Below are positions 1 through 64,000 of a DNA stretch of 64,000 nucleotides, one piece after another (positions within the stretch are counted from its first letter, which is position 1; each line of letters opens with the position of its first letter). This stretch comes from Paenibacillus sonchi. GTDB lineage: Bacteria > Bacillota > Bacilli > Paenibacillales > Paenibacillaceae. The notes below the pieces were generated by a model. It saw only the letters and a list, made by a program, of their open reading frames with translations, was not told the origin of the DNA and made no database searches. The stretch spans positions 5,766,001 through 5,830,000 of the forward strand of contig NZ_CP068595.1 in NCBI RefSeq assembly GCF_016772475.1, read 5' to 3'. The position numbers and the translations under genes are program-made.

Positions 1-37
1 TGTGTCCGTCCAACCTTGAATCGGCTTTCCGGACACA
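1..37 (-). terminator. Possible terminator hairpin at window edge
   Basis: TGTGTCCG (1-8) pairs with CGGACACA (30-37). The hairpin lies just beyond the stop codon of the minus-strand lipoprotein gene. Any T tract would fall outside the window, so this is only a likely terminator. Confidence 0.4.
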
Positions 38-48
38 CCCTTTAGGTT

Positions 49-1338
49 TTACATCACCCGCCAGCTTACTCCACCGTTAGTGGTCTGCAGCAGAATCGAC
101 TTGCGGTCTTCTTTCTTCTCGATCAGCAGCCAGCCTACTTCACCGGATATGAATTGCAGCTTCACAATTTCCGGATAATCCACAAGTTTGGATCGCAGCA
201 CACTGCTGGCCGGAAGCGCCGTCCAGGTCTTGCCCTGGTTGGTAGTCTTATATAACACATCCTGCTTCAGGGCCCAGCCCACTTGGGAATTCAAGAAGGT
301 TGGGGGAACATGGCGGTTGATCCCCGTCAGGGGTCCCAGCCCGAAGGATACAAATTTCCAGTTCTCTCCCCCATTGGCCGTGAAATAACCATTATAGGTG
401 ATACTGCCTTCTTTGTCTTTTTGGCATCCTACGGACATCCAGCCGTTCAACCTGCCTTTATCAAAAAAATCAGGCTCCCCAGTAATCACCTTGTCACAAT
501 CCCTTAATTGATCATTCACAAGAAACTCCGGACCCGGATTCCAGGTTGCCGCTCCGTCCTTGGTCATATAGATCTTGGGCAGTGCCCCGGTCTGCATAGT
601 CACAAAGCCATGGCTGATGTCCTTGAATATCATCCCTGTAATGACACCCGAGATCGGGATCGTATTATTCGGCAAATTCGGATTATACTGTTCATTTTGC
701 ATCACCAGGCTCCATGTAGCGCCACCGTCGCTTGTTGCATACAGCGCTTTGCTCTCTTTGGTAGCTTTGGCATCCCAGGAAGTCATCAGCCAGCCATCCT
801 CAGGGGAGTTGAAATAGATGGAAGAAATAGCGTTCGCATCAGGAAAAGAAGAGACTTTCCAGCTGCTTCCCCCATCTGTTGTACGCAATACAACCGTTTC
901 TGTAAGCCCTGAGGCGCTGCGGATAATCCAGCCATTGCTGGGATCGGTGAACAATATGTCTTTTCCATAGACAGGGTTTGACAAAAATTGAACATTGGCT
1001 GACGGGGAAATATTGCTCCACGTTTCGCCGTTATCCTCGGTCATGTAGATCCGCAGTTCATTTTTGGTCACGCCCCAAGCCAGCCCCATGGAATCATTTA
1101 ACAGTCTGAAATCTGTAAGCCGGGTCTGAATCTGGTATTTCGCGGTTTTCTCGTTGTTAACGTTCTTGGCGTCCGGTGTAATCAACGTAATGGTCTGCCC
1201 CTCTTCCGGCGCTTCCGTCGGCTGTGGGGGCTGGGAAGGCTCCGGAGGAGATGAAGAGCAAGCCGAGAGTATAAGCAGGGTCAGGAATACCGTGAATATA
1301 GCCCCCAGAACCCTGAACCCCGTAAGTTTATATGACAA
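49..1338 (-). CDS. YCF48/BNR-repeat beta-propeller lipoprotein
   Basis: Predicted cell-surface lipoprotein. Near the N-terminus a hydrophobic segment ends in the lipobox LILSAC followed by SSSPP, then a Pro/Glu-rich linker. The rest holds seven Asp-box-like repeats of the form T-x-D/N-x-G-x-x-W (for example TEDNGETW, TTDGGSSW, TSDGGATW, TTNGGVSW), the signature of YCF48/BNR propellers. An in-frame ATG lies at 1359 but has no ribosome binding site; the TTG at 1338 follows GGAAGAGGAGA at good spacing and is preferred. It lies 24 bp after the amino-acid permease on the same strand, so the two may be co-transcribed. YCF48 proteins help photosystem assembly in plants and cyanobacteria; in Bacillota the role is unknown. 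Confidence 0.8.
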   Translation of the reverse strand: MSYKLTGFRVLGAIFTVFLTLLILSACSSSPPEPSQPPQPTEAPEEGQTITLITPDAKNVNNEKTAKYQIQTRLTDFRLLNDSMGLAWGVTKNELRIYMTEDNGETWSNISPSANVQFLSNPVYGKDILFTDPSNGWIIRSASGLTETVVLRTTDGGSSWKVSSFPDANAISSIYFNSPEDGWLMTSWDAKATKESKALYATSDGGATWSLVMQNEQYNPNLPNNTIPISGVITGMIFKDISHGFVTMQTGALPKIYMTKDGAATWNPGPEFLVNDQLRDCDKVITGEPDFFDKGRLNGWMSVGCQKDKEGSITYNGYFTANGGENWKFVSFGLGPLTGINRHVPPTFLNSQVGWALKQDVLYKTTNQGKTWTALPASSVLRSKLVDYPEIVKLQFISGEVGWLLIEKKEDRKSILLQTTNGGVSWRVM

Positions 1339-1362
1339 AGCTCTCTCCTCTTCCTTCATTAA

Positions 1363-2746
1363 TTATTGGTTATTATTCAGCTTGCTGTGCTTGTAGCCAT
1401 ATAATCCGTAAATGAGCAAACCGATGGCCAGCCAGATCAGGAAGCCAATCCAAGTCTCTCTCCCAGATTATACATCAAATAGCCGCAGGCCGCCGCACTC
1501 AGCAAGGGCACAACCGGAACCCAAGGCACTGTGAAGCCCCGTTTCAGATTCGGATGGGTATACCGGAGAATGATAACTCCGAGCGAAACGACAAGAAAGG
1601 CGAACAGTGTGCCGATACTGGTCAGGTTGGCCAGACGGTCCAGCGGGACAAAACCGGTGAGCACGGCAATAATACCGCCTACCAGCCAGGTGCTGCGCAC
1701 AGGGGTATGCGTCTTCCTGCTGACCTTGGACCAGGCTTCCGGCAAAAGCCCGTCACGTGATATTGCGAACAAGAGCCGCGTCTGGCCAAACAGCAAAACG
1801 AGCAGAACCGTAGTCATTCCAGCAATGGCTCCTACGGAGATCAGCCCGGCGACCATATTCTGATCCACAAAACGGAGCGCAAAGGAAACCGGATCGCTGA
1901 CATTCAGGCTCTGGTAAGGAACGATCCCGGTAAGTACCAGCGATACAACGATATAGAGCACCGTACAGATGGCAAGGGAGGAAATAATCCCGATCGGCAG
2001 ATCACGCTGCGGGCGCTTGACTTCTTCTGCTGCAGTAGACAGGGCATCAAATCCGATATAGGCAAAAAATACAGTAGCCGCCCCATTGACTACACCATGG
2101 AACCCGAAGGGCATAAAAGGTGTCCAATTTTCCGGTTTCACATAAAAAAAGCCAGTGACAATAAAAAGAATAACGACCGACAGCTTGATTACAACCATAA
2201 TGGCATTAAAACGGGCCGTTTCCTTGACCCCCGGGTCAGCAAGTAGGAAATCAGCAAAATGATGATAATCGCCGGGAGGTTGATAAACGTTCCTTTGTCC
2301 GCATTATACGCCCCGGAGAGTGCTGTGGGCAAATGCAAGCCAAAGCCTTCGAGCAGGCCCTGGAAATAACCAGACCACCCGCTGCTCACTGCAGCTGCAG
2401 CCACCCCGTATTCCAGCACGAGATCCCAGCCCAGCATCCAGGCTAACAGTTCGCCAAAAGCCACATAGCTGTAAGCATACGCACTGCCGGACACCGGTAG
2501 TGTGGAAGCAAATTCGGAATAGCACAGCGCCGACAGCACGCAGGCTATACCTGCCAGCACAAAAGAGAGCACCAGGGCTGGTCCTGCATGCTCTGCAGCT
2601 GCTACTCCCGTCATTACAAATATACCGGTACCAATGATTGCTCCCACACCAAGCAAGGTCAGATCCAGTGCACCAAGTGTCTTGCTGAGCTTGTCTCCTC
2701 CGGAGCTTACTGGAGCGGTCAAAGGTTTTTTGCGGAATAAATCCAT
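1363..2746 (-). CDS. APC-family amino-acid permease (two frameshifts)
   Basis: Twelve-helix-type cytoplasmic-membrane amino-acid transporter of the APC superfamily, cationic amino acid/YfnA-like. Conserved pieces: GVGAIIGTGIFVMTG in helix 1, and AYIGFDALSTAAEEVKRPQR in the middle. The start at 2746 follows GGGAG. The reading frame breaks twice. At 2228-2232 a C run (G on the coding strand) of five should be six: LLTRGSRKR becomes LLTRGVKETARFN and joins MVVIK. Near 1462 a second one-base loss cuts off the last helix; correcting it gives TWIGFLIWLAIGLLIYG and a stop at 1363-1365. With both repaired the protein is a normal-length permease of about 460 residues. Substrate cannot be read from sequence. 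The lipoprotein gene follows on the same strand. Confidence 0.85.
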
Positions 2747-2925
2747 TCGTAAATTCTCCCCTGTCTTCTGAATAAATAGATAATGCTTTTGAGAAGCGGC
2801 CGGCCTTTTAAGACCCGGCGCCAATAATTACAAGAAACGTGGAAATACTAAACATTACTTGCTCCCTTCTTCCAAAATCCTTGTTAACTTGCCCAGTTTC
2901 GGGTAATGGATTAAAAGCAGACCGC

Positions 2926-2954
2926 TTGAAAACACTAACCTTAGCGATTATGAT
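2926..2954 (+). promoter_or_regulatory. SigA-type promoter of ldh
   Basis: TTGAAA (2926-2931) and TATGAT (2949-2954) are separated by 17 bp, close to the vegetative consensus. They lie about 50 bp upstream of the ldh start codon. Confidence 0.65.
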
Positions 2955-3003
2955 GGATAAGATTGGACACAAAAACTTCAAAAACTCAGGAGGAGATGTA
3001 ACA

Positions 3004-3929
3004 ATGGCCCCCCATTCAAACCCAATCGTGTCGTAGTGATTGGCACAGGTGCTGTCGGTACGACAACTGCCTATACTTTGCTGCTGCGCAGACGCATGCA
3101 GGAACTGGTACTTATTGACGTCAATCATCAGAAAGCACTTGGTGAAGCACTTGATATGAATCATGGCATGCCTTTTGTCGGTGGTGTGAAGCTCTGGGCA
3201 GGAACCTATGAAGATTGCCGCGAAGCAGATATTATTATTGTGACCGCTGGCGCCTCCCAGAAACCGGGCGAAACCCGGATTGATCTGCTCCGTAAAAACA
3301 TTTCCATTTTTAAAGACATCATCCAAAAAATCACGAAATACAACCATCACGCGATCCTGCTGATCGCTACCAACCCGGTGGACATTCTGGCTTATGCCAC
3401 CTTGAAGATCAGCGGTTTCGACCGCAGACGTGTTATCGGCTCGGGTACAGTGCTTGACAGCGCCAGATTCCGCTACCTGATTGGTCTCCACAAAGAAATC
3501 GACCCGCGCAGCATTCACGGTCAGATTATCGGCGAGCATGGAGATTCCGAGCTTCCGGTATGGAGCCTCGCCAACGTTGCCGGAATCGATCTTGGGTTTG
3601 ACGATGCGGAACGTAAGGAAATCTTCGAGGATACCAAAAATGCCGCTTACGAGATCATTGATGCCAAAGGTTCAACCTCCTATGCGATCGCACTAGCACT
3701 GGACCGGATCGTGGTCTCCATTCTGCATAATGAAGGCGCCGTGCTGAATGTCTCCACTCTGCTGAACAACTATAATGGAGTATCCGATGTTTTCCTGGGT
3801 GCCCCCTGCGTAGTTGACCGTTCCGGTGTCCGTGAAGTGCTGGACCTTCCGCTGAGTGAAGATGAGAAAACCCTGTTCCAGAAATCGGCTGAGAAGCTGA
3901 AGAGTGAAATCTCTAAGCTGGAGCTGTAA
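3004..3929 (+). CDS. ldh: L-lactate dehydrogenase (frameshift near the start)
   Basis: Cytoplasmic NAD-dependent L-lactate dehydrogenase, reducing pyruvate to lactate and regenerating NAD in fermentation. Visible motifs: Rossmann loop IGTGAVGTTTAY, the NPVDILAY segment, and GEHGDSELPVWS with the catalytic His. The ATG at 3004 follows a strong AGGAGGAG site, but its frame ends at once because the C run at 3008-3013 has six bases. With seven, translation reads MAPPFKPNRVVVIGTG and runs into the long frame (about 308 residues, normal for the family). A start at the GTG at 3036 would remove the first beta strand and is unlikely. It is transcribed alone, with its own promoter and a strong terminator. 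Confidence 0.92.
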
Positions 3930-3950
3930 GACAAGCTCAGCAAGAACAGA

Positions 3951-3990
3951 GACTATCTCCCCTCACATCGAGGGAGGGGATAGTCTTTTT
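3951..3990 (+). terminator. Rho-independent terminator of ldh
   Basis: GACTATC/GATAGTC and adjoining CCCCTC/GAGGGG-type pairing form a stable stem 22 bp after the ldh stop, followed by TTTTT. Confidence 0.85.
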
Positions 3991-4208
3991 GTCGTGCTGC
4001 TGAAAAGTGGCAAACAAAGAAAACGCCCTTCAAGTAATGGAGAATAACCCCCATACTGAAAGGACGGAGCTTCTGAACTTAACAAATATAACATGAATCG
4101 TCATGTCTGCCAATGAAATAGGTCCTTGCCCCGTTACAGCTTTCCGGCTTTATGCTGTCCCCGCATTAAAGGTCCCTCTGAACGGTCGCCGTATATAGAA
4201 TGCAAAGA

Positions 4209-5119
4209 TTACTCCGGCATGCTGATCTGCAGCCGGGCCATCGCTTCTTCCTTCTCCCGGTTAGTGATATGCGTATACACGGTAGTGGTCTGGATGGACG
4301 AGTGGCCCAGCAGCTCCTGCACGGTCCGCAAGTCTGCCCCTTTGCGCAGCAGCATGGTGGCGAAGGAATGGCGCAGCTTATGGCTGGAGTATGGCCTGTG
4401 GCGGGCAGCGGGAACTTCTGCCTGGAAACGGCCAAAGGTATCAGCTGCAATCCCCTGGATGGCCCGGATGGAGAGTCTGCGCCCTTTTTGCGAAATGAAC
4501 ATAGCTTCCTCCTTGCTGCGCCAAGGCTCCAGCCGCTCAGACAGGGCTTGCTCCAAAAAAGGAGCCAGCTCCGCAGGCACCGGAATATTCCGCCATTTGC
4601 GGCCTTTTCCGAAAACACGGAGCGTAAGGCGTTCCGCATTATAATCGCTTAAGTTCAGGGTATGCACCTCCCCTACCCGCAATCCCATGTAGGACATGAG
4701 CAGAAAAACCGCCAGATTCCTGCTTCTGTACTTGCCTTCAACCGCAGACAAAAACCGCTGCAGTTCATGTTCCTCCAGGTAGACGGGCTCACGGTTTTTT
4801 TCGGTCTTGGATTTCTTGATTCCCGCAGCAGGATTGGCGGCCAGCAGCTCCAGCTCCATCAGCGCCTTGAACAGGCAATTGACCGAAGCATGCTTGCGGT
4901 TACGCGTAGCATCACTGACCCCCGCTCACGGACCGAGGTAAGATAGGAGATGATATGCAGCTTCTTGACGTTCTCCAGGCTTTTGCCGTTCAGACTCCCC
5001 AGGAATTCCCGCACATCGGCGAGATAGGACTTCTGGGTATAGGGGGTAAATCCGGCATCCTTCATCCAGATGACAAAAGCCTCCAGCTCTTCCTCATAGT
5101 CAGGCTCTGAATCATTCAT
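4209..5119 (-). CDS. XerC/XerD-like tyrosine recombinase (frameshift)
   Basis: Site-specific tyrosine recombinase of about 300 residues. The N-terminal SAM-like DNA-binding domain ([14 protein letters not shown]) and the catalytic domain are in two frames. Catalytic residues are present: Arg in [16 protein letters not shown], the GHSSIQTT block and Tyr in VYTHIT. The break is at 4919-4923, where five C (G on the coding strand) should be six; repaired it reads [15 protein letters not shown] and joins the second part. The start at 5119 follows GGAGACAGGAC. It is a single gene, not inside a recognisable element, so a chromosomal Xer-type role or a domesticated integrase are both possible. Confidence 0.85.
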
Positions 5120-5184
5120 GTCCTGTCTCCTCCCCGGGATCATAATGGTCTATTTTACGATTACCATAGAATAAGTTCATAGAA

Positions 5185-6120
5185 TTAACTGGATAACAGG
5201 TTCGTTTGTGCAGTGAACGATGCCCCATTTCTCCACTCTGCCGCATGTTTCTGAATAGTGGACAGGAATTCTGCAAGCGCGGGCGATTTCCACTTTTTGT
5301 GGTGGTAAGCGATTTGGGTAGCTACCCGCTGCGACTCGTCATTCCAATGGAGCCGGGCCAGCTTGCCTTCAGCCAGCTCACTCTGGACCGTAATCATCGG
5401 TAAAAATGACAGGCCCAGACCGGCGGTCACGCACTGCTTGATTGCTTCAACGCTCCAGAATTCCAGTTTCGGATCGGGGAATACGCCGTGACTGTTCAAA
5501 TGGCGCTCGAACAAGGTCCGGTAGGTGCAGCCGGTTTCGGTATGGAGTATGGTCTCATCTTTCAGATGATGCGGCAGTACCTCAGCGAGCTCCAGAAGCG
5601 GATGGCCCAGCGGAGCAACCAGCGCCATCGCCTCCTGAATGAGCGTCTCCGTGTGAAGATCCTTATACTCCGTCTCCGGCTGCAGCAGAAACACCAGATC
5701 CAGCTCTCCGGAACGGACGAATTCGGTAAGTTCCCAGCAGACACCCGGCTTCAGAGTAATTTGCACCTGAGGATAGCGCCCGCGGAATTCCTTAATAATG
5801 CCCGGCAGTCGGAATGCGGCCAGCGACTCCGGTGCGCCAATGCGCAGTGCTCCGGACAGTTCAGTATCCGAACGCAGCGCAACCTCAGCCAGGGTATGCA
5901 TCCGGGAGATTTCCTGGGCGTAAGGGAGCAGACGGCGTCCGGCGTCGGTGAGAATGATCTTTTTGCTGATACGGTCAAACAACGGCTGGTCCAGCTCTGC
6001 TTCAAGCGCCTGGATCTGCGCAGTAATGCTGGACTGCGCATAATCCAGCTTCTGGGCGGCACGCGTAAAGCTTCCGGTTTCCACTACGACTAGAAACGTG
6101 AACAGGTGGCGTGATTCCAC
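5185..6120 (-). CDS. LysR-family transcriptional regulator
   Basis: DNA-binding regulator of about 311 residues. The N-terminal winged helix-turn-helix has the typical ETGSFTRAAQKLDYAQSSIT pattern; the rest is a type-2 periplasmic-binding-like effector domain (LRIGAPESLAAFRLPGIIKE). A GTG start at 6120 follows AAGGGGGAAG. It is divergent from the APC exporter gene at 6242 with 121 bp between them, a standard LysR arrangement, so it probably controls that transporter. The co-inducer is unknown. It resembles the CysL/YtlI branch, but this is not certain. Confidence 0.9.
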   Translation of the reverse strand: MESRHLFTFLVVVETGSFTRAAQKLDYAQSSITAQIQALEAELDQPLFDRISKKIILTDAGRRLLPYAQEISRMHTLAEVALRSDTELSGALRIGAPESLAAFRLPGIIKEFRGRYPQVQITLKPGVCWELTEFVRSGELDLVFLLQPETEYKDLHTETLIQEAMALVAPLGHPLLELAEVLPHHLKDETILHTETGCTYRTLFERHLNSHGVFPDPKLEFWSVEAIKQCVTAGLGLSFLPMITVQSELAEGKLARLHWNDESQRVATQIAYHHKKWKSPALAEFLSTIQKHAAEWRNGASFTAQTNLLSS

Positions 6121-6160
6121 TTGACTTCCCCCTTTGCTAAGCTATATCATCGGTTTTTTG

Positions 6161-6213
6161 AATGGATGTCATCTGATAATTCCGTTTTTCCAATGGATCT
6201 ATTATCTGATAAT
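6161..6213. promoter_or_regulatory. Direct repeats in the LysR/exporter intergenic region
   Basis: AATGGAT-N3-ATCTGATAAT (6161-6180) is repeated as AATGGAT-N5-ATCTGATAAT (6192-6213). The pair lies between the divergent LysR and exporter genes, where a LysR regulator would bind, and is a candidate operator. Confidence 0.5.
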
Positions 6214-6241
6214 CTATACGTAAATACAAGGAAAGCGGGCC

Positions 6242-7561
6242 ATGTTCACTATGAAAGAAACTTTACAACGCAATATCGGAATGCCGCAGGCCATTGCCCT
6301 GTACATTGGAGCCGTGCTGGGGTCAGGGGTGCTGATCGTTCCCGGGCTTGCAGCAGAGATGGCCGGTCCGGCCTCCCTGCTCGCCTGGGGATTCATGACC
6401 CTCCTGATTCTTCCCCTGGCTCTGTCGATGGGTCTTCTCTCCGCCCGGTTTCCGAATGCGGGAGGCGTCTCCCACTTCGTCACGCTGGCTTTTGGCCCGA
6501 AGGCCGGAGCCCTGGTCGGCTGGTTCTTCCTGATGTCAGTACCGATTGGCGGTCCCGTCGCCGCATTAACCGGTGCCGGCTACATGACCGCAGCTATGGG
6601 CTGGGGCGACAGCGCCAGAATTGCCATGGCTGCAGCCATGCTGGGAATTGGTCTGGTTACGAACTGGATTGGAATGCAGGTAGCCGGGAAGGTACAGATA
6701 GCTGTGGTAATCGCCATCGTCGCCGTATTGGTATTCTCCTTCGCCGCCGCGCTTCCCCGGATGGAAAGTGCGCACTTCACGCCTTTCGCTCCGCACGGCT
6801 GGATGAGCGTCGGCCAGGCGGCGGCAATATTGTTTTGGTGTTTTATCGGCTGGGAAGCCGTGTCCCACCTGTCTGAAGAGTTCAAAGACCCGCAGCGGGC
6901 TGCAGTCCGGGGCGTCACCATCGCTGCCATTATTGTAGGTGTCTTGTACTTTCTGTCCGCTCTTGCCACCGTCGGTACCCAGAGCTATCTGCGGGGCGGA
7001 GCAGATTCCTCCCTCATCTGGATCATCAGCCAGCCGCTGGGCTCCTGGGGCGGCTTCATTGCCGGACTGACCGGACTCTTCATCTGCACCGCGACCATTA
7101 TCGCATATACCGGAGCGGCTTCACGGGTAGCGTTCGCCCTATCCCGGCAGGGCTACGCCCCCAAATGGATGGGCCGCTTGTCCAGCCGCTATCAGACACC
7201 GACAGGTGCCATCGGCTTCCTGCTGCTGTGTTTTGCCGCTGTGCTGTTTCTTTACGGAAGCGGCTTGCTGTCGATTACCACCTTGATCCAGTTTCCCAAT
7301 GCCACCTTCATTTTGACATATATCGGGGGCTGCGCGGCAGGAATCAGGCTCCTGAAAGGCAACCGGCTGGGCGTTATAATCAGCTGGATTTCCTTCACCG
7401 CAACAGCGGCTGTGTTTCCTTTTACCGGCTGGGCCATTGGCTATCCGCTGGTCATTGCCGCCCTCTTTTTCCTGATTGTGTATACCAGAGGCAACATCAA
7501 ACACCTTCGTCCTGAGCTAGCGCCCCATGATCCGCAAGAGGCTGAGCGTCAAGCGCTTTAG
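6242..7561 (+). CDS. APC-family amino-acid exporter, YjeH-like
   Basis: Integral membrane protein of 439 residues with about twelve hydrophobic segments. Helix 1 carries the APC substrate-binding loop GAVLGSGVLIVPG, followed by the YjeH-type FPNAGGVSHF and FWCFIGWEAVSHLSEEFKDP blocks. YjeH of E. coli exports methionine and branched-chain amino acids; a similar export role is inferred from similarity and the divergent LysR gene. The ATG at 6242 has a weak upstream purine stretch (AAGGAAAG); the ATG at 6251 is an alternative. A strong terminator follows. Confidence 0.85.
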   Translation: MFTMKETLQRNIGMPQAIALYIGAVLGSGVLIVPGLAAEMAGPASLLAWGFMTLLILPLALSMGLLSARFPNAGGVSHFVTLAFGPKAGALVGWFFLMSVPIGGPVAALTGAGYMTAAMGWGDSARIAMAAAMLGIGLVTNWIGMQVAGKVQIAVVIAIVAVLVFSFAAALPRMESAHFTPFAPHGWMSVGQAAAILFWCFIGWEAVSHLSEEFKDPQRAAVRGVTIAAIIVGVLYFLSALATVGTQSYLRGGADSSLIWIISQPLGSWGGFIAGLTGLFICTATIIAYTGAASRVAFALSRQGYAPKWMGRLSSRYQTPTGAIGFLLLCFAAVLFLYGSGLLSITTLIQFPNATFILTYIGGCAAGIRLLKGNRLGVIISWISFTATAAVFPFTGWAIGYPLVIAALFFLIVYTRGNIKHLRPELAPHDPQEAERQAL

Positions 7562-7617
7562 CTTTATCGCAGTGTATGTATCATAGTGACTATCTATATA
7601 GCCACCACGCACCAAAC

Positions 7618-7668
7618 AGCAGGCCGCAGCCGTCCTTATTCCCAAGGTCGCTGCGGCCTGCTGATTTT
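7618..7668 (+). terminator. Terminator after the APC exporter
   Basis: AGCAGGCCGCAGC (7618-7630) pairs perfectly with GCTGCGGCCTGCT (7650-7662), followed by GATTTT. The next ~300 bases up to the hydrolase start contain no gene or motif I recognise. Confidence 0.75.
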
Positions 7669-7975
7669 ACAATTTCACTTCATCTTTATCCCACTCCAAA
7701 GGAACTTGAAATTTGAACCTCTGTACTTTATCGGAAAGGGTAATGGGGTATACTGCAATAGCAACTGCCTATTTTTGCCCAATGGCGGAAACTTCAGCTT
7801 ATCGCTGCTGGTTCGAACGGGTTCCATACTTCCTTCACGCCAAACCGTTCGCTTTTCATTCAATAAAATTTCCAGACACCATTGATTAGCAGCAGCGTCT
7901 GACGTTTCAGAAAAGGCAAACCTGGTTATGAATGAAGGGAGACTGCCCAAATGGGATAGAAGGAGACGATTGACC

Positions 7976-8926
7976 ATGTCAAAAGATAATAAAATCATTC
8001 TTGAAGCGGCAGCCCGGAAATTTGCCGACGACAATGCCGAACCTCCATTTCTCCCCGACCTGGGACCTGAAAAAGGACGCGAAACGGTGAACACCGTACA
8101 GTCCAGTGAGATTTACAAACCGGAAGCGGATCTTCAGGACCTCACGGTTCCTGGCGGACCAGGCGGAGAGGTTCGGGTGCGGATTATCCGCCCGGTGAAC
8201 ACTTCAGGTGAAGCACTGCCTGTCATTCTGTATATCCACGGGGCGGGCTGGGTTTTTGGCAACAGCCACACCCATGACCGGCTGATCCGGGAACTGGCAA
8301 CCGGTGCCGGAGCAGCAGTCGTATTCCCGGAATACAGCCTCTCGCCGGAAGCCAAATACCCTACAGCCCTTGAAGAAATTTATGCGGTGCTGACATGGAT
8401 TGCTGAGCATGGCTCTGAATATGGCTTGGACACAAGCAAATTAACCGTAGCTGGCGACAGTGTCGGCGGCAACATGACTGCTGCCATTACCCTGATGGCC
8501 AAGGAACGGAGCGGCCCGGCGATTTCCAAGCAGCTATTGTTCTATCCGGTAACGGACGCTTCTTTTGATACCGAATCCTACCATCTTTTTGCAGAAGGCT
8601 ACTTCCTGCAGCGGACCGGGATGAAATGGTTCTGGGACCAATATACCACCAGCGAGGAAGAGCGCGCCCAGATCACTGCCTCCCCGCTGCGGGCCAGTCT
8701 GGAGCAGCTTAGCGGCTTACCCGAAGCTTTGATTATAACCGCCGAAGCCGATGTCCTCCGGGATGAAGGTGAAGCCTATGCCAATAAACTGCGTGAAGCC
8801 GGAGTCTCTGTGACCGCGGTCCGGTTCCAGGGGATTATTCATGACTTTGTGATGCTGAATGCCCTGGCTGAAACCAACGCCAAAAAAGGAGCATTGCTGC
8901 TTGCTACCAGCTGGCTCCGTCAATAG
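7976..8926 (+). CDS. HSL-type alpha/beta hydrolase (esterase/lipase)
   Basis: Cytoplasmic carboxylesterase-like enzyme of 316 residues from the hormone-sensitive-lipase family. The oxyanion-hole motif appears as YIHGAGWVFG (HGAG in place of HGGG), the nucleophile elbow as GDSVGG, the acid as EADVLRDEG and the catalytic His as GIIHDFV. The start at 7976 follows AGAAGGAGA at ideal spacing; an in-frame ATG at 7928 lacks a site. Its own terminator follows, so it is probably monocistronic. Substrate unknown. Confidence 0.88.
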   Translation: MSKDNKIILEAAARKFADDNAEPPFLPDLGPEKGRETVNTVQSSEIYKPEADLQDLTVPGGPGGEVRVRIIRPVNTSGEALPVILYIHGAGWVFGNSHTHDRLIRELATGAGAAVVFPEYSLSPEAKYPTALEEIYAVLTWIAEHGSEYGLDTSKLTVAGDSVGGNMTAAITLMAKERSGPAISKQLLFYPVTDASFDTESYHLFAEGYFLQRTGMKWFWDQYTTSEEERAQITASPLRASLEQLSGLPEALIITAEADVLRDEGEAYANKLREAGVSVTAVRFQGIIHDFVMLNALAETNAKKGALLLATSWLRQ

Positions 8927-8952
8927 TTGGTTTGACATTTACCTCTTATAGA

Positions 8953-8995
8953 AAACAGGCCTGCATTGGATATTGTCCGGTGCTGGCCTGTTTTT
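8953..8995 (+). terminator. Terminator after the HSL-type hydrolase
   Basis: AAAACAGGCC (8953-8962) pairs with GGCCTGTTTT, ending in a T run at 8989-8995. Confidence 0.75.
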
Positions 8996-9156
8996 TGATC
9001 CTGAGGCAAACATTTGGTTCACATACTTTATATTATGTTAACTTGTAATTGTTATTAAATTTCTTTAGCAAAGCAGCAAAGCCAAACCCTACGAAACCAG
9101 TCTCTAACACCATCGTATTACTCCATAATGCTGAGATTACAAGGTTGAGGTGAGAC

Positions 9157-9918
9157 ATGTTGGCTCTAGAGTTGTTATATCTGAATACATCACGTGGGAA
9201 GCTGCAATACAATATAAGCGGGAACCACAAACCTAATGTTGTATTAATCAACGGCGGTTCTGGGCCTATAGAAGGTTGGATGAAGATCCTGCCGGAAATT
9301 TCAGAGTTCTGCTCTGTTTTTTCCTATAACCGTTTCGGCGTTGCAGGCAGTGATAAGCCGCGGGAACCCCAAGTTGGGCTAACGATTGTTGAAACATTAC
9401 GGGAAGCATTAAAAATCGTTGGTTTTGAGCCTCCATTCTTGCTGGTTGGACATTCCTTAGGCGGATTATATGCAAACTTATATGCCCGTCGTTACCCAAG
9501 CGAAGTAGCGGGTGTTGTGTTTCTGGAATCGAGCCACCCGAAAGATCTAAGTCTTGGGGATTATCAAGGTAAAGCCGTAAAAACCATTAACAAAATGTTA
9601 ACGGTATTTGATTTCTTATCTCCACATAAAAAATTTAATGAAGACAAATATGTTAAAGAAACAGTGGAACAAATCGAGGCAGGCGCTGAGTTCCCCGACA
9701 TCCCTGTATATGTGATCACTGGCGGGAAAGAAAATCGCATGATCCCGGAGATCGTCCAAAAAAAACGGATGCAGCATCAAATGGAACTGCTCTCATTGTC
9801 CAGGTACAGTAAACATGTCTCCGCTCCAAATAGCGGACATTTCCCTCAATTTTCTGAGCCCAAAATCGTCATTGGTACAATTAAAGAGGGTTTCGAACAA
9901 ATCAAACGTAACCTATAG
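9157..9918 (+). CDS. Alpha/beta-fold hydrolase
   Basis: A 253-residue alpha/beta hydrolase-1 protein. The oxyanion region is INGGSGP, the nucleophile elbow LLVGHSLGGLYANLYA, and the catalytic His is probably in APNSGHFPQF near the C-terminus. No signal peptide. The start at 9157 follows GGTTGAGGTGAG. It is followed by a long perfect hairpin shared with the convergent nucleotidyltransferase gene. Substrate cannot be predicted. Confidence 0.85.
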   Translation: MLALELLYLNTSRGKLQYNISGNHKPNVVLINGGSGPIEGWMKILPEISEFCSVFSYNRFGVAGSDKPREPQVGLTIVETLREALKIVGFEPPFLLVGHSLGGLYANLYARRYPSEVAGVVFLESSHPKDLSLGDYQGKAVKTINKMLTVFDFLSPHKKFNEDKYVKETVEQIEAGAEFPDIPVYVITGGKENRMIPEIVQKKRMQHQMELLSLSRYSKHVSAPNSGHFPQFSEPKIVIGTIKEGFEQIKRNL

Positions 9919-9959
9919 CACCTCCCTGCTGTACCAAATCTTCACCCGTTTGCTCTATG

Positions 9960-10013
9960 CTCATAGGTAAGGACCCTGCCGAATGCAGGGTCCTTACCTA
10001 TGAGGCCCTTTTC
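9960..10013. terminator. Bidirectional terminator with 20-bp perfect stem
   Basis: Positions 9960-9979 pair without mismatch to 9985-10004 across a 5-nt loop, followed by GCCCTTTTCT. It sits between a plus-strand and a minus-strand gene that converge and could stop both. Confidence 0.85.
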
Positions 10014-10078
10014 TAAAGTATTGTTGCCCACTGCTTTGCTCAGTTTTAAACTATCTTCTCCCTTAGTTGAACAAGTTG

Positions 10079-10867
10079 CTATTGGAATTGTTCTGAATAT
10101 ATACCCTCAAGGAACTCGATTGAGACGCGTTCTGCTTCCTTCCTAGGTGAAATTTCCGAAACTTGGCGTAGACGTTGGTACATCTTGATTGTATTTTTTA
10201 GCGCGTGGTAGCAACTATCGAAGCTGTGAATGGGAATTGTTCCTTTTAGTTCCTCCAGTTCCTTGAGAGCGTATTTCTCGAGCTTTCGAACCCCTCTCGG
10301 GGGATGGCCGTTGCAAATGAGTACCAACGGGCCCAGCACTACATTGCGCATAAATGTTAAAGTATCGATTAATTCGAATAATTCGCCTCTCCCTAATTTT
10401 GTAGCGCAGTAATGCACCCATACCCAGAAGCGGTCTTCAATCCATTGAGGATGAGGGGAAGGGAGAAACGGACTTGTTTTACTGATTATCTTTGTAATAT
10501 CAGAACCTCTTTCCCATAGAATCAGTGGATTCTCAATTCGGGATTCGAGCTCTTCCAGTTGTACAAATTTAAGGTCGACATGAAGTGGGGTTGGGCCATA
10601 TAAACAAATAAGCAATCTGGGTTCCCCGACATGCTCGCCTGTGAATGCAGAAAGTAAGTTGCCGAGCTTTTCGGCAATTAGGAGCCGTTGTTGCATGATC
10701 TCGCTTCGGAAAGCAGGTTTGTAGACGATTATTAAATCCAGATCACTATACTCATCCATTTCACCGTACATCATAGATCCGCCTGCGAGGAGACCTATAA
10801 GTCGTTGATCTTGCCTCACATGCTCAATTGCTTGCTCAATGAATCGATCGTGTAAAGGTAACTTCAT
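10079..10867 (-). CDS. Nucleotidyltransferase-domain protein
   Basis: A 262-residue protein whose N-terminal half is a pol-beta-like nucleotidyltransferase: GGSMMYGEMDEYSDLDLIIV gives the G-S-x(9)-D-x-D metal-binding signature, and HVDLKFV is the likely third acidic position. The C-terminal half is helical. The layout resembles aminoglycoside nucleotidyltransferases, but no close match is recognised, so antibiotic modification is only one possibility. The start at 10867 follows AAGGAGCG. It stands alone. Confidence 0.78.
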   Translation of the reverse strand: MKLPLHDRFIEQAIEHVRQDQRLIGLLAGGSMMYGEMDEYSDLDLIIVYKPAFRSEIMQQRLLIAEKLGNLLSAFTGEHVGEPRLLICLYGPTPLHVDLKFVQLEELESRIENPLILWERGSDITKIISKTSPFLPSPHPQWIEDRFWVWVHYCATKLGRGELFELIDTLTFMRNVVLGPLVLICNGHPPRGVRKLEKYALKELEELKGTIPIHSFDSCYHALKNTIKMYQRLRQVSEISPRKEAERVSIEFLEGIYSEQFQ

Positions 10868-11116
10868 GTCAAACGCTCCTTAAATAGTGACCCATAAAAT
10901 GGGTATTATTAAAGAATAACATTTACAAAGAGTGAGCGTCAACCGTGTGTGGATCAATTACTCCCCCCTTCTATTTCTCTCTAAAATAAAAAAGCCATTC
11001 AACTTTTAAGTTACCATATTAATTGTTATGTAAACTATATCATCTTACTTATTTTAGCAACTAAAAACCGATTCATGCGTCTAACTCTTTAGAATAATCT
11101 CAAGGAGTGGAAACCT

Positions 11117-12451
11117 TTGCCACAAGTTAAATCTATTAAACCTATACTTTCTGCCTTTCTCTCCCTTTCCCTGTTGTCTTCCGGTATCGGCCTTTCATTG
11201 CAAGCCATCCATACTGGTACAGCACACGCAGCCTCCGCAGGCAGCACTGCTGCTAAAGTCTCCAAAGACTCCCTACTGCCTCTGAAGTGGCAAGTCGCAA
11301 CGGATGGCATGGGCATGTATGACACCACACAACCGGTTATGAATGGAATTCTCTATTTTTCTGCCAAAAATACGCTTTATGCCAAAAATATTGCTTCCGG
11401 CCAAATCCGGTGGTCGTACAAAACTGGCGAACATCCGCAAATCGTTACGAATAATTCCGTATTCTTCATTGACAATAATGAACAACTAGTAAAAGTCTCC
11501 GCTTCGACCGGTAAGCTGCTCTGGAAGGTAAAAGTATCTGAGCGCCCTATGGAGATTGGCGGGCAAGCCCAACTGATGAACGGCAAAGTCTATTTCGCCA
11601 ATGAGAGCGGCGGCGTGGCCGCCTACCATCCGGCTACCGGCAAGAAATTATGGGAGAACAAAAAAATCCCCATGTACGTTGGCACCCTGCATGGAGAATA
11701 CAAGGGCGTACTCGTAGTTTCCAGTACAGTCGATAATATTCGTAGACAATTTTTTGGCCTTGACCCCGCTACCGGCAAGCAGCTCTGGAGAACCGAAGGG
11801 ATCTGCAGCATGGTTGCTTATCAGGATGGGCATTTTGTGCTGCGGGAACAAGCGAAGGCCGAATATGAAAATGGAAAAGCTCCTGTACCGGGCCATCTAT
11901 TGACACTGGTGAGCATGGATCCCGCGACAGGCAAAGTGACCAACAAGGAAAACTACCAAGCTCTGGACGACATCTCCAGACAGGGAAATTTCTTCACTTC
12001 TATTCAGAAACCTTATGTCTATTCAGTAGACGGTAATCTGGATAAGGATGAATATATTCTAACGCGCTTTACACGTGGAGCGAATGCCGGCACTGCCCCA
12101 AAAAGCTATGAAAGCTTCGGAAAATGGCTGGCTGGCCCTGCAGATGGAATGGCATTTTTTCAAAAAGGCACTCAAATTACCGGCGTTCATCTTGCCGACG
12201 ACAGCGTCGTTACATTCGACAATCCGGCAAGCAAGGTAGAACATCTGGAGCGGGTTGGCAAGGCTGTATTCGCCATTTACGAGAACGGGTACATCTCCAT
12301 TAATCATTCCGATACCGGAGCATTGCTGGGGATGATTAAAAGCGGAGCCTCCACCCCCTATTTTGGAAATATCAGCATTGTTAACGGAACGGCACTGATT
12401 CCAACGGAGCACAATCTACTTGCGGTAGCCTTGCCAAAAGAATGGAAATAA
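11117..12451 (+). CDS. Secreted PQQ-like beta-propeller protein
   Basis: A 444-residue exported protein. The first ~35 residues are a signal peptide ending in AHAAS. The rest has repeated blades of the PQQ/Trp-docking type: NIASGQIRWSYKTG, SASTGKLLWKVKV, HPATGKKLWENKK and DPATGKQLWRTEG. No PQQ-enzyme active-site residues are evident, so a BamB-like scaffold or binding role is more likely than catalysis. A TTG start at 11117 follows AAGGAG. It converges with the aminotransferase gene (12-bp gap). Confidence 0.82.
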   Translation: MPQVKSIKPILSAFLSLSLLSSGIGLSLQAIHTGTAHAASAGSTAAKVSKDSLLPLKWQVATDGMGMYDTTQPVMNGILYFSAKNTLYAKNIASGQIRWSYKTGEHPQIVTNNSVFFIDNNEQLVKVSASTGKLLWKVKVSERPMEIGGQAQLMNGKVYFANESGGVAAYHPATGKKLWENKKIPMYVGTLHGEYKGVLVVSSTVDNIRRQFFGLDPATGKQLWRTEGICSMVAYQDGHFVLREQAKAEYENGKAPVPGHLLTLVSMDPATGKVTNKENYQALDDISRQGNFFTSIQKPYVYSVDGNLDKDEYILTRFTRGANAGTAPKSYESFGKWLAGPADGMAFFQKGTQITGVHLADDSVVTFDNPASKVEHLERVGKAVFAIYENGYISINHSDTGALLGMIKSGASTPYFGNISIVNGTALIPTEHNLLAVALPKEWK

Positions 12452-12463
12452 CGCTCCAGAAGA

Positions 12464-13681
12464 TTAGCCTATTCTACGCAGATACTCCCCTATTCTCCGG
12501 GCGGCTTCCAAGAGCCGCCTTTCTTCTTCTACCAGCGCAATCCGGACAAATCCGTCCCCTTGTTCCCCGAAAGCATCTCCAGGAATAACTGCTACCCCTG
12601 TTTTCAATAAAAGGTCACGTGCGAAGCTGCGAGATCTTCCTTCTTCCTGTCCGGCAGTGTAAGCTTCAGGCAGCGGCGCCCAGATAAACATTGTCGCTTT
12701 GGGTTTCGGAACTGCCCAGCCTTGCCGGGCTAACTCCGCAATGAACACATCCCGGCGCCGTTCATACACCGGGGCGACGCCCCCATCCGATCCGGCTTTC
12801 ATCGCCAGCTCCAGCGCAGCCACGGCTGCCTCCTGGATCGGGTCAAATACGCCATAATCCACATTGCTCTTAAGCTCCCGCAGCGCATGTACCGCCTCGC
12901 GGTTGCCAGTCATAAAGCCGATACGGCAGCCGGCCATGTTGAAGCTTTTGGAGAAGGAATGGAATTCAACCGCGGTATCCAAGGCCCCCGGCACCTGCAG
13001 TATACTAACCGGCTTATACCCGTCAAAACCCATTTCCGAATAAGCCAGGTCGTGAATGACCAGCACGTTCCATTTGCGGGCCAGCGTAATTAATTTCTCC
13101 ATATAAGCCAGATCCACCGTTGTCGAAATGGGATTGCCGGGAAAGCTGAGCAGAATAAATACCGCTTCTTGCCAAATTTCATCGGGAATGCTGTCCAAAT
13201 CAGGAATAAAGGCATTCCGCTCCAGCAGAGGCAGCGTCCACGCTCTCACACCGGCTATTGCGAGCGAACCGGAGTAAATCGGATAACCGGGGTCAGGCAC
13301 GATCGCCAGATCACCCGGATTGCAGACGGCAAGCGCCAAGTGTGCGAGTCCATCCTGTGAGCCCATTAGTGCCACGATTTCGTCTTCTGAGTCTATCTTT
13401 ACACCAAACCTCGCTTCCATCCAGGCCGCTGCCTGCCTGCGGAATGCCGCGCTTCCCTTCGACGACGGATAGGAATAGCTATTCTCTCTGAGTACGGCTT
13501 CACTTAGAACCCGCCGGATTTCCGGAGCGGGCGCCTGATCCGGACTGCCGATCCCCAGATCAATCACATCCAGGCCGGATTTGGCCGCCTCCCCTTTCCA
13601 TGCTGCCACTTCGGCAAATATCGAGGAACCGAGCCGGGATAACTTGTCCGATCTCCAGTTTCGTTTGGAACTGCTATACAT
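12464..13681 (-). CDS. PLP-dependent aminotransferase, class I/II (DapL-like)
   Basis: A 405-residue cytoplasmic fold-type I aminotransferase. It has the substrate loop DLGIGSPDQAPAP, PDPGYPIYSG, SFPGNPIS and the PLP lysine in SFSKSFNMAGCRIGFM. The pattern is closest to LL-diaminopimelate aminotransferase/PatA-type enzymes; the true substrate is uncertain. The ATG at 13681 lies 8 nt after AGGTGGACT; the TTG just before it is less likely. Single gene, with a terminator downstream of the neighbouring TetR gene lying upstream of it. Confidence 0.85.
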   Translation of the reverse strand: MYSSSKRNWRSDKLSRLGSSIFAEVAAWKGEAAKSGLDVIDLGIGSPDQAPAPEIRRVLSEAVLRENSYSYPSSKGSAAFRRQAAAWMEARFGVKIDSEDEIVALMGSQDGLAHLALAVCNPGDLAIVPDPGYPIYSGSLAIAGVRAWTLPLLERNAFIPDLDSIPDEIWQEAVFILLSFPGNPISTTVDLAYMEKLITLARKWNVLVIHDLAYSEMGFDGYKPVSILQVPGALDTAVEFHSFSKSFNMAGCRIGFMTGNREAVHALRELKSNVDYGVFDPIQEAAVAALELAMKAGSDGGVAPVYERRRDVFIAELARQGWAVPKPKATMFIWAPLPEAYTAGQEEGRSRSFARDLLLKTGVAVIPGDAFGEQGDGFVRIALVEEERRLLEAARRIGEYLRRIG

Positions 13682-13874
13682 CAACTAGTCCACCTACTTG
13701 TTTTTTGAATAATTATAGCACGGTGCAGCAGTAGTTGATTTCGAAACTTTAGACGGAAGTCGATAAGTTCAATATAATAGGTATTTTTTAACTAAAACAT
13801 TATATTTCCCCTTTTTGATCACTTGATTCAGGTCGTATAAGTGCCCTATTTCTCAAATAAAATCGCTCTCATGC

Positions 13875-13911
13875 AAAACAGCGTATAATTTATGTTATAC
13901 GCTGTTTTTTT
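13875..13911. terminator. Bidirectional terminator, AACAGCGTATAA hairpin
   Basis: AAAACAGCGTATAA pairs with TTATACGCTGTTTT around a short loop, with A and T tracts on both sides. It serves the minus-strand TetR gene. The rest of 13682-13963 shows nothing else recognisable. Confidence 0.7.
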
Positions 13912-13963
13912 GGCGTTAAATAGACTATTTGTACATACTCTCTAATTCTCCAATTGCCGGCAA

Positions 13964-14524
13964 TCATTTGGATTTCTCTGATCCGACACCTTGGTTCAGC
14001 AAATTCCAAAATTGTTCAACCATGACCGATGCCGGATATGGCATCGAACGGATAATCCACCATTCCAATACACCTACTGCCGCTGAAATTAAAAATTGCA
14101 CTGTAATGTCCCTGTTCAACTCCCCATCGAGGTTGATCGAATCCAGATGCTCGCTTAGTCTTTGCCGGAACATTGACTCCATTTGGTTTCGAAAAACCGT
14201 GTTTCCCTTGCTCTTCAGCATTAAGGAATAGAAAGAAGCATGCTGCTCCAAATATTCAAACGTGCGTAATAGCGCGGTTTTGGAAGGGAGATGAACCATG
14301 TTATCTTCAGACATACATTTATGTAGTAACTGGTTAATTTGAGCTTCCAAGTGTTGATCGCGCAGATCGTACTTGTCTTTGAAATGCAAATACACCGTTC
14401 CCCGATTGACATTCGCTTCCTCAGCAATTTGATTGATCGTTATGCTCTCGAATTCCTTTTCTGACATCAGCCTCATAAAAGCATCAATAATCGCTTGCCT
14501 CGATTTTTGAATACGCCTGTCCAT
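13964..14524 (-). CDS. TetR/AcrR-family transcriptional regulator
   Basis: A 186-residue repressor. The N-terminal helix-turn-helix is clear (ITINQIAEEANVNRGTVYLH, then FKDKYDL), and the C-terminal helical ligand domain is of the TetR_C_7 kind with the ending WWIIRSMPYP. It is divergent from the short-chain dehydrogenase gene, which it probably represses. An inverted repeat at 14645-14674 is the likely operator. Confidence 0.88.
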   Translation of the reverse strand: MDRRIQKSRQAIIDAFMRLMSEKEFESITINQIAEEANVNRGTVYLHFKDKYDLRDQHLEAQINQLLHKCMSEDNMVHLPSKTALLRTFEYLEQHASFYSLMLKSKGNTVFRNQMESMFRQRLSEHLDSINLDGELNRDITVQFLISAAVGVLEWWIIRSMPYPASVMVEQFWNLLNQGVGSEKSK

Positions 14525-14644
14525 ATTCTTCTCCCCTTTATCCTATACAGAATAAACAAACCGAAGCCCTCTGTTGAAAAATCAACAACGGAGCTTGTTT
14601 TAACCATTGAACACCATTTATCGCTCTGGTACATTCACTATATA

Positions 14645-14674
14645 AAACATATGTTATTAATTCAACATATGTTT
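14645..14674. promoter_or_regulatory. Inverted-repeat operator candidate for the TetR regulator
   Basis: AAACATATGTT (14645-14655) and AACATATGTTT (14664-14674) form an inverted repeat with an 8-bp spacer. It lies between the divergent TetR and dehydrogenase genes, 60 bp upstream of the dehydrogenase start. Confidence 0.55.
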
Positions 14675-14734
14675 AATTTAAGAGAAGGTATACAAAAAAT
14701 CGATAATTTATATTAAATCAGGAGGGTTTACAAA

Positions 14735-15483
14735 ATGAAACTTACAGGAAACACGATTTTCATTACAGGCGGCGGTTCGGGAATTGGACGTGCGTTAGCA
14801 GAAGCTCTCCACAAGCTTGGGAATAAAGTTATTATCTCTGGCCGGAGTAAAGAGCGTCTGGAGGAGACAATCCAAGCGAATCCCGGCATATCCGCAGTGG
14901 AATTGAATGTACAAGATCCTGCCAGCATAGAGGCGGCCGCTAAACAGTTAATCGAAGAACACCCGGATTTAAATGTCTTGGTGAACAACGCCGGCATCAT
15001 CCAGCCCGATGACGCGGGGGCGTGATTGATGAGGATGTTTTGGTTTCGACTGTCAAGACAAACTTGCTAGGCCCAATTCGTATGACTTCTGCATTGATCG
15101 AGCATTTGAAGTCCAAAGAAGAAGCGGTTGTCATCAACACGACTTCGATACTTGGATTTATGCCATTAGCGGCAACTGCTGTATACTCCGCGACGAAGGC
15201 AGCACTTCATACCTATACGCTGTCCCAACGGTACATGCTTAAAGACACATCGGTAAAAGTATTAGAAATTGTGCCGCCATGGGTTCAAAGCAACAACGAT
15301 GAACCGCGTGCGATGCCACTTGCGTCATTCATTGAAGCAACGATAAAGGTACTTGGTACGGATACAGACGAAGTTCTGGTTGAAGAAGCAAAAATGTTTC
15401 GAAATAACCCTGGCCCGAACGAAGGTGTTTTTGTGACCCAGTTTAACGATTCGATGAGGTCTCAACCTCCAAAGATTCATTGA
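14735..15483 (+). CDS. Short-chain dehydrogenase/reductase, DltE-like (frameshift)
   Basis: NAD(P)-dependent SDR oxidoreductase of about 249 residues. The Rossmann motif TGGGSGIGRALAE, the NNAG block and the active-site Tyr-Lys (YSATKAAL) are present. The frame breaks at 15016-15020, where a run of five G should be six: QPDDAGA-stop becomes QPDDAGGVIDEDVLVSTV. Repaired, it is a full-length protein of the DltE-like subgroup. The start at 14735 follows AGGAGGG. The divergent TetR gene is the probable regulator. Substrate unknown. Confidence 0.87.
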
Positions 15484-15582
15484 TCCGCCTATAAGACACC
15501 TCCCATTCTCCCTTCGTCTCCTTTCACGCTGCCCTCGATTTGGGCATACGATAGGATATCAAGCGCGAAGGTGGAACAGAAT

Positions 15583-15750
15583 ATGTCTAAGAACAAACGC
15601 GGCAAAGCCTTATGGCGGACTCCCTCCCGGAGCAGAGGCACCTGCCCGATCTGCGGCAGCACAAGAATCAAGCTTTTATATTTTGGCAAAGATCCCTCCG
15701 GCGGCAAGCTTGCGGTCTGCAAAAAATGCGATGGGAAACAAGTAGGATAA
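15583..15750 (+). CDS. Small zinc-ribbon protein (55 aa)
   Basis: A short basic protein starting MSKNKRGKALWRTPSRSRG, with two Cys pairs: CPICGS and CKKCDGK. These form a four-Cys zinc ribbon, and the basic N-terminus suggests nucleic-acid or ribosome contact. The ATG at 15583 follows GAAGGTGG. A terminator follows the stop by about 20 bp. Small proteins of this shape are common in Bacillales; none has a function I can assign here. Confidence 0.75.
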   Translation: MSKNKRGKALWRTPSRSRGTCPICGSTRIKLLYFGKDPSGGKLAVCKKCDGKQVG

Positions 15751-15770
15751 GAGCTGACAAAAGAACCTTT

Positions 15771-15811
15771 CAAAAAAGGGAATGCTGCTTTCGCAGCACT
15801 CCCCTTTTTTG
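15771..15811. terminator. Terminator after the zinc-ribbon gene
   Basis: AAAAAAGGGaATGCTGC pairs with GCAGCAcTCCCCTTTTTT. A and T tracts on both sides suggest it works in both directions. The repeat element (copy 1) abuts it directly. Confidence 0.8.
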
Positions 15812-15909
15812 AAATATAAGAATTTATATGTTTCACGCTATAAATTATCCTTCTATTTCTCGCTGAAACACCCCGTCCTTTAAAAGGACGGCGTAGCCGT
15901 TTCCACTTG
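15812..15909 (-). repeat. Structured intergenic repeat, copy 1
   Basis: Copy of a ~99-bp element also found at 40624-40722 and 57642-57740. Read on the minus strand it starts CAAGTGGAAACGGC, has an inner hairpin CCGTCCTTTTAAAGGACGG, then GAAATAGAAGG and an AATTTATA/TATAAATT-type stem around TAGCGTGAA. This is the most diverged full copy. It lies between convergent genes and touches the terminator at 15771-15811. Confidence 0.8.
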
Positions 15910-15937
15910 TTTATTCCATTAGTACCTATTGAAAAAG

Positions 15938-16507
15938 TTAATCATCCGTCTGCGGCTCCCAGTTGCGGATGCCATTATCCTCCAGAATTCCGAGCGTAAC
16001 ATCCGAGATGTGCGGGTCTGCCAGCAGTTTTTCTCTGACCTTGAATTTGATATCATCCGCATCGGCCAGGGTCATCCCCTTCTTCAGCTCGATCAGCCCC
16101 TCGACGTGATAATATCGCTCCTCCTGCAAAATACGCATTTGGTAAATATCCGTCACCTGCGGTTCGTCGAAGATGATCCGGTCGACCCGTTCTTCAATCT
16201 CCGGAGGGGCAGCTACACCGATAAGCCCGACCATATTGTCATATCCCACGCGAAAAGCAACCCCGATCATCATAAAGGCAATCAGAATGCTGGACAAACC
16301 GTCAAGCAGCTTGAAGCTGGTAAAGGCGGTCACCAGCACGGCGAGCATCGCCAGTGCCCCGCCGCTTGTGGCTACCAGATCTTCATAGAACACCAGGCGG
16401 GTCGGCGGTGCGGCTCTTTTGACATTTTTAAGTGATGCGGTGAATTTCCTCAATCCTTTGGCTTCGATTCTCGATTCATTTCTATCACATGCGGGGATAG
16501 GAGGCAC
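15938..16507 (-). pseudogene. Cation diffusion facilitator, 5'-truncated
   Basis: C-terminal part of a CDF metal-cation exporter. The last transmembrane helices (GGALAMLAVLVTAF, LSSILIAFMMIGVAFRVG) and the cytoplasmic dimerisation domain (VDRIIFDEPQVTDIYQMRIL, HISDVTLGILED) are intact. The first ~120 residues, including the first transmembrane helices and metal-site Asp residues, are missing. Upstream sequence switches directly to the stop of the VOC gene 8 bp away, so this is a real 5' deletion and not a frameshift. Unlikely to transport metal. Confidence 0.75.
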
Positions 16508-16515
16508 CTGTTAAT

Positions 16516-16927
16516 TTACTCCGGGTCCGGCAGGTTGAGCTGCCAGGTCACGCCGAACCGGTCGGCAACCCATCCGAATTTGCGGCTGAAGGGATATTCA
16601 CCTAATGGCATCAGAATTTGCCCCCTGAGATAATTGTTCAAAAACAGCATCAAGCTCTGCTTCACTCGCGCAATTGACATACAGTGAAATAGACGGTGTG
16701 AAAGAAAAGCCGTGCTTCACGTGGCTGTCAATGCACATGAAGGAAGCTCCCTTGATCGTAAATGAAGCATGCATCACCGTTCCCTCTGCTCCGGCTTCAC
16801 CTGGGCCATAACGCTTAATGCTGGTTACTTCCGAACGGTCGAACAATGAAACATAGAAATTCATCGTCTCTTCAGCCTGTCCTTCAAACATCAGAAATGT
16901 GCTGATTCCTGGTTGTGCATGGTTCAT
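16516..16927 (-). CDS. VOC-family (PhnB-like) protein, frameshifted
   Basis: Glyoxalase/bleomycin-resistance fold protein of the PhnB type (~138 residues when repaired): N-terminal [21 protein letters not shown], middle [18 protein letters not shown]. The frame breaks in the run of five C (G on the coding strand) at 16621-16625. Adjusting the run continues into [16 protein letters not shown] and [16 protein letters not shown], the conserved family ending, with a stop at 16516-16518. Function in this family is usually unknown. It directly precedes the truncated CDF gene. Confidence 0.8.
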
Positions 16928-16966
16928 TTGCCCTCAGCTCCCTTTAGTCATTGTGCTTGCCCTATC

Positions 16967-18820
16967 TTATTCTACCGAATCGGAATTGGACCTGCCAGTT
17001 CCAGTACCGGTTCCAATGCTGCCTCCTTGCGCTGTCTCTGCAAATCCCGTTTTGATCCACAGCCTGGAGATATCAAGAAAACCAAAAGAACCGGTATGCA
17101 GGCCGAACAGGCTCTGGTTGAGCTGCGCTCTTTTGTTCAGATGGGAGCCGTACAGAACCCAGCAGTTGTCACGAATCAAGGATTCCGCACGCTCCAACAG
17201 CAGAATTCCAGCCGCCTCCGGCACCCCGGCAAAATCCTGCAGCTGCGCTTCGATCTCGTCCCGCTGGCTCTGCTGCAGCAGCGAATAAAAGTGATTGGAC
17301 CGGTTCATGAAATAGTTAATCATCCCCCATTGCCAGTCGTCCTCCAGCACCTCCTCCGCAAGCAATAGATCGGCCTGCCGAAAAAGCTCTCCCATATTAA
17401 AATTGTAATAGGGTGCAAGACGGAGGTTCAGACCGATTCGTGCTCCGCGCTGCTGCAGCCACTCCGCTTCTTCCCGTTCTTCTTCCCGCCTGGATGCATA
17501 GGCAAGCGTGATCTCTTCTCCCTGATAGCCGCTGGAACGCAGCAGCTTTTCCGCTGCTTCAAAGGAAGGCCGGTTCCACAGGGTGCGGCGGCTTATCCAG
17601 GGCAAAAAACTGTCCGCCGGTGTGATCCGGTTGCCCCCCAATTCACGCACCAGCGCTTCCGGATGGTACAGCATCCGCAGCACCTGCCGGAACAACGGGT
17701 GATGCTGCCGCCCATTCCGGCGAAAGTTCATCATAATATACCTGCAGCCCAGTGCCGGATAGTCAATGCTGAGATTGGCACACTCTCCCTCACCGGCGCC
17801 GGTCCCACCCGGCTCCGTGTCCGGCAGCTGATAAGTACGGTCATTATAGCCCAGCTCCGGCACATACCAGATTTCAACCCGGTCGAGCAGCGGCCGTATC
17901 GCATAATAATCATCAAAAGCTGCCAGCACCAGAACCTTCTCGTTGTAATCCAATAGGCGGTAAGGGCCTGTACCAATCGGCTGATGCAGGAAATCCACAT
18001 CATATGGCACTATGGACATGTGCACACAGCTGAATAAATGCAGAAAGAACAGATTGGGGCGCGCCAGATCGATGCGGATACGGTGATCCCCCTGAAGCTC
18101 GACCGATACAATATCCCGGTAATGCCAAGAGACCGGACTTTGCCCGTCAGTCAGCCGCAGCAGCGTCTCTTTCACATCTTTGGAGGTCAGAAACCTGCCG
18201 TGATGAAAACGCACTCTCTTACGCAGATAGAATATATAGCTGGTATGCTCCGGATTGGCCTCCCACATATGGGCCAGTCCCGGCAAAAAGCTGTTGTTCT
18301 TGGCATCATAGATGACGAGCGTGCTGCAGATCTGTTCGATCAGGTAGGATTCAAAGGCTCTATACACTGAAGCGGGGTCCAGCTTCTCCATTCGCCGGTT
18401 GCGGATGATGCGCAGCGTATCCAGCCCGGTAATGGATTCAGTCTCACTGTGGTAGCCCATATGCATATTTAAAAGCGACAAGAGGCGCTCCTGCAGCGGA
18501 CCGTTCACCTCGGGCAAGCCAATCAGCTCGATCCCCTGTTTGATTTTCCCCTTGCCGGTAAGCTCTTGAAGATGCTCCTCCAATACCTCTTCCACGCTCC
18601 GCATAAAGGCCATCCCGGATTTATGTCCTCTCCCCCGCCCCGGCTGCCACTCTATGCAGCCTTTGTCTTCCAGCTTGCGCAGAATGAATTTTACATTACG
18701 GGGAGTGCAGCACAGGACCGAAGCCAGCAGCTCTATAGTCACCGGAATCGGCTCCTGGAGTCTGGAAAGGGGATTCAAGGCCGAAGCCAACCGCAGAAAA
18801 TGTACGATATTGTTATCCAT
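16967..18820 (-). CDS. SgrR-type regulator with substrate-binding domain
   Basis: A 617-residue protein with an N-terminal winged-helix domain (VTIELLASVLCCTPRNVKFI, residues ~25-60) followed by a family-5 extracellular-solute-binding-like domain (VRFHHGRFLTSKDVKETLLR and IGTGPYRLLDYNEK). This is the SgrR architecture, in which the binding domain senses a small molecule and controls transcription in the cytoplasm; no signal peptide is present. It is divergent from an MFS transporter with 181 bp between them, so it probably regulates that gene. Confidence 0.87.
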   Translation of the reverse strand: MDNNIVHFLRLASALNPLSRLQEPIPVTIELLASVLCCTPRNVKFILRKLEDKGCIEWQPGRGRGHKSGMAFMRSVEEVLEEHLQELTGKGKIKQGIELIGLPEVNGPLQERLLSLLNMHMGYHSETESITGLDTLRIIRNRRMEKLDPASVYRAFESYLIEQICSTLVIYDAKNNSFLPGLAHMWEANPEHTSYIFYLRKRVRFHHGRFLTSKDVKETLLRLTDGQSPVSWHYRDIVSVELQGDHRIRIDLARPNLFFLHLFSCVHMSIVPYDVDFLHQPIGTGPYRLLDYNEKVLVLAAFDDYYAIRPLLDRVEIWYVPELGYNDRTYQLPDTEPGGTGAGEGECANLSIDYPALGCRYIMMNFRRNGRQHHPLFRQVLRMLYHPEALVRELGGNRITPADSFLPWISRRTLWNRPSFEAAEKLLRSSGYQGEEITLAYASRREEEREEAEWLQQRGARIGLNLRLAPYYNFNMGELFRQADLLLAEEVLEDDWQWGMINYFMNRSNHFYSLLQQSQRDEIEAQLQDFAGVPEAAGILLLERAESLIRDNCWVLYGSHLNKRAQLNQSLFGLHTGSFGFLDISRLWIKTGFAETAQGGSIGTGTGTGRSNSDSVE

Positions 18821-19001
18821 ATTGAGTTCTCCTTTAAAGGTGAAAGAGAGGAGGGAAAGCTTACACTTTTATTTCCCCCTTTTATCTGTACAATTATACA
18901 CATGCAGACACGCCTGTGTCATATCTATCCGTATTTTTTGAACAGTCCCGGTAAGCTTTCACCCCAAAATTCAGCAATCAGATTAGGAGATCCGCAATTA
19001 C

Positions 19002-20240
19002 ATGAAACAGCATTTGCAGCAAATCCATCCCTTGGCCTGGACAATTATCATTGGCACCATGTTCGGCCGTCTGGTAACCTCGATGAGCATTCCTTTTTTA
19101 TCCATTTATTTAACCCAGGTTCTTGGCGCATCACATTCACAGACCGGTATAACCGTTGCAGTCAGCTCATTGGCAGGCGTGCTGATCAGCTTCTATGGCG
19201 GGTACATTTCCGATGTCTTCGGCCGCAAAATCGTCATGCTGGTCTCTGTATTCGGCTGGGCATGTGTCTTTTTCGGCTTTTCCACAGCGCAGCACATCTG
19301 GGTCTTTTTCCTGGTGAATACGCTGAATGGCCTGTGCCGTGCCGTATTTGAACCCACTTCTCGTGCGCTGCTCTCGGATATTACCCCGCCGGATCATAAA
19401 CTGCTGGTCTTCAATCTGCGGTATGCAGCAGTTAATCTGGGTGTTGTGTTTGGCCCAATCATCGGTTTGCAGCTGGGTTCGGCGAAATCCACCTTCCCGT
19501 TCGTGATCGCCGGAGTTGTATATATTGCTTACGGAATCGTACTCTTTATGCAGTTCTCGGCTCATCGCGCCAGTCTGCCTGTACGTTCGGAAGCACGTGC
19601 TCCCAAGCTGCGTGAAGCGCTGGCCGTCACCGGGCGGGACCGGGTATTTTTGCCGGTGCTGGTGGGGACTGTCTTTTGTGTGCTGGGCTATGGACATTTC
19701 AGTTCCACGCTGGCACAGTATCTGGCGGTCGACACTCATTTCTCGAATGGCAGTCAGGTTTTTTCCTACATGCTGTCGCTTAACGCAGTCACCGTACTGG
19801 TGGTCCAATACCCGATCGTCCGTACAGCCAGCAGATTTCCGCCGCTTGTTCCGTTAATTCTGGGAAATATTTGCGTGGCGCTCAGTCTGGTCCTGTTCGG
19901 AGTTGCTGGCGGGGTAGCCCTGCTGATGTTCAGTGTGGTGCTGTTCACCATCGGAGAGGTCCTGCTCTTTACCATGATGGATATGCTGATTGACCGGATT
20001 GCCAAGCCGGAATGGAAAGGCACGTATTTCGGCACGATAGGCTTCAATAATCTGGGTAACGTGATGGCCCCGGTTCTCGGAGGGCTGCTGCTTGATGAAT
20101 TCGGCGCCACGAATGGTCCGGCTGTATTTATTCCGCTGGCTCTAAGCACAGCACTGGGCCTTCCCTTCCTCATTACCGCACACAAACGACTGCATGCCAG
20201 AGAACGTGCCGAAGCAACAACCGCCTCTCAAAGCGCCTGA
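19002..20240 (+). CDS. MFS transporter
   Basis: A 412-residue major facilitator with twelve predicted helices. The loop 2-3 motif is GGYISDVFGRKIVML (G-x-x-x-D-x-x-G-R-[KR]). The start at 19002 follows TTAGGAGA. The divergent SgrR-type gene is the probable regulator, pointing to export or uptake of the small molecule it senses. Drug or sugar efflux are both possible. A terminator follows. Confidence 0.88.
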   Translation: MKQHLQQIHPLAWTIIIGTMFGRLVTSMSIPFLSIYLTQVLGASHSQTGITVAVSSLAGVLISFYGGYISDVFGRKIVMLVSVFGWACVFFGFSTAQHIWVFFLVNTLNGLCRAVFEPTSRALLSDITPPDHKLLVFNLRYAAVNLGVVFGPIIGLQLGSAKSTFPFVIAGVVYIAYGIVLFMQFSAHRASLPVRSEARAPKLREALAVTGRDRVFLPVLVGTVFCVLGYGHFSSTLAQYLAVDTHFSNGSQVFSYMLSLNAVTVLVVQYPIVRTASRFPPLVPLILGNICVALSLVLFGVAGGVALLMFSVVLFTIGEVLLFTMMDMLIDRIAKPEWKGTYFGTIGFNNLGNVMAPVLGGLLLDEFGATNGPAVFIPLALSTALGLPFLITAHKRLHARERAEATTASQSA

Positions 20241-20274
20241 TACAGGAAATGCTCTAGTCTGAACCTCATCATTA

Positions 20275-20312
20275 GGACCCGCTAGCAGCCGAAACGCTTG
20301 GCGGGTCTTTGT
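20275..20312 (+). terminator. Terminator after the MFS gene
   Basis: GGACCCGC (20275-20282) pairs with GCGGGTCT-type sequence at 20301-20308, followed by TTTGTT. Confidence 0.6.
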
Positions 20313-20398
20313 TGAGCGGGATTTTGCCTTAAATAGATTAAGTTAAATAGATTAGGTTTACATAATATTTAATATGTTATCTCGCTCCATGAGCTTTG

Positions 20399-21355
20399 TT
20401 AAACATACACCTTTTGCAATAATACAAGCTGCTCTTTAATATATTCCCTGATCTCAGGAGGCTGCATGATTTCCGCATCATTCAGCAGATTCATTACCTG
20501 CCTGCACGCCGATTCATAGCTGTACAGATTCAGTGTAAACTCCAGGTGTTCTTCGGTTTCTTTGACTTCGGCGATCTCATACTGTCTTAAGCCCTGCTGC
20601 CGGTCCTTGGCTGCCCGCACTACCACAGGGTAGAACTCATCTTGCTTACAGTTTTGCTTAAAAACATCATTCCCGCGCAGCCAATATTCCTCCAGGGAGA
20701 AATCTGCCGGGACTGTATATTGCCCATCCACCGCTTCAACGGATACAATCCGCTCACATTTGAACGTACGAACCTCTTCCGCTGCCTCGCAAAAAGCGGC
20801 CAAATACCACTCTCCCTGCTTCACAATCATTCCATAGGGATGCAGAATGCGGGAGGTCAGCTCCCCATTAACCTTACGGTAATGAATGCGGAGCAACCGG
20901 CATCTCCAGACGGCTGAGCGAAGCTGCTCCAGGCAAGGAAGCTCGGCCCGTTCCTCCCACCAGGGGGCGTTATCATAATAAAACCGGGTTTTGGCTTTGT
21001 GAATATCCTTCTGATAGGCAGCGGGCAAAGTATTTTCGAGCTTGAGCAGCGCGTTTTTTAGCTTCAGCCCGGATTCGGTCTGAGCATCAAAAGGGATACC
21101 CATCCCTGTCAAGTACAGATTGATCACCTCTTCACCGTGCAGCTTCTGCAGGTTGACTGAGTAACCTTCCATTAGAGAGATCCCGCCTCCCGGCCCAGGG
21201 GTTGTTACCATAGGAATCCCGGATTCTGCCAAGACATCAACGTCTCTGTATATGGAGCGAACTGAGGTTTCAAGCGCGTCCGCCAGCTCATTTGCCTTCA
21301 TTTTCCCTCTGGATTCAATCAGCAGAAGGATTGCAATCAAGCGATGCAGCCTCAT
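20399..21355 (-). CDS. YafY-type HTH/WYL-domain transcriptional regulator
   Basis: A 318-residue regulator. An N-terminal winged helix (MKANELADALETSVRSIYRD) is followed by a WYL domain (RIHYRKVNGELTSRILHPYG, KQGEWYLAAFC) and a C-terminal WCX extension. WYL proteins sense small or nucleic-acid ligands; no ligand can be assigned. The start at 21355 follows GGGGGA. Divergent from the Gfo/Idh/MocA gene. Confidence 0.88.
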   Translation of the reverse strand: MRLHRLIAILLLIESRGKMKANELADALETSVRSIYRDVDVLAESGIPMVTTPGPGGGISLMEGYSVNLQKLHGEEVINLYLTGMGIPFDAQTESGLKLKNALLKLENTLPAAYQKDIHKAKTRFYYDNAPWWEERAELPCLEQLRSAVWRCRLLRIHYRKVNGELTSRILHPYGMIVKQGEWYLAAFCEAAEEVRTFKCERIVSVEAVDGQYTVPADFSLEEYWLRGNDVFKQNCKQDEFYPVVVRAAKDRQQGLRQYEIAEVKETEEHLEFTLNLYSYESACRQVMNLLNDAEIMQPPEIREYIKEQLVLLQKVYV

Positions 21356-21470
21356 ATTTCCCCCCTCATGCGATAGTAAAAAAGTTTTGCCATGGTCACA
21401 CTATTCTCGCCACTCTGTTGTCAACATTACTTGTGTATGATGAATGTATCAAAGAAAGGAGCTGCTGTAA

Positions 21471-22403
21471 ATGAATATTGGCATACTGGGAACAGGCTTT
21501 GGAGCCTATCATGCAAGCCTATTGGCGAAAATGGAAGGTGTCACTCGCATCGTCATCTTTGGCAGAAATGAAGCCAAGCTGGACAAGCTGAAGGAGGAAC
21601 TCGGAGTTGAAATTACAACCTCCATTGAAGAGATTATATCCGATCCCTCGCTGGATCTGATCGATATTTGCCTGCCATCTCATCTGCACAGTCAATACGC
21701 CATCCAGGCGCTGAAAGCCGGAAAACATGTATTTTGCGAAACTCCGGTTTGCCTGAGCAGTGCGGATGCATTGGCTATGCGGCAAGCAGAGGAACGTTAT
21801 GGAAAGCGGATCATGGTCAATCAGTTCATCAAATTTGATCATGCCTATACCCGTTTGTATGAATCCGTAAACAGCGGACAATACGGCAAGCTGCTGCACG
21901 TAACCCTGAAAAGAGAAACCGCACCCTTATGGGGCGATCTGGGTCTGGGTAAAATTGCGGCAAACCTCATGATCCATGAACTGGACATGGTAACCTGGCT
22001 GCTTGGCAATCCTCCAATCTCCTCCATCTGGGGAAGCAGCAGCAAAGACGGCCAAGCGCTGGTCCATGCGGATTTTGACACACCACAATTTTCTGCCGAA
22101 ATCCTTGTTTCCTCGCAAATGCCAGAAGCTTATCCGTTCACGGTGGGATATGAAGCCTATTTTGAACAAGCTAAGCTTGTGTTCCATGAAGTAGATTATC
22201 CGGACGGCAAAGTGGAAGCCACGTTGTACGAATATGGACCGGCCGGTAAACAGGAGATTGTACTGGATCAAGGCAATCCTTATGAAAAAAGCTTGCGCTA
22301 CGCGCTCCAAGGCTTCACCAATGGCACCCCCTCCATTATTTCACTGGAGCATGCCGCAAACGCCGCTGAGGCTGCTTTTGAGATCACCCGAAAATTGGCT
22401 TGA
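21471..22403 (+). CDS. Gfo/Idh/MocA-family oxidoreductase
   Basis: A 310-residue NAD(P)-dependent oxidoreductase. N-terminal Rossmann motif GILGTGFGAYHASLL, conserved EKP-like segment here as HVFCETPVCLS (Glu-Thr-Pro in place of Glu-Lys-Pro), and the second-domain HELDMVTWLLG. The missing Lys of EKP, usually catalytic, suggests altered chemistry. The start at 21471 follows AAAGGAGC. The divergent WYL regulator is the likely partner. A sugar or inositol derivative is the usual substrate type. Confidence 0.87.
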   Translation: MNIGILGTGFGAYHASLLAKMEGVTRIVIFGRNEAKLDKLKEELGVEITTSIEEIISDPSLDLIDICLPSHLHSQYAIQALKAGKHVFCETPVCLSSADALAMRQAEERYGKRIMVNQFIKFDHAYTRLYESVNSGQYGKLLHVTLKRETAPLWGDLGLGKIAANLMIHELDMVTWLLGNPPISSIWGSSSKDGQALVHADFDTPQFSAEILVSSQMPEAYPFTVGYEAYFEQAKLVFHEVDYPDGKVEATLYEYGPAGKQEIVLDQGNPYEKSLRYALQGFTNGTPSIISLEHAANAAEAAFEITRKLA

Positions 22404-22730
22404 CATTACATAGCTGGTTTGGGAGCCGGGCACCCCCACCTTTTTCTGTTTTTAAGTATACAAGGACCGCTGTATGGTGTATTTGAGCGAGGTTGGTGGT
22501 TGGTGGGTGGTGTGTGGTTTTTGCTTTGTTATTGTGAATTTTTCATATGTTGTAATATTCATTATATGTCTGTTTCGAGCTGAATTCTTGAGTCGTATCG
22601 GCTGCACAAAAGCTGTATTTTGTACATATGTAGACTAAATATAAACTAATGACATAATAAAAGCCGCCGCCCCTTATCGGTGGACAAGAACATGGTCCCA
22701 TTGCCGACAAAGCCCCTTCTGACCACAAAA
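22404..22730. other. Gene-free stretch with GT-rich tract
   Basis: No convincing gene. Around 22488-22525 one strand is strongly G/T-biased (GTTGGTGG-type repeats). The position marks the start of the AT-rich accessory region. Confidence 0.4.
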
Positions 22731-22757
22731 AAAACAACTCCTTAGGAGTTGTTTTTA
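22731..22757. terminator. Terminator, AACAACTCC hairpin
   Basis: AAAACAACTCC pairs with GGAGTTGTTTT around a 3-nt loop, followed by T residues. It is immediately upstream of the rhodanese fragment. Confidence 0.6.
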
Positions 22758-22915
22758 ATAAGAAACGTACTGTCACCTACTTCAACAAAAGAACAACCGG
22801 GAATGCAGCCCAGAATATTCTGATTAAATTGGGCTTTGAGAAGGTTTATAACCTGTCTGAGGGCAACAAGAATTATCAAGTATATAGTCGTTACCTGAAT
22901 TCATCTAATACGTAA
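22758..22915 (+). pseudogene. Rhodanese-domain C-terminal fragment
   Basis: An open frame without a start reads FNKRTTGNAAQNILIKLGF then EKVYNLSEGNKNYQVYSRY and a stop at 22913-22915. This is the C-terminal third of a rhodanese domain; the active-site position is Asn in YFNKRTTGNA, where Cys is expected (YCNKGxTGNA). The N-terminal part is replaced by a terminator hairpin. Probably a remnant left by insertion or deletion. Confidence 0.6.
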
Positions 22916-22934
22916 AGAACGGATTACAAGCTCC

Positions 22935-22995
22935 AATTCCCAATTTATAGGACTTTTCGACAAAAGTACAGTCCTATAAATTGGGAATTATTTTA
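22935..22995. terminator. Terminator with 20-bp perfect stem
   Basis: 22935-22954 is perfectly complementary to 22970-22989 with a 15-nt loop, followed by ATTTTAT. It separates the rhodanese fragment from the convergent OLD-nuclease fragment. Confidence 0.8.
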
Positions 22996-23009
22996 TACCT
23001 ACTACGCTC

Positions 23010-23840
23010 TCAAAACACCTCATCTATCGTAACTTCAGTTCCTGCAGCTACTAGTTCTTTACTGGCTTGTGCAGCAACCATCTCCTCTAACTGAGCAATG
23101 CTTGTCCATTCAAGCGCACCTTCAGGCGGAACTTTACTATGATCCAGAAGAGCATCCAGCAGTTGTTCCACCTTTTCGAATCGTTGCTCATTGTGTTGCA
23201 AATGAATAATTGCATTGTAGGGTTTCTCACTACCTACTTCCTCCCCAAAATACGCTTTCTCAAAATTCCCCAGTGAGGCTAGTAGCCGAACATTTGAAGT
23301 ATGCGGACGATCCTGTATCGCTGCATATATTTTTTCGTTATGTGCCCATGCTGGATTTTTTATCGTTTTTCCTTTTCTAAGGGTTGTTGGTGTATCACTA
23401 TCATGCAGGACAGAATAACGAGAACCGAAATGATTTAGTATTTTGACTAATGCTCTAATAATATGCACATCCTTATATATTCCCGGCTTTGTTGCCATGA
23501 TGTGCTTAAACGCCGTATATTCCGTGTCCCCTTCTACGATAATGCAGCGTCCCCCAAAGAAGAATTCGGCAACATAAGGGTCAAAAATGTTCATAAGCTT
23601 TAAAAGGGAGCGGTCTTCATCATCTAATTTGACTCTCTCCGGACGAAATACCGTTGTTCCGGAAATTTGTCCATTAATCTGTTCTACTCGAATAATGGTT
23701 GTGTTATCGCGAGAGACGTCAATAAAAGCAGGAGAGTGTGTTGTTACAATCACTTGCCAGTTTCCCGTATTCGGTAAATCGTATAATACTCGGCAAGCCT
23801 CGAGTTGCTGACTGAAATGCCTTCCATGCTTCCTGTACAA
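23010..23840 (-). pseudogene. OLD-family ATPase/TOPRIM nuclease, 5'-truncated
   Basis: C-terminal part of an OLD-family overcoming-lysogenization-defect nuclease. The ATPase H-loop VTTHSPAFID is followed by a TOPRIM domain: CIIVEGDTEYTAF with the first Glu and SVLHDSDTP with the Asp-x-Asp. The upstream half with Walker A and the ABC signature is absent; sequence before it opens other short frames (one starts MEKAKVIGFVQEAWK). Full-length relatives act in phage defence (for example GajA of Gabija), but this copy lacks ATP binding and is probably dead. No UvrD-like partner is nearby. Confidence 0.65.
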
Positions 23841-24397
23841 AACCGATAACCTTAGCTTTTTCCATGAGTATCATCCACCTTATCTAAAATGTAGCTTGCT
23901 GGTGAGACTCGGCTCCCTCTTTTCCCCTTCGCAGGGCCTTTTTGACGACACGGCAGGATTCACTTGATATTGCGGCCTGGATTGTTGCTCGCCCAGTCTC
24001 TGACTGATACTTTTGTCGATGCGCTTTTACACACAGATTTTTCCATATGCAAGCACCCTAGCTACAAAGGTGGCTTGGCCCCTCCCTTGGTTGGATTTTC
24101 ACCAACTAGATAATGCGTGCCTCTGGGCACGCCCACAAAGAAAGGGGCCGGGATGGCTCCCGGCCTTGTCCTTTGCACTTCAGTTCATTTTCCCTTTCGT
24201 GCCACCGGGTAACCCACGGTTGCGAAGCGTGAGCACAGCAAAAAAGCCCAATGGAACGGCAGGCTCTTCGTCGGTCGCTTGGGCTTTTAGTGGGTGGTGG
24301 TTTTTTATAAAAGGCAGCGTAGCAGATGCATCAGTTCTATGACTTTACCACTAGAAGTAAATCGCTATTGTCTTACACTATAAAGGATTAACCAGTT
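23841..24397. other. Degenerate stretch with hairpins, no supported gene
   Basis: Several short overlapping frames occur but none has a family signature and ribosome binding site together. Two hairpins stand out: GGCCGGG/CCCGGCC around 24146-24165 and AAAAGCCCAA/TTGGGCTTTT at 24241-24290. The stretch looks like decayed mobile DNA. Confidence 0.4.
24241..24290. terminator. Possible terminator, AAAAGCCCAA hairpin
   Basis: AAAAAAGCCCAA pairs with TTGGGCTTTT across a ~27-nt arm region, with A and T tracts at both ends. It lies about 110 bp beyond the end of the minus-strand sigma-like pair. Confidence 0.5.
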
Positions 24398-24634
24398 CTA
24401 ATCATTTTCCCCAGAGGGATACTTTTTTTTAAAAAGTTCGATAAGTTCAACTTTCATACCTTGGATGGCCTCTTCTTTGGGCACCCGCATGAACTTGGAT
24501 AAACGAATAATATCTTGTTCATAAAAATCGAGCAGTTTTAAAGTTGCTATTTCATCATTTTGTTCCTGTACAAGAAATAAGAGCTTCAAAAATTCATTTT
24601 CTGATATAATTCCTGAATCATTTTCTTTTTCCAT
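24398..24634 (-). CDS. Sigma region-2-like small protein (RsoA-like)
   Basis: A 78-residue acidic helical protein. FLKLLFLVQEQNDEIATLKL, then LDFYEQDIIRLSKF and IELFKKK follow the pattern of the N-terminal region 1.2/2.1 of sigma factors seen in RsoA and HTH_16 proteins, where Bacillus RsoA works with SigO as a two-part sigma factor. Its start overlaps the end of the upstream region-4 gene by 49 nt, so translation is probably coupled. Assignment is by pattern and context. No recognition helix is present, so it should need the partner to act. Confidence 0.55.
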   Translation of the reverse strand: MEKENDSGIISENEFLKLLFLVQEQNDEIATLKLLDFYEQDIIRLSKFMRVPKEEAIQGMKVELIELFKKKYPSGEND

Positions 24635-24918
24635 TTGCTCACCGCCTGCTGACTTATTTGTAGTTCACGTGCAACTTGAGTTTCAGTTTTATCGTTTATG
24701 TAAATCTCGAAGATTACCTTTTTACCTAGTTCAGATGATAATCCGTTTAGATATTGTTGCATGACTATTTTATTTTCCGATTTTTCAGAAAAAGAAGGTT
24801 CCATTAACTCGGGAGTCGATAATACAGAAACTTCACGTTTAAAATCTCTTCTTGAACGATATTGCATCCGCCAAGCGATTCTATTCAGCTCTTGTCGATA
24901 ATAATCAATCACGCCCAT
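24586..24918 (-). CDS. Sigma region-4-like protein (SigO/YvrI-like)
   Basis: A 110-residue protein whose last ~50 residues are a region-4 helix-turn-helix: SELGKKVIFEIYINDKTETQ then VARELQISQQAVSKWKKK. There is no region 2, which fits the split-sigma idea with the overlapping 78-residue gene downstream. The start at 24918 is preceded by a GGGGGATG-like site. It is divergent from a YvrJ-like gene; in B. subtilis sigO, rsoA and yvrJ also lie together. Phage or transposon sigma-like regulators are the alternative. Confidence 0.6.
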   Translation of the reverse strand: MGVIDYYRQELNRIAWRMQYRSRRDFKREVSVLSTPELMEPSFSEKSENKIVMQQYLNGLSSELGKKVIFEIYINDKTETQVARELQISQQAVSKWKKKMIQELYQKMNF

Positions 24919-24997
24919 ATGATGGTAACATCCCCCTTTTATTGCATACGTTTATATTAAAGTAGGAGTTTTCTAAATCTCTTCTACAACCAAAATT

Positions 24998-25013
24998 AGG
25001 AACAAATGTTCCT
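24998..25013. promoter_or_regulatory. 16-bp palindrome between sigma pair and yvrJ-like gene
   Basis: AGGAACA-AA-TGTTCCT is a perfect inverted repeat with 7-bp arms. It lies in the 188-bp divergent intergenic region and is a candidate operator for control of both transcripts. Confidence 0.5.
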
Positions 25014-25106
25014 ATATTTAATACGATAGCACAATATATGTGTCTGAATTAGTAATTAGTGTAAGAGTTGTATTTTCACTTCCTAGTATTATAAGGGGGT
25101 GAAAAT

Positions 25107-25346
25107 ATGAATATAGACGAATTAATTTCCTTGCTTACGAATGTCGGTTTTCCAGCAGCTATTTGTTTTATTCTGCTTCGGTATATGCTACAAACCATGG
25201 GAGATAAGCTAGACAAATTAGATAATTCTCTCAATAGGTTGACGAAAGTCATTCGGGAGTTGGACTCAAAGAGGAAAGGTAAGTACGAAGAATTAGATAA
25301 ATTTGGAGACAGTCAAAAAGAGAAAAAAAATTCAAATAGCTCCTAA
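25107..25346 (+). CDS. YvrJ-like small membrane protein
   Basis: A 79-residue protein. The N-terminal half (LISLLTNVGFPAAICFILL) matches the YvrJ pattern, with one transmembrane helix after the NVGFP motif; the C-terminal half is a charged, probably coiled helix. Usual family length is about 45-55 residues, so this copy has an extended tail. The start at 25107 follows AAGGGGGTG. The divergent sigma-like pair supports membership of a SigO/RsoA-type regulon. It may be a membrane sensor or target gene; the function is unknown. Confidence 0.6.
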   Translation: MNIDELISLLTNVGFPAAICFILLRYMLQTMGDKLDKLDNSLNRLTKVIRELDSKRKGKYEELDKFGDSQKEKKNSNSS

Positions 25347-25353
25347 TGACATG

Positions 25354-25394
25354 ACAAATAACCTCAAGGCAAAACACTCCTTGAGGTTATTTGT
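25354..25394. terminator. Terminator with 16-bp perfect stem after yvrJ-like gene
   Basis: ACAAATAACCTCAAGG (25354-25369) pairs perfectly with 25379-25394 across a 9-nt loop, giving A and T tracts on either side. Confidence 0.8.
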
Positions 25395-25840
25395 ATTCAA
25401 TCCATTTGGCGTGTATGTGACGGCGACCGGATCATGAATCTTCAGCCCGCTCCCGGATGAAGCCTGGATGCCGGCAGGCGGTGACAGCGGTGGGATTCAA
25501 ACTGAAGGGGACTCTTAAGCTGCTTCTAGGATGCAGCTGGGCCTTGATGACGGCTCGCCTTTGACGGGGTCCGGACATGGTAGCTGTTACTCACATTCAC
25601 CGTGCTCCACGGCTTACGCTGCCTCCGGATACATTCGTCGCCTATGAGCAGTTGTAGTGCCACCATCAATTACAGGCTTTTTGGTGATCTTAAGCGATTG
25701 GGTTGATGTTTAGTGAAACATTATTGAATAATAAGCGTCTAATAAGAAGAGAAAAGGATAATAATGCCATAAGTGGCTTTGCAGCTCACTAGAACATAGG
25801 AATTCCCAGCTGTAGTCCTTGAAAGGGTGGAAATCGAGAG
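25395..25840. other. Gene-free stretch, 446 bp
   Basis: More G+C-rich than its surroundings, with no open frame that has a start, ribosome binding site and recognisable family. Possibly a remnant of an inserted element. Confidence 0.4.
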
Positions 25841-26692
25841 ATGAATAAGATCGCTAGTTTTTCTATTATTTTATTGGCCTTGACCTCTATACTGGGTTGT
25901 AACAACAACGCTGATGTAAAAGAAGCGACCAATCAAAGTAACGTACCTCAAAATAATGTATCCCAAAGTAAAAATGGGAATTCAATTCCTCAAAAAGTTG
26001 AGGACAATGAGGCTGCAGGAAGGAATTCGTTTGATTCTTCGATATATTATGCTTCAGAAAACAATCCAACGATAAAGAATTCTGATAACCAAATTGTTTG
26101 GAAAGAAGAGGATGTAGTGCTTACCGCCGCAATTTCTAAGGCGGAGGGGGAACAAGTTTCCCAGTCCAATACAGTGATTAGTACTATAACGGTAGAAAGT
26201 AGTAACGGAAAGTATACTATTGACCTTGATAAAAAACCATTAGGTATTCAGTCGGTGGGCTTATCGAAAAACAACCAGTTAGCTGTTCATGTAAGAGATC
26301 ATGAAGGATCAAGATTAATTATATTAAGTCTTTCAAGCGGAAAACAGATTGTGCTGAACGACCTTCCCAATAAAGTGGCTTTTAGTGAAAAAATAGATAG
26401 TTACAATTGGTCCCCCGATGGGAATACAATTGCTTTTGGCATTGGTGACATAGGTTCCAGTTACATTGCATTGTACAATACAGAGGATAACACCTTTTCG
26501 AATCTTTCTGAGAAAGACTTTACACTGATTACATCGGTAGTTTGGCATAAGGACGGTCAAGGTTTCGATTTTTTAAGTCAGACAGATGATGCTAAGAATC
26601 CTGTAATTCTTTACCAGTATACATTAAAAGATCATTTGATCAGCAAGGTGACGGATAATCTCACCCAAACGTTAAACGCAGCATATGCATGA
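25841..26692 (+). CDS. Lipoprotein with TolB-like propeller segment
   Basis: A 283-residue exported lipoprotein: hydrophobic signal and lipobox TSILGC, then an Asn/Gln-rich linker. The C-terminal half has WD40/TolB-like blades (YNWSPDGNTIAFG, SVVWHKDGQGFDFLS). The start at 25841 follows GAAAGGGTGG. Low G+C and Asn/Lys-rich codon use match the accessory region. Function unknown; the shape suggests surface binding. Confidence 0.75.
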   Translation: MNKIASFSIILLALTSILGCNNNADVKEATNQSNVPQNNVSQSKNGNSIPQKVEDNEAAGRNSFDSSIYYASENNPTIKNSDNQIVWKEEDVVLTAAISKAEGEQVSQSNTVISTITVESSNGKYTIDLDKKPLGIQSVGLSKNNQLAVHVRDHEGSRLIILSLSSGKQIVLNDLPNKVAFSEKIDSYNWSPDGNTIAFGIGDIGSSYIALYNTEDNTFSNLSEKDFTLITSVVWHKDGQGFDFLSQTDDAKNPVILYQYTLKDHLISKVTDNLTQTLNAAYA

Positions 26693-26913
26693 TCTCTGAT
26701 TCCCGGCATGATAGTTTGAGTTCTACTCTATCATCGCTTTCCAATTCAAATTCATGCGTATACGGCGAACTCCTGAACCAAAACCCATTTCATAACTCCG
26801 CCCCCTTCCTGAACAATATGCGACTACGTTTCAGTATCTTCGAACTATTCAATAGAGCCAATGAGCCGTTTTGCTTGAATCTGTATCATGGCTAAACCTA
26901 GTTCTCAATAATA

Positions 26914-27840
26914 TTATAGTTTCTCTATTAAAGTATCCCATGTAAGTTCAAGAACCCCTGTCATATTTTGTGGTTCATCTGAAATATATGTTATAACTGC
27001 ATTCTTCTCTGGTAGCATTACAACATATTGACCATATAAACCATCCATACGATATGAATTAGAATATGAGTTCATCCATATTTGATAACCGTAACCTTGA
27101 TGATGGTCTGCCGTAGCAAAATACGGGGTAAAATCATTGGTTTTTATTTGGACAGATGTTGCTTGTTCAATATAACTTGAAGGAATAAGTTGCTTACCCT
27201 TCCAAATTCCTTTATCAAGAATCAATTGACCAAATCTTGATAATTGCTCCGCTGTTAAATATAGCCCTGAAAATCCTTGAGAAATTCCTTTTGGACATGT
27301 ATCCCATTTAGGTTTCGGTATATCTAAATGTCTGAATATTTTTTCATCCAAATATTCATTTAGGTTACTCCCCGTAGTACTGCTTATGATTTTTGAAAGC
27401 ATATATGTTGAAGCATTGTTATATGTAAAGTGAGTACCTGGTTTGAATATAATCGGTTCATAAAAGAACAATTGAGAAATATCCCATTCTTTACCGTTAC
27501 TCCAATCTGCCTTCATAACTGGGCATTCTGCATGTCCAGTTCCCATACAGAGCAAATCATGAATAGTCATCTCTTTTAGATATTCATTTATTGGTACATG
27601 TTGAATATCTGGGAAAAAATCTATAACGAGGTCACTAATTTTAAAGTAACCTTCACTAATAGCAATACCGACTGCCATTGATGTAAACGTCTTACTTACT
27701 GAATACAAGAGAGTAGGCTTTTCTTCTTTAAAATCATGTTTAGCAATTATATTACCATCTTGTCTAACAATTACATTCAGCACATGAAGATTCTGACTTT
27801 TTACGGACAACACTAAATCATTCAATAATTCATTATTCAT
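26914..27840 (-). CDS. Serine hydrolase, beta-lactamase/PBP4* family
   Basis: A 308-residue serine hydrolase of the beta-lactamase class C/EstB type. SVSK (in LLYSVSKTFTSMA) supplies the nucleophile and Lys, and YNNAS the YxN motif. There is no signal peptide or transmembrane helix, so a cytoplasmic esterase or amidase is more likely than a wall enzyme. The start at 27840 follows GGAGAGG. Low G+C, consistent with transfer. Confidence 0.83.
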   Translation of the reverse strand: MNNELLNDLVLSVKSQNLHVLNVIVRQDGNIIAKHDFKEEKPTLLYSVSKTFTSMAVGIAISEGYFKISDLVIDFFPDIQHVPINEYLKEMTIHDLLCMGTGHAECPVMKADWSNGKEWDISQLFFYEPIIFKPGTHFTYNNASTYMLSKIISSTTGSNLNEYLDEKIFRHLDIPKPKWDTCPKGISQGFSGLYLTAEQLSRFGQLILDKGIWKGKQLIPSSYIEQATSVQIKTNDFTPYFATADHHQGYGYQIWMNSYSNSYRMDGLYGQYVVMLPEKNAVITYISDEPQNMTGVLELTWDTLIEKL

Positions 27841-28006
27841 ATTGTAACCTCTCCATCATTTATATCTTTTTTGACAAACCTTAATTCATATAATCTTCGT
27901 ACTGCGTAAAAATTTTACAGAATGACACCGCTATATGATCCTAGACATTTGGTGCAAAGTTGCTGAACACTTTGGGGTGTAAGAGTCGTCAGTGCGCACC
28001 CTTTTT

Positions 28007-28096
28007 TTAATAATTCTTCTTGCGTATAATTTCAATTGTCTCTCGTTTGCTATTGCACAAGGGGCAGACAATACGCCATTTTACTCGTGTATCCAC
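28007..28096 (-). CDS. Mini Cys-rich protein (29 aa), KTR-like
   Basis: A 29-residue frame reads MDTRVKWRIVCPLCNSKRET followed by IEIIRKKNY. The W-x-x-x-CPxCxxK segment resembles the start of the Cys-rich KTR family found in conjugative transposons, but the second Cys pair is missing. A GTG start follows AAAGGTGG at good spacing. It may be a truncated remnant linked to the adjacent recombinase. Confidence 0.4.
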   Translation of the reverse strand: MDTRVKWRIVCPLCNSKRETIEIIRKKNY

Positions 28097-28139
28097 GTTT
28101 CCACCTTTCTTTTCCTAAGCTATATGCGTCTACAATTCA

Positions 28140-29041
28140 TTAAGTCCAGCTGATCGACTCGACAGCTGCTTCCAGATCCTCAACACCAGGAGTCGTATAA
28201 ATCATAGTCATTTCGATATTCGGTGTGCCATCTTCCTTGTAATGGCCCATGAGCATGGCCACTCGATCAAGGGGAACCGGCGGTTTCGCAGTTGCCAGGT
28301 CATGCCCAAAGGTGTGTCTTAAGGCATGACAGGTCAGGTGAGGGATTTGAGTCCGCTGCCGATATTTTTCGATCATATGCTGTATTCCGCGTTCCGAACA
28401 TTTTTCGGATCTTCTTGACACGAAAAGGTACGGGCTGGAGGAATCCCTCTCTTTTAGGTAGTTCTGCAGCACAGCCCGCAGTTCAGAGTTTATGGGCAGC
28501 TCCCGATCCTTATCCCCCTTCCCCCGGATGTAGGCTGTTCCCTTCCTGTCGCTTAACGTGAGATCAGTAATTTGCAGATCACAAAGCTCATGCACGCGGA
28601 GCCCTAAGCGAAGAAAGGTCAGCACAATCGCATTCTCCCGTTTCCCCGCCAGGTTCCGAACTTCCCGCAGCAGCGCATTCTGCTCATTGCGGGTAAGCCA
28701 CTTTGGAGCACGGCGAGCTCTTGCTGGCTTTTTGATCGATCCAACCGGATTGTCAGCGATGTATCCTTGTTCGGCAAAAAAACGAAAGATGGCGTTGAGG
28801 TGCACGAACGTGAGCTGATTGGTTGCCGGCGAAGCCGGCTTGCCTCCTCTTCCCCTGCAACCAACAGATGCCGTTTGAAATCAGCGATGTCCCTTTGGGT
28901 CGCATAGGCAGCCTCGATCGGATGATCCGGTGAAGTAGACTGCATCCAGGTTTCAAATCGTTTCCAGCTCACACTATAGCTTTTTACCGTTTTATGGGAA
29001 AGCCCTTTTATCTCTAGATGATGTAGAAATTCTTCAAGCAT
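28140..29041 (-). CDS. Tyrosine recombinase/integrase (frameshift)
   Basis: Site-specific recombinase of about 300 residues in two frames. N-terminal SAM-like domain: KGLSHKTVKSYSVSWKRFE. Catalytic residues: LRLGLRVHEL (Arg), HALRHTFGHD, LMGHYK and a Tyr in MIYTTPG. The break is near 28841-28850 and one added base joins GEEEGKPASPATNQLTFVHL to NAIFRFFAEQG. The start at 29041 follows AAGGAGAT. Directly upstream lies a dif-like inverted repeat (29063-29165), its probable binding site. The layout recalls Xer and TnpI recombinases, and it is probably the integrase that brought in the flanking AT-rich genes. Confidence 0.85.
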
Positions 29042-29062
29042 ATGTATCTCCTTCCCAATTAT

Positions 29063-29165
29063 ATAACACGACGAAAAAATCCGCTCTTATCAAACGGTGG
29101 AATGCGGCTTTCACTCTTCTATTATATCCTATTTCGTCGTGTTATGTATAGAGAAGACGACGAAA
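29063..29165. repeat. Recombinase-site-like repeats (14-6-14 core plus accessory arm)
   Basis: TTTCGTCGTGTTAT (29132-29145) and AGAAGACGACGAAA (29152-29165) are inverted copies (11 of 14 matching) around a 6-bp centre GTATAG. A third arm ATAACACGACGAAA (29063-29076) is an exact inverse of the left arm. Paired arms around a 6-bp centre next to a recombinase gene are the hallmark of a tyrosine-recombinase crossover site. Confidence 0.65.
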
Positions 29166-29449
29166 CGGTTTTTCAGTTTTATCTCCACGCCCCCCTATAG
29201 CTGCAGCTCTTATTCCTTTACTTTCAAGGAAAATACCCGTGCACACCTTTGGAACTGAGCTGGTTGCTTATCCTGTGAACTTCCTTTTCTTAGCCATTTA
29301 GCACCGCCATTTCGGAGCTGGATTCGGTAATTTTCCGCAAAATAAAGTTATATTTTTAAATAATTTTATTTAAAGTCAAATTATTACATATTACTTGATT
29401 TGGTTTTGATAGTATATACTTATACATAATTTGGTGGAGGTAATAAATT

Positions 29450-29989
29450 GTGGTAAAACACAGAGGAATCTGGAGCAAATGTTTAGTTGCTTTAGTTGTC
29501 TTGATTGTTGTGTATGATGTTAAAACGTCTGGACTCAATGTACGAAGTGGTCCTGGAACATCTTATCCAATCATTGCTCAGGTAAGCATGGGAACTGATC
29601 TTGTTAATTATACTCCTAACGGAGGTGGTACTCCGCCGATCTCCGCAGATAATCAAGAATGGTTAAGAAATTACTATCCTAATCCAAGTATTGGGTATTA
29701 CGCGAATGCTGCTCTCGGTTGGTCTGCTTATTATAATACAGTAGGACCAACAGTGTTCAATTACAGTGACGCATATGTTGCCAAAACCAGCCGAGTTACC
29801 ATCATGTACAGCTCTTCATGTACCAATTTATCTGGAGCTATTAAGGGGTTCAGCGCTAATTATTATTTGCAAAACTTTGATCCAGAATTAAAGGCTGATA
29901 CGTGTAATCCAAATGCATGGAGATTGAGAGATTACCAAGGCAATATGGAGTCAGGCTATGTTAATGGATGGGATTTGAAAGCCGAATAA
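29450..29989 (+). CDS. Exported SH3b-domain protein
   Basis: A 179-residue protein. A short N-terminal hydrophobic segment (CLVALVVLIVVYDV) leads straight into an SH3b domain with the classic LNVRSGPGTSYPIIAQ. The C-terminal half repeats the layout in degenerate form (VAKTSRVTIMYSSSC to YVNGWDLK), suggesting two SH3-like units. The GTG at 29450 lies after GGTGGAGG; a TTG three bases upstream is an alternative. No catalytic domain is attached. The next gene follows after 17 bp. SH3b domains bind wall peptides, so wall attachment is inferred. Confidence 0.7.
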   Translation: MVKHRGIWSKCLVALVVLIVVYDVKTSGLNVRSGPGTSYPIIAQVSMGTDLVNYTPNGGGTPPISADNQEWLRNYYPNPSIGYYANAALGWSAYYNTVGPTVFNYSDAYVAKTSRVTIMYSSSCTNLSGAIKGFSANYYLQNFDPELKADTCNPNAWRLRDYQGNMESGYVNGWDLKAE

Positions 29990-30006
29990 AAAAGGAGGCA
30001 ACCTTC

Positions 30007-30747
30007 ATGAAAAATAAAAAATTAGCAGCTCTTATAACTGTTCCTTTAGTAATAGTAGTAGTTGTAGCCACGGGATATTTTTATCCTAGTACACCAAATG
30101 TGGTAAGTGCACAAAGTGTAGTCACCGCTGCTGCAGATAAAGCGGCCAGCAGCAGTAAAATTGAATATATAAAAGTAACCTCATCAGACGGATCTTACAC
30201 CGTACGAATCCGTGATCGAGAAAGCCTTACAGAAGTTACCGAAGAGTATCGGAATAACAAACTCCAAAGTAAAATCATTATCGAAGATAAAGGGAAAAAG
30301 ATCACTTCCATTGGTCGGGATATTGAGACTGGCAAACTGGTGGGGAGAACCTGGACCATGCCAGAGAACTTATCTGCTGAAAATGAAAAATTACTTGGAA
30401 TTTCATTACTTGAAAAACAAAAAGAAGAACTCCATAGTCAAAACTGGAATATTGTTGAGTCCAACTCTCGTTCCTCCTCTGCTGAATCTGATCTCACACA
30501 AGCAGTCTCAGAAGATAAGTTGCATAAGGAAGTGGTAACTATTGATAAAGAAACTGGTCTCCCTATCAAAAGAGAGATTTTCGAAAAAGATATACGCGGT
30601 AACATTATCGGCAGTTCCTCTTCAATAGAAGAGTATAAATATCTCGACTCCAACCCAAACGAAATCCACAGCTTAACTTCGGGTGAAGCAGTTGAAATGC
30701 AAGAAGTGCCAGCCCCTGTTATTGAGGATAGAGTTCTTGGAGGATAA
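30007..30747 (+). CDS. Membrane-anchored protein of unknown function
   Basis: A 246-residue protein with one N-terminal transmembrane segment (LAALITVPLVIVVVVATGYF) and a large external part of about 210 residues. The body has alternating beta-rich segments (IEYIKVTSSDGSYTVRIRD, TTVDKETGLPIKREIF-like) resembling LolA/RseB-type folds, but no family is recognised. The ATG at 30007 follows AAAGGAGG. It follows the SH3b gene by 17 bp and is probably co-expressed with it. Confidence 0.7.
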   Translation: MKNKKLAALITVPLVIVVVVATGYFYPSTPNVVSAQSVVTAAADKAASSSKIEYIKVTSSDGSYTVRIRDRESLTEVTEEYRNNKLQSKIIIEDKGKKITSIGRDIETGKLVGRTWTMPENLSAENEKLLGISLLEKQKEELHSQNWNIVESNSRSSSAESDLTQAVSEDKLHKEVVTIDKETGLPIKREIFEKDIRGNIIGSSSSIEEYKYLDSNPNEIHSLTSGEAVEMQEVPAPVIEDRVLGG

Positions 30748-30816
30748 TAAAACCATTGTATAGATGGATCGAATTCGTGCTGGAGCACACATAATCGTTG
30801 TGAAAAGACTACTTTA

Positions 30817-31035
30817 TTATTGAAGTATCTGATGTAGGTATGTATCCATGTAGGCCGTACAGGTTAACATCACATCGCGGTTATTCGTGGAGATGGAGTA
30901 AGTCATCCCTTGTAGCAACCAGTCCATCCTTAGGTGGTACCAGCCACGCTCAAGTTCATATGTTGCCAGTTGGCAGCAGAGAAGAGTATATCGGCGCAAT
31001 GAGCTGGAAGAATGGTAGTATGAATGATTCTCCAA
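30817..31035 (-). CDS. Possible small protein (72 aa), doubtful
   Basis: Minus-strand frame whose C-terminal part (YELERGWYHLRMDWLLQGM) looks protein-like and helical, but it begins with TTG, has no clear ribosome binding site and no recognised family. The plus-strand frame over the same bases is weaker. Confidence 0.3.
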   Translation of the reverse strand: MENHSYYHSSSSLRRYTLLCCQLATYELERGWYHLRMDWLLQGMTYSISTNNRDVMLTCTAYMDTYLHQILQ

Positions 31036-31198
31036 TACTTCGGCTGCGTTCGCTCGACAAAGGTCTACATAGTTATTATTATGTTAACTATTATATTGAA
31101 TGTTGATTATCGGATGTTGAGAATCATGGATATCCAGACAGAATTCTTGACGTTTTTTTGCTATAATAAGGTAATTGTATGGTTGGGAGGTATGTTGA

Positions 31199-31600
31199 TT
31201 GAAAGAAGATAATCACCAAAAAGAGGTAAGTTATGAGGAAATCATAAAAAGCCCAGATCCGAATATGGCAGGTCTCCCCCACTCCCCCCATGGTATAACG
31301 CCGGAAAATATCGTCTGGCACAAAGAAACCATGAGCGTCGACAGTCTTCATGAAGCATATGAATGGACTACAAGCGGTCCACTTTTGGAAATTCGTTACC
31401 TTTATTCCGGCTATCAGACGACCGACTGGATGCTGGCTCATGTTCTTGCCTTTGAACTCACCCGGCTGAATACGATTTCTGTTCCCCAGTTCCTTGTCCA
31501 TGCGGATTATGATCTCAACAGTGAAGGCATACTCTACAAAATCTGGGTGACGCCGCTGTCCCCACTGCCCGCACATAGCGACGGCGAAAAGCCTGAATAA
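31199..31600 (+). CDS. Hypothetical protein (133 aa)
   Basis: A soluble, acidic 133-residue protein without signal peptide or recognised domain. It starts at a TTG 6 nt after GGAGGT, a good site. The middle (SGPLLEIRYLYSGYQTTDWM) is beta-strand-like. The stop codon lies inside a terminator stem. Function unknown. Confidence 0.6.
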   Translation: MKEDNHQKEVSYEEIIKSPDPNMAGLPHSPHGITPENIVWHKETMSVDSLHEAYEWTTSGPLLEIRYLYSGYQTTDWMLAHVLAFELTRLNTISVPQFLVHADYDLNSEGILYKIWVTPLSPLPAHSDGEKPE

Positions 31601-31630
31601 CCCCTTCATTGATGGGTTTATTCAGGCTTA
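31589..31630 (+). terminator. Terminator overlapping the hypothetical gene's stop
   Basis: AAGCCTGAATAA pairs with TTATTCAGGCTT; the stop codon at 31598-31600 is inside the left arm. The T tract is short and interrupted. Confidence 0.6.
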
Positions 31631-31729
31631 AGTGATTTTCCGGCCTAACTAATGTTAACTTCCCGTAAGTGTCTCATACAAATGTTTCACATAAGTTTAC
31701 ATAATATTCATTACGTAACTAGATTAATA

Positions 31730-32761
31730 TCAATCAATATTGGCTACCTTCCATTCGCCTTGCTTGTTGCGCAGCAAATAGATTCCATAGTTCTGATCCG
31801 CCTGGTAGCCTTCATCCGTCATGAACTGATAGCGCACATTAAAGGTTGCCCGCTGCGTGCCTTCCGCAGCAATTCCCTCATACGTCAACTCTGTAAAACG
31901 GTAGACTGTTGAATTCTCAACGAAAAACAGCAAATACTCCCCGATTTCGGGTGAATGCATCGTGCTCAGAAACTTCTCTTTGTCATGCGCCACAATAGCT
32001 TCGAGACAGTTCATTACCTCCTTCAGCATCTGCCGGTTCTCTTTGCTCTTCCCGACATCGGGCTCCTGAACAAAAACCCCGGCCACCAGCGGCGGCTGCT
32101 TCTTCATGTACTGCACTTCTCTCAGGACATTCACGAACAGAGGCAAAAGCTCTTTCCGCTGCTCTGCAGTGGTTCGGATTTCTGCCTGGTAGACTTGTTT
32201 TTGGGCTTGGATTTTGAACACGTCCACCCTGCTGTTACCATCGGAATAGCCGCCCTGGTATTCCTTATACTGTTGCAGGACAGCATCGCTGCCGGCTATT
32301 TCTGGCTTGTCCTTCCCGGCTTGGGCGGACTCGTCCTCATTTGACACACGAAATGATATCCAATTTTCTTTGTCGCTGGTCCCCCATGCGGTTCGGCCGT
32401 TCTGTTCAAAACGGCTCATATTCTCCGGCATAAAAACGGCCAGCGGCAAGCTCTGGTCGGCAGAATATTTCGCCTGCAGCTCCGTGCCTGTAACCAGATA
32501 TGACCGCCCGCTCCCATCGTATTCAGGGACTTCACCCTGGATCAACGCAACAGACTTTGCAGCAGGCAAAGGGGAGGATTCAGCAGTAGGCGAAGCTGCC
32601 GGGGCTGCAGTTGTTGGCGCAGCGGCGGGGACCGTTGCCGGCTGTGCCGGACTGCTTTTTGCTCCCGGAACGTTAGAATCTGTGATGTTGCTGCAGCCTG
32701 CACTAATGGCGGCCATTGCAGATAAACAACCAATCCAGACGATTTTTTGGATATGGGGCAT
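31730..32761 (-). CDS. Lipoprotein of a two-component operon
   Basis: A 343-residue exported lipoprotein: signal peptide with lipobox ISAGC, a ~55-residue Pro/Ala/Ser/Thr linker, then a globular domain without a recognised family (EYDGSGRSYLVTGTELQAKY to QGEWKVANID). The ATG at 32761 follows AGAGGTGA. It lies 65 bp after the histidine kinase on the same strand and probably belongs to that operon, as an envelope factor or sensor helper. Confidence 0.7.
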   Translation of the reverse strand: MPHIQKIVWIGCLSAMAAISAGCSNITDSNVPGAKSSPAQPATVPAAAPTTAAPAASPTAESSPLPAAKSVALIQGEVPEYDGSGRSYLVTGTELQAKYSADQSLPLAVFMPENMSRFEQNGRTAWGTSDKENWISFRVSNEDESAQAGKDKPEIAGSDAVLQQYKEYQGGYSDGNSRVDVFKIQAQKQVYQAEIRTTAEQRKELLPLFVNVLREVQYMKKQPPLVAGVFVQEPDVGKSKENRQMLKEVMNCLEAIVAHDKEKFLSTMHSPEIGEYLLFFVENSTVYRFTELTYEGIAAEGTQRATFNVRYQFMTDEGYQADQNYGIYLLRNKQGEWKVANID

Positions 32762-32826
32762 GATCAATCACCTCTAAGTACAGACGCTGGAAAACTCTAC
32801 AAGTTGCACTTTTTTTCATGCCGCTG

Positions 32827-34361
32827 TTATTTCTCCATAAAAAGCTCGATCATCATTCCGAGGCGTTCTCCTTCAATCTGCGCGTCCAGCCTGCCGCCAT
32901 GCAGCCTGATAATCTCCGCAGCAATGGACAGGCCTAAGCCTGCACCTTCACCAGTCCGCGACGAATCCCCTTTGTAGAACCGATCAAACAGCCTGTTCAG
33001 CTCCCCGCTCTCCATCGTTTGGGCCGGTGTGCTCCACAATTCCAGCTGCAGCAGACATTGACGGCGGTTCTCCGCCACCGGTTCCCGGAGGCGGATGGTA
33101 AGCTCCGTATCTGCACGGCTGTATTTGAAGGCGTTGGAGAGCAGATTTTCCAGCACCCGGACGAAAAGGTCAGCGTCAATCTCCACATGCACCGACTGAT
33201 CCGGCAGCAGCAGAACCGTCTCAATACGCCTGTCCTTGCTTTGGGGATGATACCCCTCCACAACCTGGCGCAGCAGCTCCTGCATGTTCACCCTGCTCTT
33301 GTTCAACACCGCGGGCTTCCATTTCAGCTGCGAAATTTCAAAAAACTCGTCAATCAGCTTCTTTAAGTAACCTGTCCGCTCCTCCAGAACCTCAATGTAC
33401 CGCTCCTTTTCCGGCTCATTGTCATACGATTTTTCTTTGAGCAGACTGAGAAAGCCCATGATGGAAGTTAGCGGCGTGCGCAGATCATGGGAAATATTGA
33501 GCAGAAAATCCTTCTCCTTGCTCCGGCTTGCTACAATTTGTTCCGCCATATCATTCAGCGCTGCAGCCATTGTAGAAAGCTCGTTGTTGTATTTTAGCGG
33601 AATGCGGGCCTCAAAGTCTGTTGCGTAAAGCGCATGCGTGCCCCGTTCGAGAGTACGCATATACCGGATTCTCCCCCGGACACCAAGATAAAAAAGCAGC
33701 AGAAACACAACAACACCCAGCGCAGATACGGGATTCTCAGTATAAGTAATCGTGCTTGCAGCCACCAGATATAGCCCGTTCCCCAGCTTCCGGGTTTCCT
33801 GCAGTTTTGTGCCGGAGCTGTTGTTATAACTGATGTTGATGCCTTCTTGGGGTGTAAAAAATGATATTGTAGACCTGCTCCTCCTCCGGATTGCCGATCA
33901 CGAAACCACCAGCTTCCGGCGCAGGGGGATATTCTGTGGCTGAATGCAGCGCCTTGCCCCCGGCAATGAATCCCCGGAGCGGACAATGACAACATTTGAA
34001 TTGGCTTGCAGCAGTTCCCCCTGCTCGTTTACCACAGACACGACTACTTCCTCTGCCGCCCTAAAGCTTTTGCTGTAGCCGGGGGAAACTTCTCCCGCAG
34101 CTCCTGCTCCAGCTGACGGGGAATAACGGCCTCGTCTGCCCGGGCATCCAGCCAGGCCGCGAGCGGGTTGCCAACCTTCTCCCGGTAGTTCATAATCCGT
34201 TCCGCATCGGTCTGCACCGGATAAAATAACGCCGAGCCTTTCAGAAAATGAGCTGTTAATGAAACTGCGGCCAGCGTGGCAGCCAGCGACAGAATAAAAA
34301 TCAGGACCAGCTCCCCGACCAGTCCTGTTTTAAACTTCTTTGTCCACTTTATAACCAACAC
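32827..34361 (-). CDS. Sensor histidine kinase (three frameshifts)
   Basis: Membrane histidine kinase of about 510 residues, split over three frames. Parts: transmembrane helix 1 (LVLIFILSLAATLAAVSL), a ~150-residue external domain, transmembrane helix 2 (ALGVVVFLLLFYLGV), HAMP, the phospho-acceptor box LLNISHDLRTPLTSIMGFL, N-box NLLSNAFKYS and G-box GEGAGLGLSIA. Breaks: 34081-34085 (five G, should be six; KFPPGYSKSF), 33957-33961 (five C, should be six; DSLPGGKALHS) and near 33858 (one base; SFFTPQEGINISY). The GTG start at 34361 overlaps the response-regulator gene, as usual for such pairs. The signal may be envelope stress, given the neighbouring serine hydrolase and lipoprotein. Confidence 0.83.
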
Positions 34362-35028
34362 CCCAAACCGTTCTGATGTACTTGGAATTTTTGACGGTAT
34401 CACCCAGCTTTTCCCGCAGATTGCGGATATGGGTAAGCACGGTGTTGTCGCTCTCCAGATAGGCATCCTCCCAAACGAGCTCATAAATATCGCGTGAGGT
34501 AAACACCCGGCCCTTGTTCCTGGCCAGCAGCAGCAATATTCCATATTCTTTGGGCGTCATGTTGATCTCCACACCATTTTTGGACACGGCATGTTCCTCC
34601 GGCAACAGCGTAATATCCTTAATCTGCAGCTCCCCCGGAGCTGCAGCCGGCTGTTCAGCGGCTGCCGGCCTGCGTTTTAGGATCGCCGAAATCCGTAAAG
34701 AAAGCTCCGTCAGATCAAAGGGCTTCGTCACATAATCATCGCAACCGGCAATGAATCCCCTGATTTTATCCTCCTGCTGATCCTTGGCAGTCAGGAAAAT
34801 CACCGGAACCTGCGAGATTTCCCGAATCCGGCTGATCAGATCAAAACCATTCATGGCCGGCATCATAATATCCAGCAAAATGAGCTGAAATGCCTCCGTC
34901 CGAATGTGGTCCAGCGCCGTCACCCCATCATAGCAGGACGTAATGCTGTACCCTTCCCGTTCAAGAAATATGGATAAAAAGTCCACAATCGTCCGGTCGT
35001 CATCTACAATTAAAATCCGGGCGCACAT
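34330..35028 (-). CDS. OmpR/PhoB-family response regulator
   Basis: A 232-residue response regulator. The receiver domain has the acidic pair VDDD, phosphorylation site Asp in LILLDIMMPAMNGF and conserved Lys in VTKPFD. The C-terminal winged helix of the OmpR type is present (EYGILLLLARNKGRVFTSRD, YIRTVWGVGYKVD). Its 3' end overlaps the kinase start by 32 nt. It follows the serine-hydrolase gene by 30 bp in the same direction. Confidence 0.92.
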   Translation of the reverse strand: MCARILIVDDDRTIVDFLSIFLEREGYSITSCYDGVTALDHIRTEAFQLILLDIMMPAMNGFDLISRIREISQVPVIFLTAKDQQEDKIRGFIAGCDDYVTKPFDLTELSLRISAILKRRPAAAEQPAAAPGELQIKDITLLPEEHAVSKNGVEINMTPKEYGILLLLARNKGRVFTSRDIYELVWEDAYLESDNTVLTHIRNLREKLGDTVKNSKYIRTVWGVGYKVDKEV

Positions 35029-35058
35029 CTCGGCCAGCCGCCTTTCTTCCCTGTCTCT

Positions 35059-37121
35059 CTAAACAAAGAGCAGCAGCTTCATCAGATACATGTAGAGGAT
35101 CGCGCTGGCTCCGGCCAGTCCCAATCCCAGAATGACTGCTGCGTCATAGAGATGCAGTTTTTTGCTTCGCCCATATTTTACCGTAAATCCCGCCGAGCAC
35201 GCTATGCCTGCTGCGATCCCCGCTGCAAGAATGTTGGCTGCAAGCAGCCAATGGCCCTGTACCGCACGGCTTTCAGAGAAAACGCCGAGCAGAGTGACTG
35301 CTGCCGCGCCAAGAATAAGCGGAGCGATAAGATAGGCAGGAAGCCTGTGCCGCAGACGCATTCGCTCCGCTCCCGTTTTTTTGCGTCTGCAAATGGCAAT
35401 CACTCCGGCTATAAGGCCCAGCAATGCACCGGCCAGCGCTATTTTCCAAGCCAGTCCTCCGGCCCCTGCTTCCCAAGAATCCAGCTTAACAAACGCCTGG
35501 TAGGGTACTGTAGTGTCGAGCACGAGATATTTGCTGCCGCTCTCCCCTTCTTTAAGCACAAGATATTTATTGACCTTTGGATTGTAGAAAATTTGCTTGC
35601 CAATCTGTGTGTATTGCCCGTTCAGCTCCTCACCCGCGGATTTCAGGGTAACCTCCCCTTGCGCACTGACGGTCACTCCGGGTGTCATCATCCGGTACCG
35701 CAGCTTGGAAACTCCCGGACCCAGTCCTTCGCTGATCACCATGGCATATGTACCGGCATAGGATTGAATGCTTGCAGCGGGTTCCGGTGCCTCCCCGGTC
35801 GATGTGGCCAGCGGCTGATCCATACTTACTCCGAAAAAGGAGTAGAACTGTTCCTCAAAGGCATCCCGCAGGGTTCCGCCGTCTCCCTCGTATTGGGAGT
35901 TGCAGCCGATGAAAAACCCGATTCCTTTGGAGGGCATGATCGATACCAGGCTGGAAAAAGCCTCTGTATCTCCGGGATGAACCAGAATGGCGGGGTTTTT
36001 ATAGTTTTGAAAAAAGCCGTAGGCATAACCGGCCATAAAGGGATGCGCGGAATATTGCGGCGAGTGCATCTGCTTAGCGGTATCTTGTTGTAAAATCGCG
36101 CTTTCCCCTTGCCCTCCACCCTGCAGATGGGCCAAAACAAACTTGCCCATATCGTCAGCGGTTGACCAGATGGAGCCGGCGGGATAGGTCAGAACCTCCC
36201 CCTGCTTCATTTTGACAAACCCTTTATCGTAAGAATATCCCTGGGCCAATTGCTGGTGCAAACGCTCCGGCGTAAGATAGGACAAGCTGTTGTCCATATG
36301 CAGAGGAGCAAAAATATGCTGGCGGATATACTCATCGTAAGACAGGCCGCTTGCTCTTTCCACAATATATCCGGCGAGTGTAAATCCTTCATTGCTATAC
36401 TGCACCGCATCTCCCGGTGCCCTCACCAGCAGCGGCAGCAGCTTCTGCAGGGTCTGCTCAAGCGGAACCCGCTGCACCGGCACCGTGTCCGACCAGGCAC
36501 CTTCGCGTTGTTCGGCATTGCCGAACCCCCCGTATTCGTCAGCAAACGTTTCATGGTCAGCGGAGTTTTGTAAGGGTTGGCCACTTGCAGCGAATCTGGC
36601 AAATAGCGGTTCACATCCGCATCCAGGTCCAGTTTTCCCTGCTCCGCCAGCTGCAAGGCAGCTGTAGCCGTAAAAACTTTGGACACCGAAGCGATGCTGA
36701 AGCGGGTCTTGTACGGGTCTACCGGAACCTTGGCCTCCACATCCGCATATCCGTAGCCCTTCTCCAGCAGGATTGCACCATCCTTGACCACCGCCAAAGT
36801 TACGCCCGGCACATGGTACTTGTCCATCGCTGTCTTCATAAATTCATCGGTCTGCTGCTCCAACCGCTCACGTTCCCGCATAGCGGCTGCTTCTTCGTGC
36901 TTCTCCGGCGGGGTGTCCGCTGCGTGCGGCAGCGACCGCACCTCCTTTGGCGGTAGCTTCGCTGCCTGCACCACCGTTTGCTCCGGCTGTACCTTCACCG
37001 CTTGTGCCTGTGCAGGCTCTGGCTGCATCGCCGCCGCTTGCGCAGATATTGGCTGCATCGCCGCCGCTTGCGCCACAATCGCCACCGCCAGCCCCATTTT
37101 CATCCATTGTCTCATTCTCAT
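35059..37121 (-). CDS. Membrane serine hydrolase, beta-lactamase family (frameshift)
   Basis: Large (~686 residues) exported penicillin-binding-protein-like hydrolase. N-terminal signal and an Ala/Gln/Pro-rich linker with near-repeats (SAQAAAMQPEPAQ); then the class C fold with SVSK (IASVSKVFTATAALQL), YSNEGF (YxN) and HPGDTEAFSS; then a C-terminal region with several transmembrane helices (IALAGALLGLIAGVIAICRR and four more). The frame breaks at 36526-36531, where six C (G on the coding strand) should be seven, giving NTGGFGNAEQREGAWSDTVPV. The start at 37121 follows AGGAGTGGGAGC. It heads the operon with the response regulator and kinase, so it may be their target or sensor partner. Confidence 0.82.
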
Positions 37122-37241
37122 GCTCCCACTCCTGTCTCTTTCAACGCCTTATGGGTTCATGATACAACAGCAATATGGAGAAAAAAGCGGCATAAATCTA
37201 AAGAAAAAATAAAGCTCCGTCCCTGATTCAACTGGATCTTT

Positions 37242-37751
37242 TTATTTATTCACTCTGTTAATACTTGATGTGCTGAAATATTGACTGGGATTGCCTTGCT
37301 TGGGATTAAAGCGTTCTTTGAATTCTCCGCCCGTATACGCACCAATGACCCGGTGCCAAAAATTGCGTGCAGGGGTGTTGGCCCGAATCTGCGAAACTTT
37401 CCAGTCGCCGGGGAACATATCGAACAGCCGGTGAGCCGCCCATGTGCCTACTCCGCTGCGGCGGTATTTTTGCATCACAAAAAACTCGGTCATATAGAAT
37501 TGTCCCTCTGAACTGCGAAGCAGCCTGTCCACCAGCGCAAATCCGGCAATATTATCGTCCACGGTAAACAAATAGGCGAATTTATTAGTACCGCTGTTCC
37601 AGTAAGCCTCCAAACCGGGATAGGCCGGAAAGGCGCCGTCACGGTCCACCTCAAGCTCCAGATAGCGGGTAAAGTCATATAAATAAAACTGCATCAGCCT
37701 GCTGATGATATGGCGCTGCTCTTTGGGAACCAGCTCGATTCCAAGTTCCAT
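37242..37751 (-). CDS. GNAT-family N-acetyltransferase
   Basis: A 169-residue acetyltransferase. The acetyl-CoA binding motif A is visible as FFVMQKYRRSGVGTWAAHRL (R-R-S-G-V-G), and the C-terminal half gives the usual ARNFWHRVIGAYT. The ATG at 37751 follows AGAGGTGA; a further upstream GTG in frame has no site. Monocistronic, substrate unknown. Confidence 0.83.
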   Translation of the reverse strand: MELGIELVPKEQRHIISRLMQFYLYDFTRYLELEVDRDGAFPAYPGLEAYWNSGTNKFAYLFTVDDNIAGFALVDRLLRSSEGQFYMTEFFVMQKYRRSGVGTWAAHRLFDMFPGDWKVSQIRANTPARNFWHRVIGAYTGGEFKERFNPKQGNPSQYFSTSSINRVNK

Positions 37752-37919
37752 TAGGTCACCTCTTGGATTCACTTTTATTACACATTCTATAACTTTGCCA
37801 CTTCAGGAGCAAGGCAACCCTGTATGCCACTGTGAAATCCGGCCAAAAGCCATGAAACATGATAAAATAGGAAGCAGCAAGGAAGGCAACTCCGCAGATG
37901 ATCAGCAACCATAAGGCAG

Positions 37920-39014
37920 GTGAACAAGTTTTTGAGTATTCAAAAAAACAGCGACCGTAAGCTTTTAGACGAAAAAGTGCTGCTCATGCCCTGGTTCGTA
38001 CAGCAGTTCATTGACTTCAAACGGCCAGACCTCTCCCCCTCTACTCTGCTGGAGTACATCCGCGATTATGAATCGTTCTTCGGCTGGCTTCGTGCCGAGG
38101 GTCTTACCCAGGCCGCCAGTCTGGCGGAGATTACTTTACTGGATCTGGAGACGCTGCATATGGACAGCATTGTCGGTTACCGCCTGCACCTGACCACCCG
38201 TGCTGAGGGAACCAATACCAGAGTTACGGTCTCCCGCAAGCTTTCGGCACTTAGTTCATTATTCCACTATTTAAGCCAGATTGCTGAAGACGAGAATTTC
38301 TATCCTTTGCTCAAACGCAACATCATGGCCAAGGTGGAGATCAAACGCATTCACAAGCCCAAGGATACAGCGGCCAAGCTCAAAGGCAAAATTCTGGAAG
38401 ACGAGGAGCTGCTGGAGTTCGTAGGATACATTTACGATGGATATGGGCGGGATGTTGAAGCGAACAAGCAGGCCTACTACTCCTTCCAGCTTAACCGTGA
38501 ACGCGACGCCTGCATTGCCAGCCTCATTCTGAACTCCGGCCTGCGTGTCTCAGAAGTGGTCAATCTGAACGTGGATGATCTGGATGTGAACAATAAGCTG
38601 CTGTATGTTTACCGCAAGGGGAATAACGATGAAACGTTCAAAACCCCGGTCTACTTCAGGGAACAAGCCAAGGATGACCTCTCGCTCTATCTGAGCCTGC
38701 GGCAGTCCCGCTACAAAACGCCCAAGAAAGAAAAAGCGCTGTTCATTGCACTGCCGAACGGCAGCCATGAAGGCAAACGGATGACCAAGCGGGCGATTCA
38801 GGAGATGATTATCAAATACGCCAAGCGGTTCGGCAAGCCCTATCTTACCGTGCATAAGCTGCGCCACTCTTTTGCTACAGACTATTATCTGCAAAATGAT
38901 ATCTACAAAACGAAGGAACAGCTCGGACACGCCTCAACTGAAACTACCGAAGTCTATGCGCATCTTACAGACAAAACGATGTCTGAGGCGATTGAGCGGC
39001 GTCTGGAGAACTGA
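37920..39014 (+). CDS. xerS: Tyrosine recombinase XerS
   Basis: A 364-residue Xer recombinase of the single-recombinase type, which resolves chromosome dimers at a dif site at cell division. N-terminal SAM-like domain (LSPSTLLEYIRDYESFF), a charged mid-section (IKRIHKPKDTAAKLKGK) and catalytic residues Arg (SGLRVSEV), HKLRHSF, LGHAST and Tyr (TTEVYAHLT). It is closest in length and layout to streptococcal XerS. The GTG at 37920 has only a weak site. No difSL-like sequence was seen in the 168 bp upstream. The pentapeptide gene follows after 32 bp. Confidence 0.85.
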   Translation: MNKFLSIQKNSDRKLLDEKVLLMPWFVQQFIDFKRPDLSPSTLLEYIRDYESFFGWLRAEGLTQAASLAEITLLDLETLHMDSIVGYRLHLTTRAEGTNTRVTVSRKLSALSSLFHYLSQIAEDENFYPLLKRNIMAKVEIKRIHKPKDTAAKLKGKILEDEELLEFVGYIYDGYGRDVEANKQAYYSFQLNRERDACIASLILNSGLRVSEVVNLNVDDLDVNNKLLYVYRKGNNDETFKTPVYFREQAKDDLSLYLSLRQSRYKTPKKEKALFIALPNGSHEGKRMTKRAIQEMIIKYAKRFGKPYLTVHKLRHSFATDYYLQNDIYKTKEQLGHASTETTEVYAHLTDKTMSEAIERRLEN

Positions 39015-39046
39015 TCCCCTTATCCTGAAAGGAGTTATTGTCCTAA

Positions 39047-39916
39047 ATGTCTTACCCCCAAGAATTGCTGTCTGCTTCACTTGATCAAAACCACATTCAT
39101 TTACAGTCGAATTGTGAAAGCTGCTTTGGCCTATGCTGTGCCGCATTGCCCTTTGCCGTATCTTCAGACTTTGCCATCGATAAAAATGCCGGCCAGCCTT
39201 GTCCTAACCTGCGGAATGACTTCCGCTGCGGGATTCATACGGGTCTGAGAGCCAAGGGCTTCAGGGGTTGTACTGTGTATGAATGCTTTGGTGCAGGGCC
39301 TAAGGTTTCCCATATTACCTTCAACGGCAGGGACTGGCGCGAGGCTCCGGAAACCGCTGCTTCAATGTTCGAGGTCTTCCCGGTGATGCGTCATCTTCAT
39401 GAACTGCTGTGTTATCTGACCGAGGCACTGCTGCTGCCGGCTACCCAGCCGATTCACAGCCAGCTCTATTCCGCCCTTGAGCAGACAGAGCGGCTCACCC
39501 TGCTGCCGGCTGAAGCCCTGCTCAAGGTGGACGTCCATGCTGCCCGTGCAGAGATCAATGAACTGCTGCTGCGGACCAGCGAGCTGGCACGCGAAGCTGC
39601 ACGGCGTCAGCTGCACAATGCGCCCAAACGCCCCAAAGTCTATCGGGGCGCCGACCTGATCGGCGCCAAGCTCAAAAAGGCAGATCTGCGCTGTGTCAGT
39701 CTGCGTGGAGCTTATCTGATTGCTGCAGACCTCAGCGGAGCAGATCTGAGGGGAGCCGATCTGATCGGGGCTGATTTCCGCGACACCAATCTTTGCGGCG
39801 CTGACCTTAGAGGCACCTTGTTTCTGACCCAATCGCAGCTTAATGCGGCGAAGGGCGATGCTTCAACCAGGCTTCCCGATAGATTTGTACATCCTGAGCA
39901 CTGGATGATGGTGTAG
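39047..39916 (+). CDS. Cys-rich pentapeptide-repeat protein
   Basis: A 289-residue protein with two parts. The first ~75 residues carry eight Cys in a pattern CESCFGLCC ... CPNL ... CGIH ... CTVYECF, like a metal-binding (YkgJ-type) cluster. After a helical middle, residues ~200-260 are pentapeptide repeats (GADLIGAKLKKADLRCVSLR, then AADLSGADLRGADLIGADFR). The start at 39047 follows AAAGGAG. The fusion of a Cys cluster with a right-handed quadrilateral helix is uncommon. Whether it binds metal or DNA enzymes is unknown. Confidence 0.85.
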   Translation: MSYPQELLSASLDQNHIHLQSNCESCFGLCCAALPFAVSSDFAIDKNAGQPCPNLRNDFRCGIHTGLRAKGFRGCTVYECFGAGPKVSHITFNGRDWREAPETAASMFEVFPVMRHLHELLCYLTEALLLPATQPIHSQLYSALEQTERLTLLPAEALLKVDVHAARAEINELLLRTSELAREAARRQLHNAPKRPKVYRGADLIGAKLKKADLRCVSLRGAYLIAADLSGADLRGADLIGADFRDTNLCGADLRGTLFLTQSQLNAAKGDASTRLPDRFVHPEHWMMV

Positions 39917-39967
39917 AAGCACCGCCGCAATTGCTGCTCTTCGTTCCCGGAAGCCCATACAGCAGCA

Positions 39968-40017
39968 GAACAGCGGCTCCGCACTCCTTCAACTGGTGAG
40001 CGGGGCCGCTGTTCTTT
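39968..40017 (+). terminator. Terminator after the pentapeptide gene
   Basis: GAACAGCGGC pairs with GCCGCTGTTC-type sequence, followed by TTTGAG. It ends the xerS/pentapeptide region. Confidence 0.65.
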
Positions 40018-40088
40018 GAGACGGGGGTTATAGTAAAGTAACTTTAACGGGAGTTGTTACACTCTGGAAGTTCAAAATTGTGAATTTT

Positions 40089-40625
40089 TCATATACTGAA
40101 ATTTTGAAAGTAAGATCGTTGCTGCCACAAAAGGTTGGCTATTTCCAGGCTATCGTTAACAGCAAACCGGTGAATGCCCGGGACCTCCGGCAATTCCATT
40201 CCCCGTATGGAGTCCCAGACGGCCATTGCGACTATATTGCTTGCCTCTCCCAGCAGCGGGATATCCTCTTCACGGCGGAGCAGGACGATTTTGGGGTAAG
40301 GTTCCTGTTTGAAGCCCTCTACCAGTACATAATCATAGCCGGCAAAAGCTTCAATCAGCTCCGCCAGACTGCTTGTCCGTTCCTGAATCACCGACGTCCG
40401 GGCAGCGCTGGTGATGGCAACCGCTGAAGCCCCGGCCTGCCGCTGCTTCCAGGTATCCGTTCCCTCATGGTCCATCTCAAAATCATGGCCGTCATGCTTG
40501 ATGACCGCTACTGTGCAGCCTTTTTTACGCAACAGCGGAATCAATTCGCAGAGCAGGGTCGTTTTGCCGCTGTTTTTATAACCCACGATCTGGCACACGG
40601 CAGGTCTGCTGCTCCCTTTTTTCAA
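40089..40625 (-). CDS. mobB: Molybdopterin-guanine dinucleotide adapter MobB
   Basis: A ~178-residue GTP-binding protein of molybdenum-cofactor assembly that helps MobA. P-loop GYKNSGKTTLL, then VAVIKHDGHDFEMDHEGTDT and YVLVEGFKQEPYPKIVL. The frame begins at a TTG (40625) inside the intergenic repeat and has no clear ribosome binding site; a GTG at 40598 follows AAAAAAGGGAG at ~11 nt and may be the real start. It lies downstream of moeA on the same strand with 166 bp between them, most of it the repeat. No mobA is in the window. Confidence 0.88.
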   Translation of the reverse strand: MKKGSSRPAVCQIVGYKNSGKTTLLCELIPLLRKKGCTVAVIKHDGHDFEMDHEGTDTWKQRQAGASAVAITSAARTSVIQERTSSLAELIEAFAGYDYVLVEGFKQEPYPKIVLLRREEDIPLLGEASNIVAMAVWDSIRGMELPEVPGIHRFAVNDSLEIANLLWQQRSYFQNFSI

Positions 40626-40722
40626 ATATAAGAATTTATATGCTTCACGCTATAAATTTTCCTTCTATTTCTCACTGAAACGGTACCGTCCTTAAAAAGG
40701 ACGGCAAAGCCGTTTCTACTTG
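40624..40722 (-). repeat. Structured intergenic repeat, copy 2
   Basis: Nearly identical to copy 3 at 57642-57740. Minus strand: CAAGTAGAAACGGCTTTGCC, hairpin CCGTCCTTTTTAAGGACGG, CCGTTTCAGTGAGAAATAG, then GCGTGAAGCATATAAATTC. GAAACGG and CCGTTTC form an outer stem. Unlike the other copies it is followed by a gene and not a terminator. Confidence 0.85.
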
Positions 40723-40791
40723 TCATCTTTTGTTGTCTGCGCCGCCTCATTCCAGCAGCCTCCCATCCAGCATTACCTGTCTCAGGCCGAT

Positions 40792-42071
40792 TTAGCCCCG
40801 AATTTCACCAGGCAGCTTGAGTACTTTCACAGAATCTCCCGCAGTTATTCCCCGTTCCTCCGGCGGGATCACGATTAGGCAGTCACTATCCTTAATCGTT
40901 ACCATCACAGAGGATTCATCAATGGCGGCCGGATAGGCATAAAGCTGCCCTTCATGAATCTCCAGCCGGGCACGGACAAAGCGGGTGTAATTATTCACTT
41001 TGTTATAATCTGCTCCCAGCACCGCTGTCCATTCCGGAAGGAATGGCTGGTCAGCCCCTTGCATCTGCAGGATGGCAGGCCGGGCGAACAGATGAAATCC
41101 AACAAAACAGGCACCCGGATTGCCCGACAACGCCAGTAAAAGCGTTCCTCCCCGGACAGCAGCCGTTGTCACACTTCCAGGACGCATCGTCACCTTGTTG
41201 AACAGCATGTCCCCGCTGTTCTCGCGGATCAGATCTCCCATGATGTCATAATCCCCGACAGACACCCCTCCAGTGGTAATCACCACATCATAACTTTCCA
41301 GAGCGATCTGCACCTTGCTTCGCGCCTGTTCAATATCATCCACAATTGCCCCAAGCATCACCGGCTCCCCGCCACACTCACGCACCAGCGCTTCCAGCAT
41401 AGGAGAATTGCTGTTTCTTATTTTGCCGGGAACAAGCGGTTCGTGAACGTCCAACAGCTCGGTTCCGGTTGCAAAGATGCCTACCCTGGGTCTGCGTATG
41501 ACTTGTACCAAAGGGATTCCGAAAGCAGCCAGGACTGCAATATCGCCAGCCTTAATCATCCTTCCGGCGGAAAGCACAAGCTCTCCCTCCTTCAGCTCAA
41601 AGCCGCGCTGTGTCACATTTTTGCCAGCTGCCTGCGGCTTGCGGATACCCACCTGAAGCCTTCCGCCTTCTTCCCTGCTCTCCGTAGCTTCCAGCATCAC
41701 CACCGTATCCGCGCCTGCCGGCACCTGGGCTCCTGTCATAATGCGGGCAGCCGTCCCTCTCCGGATATCGGCAGCAGGTACGGCGCCGCAAGGAATGTTG
41801 TCCACCACGTCCAGCCAGACCCGCTTGCCTTCCCCGCCTCCTCCGTGTCGGCGGCCATAAGCGCATAGCCGTCCATACCTGAACGGTTAAAGGCCGGGAA
41901 CGGATGAGGCGCATAGACGGGCTCCGCCAAATAACGTCCCACACTCTGGTCCAGAGGCACCTTTTCCATCTGGAGCAGCTTGGCATATTCCATAATCCGC
42001 GACTGGGCTTCTGCAACCTGGAGCGCTTTACGGTGAAATTTAGAATCTTTTGCTTCCTCTTTACTGTTCAT
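40792..42071 (-). CDS. moeA: Molybdopterin molybdenumtransferase MoeA (frameshift)
   Basis: Inserts molybdate into adenylated molybdopterin. Repaired length about 426 residues, normal for MoeA. N-terminal part: FPAFNRSGMDGYALMA; second part: RIMTGAQVPAGADTVVM, then ATGTELLDVHEPLVPGKIRN, and ITTGGVSVGDYDI. The frames join at 41832-41835, where four C (G on the coding strand) should be five, giving DTEEAGEGKRVWLDVVDN. The start at 42071 follows AGAGGTT. A SigA-like promoter lies 70-100 bp upstream. mobB lies downstream. Confidence 0.92.
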
Positions 42072-42140
42072 GTGTACCCAACCTCTTCATCTCGTTTTGT
42101 CATCAATTATTCTGAGTTGATCCACTGGCCATACAGGACT

Positions 42141-42171
42141 ATTTTAACATGGCAGACCTTAAAGAGTTCAA
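42141..42171 (-). promoter_or_regulatory. Possible moeA promoter
   Basis: On the minus strand TTGAAC (42166-42171) and TAAAAT (42141-42146) are 19 bp apart, slightly long, in the 222-bp gap upstream of moeA. Confidence 0.4.
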
Positions 42172-42293
42172 AAAATAGATGCCACGCAATCAAGCGAAAG
42201 CATCTATCATTATAGAGATCTTCAAGTCCGCTGAGTTCAAATGAAACGGCAGTATTTGGCGGCGCGTTGTGCCTGCTGAATCTCCGGTACCTG

Positions 42294-42803
42294 CTAGGCC
42301 CGGATGACTTTAACGTCTCCAGGAATGACTTTTTCACCTTCATACAGCATAAACCGGCCATTCTGCCACTCTACCCGAAGCAGCCGGGACTCATCGGACT
42401 GGTATTGCCAGACATGCTGCTGCCCGCCGTTCGTATAAGGAGTCTGACCGGTGACGGAGGCATATCCTTCATATTCCTCTTCCAGATAATACGTGTAATC
42501 ATCCAGCTCCAGGGTAGCCGGCACCTCGGCAGGATTATCCAGACGCCCGTCAATCGGCTGATACAATGCGTACTGGAGCTGCTCTCTTTGTTCTATATAC
42601 AGATACCCAATGCTGCTGCCGTCGCGCAAAGTCAATACCACAGCATTGCGGCCGCTGGTTTGCGTTCGCCCAGTTACCTCGTAGGTTACCAGAGACACCT
42701 CGCAAATATCGCCCGGGGACAAGTCCAGCATGCTTTTGGGTGCAGCCGGAGCCTCAGGTTTGGAGAAAATATTACCAATACGTTTCCAAATACTCAAACT
42801 CAT
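42294..42803 (-). CDS. DUF4178-domain protein
   Basis: A 169-residue soluble protein: short N-terminal helix (SLSIWKRIGNIFSKPEAP) then a DUF4178 domain (LDLSPGDICEVSLVTYEVTG and YASVTGQTPYTNGG). Two adjacent ATG codons occur at 42806 and 42803 near AAAGGA. It is the third gene after PspA and DUF350 on one strand. DUF4178 proteins recur beside PspA and DUF350 in many bacteria, suggesting a shared membrane-stress function; none is biochemically defined. Confidence 0.78.
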   Translation of the reverse strand: MSLSIWKRIGNIFSKPEAPAAPKSMLDLSPGDICEVSLVTYEVTGRTQTSGRNAVVLTLRDGSSIGYLYIEQREQLQYALYQPIDGRLDNPAEVPATLELDDYTYYLEEEYEGYASVTGQTPYTNGGQQHVWQYQSDESRLLRVEWQNGRFMLYEGEKVIPGDVKVIRA

Positions 42804-42822
42804 CATTCCTTTTAAAGGTTTT

Positions 42823-43233
42823 CTAACCTCGAATAAAAGCCGCAATAATCAATGCACCGGTCACATGAAGGGAGCCTGCCAGCACGCCGTAGCCGATTTT
42901 GCCCAGTTGGGTGCCATGGTCCAGATCCAGCTTCGCCCAGGTGAACAGGAGCAGACGCACTATTTTTTCCAGGAAAAATAAAAGAACAAAGGAAACTATG
43001 GAGACCACCAGTGCATCCCCCAAACTGTTGGAAGAAGCAATGGAGGACGATAGAATATAGCCTTGCGCCAGCAGCTTAAGCACAAACCGCATGGTAACCG
43101 CCATATTGCCTGCTTTGATCTCTTCCAAATCGTTATAACGGGTAAAAAGCGAATCCACGTACATCAGCACACATAGCAGTACCGAGCCGCTCACCGTCCA
43201 TACCACCATGGACACCAGAATATGGAAATCCAT
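42823..43233 (-). CDS. DUF350 (YjfL-like) membrane protein
   Basis: A 136-residue protein with four predicted transmembrane helices (VWTVSGSVLLCVLMYVDSLF, VVSIVSFVLLFFLEKIVRLL). DUF350/YjfL proteins associate with PspA-type genes. The start is at 43233 after the PspA gene (129 bp gap). The following DUF4178 gene is only 19 bp away. Role in membrane integrity is inferred. Confidence 0.8.
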   Translation of the reverse strand: MDFHILVSMVVWTVSGSVLLCVLMYVDSLFTRYNDLEEIKAGNMAVTMRFVLKLLAQGYILSSSIASSNSLGDALVVSIVSFVLLFFLEKIVRLLLFTWAKLDLDHGTQLGKIGYGVLAGSLHVTGALIIAAFIRG

Positions 43234-43362
43234 TGCTTAGCCCCCGATAATCAGTTTGCCTGCCCGCTGCGGGCAGCATAGAGAAGGCGAAGAAGAAACG
43301 TCCGATCTGTCTCCCCTTCGCCTGTGGACATTAGCCTTGAAGCCTGGGCCTATGCCAATATG

Positions 43363-44031
43363 TTATTGTTTGTCGTATTGCTTCATCAGCGCGGCCAATT
43401 CATCCTCTACCGCCTGATCCTTGCCCAGCTTCTCAAATTCGTCATCCAGCGATTTGTTGCCGGAGCTCATCTCGTTGCTGGCTTCAGCCTGTGCTTCCGC
43501 GGCCAGCATTTTGTCCTCCATCCGTTTCAGTCCTGCGGAGGCGGAATCGGAGCTGAATCCGCTCATGGCTTTGTTGATTTCCGTCTGGGCCTTGGCGGCA
43601 TTGTAACGGGCAACCAGCGTCTCACGTTTGTTTTTCATCTGGGTAAGCTGTTTGCGCATTTCCTCCAGCTTGCCGCGCAGATTATCCGCAGATGCCTTAT
43701 TCTGGTCAAAGCTTGCCTTGTATTCTACCAGCTTGGCTTCCGCAGCCTTCTTCTCTTCCAGAGCACGGCGGGCCAGATCGGCATTGCCTGCCTGAGCAGC
43801 GGTATGCGCCTGCTGATTGCGTTTGCTTACCAGCGCTTCCTGTTCTTCGTAGAGCTGCTTGAACTTTTTCTCAATCGCGATCTGGGCTGCAACAGCTTTT
43901 TCCGCATCCTCCAAATCTTCAGTCATGTCACGAATGTATTGGTCCGTCATTTTGACCGGGTCTTCCGCTTTGTCGATAATCGCATTCACATTGGACATGG
44001 TCAAATCACGTAATCTTTTAAAGATAGACAT
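43363..44031 (-). CDS. pspA: PspA/IM30 family protein
   Basis: A 222-residue, almost wholly coiled-coil ESCRT-III-like protein that binds stressed membrane. Begins MSIFKRLRDLTMSNVNAIID (amphipathic helix) and contains EDPVKMTDQYIRDMTEDLED, a family hallmark. The start at 44031 follows TTGGAGGA. It heads the DUF350/DUF4178 cluster and follows the LpdD-like gene by 63 bp. LiaH-type use in cell-envelope stress is the best-known role in Bacillota. Confidence 0.9.
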   Translation of the reverse strand: MSIFKRLRDLTMSNVNAIIDKAEDPVKMTDQYIRDMTEDLEDAEKAVAAQIAIEKKFKQLYEEQEALVSKRNQQAHTAAQAGNADLARRALEEKKAAEAKLVEYKASFDQNKASADNLRGKLEEMRKQLTQMKNKRETLVARYNAAKAQTEINKAMSGFSSDSASAGLKRMEDKMLAAEAQAEASNEMSSGNKSLDDEFEKLGKDQAVEDELAALMKQYDKQ

Positions 44032-44094
44032 TGGTTCATTCCTCCAAAATAAAAGTTAGTTGCTTATTTGTTATCTTCTACGCAGGGAGTGGCA

Positions 44095-44442
44095 TTATCG
44101 TTTCAAATTTTGCCCAAATAAATATTGATCTACTTTGAAATTCACAATGTCCACAACCCGGGCTATGCCTTCCTTGCTTAAATCGTCGTAATGAATGCCC
44201 ATCACTACTGTAACCGTCCGGTCAAGCGCAGCGGCAACCCGCGTGGCAATAGATTCGGAGACCGTATGCTCCTTATGGTGAGGAACCGCCGACGTTGATA
44301 CCTTAACGTTCCCTTCCTCCATATAAGCCGTACTGGCAGCGCCAATGTGCCGGACTCCTCCGCCAATCAGCAGCAGCAGGTCCCGGCCAACCTCGATAGC
44401 AGACAGTTCAATGTCACCCGGATGAAGCTGTGAAGAAGACAT
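44095..44442 (-). CDS. LpdD-like protein (YclD type)
   Basis: A 115-residue protein with the GGGVRHIGAASTAY and VSTSAVPHHKEHTVSE blocks. This matches the small LpdD/YclD family linked to prenylated-FMN decarboxylases. No ubiD/ubiX-type decarboxylase is nearby, so a different role is possible. The gene lies between pyrD and pspA in the same direction. Confidence 0.6.
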   Translation of the reverse strand: MSSSQLHPGDIELSAIEVGRDLLLLIGGGVRHIGAASTAYMEEGNVKVSTSAVPHHKEHTVSESIATRVAAALDRTVTVVMGIHYDDLSKEGIARVVDIVNFKVDQYLFGQNLKR

Positions 44443-44529
44443 CAGATACTCCCCTTTCCCATTATATTAACCATAGTACACGAAGATATCTCAGGAAGAG
44501 AAGACCTGGGCCTAAATCCTTCACTAGAT

Positions 44530-45461
44530 TCAGATGATGCCGCGGATTTCCTCCAGCGATGATATGTTCTCTTCAATCATGAACTGCTGCAGCTCTTCTA
44601 CAAGCGTACTGCCTGCCCGCAAATTCATGAAGTTATATGTGCCTACCTGAATCACCGTTGCACCGGCCATAATAAATTCAATGATGTCTGTAGCGGAGGT
44701 AATTCCCCCCATGCCAATCACCGGTATGGATACCCGCTTCGCCACCTGGTGCACCATCCGGAGCGCCACCGGTTTGATTGCAGGACCGGACAATCCGGCA
44801 TACAAATTATTGAATACACTGCGGCGGCGGCGGACATCGATCTTCATGCCGGAGATCGTATTGATCAGCGAGATGGCGTCAGCGCCTTCCTCCTGGCACA
44901 TTACGGCCATTTCCGCGATATCCTCGGCGTTCGGGGACAGTTTCACCGCTAGCGGAAGCTTGGTTGCCGCTCTTACAGCACGCACTACTTCCTGTGCGGC
45001 AGGTGTTTTTACACCAAAGGCGATGCCGCCTTCCTTGACGTTGGGACAGGAAATATTCAGCTCAATCATATCCACCGCAGGTTTGCCGGCAGCGCTGCGC
45101 GCATCGGCATCCCGCTGAATCAGCTCGGCCCCCCGCACATAATCCGCCAGCGTGTTCCCGCCGAGGTTCACCAAACGTGCGGTATCCAGCGTCTCCCAAT
45201 AAGGAAGCTCTTTGGCGAGAAACGCTTCTACCCCCGGATTCTCCAGCCCTACGCTATTCAGCATGCCCGAAGCTGTCTCATAAACACGCACACCGGGGTT
45301 GCCGGCCTTAGGGTGAAGGGTAAGGCCTTTGCCGGAGATGCCCCCAGCAGTGAAACATCGTACAGCTTGCTGTATTCACGGCCGAACCCGAAGGTTCCGG
45401 AAGCCATGATGACCGGGTTCTTGAAATGAACACCCGCTATATTAGCCGTCATATTAATCAT
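44530..45461 (-). CDS. pyrD: Dihydroorotate dehydrogenase PyrD, class 1B catalytic subunit (frameshift)
   Basis: FMN enzyme of pyrimidine synthesis, paired with PyrK. N-terminal [30 protein letters not shown] carries the active-site region; FMN-binding [14 protein letters not shown]. The frame breaks at 45341-45345, where five C (G on the coding strand) should be six; corrected: [20 protein letters not shown]. About 310 residues, normal. The first 8 bp overlap pyrK, so the two are translationally coupled. Because de novo pyrimidine synthesis is hard to lose, the break is probably a sequencing fault. Confidence 0.93.
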
Positions 45462-46176
45462 GGAAGATCACCTCTTCCGCGAGGAATACCGGACCGTCTG
45501 CACAAGCCTTGCGCTGTCCGTCACGGCAGGAGACGCTGCACACGAGACAGGCGCCGATTCCGCAAGCCATGCGGTTCTCCAGGGACAGATACACATTTGG
45601 TCTTTTGCCAGCCGCCTGTGCTGCTATCCCCTTCAGCTGCGCAGCTTTCAGCATCGGATGCGGTCCGCAGACAAAGATATGGTCATAGCTGGTAAAATCG
45701 ACGCTGTCAAGCACCAGGCCGCCCACATTGACTGTCAATTCAGCGGCCAGAGGACGAAAAGCCTCGGTGCGGAACGCCTCACGGCTGAAGCCCAGATAAA
45801 TATCGCTGCCCGGCAGCTCCTGCGCACAGTAGTACAGAGGGGCGATCCCGATTCCCCCGCCTACCAATGCAACCTTGCCGTCTACAACCGGAAATCCGCT
45901 GCCAAAAGGCCCTTCGAGCTCCAGGGAATCTCCGGGCTCCAGTTCAGCCAAAATCTTCGTGCCCTCACCCACCACATGATACAGAAATTCCACACCGTTA
46001 TCGTTAACTTGATGTATGCTTAGCGGTCTGGACAGCAGTGGAAAGGCTCCCCATGCCCGCAACATGTAGAATTGCCCCATTGCACCACCGTAATCCCCTT
46101 CGACCCGAAGGTGATACACTCCATCTGCCAGCCGCTCGTTACTAATCACCGTCGCCACGTTATCAAGCTCCTTCAA
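45454..46176 (-). CDS. pyrK: Dihydroorotate dehydrogenase B electron-transfer subunit PyrK
   Basis: A 240-residue iron-sulfur flavoprotein that passes electrons from PyrD to NAD. FAD-binding RPLSIHQ, NAD-binding VALVGGGIGIAPLYY, and C-terminal [2Fe-2S] ligands CGIGACLVCSVSC with a fourth Cys in RKACADGPV. It overlaps pyrD by 8 bp. No other pyr gene is nearby, so the pyr operon is split in this genome or continues elsewhere. No attenuator/PyrR site was recognised in the 68-bp gap upstream. Confidence 0.93.
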   Translation of the reverse strand: MKELDNVATVISNERLADGVYHLRVEGDYGGAMGQFYMLRAWGAFPLLSRPLSIHQVNDNGVEFLYHVVGEGTKILAELEPGDSLELEGPFGSGFPVVDGKVALVGGGIGIAPLYYCAQELPGSDIYLGFSREAFRTEAFRPLAAELTVNVGGLVLDSVDFTSYDHIFVCGPHPMLKAAQLKGIAAQAAGKRPNVYLSLENRMACGIGACLVCSVSCRDGQRKACADGPVFLAEEVIFHD

Positions 46177-46244
46177 ATTTAATCTTATTAACCATGCCTT
46201 AGAAGGAACTTAAAATCTGTGATAAAGTTCACATTCCTCATTGC

Positions 46245-47291
46245 CTATTTTTGCTTCCAGACCCCGCGTTCATATGGCTTGGGCACATTCACCTTATCTA
46301 CGCCGCCAAGCGCCTCTTCGGCGTGCAGTGCCCAATAGGGGTCGCTCAGCATTCCCCGGCCCACAGCGACAAGCTCCGCCTTCTCCCCGGTGACAATCGA
46401 CTGCGCCTCCTCATAGGATTCCAGGCGCCCTACAGCAATCACAGGAACCTGAAGTCCGCTGCGGATGTACTCGGCAAGAGCGACCTGGTAAGCCGGTCCA
46501 GCACCAGGTCCGCCGTTTGATCCAACGGGTCCTTCGCCTCCTGAAGACACATGGAACATATCCACTCCAGCAGCCTTATAGCGGCGGCAGAACTCAAGCG
46601 CATAGTCTTCATTATATCCGCCTTCGACGTATTCTTTGGCGGATACTCTCATAAGGAGCGGCACCTCAACAGGAAGCACCTCACGTACGGCACGGGTTAC
46701 CTGTTCCCCGAACAGAATCGGGTCTGCCCCATATTCGTCCTCTCTGACATTCGTCAGCGGCGAGTGGAACTGATGGATCAGATACCCGTGTGCTCCATGC
46801 AGCTCAACAGTATCAAAGCCAGCTTCTACTGCCCGCCGCGCGCCTTCACGGTAGGCCCCAATCAGCCCGGCAATCTCTTCTGTACTGAGCGCCCGGGGCG
46901 TCTTGGACTTAGCGTCGAATGGAATGGCCGACGGGGCAACGGGAGGCTCCGCATCCTGGGCCTTGCGGCCGGCATGACCAAGCTGGATGGCAATCCTGGC
47001 CCCTTGAGTATGTACCGCATCGGTCAGCCTCCGGTAAGCTGCAATATGCTCATCGCTCCAGATTCCCGTATCCTGATTGGTGATCCGGCCATCCGGATGG
47101 ATTCCGGTCATCTCTACAATAATGAATCCGGTACCGCCCACAGCCCGGCTGACATAATGAACGAAATGCCAATCATTTGGGATTCCATCCTGCTTGTCTA
47201 CAGCGTATTGGCACATAGGGGGCATTACAACTCGATTTTTTAAGGACAGGGCCTTCAATTCATAGGGTGCAAACAAATCCGGCATTACCAT
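46245..47291 (-). CDS. namA: NADPH dehydrogenase NamA (Old Yellow Enzyme)
   Basis: FMN-dependent ene-reductase of the YqjM type, reducing activated C=C bonds and quinones in oxidative stress. Visible: MPPMCQYAV with the tuning Cys, HGAHGYLIHQFHSPLTN with the two His that bind substrate, and FMN-binding VAVGRGMLSDP. Full length (348). The start at 47291 is a GTG/ATG pair near GGAAGGAATGG. It is upstream of pyrK (68 bp) on the same strand and may form one transcript with it. Confidence 0.92.
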   Translation of the reverse strand: MVMPDLFAPYELKALSLKNRVVMPPMCQYAVDKQDGIPNDWHFVHYVSRAVGGTGFIIVEMTGIHPDGRITNQDTGIWSDEHIAAYRRLTDAVHTQGARIAIQLGHAGRKAQDAEPPVAPSAIPFDAKSKTPRALSTEEIAGLIGAYREGARRAVEAGFDTVELHGAHGYLIHQFHSPLTNVREDEYGADPILFGEQVTRAVREVLPVEVPLLMRVSAKEYVEGGYNEDYALEFCRRYKAAGVDMFHVSSGGEGPVGSNGGPGAGPAYQVALAEYIRSGLQVPVIAVGRLESYEEAQSIVTGEKAELVAVGRGMLSDPYWALHAEEALGGVDKVNVPKPYERGVWKQK

Positions 47292-47469
47292 TCCTTCCTT
47301 CCCGCTGCGTTCTCATAATAGACAGGACTTTTTCCCCGTCAAATGTAGTATACACGTATTTTCGGCATTGGAGGCATGGAGATTCAGCATAATTCTGCCT
47401 CCGGCAGGGGATAACAAGAGAAGTATGAAGCCAGCGGAGTCATTCAGATTAATAAGGAGGCGAGACTCG

Positions 47470-48354
47470 ATGAAATGTCTGCAGATGAGCCTAAGGCTGC
47501 TCATTCTGGGGAGTATCTGTATAACAATGCACATTCCTGTGTCCTCCGCTCAGCCTGCAGCTGCCTCTCCGGAGATTCCAGGGCCGATTCTCCAGCTGGG
47601 CAGCAGCCAGAAACCAGAGGCCAATCCCAAGGATGAGCGAGCCATCCCCGCAGGTTCTTCTTCCCGCAGCGCGGCACAATCGCAAAAACGCACCAAAACA
47701 CTTACCCTCAGCCAATTGCTCCGCAAATATCCTGAAACGATCAAGACCCGGGGGCCTCACCGGAAACAAATCGCCCTTACGTTCGATGATGTGCCGGACC
47801 CCCGGTTCACCCCGCAGGTGCTGGACGTTCTGCGCAGGTATCATGTACATGCCACGTTTTTTATTGTGGGCAGCCGGGCTGAGAAGCACCCGGAGCTTGT
47901 GGCAAGGATGATCAGGGAAGGCCACACCGTCGGCAATCATTCCTACAATCATCCGCAGTTCGGGAAAATCAGCGTAAATGCGTTCCGCACACAGATTATC
48001 CGCACGGAAAATATCATCAAGACAACGGCCGGTTATAAACCGCGGCTGATCCGCCCGCCCTACGGGGACATCAGCGAACCGCAGCTGAAATGGGCTAAAG
48101 CCCACGGCTACAAGCTGGTGAACTGGAATGTGGACTCGCTCGATTGGAAGGGGCTGTCCAAATCACAGGTGCGGAATAATATCATTGCCAATGCCGGCAA
48201 AGGGGCCATCATTCTGCAGCATGGCGGAGGCGGCCGGGGCAGCGATTTGCGGGGAACCATTCAAGCACTGCCGGAAGTGATCAGCATCATGCGTAATAGA
48301 GGTTATACCTTCGTTACCGTCCCGCAGCTGCTTCAGATCAGCCCAAAAAAATAG
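47470..48354 (+). CDS. Polysaccharide deacetylase (NodB type)
   Basis: A 294-residue exported deacetylase (chitin or peptidoglycan GlcNAc). Signal peptide in the first ~28 residues (LLILGSICITMHIPVSSAQ), then a Pro/Ser linker and a NodB domain from ~residue 100: LTFDDVPDP (metal site), HSYNHP, RPPYGD and LQHGGGGRG. The start at 47470 follows AAGGAGGCG. Its stop codon is immediately followed by the partial repeat copy and a terminator. Confidence 0.9.
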   Translation: MKCLQMSLRLLILGSICITMHIPVSSAQPAAASPEIPGPILQLGSSQKPEANPKDERAIPAGSSSRSAAQSQKRTKTLTLSQLLRKYPETIKTRGPHRKQIALTFDDVPDPRFTPQVLDVLRRYHVHATFFIVGSRAEKHPELVARMIREGHTVGNHSYNHPQFGKISVNAFRTQIIRTENIIKTTAGYKPRLIRPPYGDISEPQLKWAKAHGYKLVNWNVDSLDWKGLSKSQVRNNIIANAGKGAIILQHGGGGRGSDLRGTIQALPEVISIMRNRGYTFVTVPQLLQISPKK

Positions 48355-48400
48355 AGAAATAGAAGAAGATTTTATAGTGCGAAGCATTTAAAATATATAA
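48354..48400 (+). repeat. Partial, diverged copy of the intergenic repeat
   Basis: GAGAAATAGAAGAAG..., TTATAGTGCGAAGCAT then TTAAAATATATA align with the right half of copies 2 and 3 (about two thirds identical). As in copies 1 and 3, a terminator hairpin follows directly. Confidence 0.55.
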
Positions 48401-48446
48401 AAAAGGAAACGGAACTGCCGGGCACCGGCATGCTTCGTTTCCTTTT
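48401..48446. terminator. Terminator after the deacetylase gene
   Basis: AAAAGGAAACG pairs with CGTTTCCTTTT, with inner stem GCCGG/CCGGC. It stands between convergent genes and likely serves both. Confidence 0.8.
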
Positions 48447-48457
48447 CAGTCTATAGC

Positions 48458-49126
48458 CTATTCAATCATGTACAGCTGCACATATTGGAACCCGAAGTCC
48501 GCAACATAGCTTTGGCTGCCGGGGATAAAGATGTCAATGCGGTTTCCTTTGATCGCGCTGCCCATGTCGGTTGCAGTTGCGATGAACGCCTGCTTGGGCA
48601 AACCCGGATGGGAATAGCCGGTTACGAGCACTTTCGTGCCAAGCGGGATCACACTGGGATCGACTGCAATGGTGCCCAGCTTCAGCGGGTTGCCAAAATA
48701 GTCCACAGCCCCCCATTTGCCGTTCTCGCTGACCGCTGAAGAATACGCTGTTGCTTTGACCTGAAGCACTTTGTCATAGCTGTATTCCTTACCCCAGGCT
48801 TGAACGGTGTTGGTCTGCGGCTCTACACTTAAAAGGGAGGCTTCTCCGGATGCCTTGGCTGCGGGTTCGGCAGCAGCCAAGGCCTGTGCCTTCACAATCC
48901 CCGGAATGGCCAGCTTCAGGCCCGGATAAATATTATTGGCTGCAATATTGGGATTGGCGTTCATAATCTTATCCATGCTTATGCCATAATGATTGGATAA
49001 GGTATAATAGGTAGTAGCTTCTCCTGCGATATGTACGCTGTCAGCCTGAACAGGTGCGGCCTGCACCAATGTGCTGATGCCAAGGGCTGCAGCCAATGCT
49101 GCAACCGCTCCAAATTTGATTTTCAT
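48458..49126 (-). CDS. LysM and 3D-domain cell-wall protein
   Basis: A 222-residue secreted protein. Signal peptide ends VQAAPVQA; a LysM domain follows (EATTYYTLSNHYGISMDKIM), and the C-terminal half is a 3D/DPBB domain: YSSAVSENGKW, VDPSVIPLGTKVLVTGY and ATDMGSAIKGNRIDIF with the conserved Asp residues. The architecture matches YocH/YabE-type lytic transglycosylase-like enzymes. The ATG at 49126 follows GAAGGAGG. Confidence 0.9.
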   Translation of the reverse strand: MKIKFGAVAALAAALGISTLVQAAPVQADSVHIAGEATTYYTLSNHYGISMDKIMNANPNIAANNIYPGLKLAIPGIVKAQALAAAEPAAKASGEASLLSVEPQTNTVQAWGKEYSYDKVLQVKATAYSSAVSENGKWGAVDYFGNPLKLGTIAVDPSVIPLGTKVLVTGYSHPGLPKQAFIATATDMGSAIKGNRIDIFIPGSQSYVADFGFQYVQLYMIE

Positions 49127-49412
49127 AATATCCTCCTTCATTATTATCGCATTCCGATGGGGGTGTCCCGCTCTTCCTGCTTCACAGTAACTCCGGACGT
49201 ATGTACCTTGTATTTGCCCTGATGTGTTGTTTTGTAAAACTAACAGTAATGAATATATCACAATTTTGTAACCATTGCCTATGAAATTGTTACCAAACTG
49301 ACAGAAATGGCATTTTGAAGCGTTATCAATCGGGAAAATGATTACATATTTTTAATGAATTATTTCAACACTTCATCATTTTGCAAAAAACCGGTACAAA
49401 TTCCCGGCAGAT

Positions 49413-49429
49413 TTTACACAGCGTTAACA
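49413..49429 (+). promoter_or_regulatory. PhoP-box-like direct repeat upstream of ppk
   Basis: TTTACA (49413-49418) and TTAACA (49424-49429) are spaced by 5 bp, matching the Bacillus PhoP-box unit TT(A/T)ACA repeated every 11 bp. Two units only. It lies 66 bp before the ppk start. Confidence 0.5.
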
Positions 49430-49495
49430 TTTCTCTCTTTAGCAAATAGTAGAATGATAGAAGAACACAAAGACATTGAAGCACTTGGAGGGTCC

Positions 49496-51616
49496 ATGAA
49501 CGTGAACGAAGAAGAAAAAAAGAATAACCATACCAGCCCGGCAACCGCCTATCTGAACCGTGACTTAAGCTGGATCGAATTTAACCGCCGCGTACTCCAG
49601 GAGGCGCAGGACCCGGACAACCCGCTGATGGAGCGGGCCAAGTTCCTGGCGATTGTGTCCAGCAATCTGGATGAATTCATCAGTGTCCGCGTGGCAGGAA
49701 TTCAGGATCAGATCCGGGCCGGCTATACCAAAAAGGATTTTACCGGCTATACCCCCTCCGGTCTCTATAAACGCCTCATCAAGCGGGTCAGCAAAATTAT
49801 TGCCGATCAATACCGGACATTCCGTGACATCTCCCGCAGTCTGCACAAGGAAGGCATCGTGTTTGTGGATTATGAAGACCTGACACCGGCACAGGAGTTG
49901 TCCATTGAACAGTATTACCGGGACATTATATTCCCTGTTCTGACACCCATGGCGGTAGACCAGAGCCGTCCCTTTCCGCTGGTGCACAGCCAGTTCATCT
50001 ATCTTGCCGTCGTGCTGACACGCAAGGACAGCCAGGAGGAAGAGCCATATTTTGCGATTCTGCAGATCCCTTCCAATCTGCCGAGATGCATTCCCCTTCC
50101 CCATCGTTCCAACAGCAAAAAACGGCAGTTTGTTTTTATAGAAGACGTAATCCGCCATCATATCCAGACGCTGTTCAGCGGTTATGATCCCGTTGCCGTA
50201 AGCGAATTCCGGCTAACCCGCAACTCCGACCTTACGATTGACGAGGAAGGTGCGGAGGACCTGCTTGAGGAGATTGAAAAGGAGCTGCGCAAACGCCGGC
50301 GGGGCGTCCCTGCCCGTCTGGAGGTCCAAAAAGGAATCCACCCTTATGCATTGGAGCAGCTGCAGGCTGAATTCGAGCTCGAGGATTTTGTCTTTGAGAT
50401 TGACGGACCGCTGGATCTTGGTTTCCTGCGCGGCTTCGCCGGCAGCCTGAAGGGCTTCAGCTACCTGCATGATGCGCCGATTGAACCGCTCTACCCTGCC
50501 GAGTTTGATGAGAATGAGGACTTCTTCGAAGTGCTGCGCGAACGCGATGTGCTGGTGTACCATCCTTATGAATCCTTTGATGCGATGACCGATTTCATTA
50601 CACAGGCCTCTGAAGATGAGCAGGTCATGGCAATAAAAATGACGCTGTACCGTGTCAGCGGAAACTCTCCGCTCATCAGTGCCCTCGCTGTCGCCGCTGA
50701 ATCCGGCAAGCAGGTCACTGTCGTTGTCGAGCTGAAGGCACGCTTTGACGAGGAGCGCAATATCGCCTGGGCGCGCAAGCTGGAGCAGTCCGGCTGCCAT
50801 GTCGTGTACGGGCTGGTTGGCCTGAAGACCCATGCGAAGATCACACTTATTGTCCGCCAGGAAGGGCCTGAACTGCGCCGCTATGTGCATGTGGGAACAG
50901 GCAACTACAACGACAGCACGGCCAAAGCCTACACGGACCTCAGCCTGTTCACAGCGAACAGCGAGATTGGTCTGGATGCTTCAGAGCTGTTCAACCAGAT
51001 GACAGGCTATTCGGCCAATCATGACTGGAATGCCTTCGTTGTGGCCCCGACCAGCATGAGCCTGTCGCTGCAAAAGCTGATTCTGCGGGAAGCTGAACAT
51101 GCCGCTGCCGGGCGTCCATCCCGGATCATCGCCAAAATGAACTCTCTGTCGAACCAGGAGGTCATTGACAATCTGTACAGCGCCGCCCAGGCAGGAGTGC
51201 CTATTGATCTGATTGTGCGCGGTGTCTGCTGCCTGCGGCCGGGGATAGAAGGCCTAAGCGAGCGGATCACGGTCCGCAGTATTGTAGACCGTTTCCTGGA
51301 GCATTCCCGGATCTATTATTTCGAGAATGGCGGCAATCCTGAGGTCTACCTGTCCAGCGCCGATTGGATGACACGCAATCTGACGCGGCGCATTGAACTG
51401 ATGTGCCCGGTGAAGGACCCGGTAATCCGCAAGCAGATTGTCAAAATTCTTGAGATCACTCTCAAGGATAATGTGAAATCCAGCTTTTTGCAGCCGAACG
51501 GATATTATGAACGTGCAGACGACAAAAAGGCCCCTTTCCGGAGCCAGTTCGCTGCTATGGAGGTTACGCGTTGGAAGGGAAGCCGAGCTTTACCTTCAGC
51601 CCCCAAACATTCCTGA
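49496..51616 (+). CDS. ppk: Polyphosphate kinase PPK1
   Basis: Makes polyphosphate from ATP at the inner membrane. A 706-residue PPK1 with N-terminal YLNRDLSWIEFNRRVLQEAQ, then SSNLDEFISVRVAGI, catalytic His regions in VGLKTHAKITLI and FLEHSRIYYFENGG, and VHVGTGNYNDSTAKAYTD. The start at 49496 follows TTGGAGGG. Its last 53 bp overlap the end of the convergent ppx gene, so the C-terminal tail (TRWKGSRALPSAPKHS) is antisense to ppx. A PhoP-box-like repeat precedes it. Confidence 0.94.
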   Translation: MNVNEEEKKNNHTSPATAYLNRDLSWIEFNRRVLQEAQDPDNPLMERAKFLAIVSSNLDEFISVRVAGIQDQIRAGYTKKDFTGYTPSGLYKRLIKRVSKIIADQYRTFRDISRSLHKEGIVFVDYEDLTPAQELSIEQYYRDIIFPVLTPMAVDQSRPFPLVHSQFIYLAVVLTRKDSQEEEPYFAILQIPSNLPRCIPLPHRSNSKKRQFVFIEDVIRHHIQTLFSGYDPVAVSEFRLTRNSDLTIDEEGAEDLLEEIEKELRKRRRGVPARLEVQKGIHPYALEQLQAEFELEDFVFEIDGPLDLGFLRGFAGSLKGFSYLHDAPIEPLYPAEFDENEDFFEVLRERDVLVYHPYESFDAMTDFITQASEDEQVMAIKMTLYRVSGNSPLISALAVAAESGKQVTVVVELKARFDEERNIAWARKLEQSGCHVVYGLVGLKTHAKITLIVRQEGPELRRYVHVGTGNYNDSTAKAYTDLSLFTANSEIGLDASELFNQMTGYSANHDWNAFVVAPTSMSLSLQKLILREAEHAAAGRPSRIIAKMNSLSNQEVIDNLYSAAQAGVPIDLIVRGVCCLRPGIEGLSERITVRSIVDRFLEHSRIYYFENGGNPEVYLSSADWMTRNLTRRIELMCPVKDPVIRKQIVKILEITLKDNVKSSFLQPNGYYERADDKKAPFRSQFAAMEVTRWKGSRALPSAPKHS

Positions 51617-53125
51617 ACGCCTTGAGGGCGTTCTCGATGTCCTCCAGCCCGATGAGGAGCTCACCTGCACCCTGCAGCTCCAGATCAAGCGTATTGCCGT
51701 GCAGGCGGGCTTCCAGCCCGCTTACAATGCCAATCTCGGTACTGTCCAGAGCAATGCTCAGCTGTACCAGTGTACCGAGCTTATGAATCCATTCCTCGTC
51801 GGAAGCCAGCAAAATGTCCTTGTGCGTCTGGGACAATTTCTGCTTCCGGCTTTTTGTGCTGTAAGAGGCAATCAAAGCGCCCAGAATCAGCTGGCGGTGG
51901 GTAAGCCCGCGGATCGGGGAATTCATCAGCCAGTAGCGCGTATGCCGCTTGGATTGATAATAATTGATATTGGAGCCGGTCCGGTGCAGCATGATGGACA
52001 CATAGATCAGCATCCGCTGCTCGTCCCGGTCCCCATCAGCATCAAAGGCGTCAAACAGGCTCAGCGCCAGCTTGTAGATGTGGTCCAGATGCCGCTTCGA
52101 GGTACGGATGTCAAAGCGGACAATCGTGTTCAGGCTGAATTCCAGGGCACTGTCGCGCACAGGCTGCCCGGGATCAAGCAGATCATGCAGCATGCCTTCC
52201 CGCAGGCCTTCTCCGCTGATTATGGCCTGGCTGGCCCCGAGATACCGGTACACCGTGTGAAAGATAATCAGGCCGGAGACGATGATATCCCCCGGCTCTT
52301 GGAGAGCCCGTCCAAATCCTTACGTTTCTCATACGGTATGGAAGGCAGCGTCTCCATAAATTTATCAATGGTCTCACCGGAAAGAGTATAGCCGTGTGAA
52401 TTCGGCAGTGAATAATCCCGCAGCTTCTGGTCCAGCTTCCCCAGGGAGCGCAGTGTCCCGCCAAGCCCGTAGAGCGGCAATCCCGGCCCGCTGTTCAGCC
52501 AGTCATGCTCCACCAGCCTCCCGGTCACATAGGCCTGAAGCTTGCGTACCTGATCACTGTTCCAATTGCCGTGGTGGCCGAACATCAGATTCGTATTCAC
52601 CGCGCCGAACGGGAAGGAGATGCTCTGCTGGTAGCGCCGTCCCCGGAACAAGGTGATCTCCGTGCTTCCGCCCCCGATATCTATCACAAAGCCATCCTGA
52701 ACATCAAAGGCGTTGATGACGCCCAGAAATCCAAAGTAGGCCTCCTGGTGTCCGCTGATGACTTCAATATGAATCTCCGATGCCTCCGAAAGGCAGGCGA
52801 CAATCTCCGTTGAATTCGCCGCATTTCGTATGGCCGCAGTGGCGCCGGCACGGATGTTATCGACCTCAAATTCGCTGCAAATCTCCTTGAACTGATGCAG
52901 GACTGGCACAATCGAATCCATGTCCCTCCGCTCCAGTCTGCCGTCCTTGGTAATTTTCTCGCTCAGACGAGCGGAGTATTTGCACTCCTTGATGATTTTG
53001 TAGCCTCCTTCCGGCGTCGTATCATAGATCACAAGGCGAATGGAGTTGGAACCAATATCAATGATGCCAATCCGGCGAAGATCATCTCTCATCTGTATGT
53101 ACTCCTTTTCAAGTTGATTGGCCAT
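51564..53125 (-). CDS. ppx: Exopolyphosphatase Ppx/GppA (frameshift)
   Basis: Degrades polyphosphate (or pppGpp) to phosphate, opposite in effect to ppk. About 520 residues when repaired. Motifs: GIIDIGSNSIRLVIYD, FVIDIGGGSTEITLF and a C-terminal HD-like helical region (MLIYVSIMLHRTGSNINYYQ). The frame breaks at 52289-52293, five C (G on the coding strand) that should be six; corrected: SKSRGDIIVSGLIIFHTVYR. The start at 53125 is near AAAGGAG. The gene converges on ppk with a 53-bp tail overlap. Confidence 0.92.
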
Positions 53126-53205
53126 CTATATACTATATCACCCATTTCCCCCAGGCAAAAGCAAAACGGCCGCCGAATCAGGTTCGGGGCCGTAAAAGGG
53201 CTGTT

Positions 53206-53928
53206 CTATAGGACTTTGCTTAAAAAATCCTTGGTGCGGGCATGCTGCGGATTGCCGAATACCTGAGAAGGATCGCCTTCCTCCACAATAATGCCGCCGT
53301 CCATGAACAGAATGCGGTCGCCCACTTCACGGGCAAAGCCCATCTCATGGGTAACAATCACCATCGTCATGCCGTCTTCCGCCAGCTTCTTCATGACCTC
53401 CAGAACCTCGCCGACCATTTCCGGGTCCAGGGCCGAGGTGGGCTCGTCAAACAGCATCACATGCGGCTGCATGGCAAGCGCCCGGGCGATGGCAATCCGC
53501 TGCTTTTGCCCGCCGGAGAGCTGGGCCGGATAAGCATCGCGTTTGTCGGCAAGGCCGACGGTCTGCAGCAGCTCAAGGGCGATTTTTTCCGCTTCCGGAG
53601 GCTGCTGCTTTTTCACTTTCAGCGGGGCCAGCATAATATTCTGCAGCACGGTTTTGTGCGGGAACAGGTTGAACTGCTGGAAGACCATGCCCATTTTTTC
53701 CCGGGTCACGTTGATATCATGCTTCCTGTCTGTAATGGACGCCCCTTCAAAGGTAATTTCGCCGCCTGTAGGCTGCTCCAGCAGATTGAGGCAGCGCAGG
53801 AAGGTGCTTTTGCCCGAGCCGCTGGGGCCGATAACAACGACAACTTCCCCTTTGTGAATCTGCAGATCAATCCCCTTCAGAATTTCCAGCTTGCCAAAAC
53901 TTTTTTGCAGGTTCTTAACGGCGATCAT
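53206..53928 (-). CDS. Polar amino-acid ABC transporter ATPase (GlnQ type)
   Basis: Drives amino-acid uptake. A 240-residue ATPase with Walker [10 protein letters not shown]-loop [11 protein letters not shown], signature [16 protein letters not shown], Walker [14 protein letters not shown] and H-loop VTHEMGF. It is the last gene of the three-gene transporter operon and its start overlaps the end of the permease gene by 14 bp. Glutamine, cystine or arginine are typical substrates in this family. Confidence 0.94.
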
Positions 53929-54573
53929 CCGTGTTCAGCCTCCTTTCCAATAAGCCCAGCACCTTCGACAAGGTGAAGGTAAGAACAAAATACATAACGG
54001 CGATCACAATTAAGGGATTCAGCCCCTCATAGGTTATGGTTGTTACGGATCTTGCCTCGAAGAGCAGATCTGCCACCCCGATCATGGACACAATCGAAGA
54101 CTCTTTAATGATCGTAATGAACTCATTGCCGATGGCGGGCAGCACGTTTTTGATCGCTTGGGGAGAACAATATAGCGCATGGTCATCCCCTGCCGCATGC
54201 CGAGCGAACGCGCTGCTTCGACCTGTCCGCGGTCCACCCCCTGGATACCGGCACGGAAGATCTCAGCCAGATAAGCGGAGCTGTTAATGGTCAAAGTGAT
54301 AGCCCCGGATTGGATCGGTGTAAACTCCAGGCCAAATTCGGGCAGCCCGTAATGAATTAGGAACAGCTGCACCAGCATAGGTGTGCCGCGCAGGAATTCT
54401 ACCCAGGCCGTCGCAATAAAACGCAGAATCCACAATTTGGACATCCGAAGCAGGGACACAATGATCCCAAGCACAAAACCGAAGAATACCCCCAGCACTG
54501 CCAACAGCAATGTGTACTTCAAACCGGAAAGAAAAAAATTGCGGTACTCATAAGCGATATCAAATACATTCAT
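53915..54573 (-). CDS. Polar amino-acid ABC transporter permease (frameshift)
   Basis: About 219-residue permease of the HisM/GlnP type. The first part has helix 1 ([20 protein letters not shown]) and [18 protein letters not shown]; the second carries the EAA loop continuation and last helices ([16 protein letters not shown]). The frames join at 54160-54163, where four G (C on the coding strand) should be five: [20 protein letters not shown]. The start at 54573 lies 10 nt after AGGAGGT. Between binding protein and ATPase. Confidence 0.9.
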
Positions 54574-54714
54574 TTTTGGCATAACCTCCTGTCTGCAAAA
54601 AAATAGAAAACAGCGGAGCACCGCCATTTTCAGATCATTCCCAATGATTTATGTCTTCCCTGCAGCAGCGGCTGCAGGGATTAAACTACTTATGACTACT
54701 TCAGGCCCTGAGAA

Positions 54715-55533
54715 TTACTTCTCGGCCAGCTCGCTTGCGGCTGCAACATACTCATCGATTTTGCCTTCGGAGTTCAGACGGGCCAGCGTCTTGTTCACCT
54801 GACCCAGCAATTCGTCGTTGCCCTTCTTCACACCGATCACATATCCGTCATCCTCTACCTCAGGTTTGGCATCAGTGATGGCCAGCCCCTTGACATTCTT
54901 TACGAAGGATTTGGCTACCGGACCTTCCATGATCGAGGCATCCACACGGTTCGACTGCAGCTGCAGCACGATTTCGGAAATTTTGCCCAGCGAAGTCAGC
55001 TGCGCGCCTTCAATCCCCTTGGCGATGTCTTCCTGAATCGATCCGGTCTGCACGCCCAGCTTGATGCCCTTCAGGGAATCCATGGTCGCAAACTTATCCT
55101 TGTCGGCTTCACGCACAACCACCGCTTGTTCGGCTTTGTAATAAATATCGGACAGCCCTACCGCCTTTGCCCGTTCCGGTGTTGGACTCAGGCCCGAAAT
55201 CACCATATCCACTCTGCCGCTTGAGAGCTCATTCAGCAGGGAATCGAAGGACAGATCCTTGATTTCCAGCTTAGCTCCCATATCCGCTGCAATTTCCTTG
55301 GCGATCTCAATGTCAAAGCCCACGATGGTATCCTTGCCGTCCACCACTTTGTGGAATTCATACGGAGGAAAATCGGCACTGGTTCCCAGTGTAAGCGTCT
55401 TTGTCGCAGTGGTGCTATTCGCAGGCGCACTGTTGCCGGTAGCTGCGTTATTTTCCTTGTTATTGTTGCCGCATCCGGTCATAAGACCTGCCACGAGCAG
55501 CATTCCTAATGAAAGTTTACCCCATTTGTTCAT
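54715..55533 (-). CDS. Polar amino-acid ABC transporter substrate-binding lipoprotein
   Basis: A 272-residue binding protein with a lipobox (GLMTGC) and Asn/Ala linker, then a family-3 solute-binding domain: TLGTSADFPPYEF, GFDIEIAKEIAADMGAK, LSFDSLLNELSSGRVDMVIS. The start at 55533 follows GGGGAGA. It is the first gene of the operon (binding protein, permease, ATPase). Confidence 0.93.
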   Translation of the reverse strand: MNKWGKLSLGMLLVAGLMTGCGNNNKENNAATGNSAPANSTTATKTLTLGTSADFPPYEFHKVVDGKDTIVGFDIEIAKEIAADMGAKLEIKDLSFDSLLNELSSGRVDMVISGLSPTPERAKAVGLSDIYYKAEQAVVVREADKDKFATMDSLKGIKLGVQTGSIQEDIAKGIEGAQLTSLGKISEIVLQLQSNRVDASIMEGPVAKSFVKNVKGLAITDAKPEVEDDGYVIGVKKGNDELLGQVNKTLARLNSEGKIDEYVAAASELAEK

Positions 55534-55587
55534 CTGTATATCTCCCCTGTTCTGTTCAAGTTCTCCAGTTGTTCCATTGACCGATTT

Positions 55588-55617
55588 ATTATAAATCAAC
55601 ACGTATGAATATGCAAA
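55588..55617 (-). promoter_or_regulatory. Promoter of the amino-acid ABC operon
   Basis: On the minus strand TTTGCA (55612-55617) and TATAAT (55588-55593) are 18 bp apart, 55 bp upstream of the binding-protein start. Confidence 0.55.
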
Positions 55618-55893
55618 GACAAATTTGTGACAAAGACTGTAAAAATGCGGAAGAAATCCACGCCGATGCTTGACTGCTTGTGCCGCTTCATTATGCACAT
55701 CCATTTAAAAGAAGTATATACTAGGTACTATCTCCAATAGATCCCGGAATAGCAGAAATGGTTCATGCTGTCTCTTCGGGTGGTATTAACTTGCTAACGG
55801 GCTCACAAAACTTAGCCTATGCTTACGATGCGGGTTTTATTTCGCAGTCGTTCACAGTGGTGATGCTCCACAACACTTTTAGGAGGTGCAATC

Positions 55894-57638
55894 ATGCTTT
55901 TGGAAGCTATGTACCATGTTCCCCGTGACAAATGGGCTTATGCCTACGATGCAATGACTATACATCTGCGTGTTCGCACCAAACGGGATGATGTGGACTG
56001 TGTAGTCGCGCTCACCGGGGATAAATACAATTGGAAAGACACCGCTTACGATATCATGATGGACAAAGCGGCCTCGGACGACAAGTTCGATTACTGGGAA
56101 GCCGCAGTCCGGCCCAAATATAAACGCCTCAGCTATACCTTCCGTGTGAGCAAAGGCAATGAAAGTGTATATCTGCTGGACAACGGTATCCAGACGGAAT
56201 ATCCGGCTCCCCCCAACCACTACTATGAGTTCCCCTACATACACCAAATCGATTTGTTCCAGGTGCCGAACTGGGCCAAGGATGCGGTGTTCTACCAGAT
56301 CATGACGGAGCGGTTCGCCAACGGCGATCCAGCGAATGACCCGGAGGGGACGGAGCCATGGGGCGGAACGCCGAAGCTGGATAATTTTTTTGGCGGAGAT
56401 CTGCAAGGCGTGCTGGACCATTTGGACGATCTGCAGGAGCTCGGGATCAATGCCATTTATTTTACCCCGCTGTTCGTCTCCCCTTCCAACCATAAATACG
56501 ATATCGTGGATTATAAAAGGGTCGATCCCCATTTTGGCGATAATGAGCTGCTCAAAACCGTTGTCGAGGAATGCCACTTAAGAGGAATCCGCGTGATGCT
56601 GGATGCCGTGTTCAATCATTGCAGCGACAAGTTCCCGCCGTTTCAGGATGTTCTGGAGAAGGGGGAGTACTCCGTATATAAGGACTGGTTCCATATCAAC
56701 TCCTTTCCGGCCGAAATTGTCGGCGGTATTCCTACGTATGACACCTTCGGTTTTTTTGGCAATATGCCGAAGTTCAACACCGCCAATCATGAGGTAAAAA
56801 CCTATCTGCTGGAGGTGGCCGAATACTGGATCAGTGAAATCAAGGCGGACGGCTGGCGGCTGGACGTTGCCAATGAAGTGGATCACCATTTCTGGCGCGA
56901 TTTCCGCAAAGTGGTCAAAGCTGCCAATCCCGAAGCCTACATTGTGGGTGAAGTATGGAGTGATTCCTTAACCTGGCTGCTGGGCGACCAGTTCGATTCC
57001 GTGATGAATTATCCTTTTTCCGGGACCGTATTGGAATTCTTCAACGGGGGCATGGACGGCATTACCTTCGGACACCGGATCGGCGCCCTGCTCATGCGTT
57101 ATCCGCAGCAGACCAATGAAGTGGTCTTCAATATGCTGGGCAGCCATGATACCCCCGGCTGTTGACGGTGGTGGGTGAAGACAAGCGGAGGCTTAAGCTG
57201 GCTGTTGTTTTTCTTTTTACTTTTATGGGGACTCCTTGTATTTATTATGGTGATGAAATCGGCCTTACAGGCCATGAAGATCCCGATTGCCGCAAGTGTA
57301 TGGAATGGGATGAAGCAAGCCAGGACCGCGAGCTGTATGACTTCTATAAGATGATGATTGCCCTGCGCAAGCACAACAAAGCGCTGCGCGAAGGCCGCTT
57401 CCGTATTCTGCAGGCGTGTGAGAATGACCCGTGCATCGTCTATGAGCGTGCGGATGATGTGATTCATTTTACGGTGTGGATGAATAATTCGCCGGAGCCC
57501 CGCATCCTCAGCCACCCGATGGAAACGGATGATTGGCAGGATGCCTTGACCGGAGACCCGGTTGCACCCGAAGAAGGGATGATGCATATCTCGCTCGACC
57601 CGTACGGATACCGGATTCTCAGCCGGGACCTGGGTTAA
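55894..57638 (+). CDS. GH13 neopullulanase/cyclomaltodextrinase-type amylase (frameshift)
   Basis: Hydrolyses maltodextrins in the cytoplasm. About 581 residues: N-terminal CBM34-like domain (VPRDKWAYAYDAMTIHLRVR), then the GH13 barrel with DAVFNHC, DGWRLDVANEVDHHF (nucleophile Asp), VGEVWSD (acid Glu) and GSHDT (Asp). The frame breaks at 57152-57156, five C that should be six; corrected: GSHDTPRLLTVVGEDKRR. The start at 55894 follows AGGAGGTG. It lies beside the glycogen genes, so it may process released glucans. No signal peptide. Confidence 0.9.
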
Positions 57639-57641
57639 ATC

Positions 57642-57740
57642 CAAGTAGAAACGGCTTTGCCGTCCTTTTTAAGGACGGTACCGTTTCAGCGAGAAATAGA
57701 AGGAAAATTTATAGCGTGAAGCATATAAATTCTTATATTT
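57642..57740 (+). repeat. Structured intergenic repeat, copy 3
   Basis: Starts 4 bp after the amylase stop: CAAGTAGAAACGGCTTTGCC, CCGTCCTTTTTAAGGACGG, CCGTTTCAGCGAGAAATAG, TTATAGCGTGAAGCATA and TTCTTATATTT. Outer stem GAAACGG/CCGTTTC, inner stem CCGTCCTT/AAGGACGG and a second stem AATTTATA/TATAAATT. A terminator follows at once. Confidence 0.85.
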
Positions 57741-57744
57741 GAAC

Positions 57745-57789
57745 AAAGGACGTTCAGCAAGATCCTCCGATCTGCCGAACGTCCTTTTT
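57745..57789. terminator. Terminator between amylase and glgA
   Basis: AAAGGACGTTC pairs with GAACGTCCTTT around a ~21-nt loop, with T residues after. Serves the amylase gene and probably the convergent glgBA transcript. Confidence 0.75.
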
Positions 57790-57810
57790 CGCTGCCTGTA
57801 TCCTGCTGTT

Positions 57811-59241
57811 TTATGACTGTTCCAAAATGCGGTTATAGATATCCATGTACTGCTGTGCCGATACATTCCAGCTGTAATCACCGGCAAACGCGTTTTTGGT
57901 CACTTTTTTCCAGTGCTCGGGCTTGTGGTAAAAGGACACCGCCCGGCGGAGCGTGTACATCATGTCGTGGGCGTTGTAATCCTTGAAGGTGAAGCCATTG
58001 CCCTCTCCGGTTTCTTCATTGTAGGAATGAACGGTATCATTCAGCCCCCCGGTTTCCCGGACGACCGGAATGCTGCCGTAACGCAGGGCCAGGAGCTGGC
58101 CGATTCCGCAAGGCTCGAATTTGGACGGCATGAGGAACAGATCGCTGGCCGCATAAATTTTGCGGGACAACGCGTCACTGAACAGAATCTGCGAAGAAAG
58201 CTTGGTCGGGTAACGCCACCCGGCTTCACGGAACCAGCGTTCATAAGCTTCATCACCGGTCCCCAGCAGGACAAATTGAATATCATCATAATAGAGCAGC
58301 TCATCCAGCACACGGGTTAGCAGGTCCAGGCCTTTGGAGTCGACGAGACGCGTGACCATCGCTACCAGCGGAATGTATGGGGCCACCGGCAGTCCCAGCT
58401 CCTGCTGCAATGCAATTTTGTTCTCCGCTTTTTTGGCCAGATTGGTACGGTAGCGGGTATAGATTTGCGGATCGCTGGCCGGGTTGTAGATCTTCGTGTC
58501 AATGCCGTTGACAATCCCGCTCAGACTGTCCGCCCGTGAAGAGAGCAAACCATCCAGTCCATAGCCATAATATGCTGTACGGATTTCTTCAGAATAGGTC
58601 GGGCTGACGGTAGTGATGTGATCGCTGTAGACGATGCCCGCCTTCATGAAATTCACATTGCCGTAATACTCCACACCCAGGAAATAGCTGTCATCCAGTC
58701 CCAGCAGCTCACCAAGCACAGAATAAGGGAATACTCCCTGATACAGCAGATTATGAATGGTAAATACGGTCCGGATTTCAGCGTAAAACGGATTATGGCG
58801 GTATTGGGCCTGCAGCAGCATCGGAATCACTGCAGCATGCCAGTCATGGCAATGCAGCACATCCGGTTGGAAATCAAGCGTCTCCAGACACTCCAGCACC
58901 GCCCGGTTGAAAAACGAAAAGCGCTCTCCATCGTCCATGTATCCGTAAATGCCGTCCCGCCCAAAATAATATTCGTTATCGATAAAGTAAACGGGAATGC
59001 CGTCATATATAATCGTTTCAATGCCGCAATATTGGTTGCGCCAGCCGACCGGCACACTCAGAGCAGCAACATGCTCCATTTGCGAGACAAATTTCTCCGG
59101 GATTCCCCTGTATTTCGGCAAAATCACCCGCACATCCACACCAACGCCTTTCAGCGCCTTGGGCAAAGCTCCAATGACATCGGCCAGCCCTCCTGTTTTG
59201 ACGAACGGATGAGCTTCGGCTGCAGCAAATAAAACCTTCAT
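57811..59241 (-). CDS. glgA: Glycogen synthase GlgA
   Basis: ADP-glucose:glycogen glucosyltransferase (GT5), 476 residues. The N-terminal ADP-glucose loop HPFVKTGGLADVIGALPKAL and the C-terminal MPSKFEPCGIGQLLALRYGS with the catalytic Glu are intact. It follows glgB by 37 bp on the same strand and its start follows AAGGGGGA. Second gene of a glgBA operon; glgC, which makes its substrate, is divergent. Confidence 0.95.
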   Translation of the reverse strand: MKVLFAAAEAHPFVKTGGLADVIGALPKALKGVGVDVRVILPKYRGIPEKFVSQMEHVAALSVPVGWRNQYCGIETIIYDGIPVYFIDNEYYFGRDGIYGYMDDGERFSFFNRAVLECLETLDFQPDVLHCHDWHAAVIPMLLQAQYRHNPFYAEIRTVFTIHNLLYQGVFPYSVLGELLGLDDSYFLGVEYYGNVNFMKAGIVYSDHITTVSPTYSEEIRTAYYGYGLDGLLSSRADSLSGIVNGIDTKIYNPASDPQIYTRYRTNLAKKAENKIALQQELGLPVAPYIPLVAMVTRLVDSKGLDLLTRVLDELLYYDDIQFVLLGTGDEAYERWFREAGWRYPTKLSSQILFSDALSRKIYAASDLFLMPSKFEPCGIGQLLALRYGSIPVVRETGGLNDTVHSYNEETGEGNGFTFKDYNAHDMMYTLRRAVSFYHKPEHWKKVTKNAFAGDYSWNVSAQQYMDIYNRILEQS

Positions 59242-59278
59242 CTCTCGAAATCCCCCTTATGTGTATGGACTGCGATTC

Positions 59279-61196
59279 CTATTTTACCGCCTTGCGGCCT
59301 GCTTTTTTCAGCACCAGGAAGCTAAGCGGAGGAATGGTCAGTTCAATGCTGTTCACCTGGTTGTGCCATTCTTTTTTGCTGCTCTTCATCGGGGCATTAT
59401 GCACACCGGAGCCGCCGAATTCCGTATTTTCGGAACTGAACAGCTCTTCATACGTCCCCGGCCGCGGGACTCCGACCCGGTACATGTGACGCCCCACCGG
59501 CTGGAAGTTGATGATAATCAGCAGGGTATCGACAGGCCTTTTGCCCCTGCGGATGTAGGAAACGATGCTCTGGCCGCTGTCGTCGGCATCGATCCATTGG
59601 TACCCTTCCATCTCATGGTCAAGCTCCCAGAGCGCTTTTTCATTCACGTAGAGCTTGTTCAGCGCTGCCGTGAACGCCAGCATCCGGCGGTGGCTCTCAT
59701 AATCGAGCAGCAGCCAATCCAGCTGTTCCTGATCCTTCCATTCGATAAACTGGCCAAACTCTCCCCCATGAACAGCAGCTTTTTGCCGGGATGGCTGATA
59801 TGGTAGCCCAGAAGCAGGCGAAGTCCGGCGAATTTCTGCTCATAGGTGCCGGGCATTTTGTCCAGCAGCGACTTCTTGCCATGCACCACCTCGTCATGGG
59901 ACAGCGGGAGTGTGTAGTTTTCCGAATAGGCGTAACAGATGGGAAAGGTCAGCAAATTGTGATGATAGGGTCTTGCCCCAAAATCATGTTCTATGTAGCC
60001 TAATGTGTCATTCATCCAGCCCATGTTCCATTTGTAGTTGAACCCCAGTCCCCCCTCATGCACCGGAGCTGTAACCCCCGGCCAGGCGCTGGATTCCTCT
60101 GCCATCATCAACGCTTTGGGATAATAATGAAAAATAGTCTTATTGAGACGCTGGATAAACCGGATGGCCTCCAGATTTTCCAGCCCCCCGTTGGCATTTC
60201 TGCGGTATTCATGCCCTTTTTTCTCAAAATCCAGTCTGAGCATACTGGTGACCGCATCTACACGCATCCCGTCAATATGGAACATCTCGAACCAAAACAG
60301 CGCATTTGAGATCAGAAATGAGGAAATTTCCGGTTTGCTGAAATCAAAAGACAATGTTCCCCAGCCCGGCTTCTCTGCCAGCATGGGGTCGGCATATTCA
60401 TACAGCGCCGTTCCGTCGAACATTCTCAGGCCATGGGCATCTTTGGCAAAATGAGCCGGTACCCAGTCCAGCAGCACACCGATCCCTGCCTGATGCAGCT
60501 TGTCGATCAGAAACATCAAATCCTTCGGGTCCCCATAGCGGCTGGTTGCGGCAAAATAACCCGTACCTTGATATCCCCAGGATAAATCGTAGGGATGCTC
60601 GGCCAGCGGCATGAACTCAACATGGGTATAGCTCATTTCCACCAGGTAGGGAATCAGCAGTTCACTCATCTCCCGATAAGTGTATAATCCGCCATCTTCC
60701 TTTTGGCGCCAGGTCCCAAAATGCATTTCATAAATGTTCAAAGGTGCGTTATAAGGAGCCCTGCTCCGCCGACGCCAGGCCGCATCCCCCACACATAGCC
60801 GTCCAGATCAGCAACAATGGATGCCGTTGCCGGACGCACCTCTGCCTGGAAGGCATAAGGGTCCGCTTTGAGAAAGTTTGAGCCGTCTGGGCCCACAATC
60901 CTGTATTTGTAAAAAGTTCCCGCTTTCATTCCCGGAAAAAAACGACTCCAAAATCCTGAATCGGGTATCTTATATAACGAGTCCACGTCTTCGGTCCCAT
61001 CCCAGCCGTTATGATTACCAGCCAGTCCTACATATGTCGCATGAGGAGCCCACACGGTAAAGCGAACGCCAGGTATTCCTTCTTCAGCGGCAATGTGCGC
61101 GCCCAGCATCGTATAGCTGCGATAATTCGTGCCCTCATGGAACAGATAAATATCATCAGATGACGGGAGGTTAGCTGTTGTTGATGTATTGGCCAA
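59279..61196 (-). CDS. glgB: 1,4-alpha-glucan branching enzyme GlgB (two frameshifts)
   Basis: Introduces alpha-1,6 branches in glycogen. About 640 residues when repaired. CBM48 N-terminus ([20 protein letters not shown]), GH13 barrel with [12 protein letters not shown] (nucleophile Asp), [11 protein letters not shown] (Glu) and [10 protein letters not shown]. Breaks: 60786-60790 (five C on the plus strand, should be six; [17 protein letters not shown]) and 59763-59767 (five, should be six; [20 protein letters not shown]). A TTG start at 61196 follows AAGGTGGTGA. First gene of glgBA, divergent from glgC. Confidence 0.93.
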
Positions 61197-61412
61197 ATCA
61201 TCACCACCTTATTATATAGGATGCACCTTTAACATTACCCGAATGTGGAGGTTTTGAAAATGATTTCGGGCAGATTTCCGGGTTCTGAAAAACAAAGAAA
61301 ATAATTAATGTAATTTTTACAGAAGCGGGGCAATATATTTCACCTATGCGTTTCAAGTGCTTGCGCAGCGTGTATATTACAAGCATTGACAAAAAAATGG
61401 GAGGGATAACAA

Positions 61413-62636
61413 ATGAGTAAAAAAGAATGTATCGCCATGCTGCTGGCAGGCGGGGAAGGCCGCAGACTCGCCCCCTTGACTTCCACCATGGCTAAGCCTG
61501 CAGTCCCTTTCGGAGGGCAGTATAGAATCATTGACTTTCCCCTCAGCAATTGTGTAAATTCCAATATTGATACTGTAGGGGTTCTGACTCAGTATGAAGC
61601 CAATTCTTTGCATAACCATATTGGCGAAGGTGAGCCATGGGGGCTCCATACTCAGTCGGGCAAAGGGGTAAAGCTGCTTCCCTCCGGCGTTGAAGGCAAA
61701 GACAGCTACACAGGAACAGCCGATGCCATTTATAAAAACATTGAATTTATTGACAGCCACCACCCAGAACATGTACTTATTCTGTCGGCGGATCATATTT
61801 ACCATATGAATTACCGGAAAATGCTCGATTATCATCTCAGCAAAAATGCAAAAGCCACCATCTCCGTGATGGAAGTGCCTTGGGATGAGGCCAGCCGTTT
61901 CGGGGTAATGAACGTGAATGATGAGCTTAAAATCTCAGAATTTGCCGAAAAACCCAAGGTTCCGAAGAGCAACCTTGCTTCTATGGGGATTTACTTATTC
62001 GAATGGAAATACCTCAAAGAGCATCTGCTGCAGGATGCAGCCGATTCAGCCTCCAGCCATGACTTTGGCAAAGATGTCATTCCAACGATGCTGGATGGCA
62101 ACGAAGATTTGTTCGCCTACCGTTTCAACGGGTATTGGCGGGATGTAGGTACGGTTGGCAGTCTGTGGGAAGCGCATATGGATCTGCTGCACGAAGGCAA
62201 CGGCTTCAAGCTCGACAACTCCCGCTGGCCGATGTACAGCCGGGCCCGCCGGACAAAGCCGGTTGTGCATAAACCGCGCATACAACTGCCTTCTGCCGAC
62301 AGCCTTGTGAATGATTCCTGCCTGCTGGAGGGCAGCCTGAACCGTTCGGTCGTCTTCGGCGGGGTTGAAGTCGGCAAGCTGAGTCTGGTGAAACAGAGTG
62401 TCATTATGCCCGGGGTAAGAATCGGACGGGGTGTGCTGATTGAGAATGCCATTATTGGCGAGGGGGCTGTCATTAAGGATGGAGCCGTGATCAAGGGCAG
62501 TCCGGACAACATTGTAGTTGTTGGCCCGCATGAGATCGTTGCCGCCAAACCGGTCATTAAGACCCAGCCTTCCCGTCTGTTGCAGGAGGTCTATGAGAAA
62601 ACCGGACGCCTGCGTGCGGAGGGGCTTCCTTCTTAA
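61413..62636 (+). CDS. glgC: Glucose-1-phosphate adenylyltransferase GlgC
   Basis: Makes ADP-glucose from ATP and glucose-1-phosphate, the committed step of bacterial glycogen synthesis. A 407-residue enzyme: [45 protein letters not shown] and [20 protein letters not shown], with a C-terminal beta-helix. The start at 61413 follows GGGAGGG. Divergent from glgB (216-bp gap). No glgD or glgP gene is in the window. Confidence 0.95.
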
Positions 62637-62656
62637 AGGAAGCTTGTAAGGAACAA

Positions 62657-62703
62657 AACGGCTGTGCTGCCCACCACGGGACAGCGCAGCCGTCTTGGTT
62701 TTA
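62657..62703 (+). terminator. Terminator after glgC
   Basis: ACGGCTG and CAGCCGT, with further inner TGCCC/GGGaCA pairing, form a stem followed by CTTGGTTTT. Confidence 0.65.
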
Positions 62704-62863
62704 GCATTACCTGGAGAACGACCTCCGGTGAACCCTACGGCAACTCTTTAAGTGGAAAAAGGTACACTAATTTGCCGGTGTACATTATCCTTGGGTAGCG
62801 TCAAGAAGTTTGTGTAAGAAGCGTAGAGTATCTTCTCGAGTATTCGTTTTAGGTGGTAGGGGT

Positions 62864-62899
62864 GTTCTTGGGGGTGGGGGTTCCCCCACCCCCAAGAAC
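62864..62899. repeat. 36-bp near-perfect G-rich palindrome after the transposase
   Basis: GTTCTTGGGGGTGGGGG pairs without mismatch with CCCCCACCCCCAAGAAC across a 2-nt loop. It lies 12 bp beyond the transposase stop and could act as a terminator or block read-through into the transposase. Confidence 0.7.
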
Positions 62900-62911
62900 A
62901 AGAGAAATGGG

Positions 62912-64000
62912 CTACTTTTCCTGCAATTCCTGGGCAGGATATCGTGCCTCAAACATCTCATTCAGTTTCTTCTTTACCTCTAGATCCCCAAAACCGCGAA
63001 TCACTCGTTCGGCAAAGCGCTCGTTATACTCCACAACATCCAGATAAACAATCTTCTCTGCCGCATCCATATTGGTGAGGCTGTTCATGGGTTTGAGGCG
63101 CTTCCGAATTTCCTTATTCATTCGTTCAATGGGATTGGACGTGTAGATGGCTTCCTTAATGAGCGCTGGATACTTGTAGAACGTCAGTAAGGTCGCTAAT
63201 TGCTCTTCCCATGACTGCATCTCTTTCGGGTAGAGCTTGCCCCATTTGGCCTTCACGGTATCGAATGCAGCCCGGGCCACATCCTCATCGGCTGAGGTGT
63301 AGATCGTCTTTAGATCTTCAATGACTTCGGTTTTGTGCTGCACCCGTATTTTGGGAAAGGTCGACCGAATCTTGTGAACCACACAGTGCTGTACGTCTGC
63401 CTTCGGATACGTTTCGCGGAACGCTCCATCCAGGCCGGGGAGTCCGTCAAACACGCCGAGCAAGACTTCCTGCGCTCCGCGGTCGTAAAGATCCTTCAGG
63501 ACCTCCCGCCAGCCATTGGCGCTTTCTTGGCCCCCCACATAAAACCCGAGGATTTGTCGGTGGCCTTCTTCGTCAATGCCCATCGCGAAATAAACCACTT
63601 CTCCGCCGACGGTGCCACGTTTGAGTTTGACGTATAATCCGTCCAGATAGATGACGGAATAACGCTTTTGCAGAGGGCGCTTCTGCCACTGGTGAATGTC
63701 TTCGAGGACGGTTGCCGTAATGTTGCTGACCGTCGTGGGAGAATAGTGACTGCCGAACATACTTTCAATGAACCGGGCCACATCCCGTGTCCCCATTCCG
63801 CTTTTGTACATCTGAATGACGGCCTCTTCTAACGAACCGTCCCGCCGTTGGTAGGGCTCAAACAGTTGCGTCTGGAACAGAGCCTGACGGTCACGAGGAA
63901 CCTTAAGATTCTCCACATTTCCGTATTTCGTGTGCAGATTGCGCGGGTAATATCCATTGCGACTGTTGCTTGGACCGGACTCTTCCGTAGCCATGAATTC
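62912..64000 (-). CDS. IS256-family transposase (N-terminus beyond the window)
   Basis: DDE transposase of the Mutator/IS256 superfamily; about 362 residues visible, lacking some 40-50 N-terminal residues cut by the window edge (an ATG at 63994 is internal). Catalytic residues: first Asp in VIYLDGLYVKL, second Asp in VFDGLPGL, Glu in SNPIERMNKEIRKRL. Uninterrupted, so probably active. Confidence 0.9.
   Translation of the reverse strand, partial: EFMATEESGPSNSRNGYYPRNLHTKYGNVENLKVPRDRQALFQTQLFEPYQRRDGSLEEAVIQMYKSGMGTRDVARFIESMFGSHYSPTTVSNITATVLEDIHQWQKRPLQKRYSVIYLDGLYVKLKRGTVGGEVVYFAMGIDEEGHRQILGFYVGGQESANGWREVLKDLYDRGAQEVLLGVFDGLPGLDGAFRETYPKADVQHCVVHKIRSTFPKIRVQHKTEVIEDLKTIYTSADEDVARAAFDTVKAKWGKLYPKEMQSWEEQLATLLTFYKYPALIKEAIYTSNPIERMNKEIRKRLKPMNSLTNMDAAEKIVYLDVVEYNERFAERVIRGFGDLEVKKKLNEMFEARYPAQELQEK

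Follow-up and report, generated by a model that had tools for sequence, protein, structure and literature searches.

A folded intergenic repeat of about 99 nt, recognised in a 64,000-nt stretch of the Paenibacillus sonchi chromosome (the window, C1:5766001-5830000 of a 7.78-Mb genome), belongs to a genus-wide family that occupies dozens of chromosomal places. Covariation, copies across the genus, clean empty sites and a replication-linked orientation together lead us to regard it as a small non-autonomous mobile element and not as an RNA of 3' untranslated regions. The explanation we favour, and consider probable, is that this mobile DNA inserts precisely and without target duplication in front of an A-rich motif and a hairpin, by way of single-stranded DNA at replication forks and with an enzyme acting in trans. 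Literature searches returned no published description of the element. A reading of the window from its sequence only had already described the copies there; the replication-strand bias, the duplication-free insertion, a long form of about 138 nt and a 19-nt end shared with other repeats go beyond it.

The unit has fixed ends (CAAG... and ...TATTT) and consists, in order, of CAAGTAG, a first hairpin (H1), a linker and a second hairpin (H2). H1 is formed by the outer stem GAAACGG...CCGTTTC and a nested inner stem, CCGTCC/GGACGG, while in H2 AAATATAAG pairs with CTTATATTT and a nested AT stem encloses GCGTGAAGC. The two hairpins are different sequences arranged in direct order, and a comparison of the end sequences found CAAGTAG and AAATATAAG on the other strand to be unlike, meaning that terminal inverted repeats are absent. 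The long form (133-143 nt), which accounts for 15 of the 61 copies analysed in the P. sonchi genome, carries an additional hairpin within H1.

Three full copies and one partial copy had been claimed in the window, and all four are real. The copy at 57642-57740 (plus strand, 99 nt; E = 4e-23 with covariance model R1) shows, by folding and covariation, H1 at 57648-57687 and H2 at 57694-57740, the latter running from AAATA-AAG to CTTATATTT; its last 19 nt (57722-57740, plus strand) are the tag CATATAAATTCTTATATTT, which also terminates other repeat units. The other full copies lie on the minus strand at 40624-40722, between moeA-type and mobB-type genes (E = 3e-22), and at 15812-15909 (98 nt; E = 8e-20). 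R1 was built from copies of this genome that included these three, so their scores are partly a matter of construction; all three were also found independently by BLAST and, pairwise, by repeat search. Folded with a few flanking bases, they gave z-scores of -5.5, -5.8 and -4.1. The partial copy (48354-48400, plus strand) is a decayed right half that overlaps the stop codon of a polysaccharide-deacetylase-type gene; the model scores it at only E = 0.69, and the repeat search aligned 48354-48392 with 57691-57729 at 85% identity over 39 nt.

The claim that a terminator hairpin directly follows three of the four window copies also held. Strong hairpins with T runs, folding at -24.8 to -27.7 kcal/mol, follow the 15812 copy (A tract, hairpin and T run at 15772-15811), the 48354 half copy (48405-48446) and the 57642 copy (57748-57789, beside a convergent starch-synthase-type gene). 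This last hairpin is missing from our terminator scan, which was limited to simple stems with loops of 3-8 and listed a small element-internal hairpin instead. The 57642 copy is separated from it by the motif GAACAAA (57741-57747, plus strand), an instance of the target N-A-A-[AC]-AAA that we derived from the flanks of 61 copies and that pre-exists in empty sites elsewhere. At the 40624 copy, on the other hand, the A-rich motif GAAAAAA (40617-40623, minus strand) precedes the start region of mobB, where there is no terminator and the flank folds at only -6.8. It had further been proposed that every copy is followed by an A tract and GG. This is true of all four window copies, and the A tract extends genome-wide (the first 12 bases include a run of at least four A in 47/61), but the GG is no genome-wide feature and merely marks where the G/C of whichever hairpin comes next begins.

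Beyond the window, R1 matched the P. sonchi genome 94 times at E ≤ 0.1 (150 candidates scored), with all listed matches on contig C1, and BLAST matched it 49 times (40 candidates scored). We typed 62 places and kept 61, dropping one that lacked a flank (6091278); weaker members of the 94 were left out, a few of which are antisense shadows of the palindrome. Within the genus, 71 of 100 genomes, that of P. sonchi included, carry the element at E ≤ 1e-6. An order-wide draw of 296 genomes likewise gave 71 with matches, namely 41 from the genus, 12 from other genera of the family and 18 from elsewhere in the order; of the 30 genomes outside the genus, 29 hold between one and nine matches each and one holds at least 13. 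An exact degenerate pattern matched four named genomes (Paenibacillus sp. HW567, P. helianthi, P. phytohabitans and P. jilunlii). No matches were found in plasmid, phage and viral-contig collections, the viral contigs having been searched with one pattern. The covariance-model search that the sequence-only reading had proposed, in this genome and in other Paenibacillus, thus turned up further copies in both, and the covariation it had asked about is present as well.

Both nested hairpins are conserved, with strong covariation. Among 48 matches aligned to the model, each from a separate locus and generally a single one per genome (46 distinct), 92.8% of cells pair and 19 of 35 pairs have changed on both sides, against 7.0 in shuffles (sd 1.5), even if an alignment fitted to the structure favours such a score and related rows are not independent. 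Cells changed on both sides number 71 versus 21.3 in shuffles (sd 3.4), every measure falls when the partner is slid by 1-3 columns, and the covarying helices correspond to H1 (helices 2 and 3) and H2 (helices 4 and 5). A MAFFT alignment of 29 copies from the P. sonchi genome gave five pairs changed on both sides versus 0.9 after shuffling, with four and five in two slid versions. Compensatory change can be seen where GAAACGG/CCGTTTC has become TAAACGC/GCGTTTA (locus L254), and a variant of the inner AT stem, AAGTAT/ATACTT, was read directly. Wobble pairs, counted as a possible indication of the strand that folds, comprise 99 G-T and 36 A-C cells, but a nearly even 40 and 35 once two positions are removed.

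Strong covariation of this kind, together with the placement of several copies between a stop codon and a terminator, could also be expected of a conserved 3'-UTR, terminator-associated or small regulatory RNA that is retained for its function at each site, as the sequence-only reading had suggested. We consider this very unlikely. The neighbouring genes are unrelated, the left neighbour is opposed to the element in 35 of the 57 copies where that gene was called (as a longest open frame, not from annotation), one copy sits between moeA and mobB, and no Rfam family was found at the element; the best sub-threshold match near a copy reached 28.8 bits against a cut-off of 114. The presence or absence of copies in a sister genome and their replication-tied orientation, to which we now turn, also speak against it.

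The sister genome G043 is 98% identical to that of P. sonchi (G000) over the site at 57.6 kb of the window, where it is filled too; in several more distant genomes this orthologous place holds other or decayed sequence. We sought empty sites in 20 fetched regions with the flanks of 61 P. sonchi and 15 G043 copies. Six of the 11 sites displayed are clean, with a copy in just one of the two genomes and no target duplication: copies at 2947134, 4113849, 2271388 and 5846470 are missing from G043, and those at 4280000 and 4587979 of G043 are missing from P. sonchi. In one example, the empty allele reads CTTCGTACAA|TTAAAAAAGCTGC and the filled one CTTCGTACAA[98 nt]TTAAAAAAGCTGC. Small differences accompany some of the six, namely a single T at 5846470 (a long-form copy), flank substitutions at 2271388 and 4280000, and an additional 13-nt tandem unit in the empty 4587979 allele. 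Among the unclean sites, 4860374 is filled in both genomes, 1460749 is occupied in G043 by a decayed long copy, and other sequence stands at the junctions of 5991179, 3037570 and 5781812; the G043 copy at 1078918 has a partly deleted counterpart in P. sonchi (2842310), and a clean empty site for the 15812 window copy was not found in the sister comparison. The pairs are unpolarised, having no outgroup, and excision is possible at single polymorphic sites.

These comparisons show precise insertion without target duplication, and they divide the original proposal of a MITE-like element that targets terminators. Copies, covariation and empty sites support its mobility and preference for terminators; a MITE in the strict sense is a different matter, as inverted repeats are lacking and the target duplications that often accompany such elements are absent at all six clean sites. 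On these two grounds we rejected a classical MITE. Movement is recent: ten fetched copies from genome G016 share 92-100% identity (median 97%) in unrelated flanks, and 14 pairs of short P. sonchi copies, one of them a segmental duplicate, are at least 97% identical. Both lineages have therefore been active recently.

Insertion takes place in front of N-A-A-[AC]-AAA and a GC hairpin that in many cases is a terminator. Across the 61 P. sonchi copies, the right flank begins with any base, then A (70%), A (85%), A or C (57% and 30%) and three further A. Runs of at least four A occur in the first 12 nt of the right flank in 47 of 61 cases and of the left flank in three, and a stem of at least 8 bp starts within 20 nt of 38 right flanks, compared with eight left flanks, six controls placed 300 nt away and two shuffled right flanks; 27 of the 38 stems have their first G/C 7-10 nt away from the junction. 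The preference is not absolute, as 23 of 61 right flanks lack such a stem and 14 lack the A run. The A-rich motif is already present in the empty alleles, before insertion, and the flanks of the G016 copies resemble those in P. sonchi. Read on the opposite strand, the insertion point lies just behind a terminator-like hairpin and T tract; the flank there is a T-rich tract with no fixed targeting word, and the left flanks of the 61 copies show no conserved tetranucleotide. Tandem pairs, for example 3021651/3021748 in G043, would be explained if a single A tract had been hit more than once, and a five-unit array (G012:C1:2218173-2218672) could alternatively have arisen by unequal crossing-over.

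The orientation of the element tracks the replication fork better than it tracks transcription. From the GC skew of fetched pieces, the P. sonchi origin lies at about 1.68-2.0 Mb and the terminus at 5.28-5.67 Mb; the skew at 1.90 Mb does not support an origin at 2.03 Mb, and we give tallies for the range 1.70-2.03 Mb. Wherever the origin falls in this range, 53-55 of the 61 copies are found opposite the leading strand, a rule broken by two of the window's three full copies (15812 and 40624). The same orientation is followed by 46-47 of the 52 copies listed in G043 (63 matches), by 72-75 of the 98 listed in G012 (114 matches) and by eight of nine fetched G016 copies with a clear local skew, one more being skewless (1.1-kb pieces, judged by eye). 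In 12 further genomes, with the origin assumed at base 1, agreement is uneven, with 79 of 105 listed copies in total, ranging from 10/10 (G022), 8/8 (G094) and 24/27 (G069) to 0/5 (G109), 3/8 (G056) and 4/9 (G113). By comparison, local coding runs mainly with the leading strand at 41 of 61 loci (computed with the origin at 2.03 Mb), and where both neighbouring genes, called as longest open frames, are co-oriented with the element, the fork is still obeyed in 6-7 of nine cases.

Taken together, insertion may occur into single-stranded DNA at the fork, where the lagging-strand template would expose the hairpin and T tract. The intermediate would be single-stranded or primed by the nascent strand, with the enzyme presumably supplied in trans, and copies could persist because landing behind terminators would be nearly neutral for the host. 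A rival explanation is a PATE- or REP-type passenger of a Y1 (HUH) transposase, of the IS200/IS605 family or TnpA-REP, that reads both hairpins as single-stranded DNA. As described in PMC3119063, PATEs of Haloquadratum share with the element a size too short for a gene, the lack of terminal inverted repeats and of target duplications, and palindromes near the ends; IS608 and ISDra2 act on the template of the lagging strand (PMC6006769), and GT[AG]G stands near the foot of H1 in 42 of 61 P. sonchi copies. We nevertheless think this reading unlikely. Within a panel of 31 genomes of the genus, 23 of which carry the element (E ≤ 1e-6, enzyme families scored at E ≤ 1e-5), Y1_Tnp is absent from eight carriers; GT[AG]G appears in only 26 of 48 cross-genome copies; the left flank has no conserved tetranucleotide, and the two hairpins are unlike in sequence. 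BLAST of the element and its halves against 30 Y1 loci gave good matches only at L142, where they are separate repeats surrounding a Y1 gene that is broken, and short ones at L135 and L116; a REPtron-like arrangement was not recognised in any of the 30.

None of the other families follows the element through all carriers of this panel either. GIIM is absent from seven carriers, RVT_1 from three (G016 among these) and Y2_Tnp, of the IS91 type, from 19, being present in G003, G015, G016 and G043. G001 has 40 element matches (E ≤ 1e-3) and none of the four families. An enzyme may have been lost after the element spread, but similar recent copies occur in G016, where Y1, GIIM and RVT_1 are unmatched, and Y2 is unmatched in P. 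sonchi, so none of the four fits both genomes. Among the eight element-free genomes, three have Y1 and two GIIM. We rejected an IS110-type insertion, since no shared core dinucleotide is left at the empty sites as read by eye.

The terminal tag provides a further clue. With up to three mismatches, its pattern CATATAAATTCTTATMTTTNAAMAAA occurs at 54 places in the P. sonchi genome and the reversed pattern at none. It ends gamma-type repeats, in which CTTCCCCCAAAA precedes the tag (L271, L276, L284, L285 and L294), and stands nearly bare, with two or three mismatches, at four loci (L297, L298, L300 and L301); all nine lie, by eye, beside an A-rich stretch and a hairpin, and another gamma unit (L302) has no A tract. 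No gene-bearing autonomous partner was found among the 54 places, only gamma-type repeats and nearly bare tags. The sharing of this end by other repeat units suggests that the last 19 nt are a recognised end and may be a mobility signal, even though bare tags could alternatively be decayed copies of the element. It is tempting, if speculative, to imagine an undescribed fork-linked integration system that needs only this terminal hairpin tag of about 19 nt, lands at terminator hairpins with T tracts and mobilises unrelated tagged sequences (the element, gamma-type repeats and bare tags) with no part played by known HUH transposases or by group II reverse transcriptases.

A tag common to different bodies, and nearly bare tags adjoining A tracts, would also suit a SINE-like RNA that ends in the 19 nt and is reverse-transcribed from the 3' end of T-tract DNA at the fork, unrelated bodies having one end because they share a tail. 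Group IIC introns lend this idea a precedent: two of them in the P. sonchi genome lie behind a hairpin and T tract, their known habit in the account of PMC4424553. Even so, we judge this route distinctly improbable, as RVT_1 is missing from carriers that include G016, with its closely similar copies, and the left end is constant in solo copies, whereas 5' truncation would be expected. These introns, like the element, insert behind terminator hairpins and with a replication-strand bias (PMC4424553 and PMC8919778), but the element has neither a ribozyme core nor the ends of an intron, and many copies are present in genomes that lack GIIM or RVT_1. The element itself is not a group IIC intron, as an Rfam scan of the window placed one only at 23965-24108 and none at the copies, whose ends are unlike those of the introns in this genome.

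Returning to the favoured reading of a mobile DNA moved through single strands, the element appears, by analogy, to behave like a PATE or another single-strand element. PATEs as characterised in PMC3119063 differ in having palindromes that resemble those of IS605-type elements and a 4-5 bp targeting sequence at the 5' end, in place of an A tract and hairpin; we found no such palindromes by BLAST against the 30 Y1 loci and no such sequence in the flanks of the 61 P. sonchi copies. We do not file the element as a PATE because tests for palindromes related to IS605, for a fixed targeting word and for a Y1 partner shared by all carriers each came out negative. PATEs were reported as mobile even though every IS200-type gene in one strain is a pseudogene (PMC3119063). 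REP and BIME sequences moved by TnpA-REP are likewise intergenic multi-copy hairpin repeats, which in the terms of PMC6006769 invites comparison with the GT[AG]G near the foot of H1 in many P. sonchi copies. The element is, however, a 99-nt unit with two different hairpins, and the tetranucleotide is not conserved across genomes; we rejected a REP of this class since GT[AG]G 0-2 nt 5' of the hairpin is not general to the copies. CGTC-tagged REPs, as presented in PMC3733652, are like the element in having no dedicated transposase. MITEs and SMRs are also small, transposase-free and mobile, and SMRs are duplication-free and palindrome-targeting too; both, in the description of PMC3119063, have terminal inverted repeats, and the element has none.

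Overall, the element is widespread in Paenibacillus and has been active recently. Its terminator target, the lack of duplication and the fork-linked orientation point to insertion during replication, though its distribution is not matched by that of the usual enzyme families. The element opens a testable way into the movement of orphan short repeats, for example REPs of the CGTC type, and its copies can serve as orientation markers for replichores. More generally, a folded and covarying intergenic repeat can be mobile DNA instead of a regulator.

Between orthologous copies of the element, the arm of the first of its two nested hairpins, H1, can be an imperfect palindrome in one and a perfect palindrome in the other (99 versus 97 nt). 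We saw this on comparing the copy at C1:4812715 of the P. sonchi genome (G000) with that at C1:3010199 of its 98%-identical sister (G043), and the copy at G000:C1:4860374 with its counterpart in locus L214. Such a difference is the pattern that template-switch correction of quasipalindromes would be expected to produce.

Several copies are abutted by a second, longer modular intergenic repeat of ~450 nt that starts near AAAATCACCCTGGCGGGTGAATA and often ends in a gamma-type unit carrying the same 19-nt tag as the element. It was found at loci L271, L276, L284, L285, L294 and L296, and in the right flanks of the P. sonchi copies at 1522749, 3067267, 3928837 and 7167165. A repeat-dense locus in genome G042, L142, has several element copies surrounding a frame-broken Y1 transposase gene.

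The window itself holds, at 23906-24145 on the minus strand, the 5' portion of a group IIC intron (Rfam RF02003 at 23965-24108), adjoined by a hairpin. Full introns at other places in the genome are ~94% identical to it over 240 nt, and the window copy appears to be truncated. A repeat search of the window also found five AT-rich direct repeats of ~25 nt (at 9014, 11007, 20353, 31060 and 31692), 72-84% alike and possibly an operator family.

None of the 94 matches listed by the covariance-model search of the P. sonchi genome lies on its smaller contigs, C2 and C3. By eye, some older-looking copies in this genome (loci L094, 3506486; L107, 2538067; L102, 2371217; L111, 1494453) stand directly upstream of apparent ribosome-binding sites and start codons, and may thus serve there as a source of 5' leader sequence.
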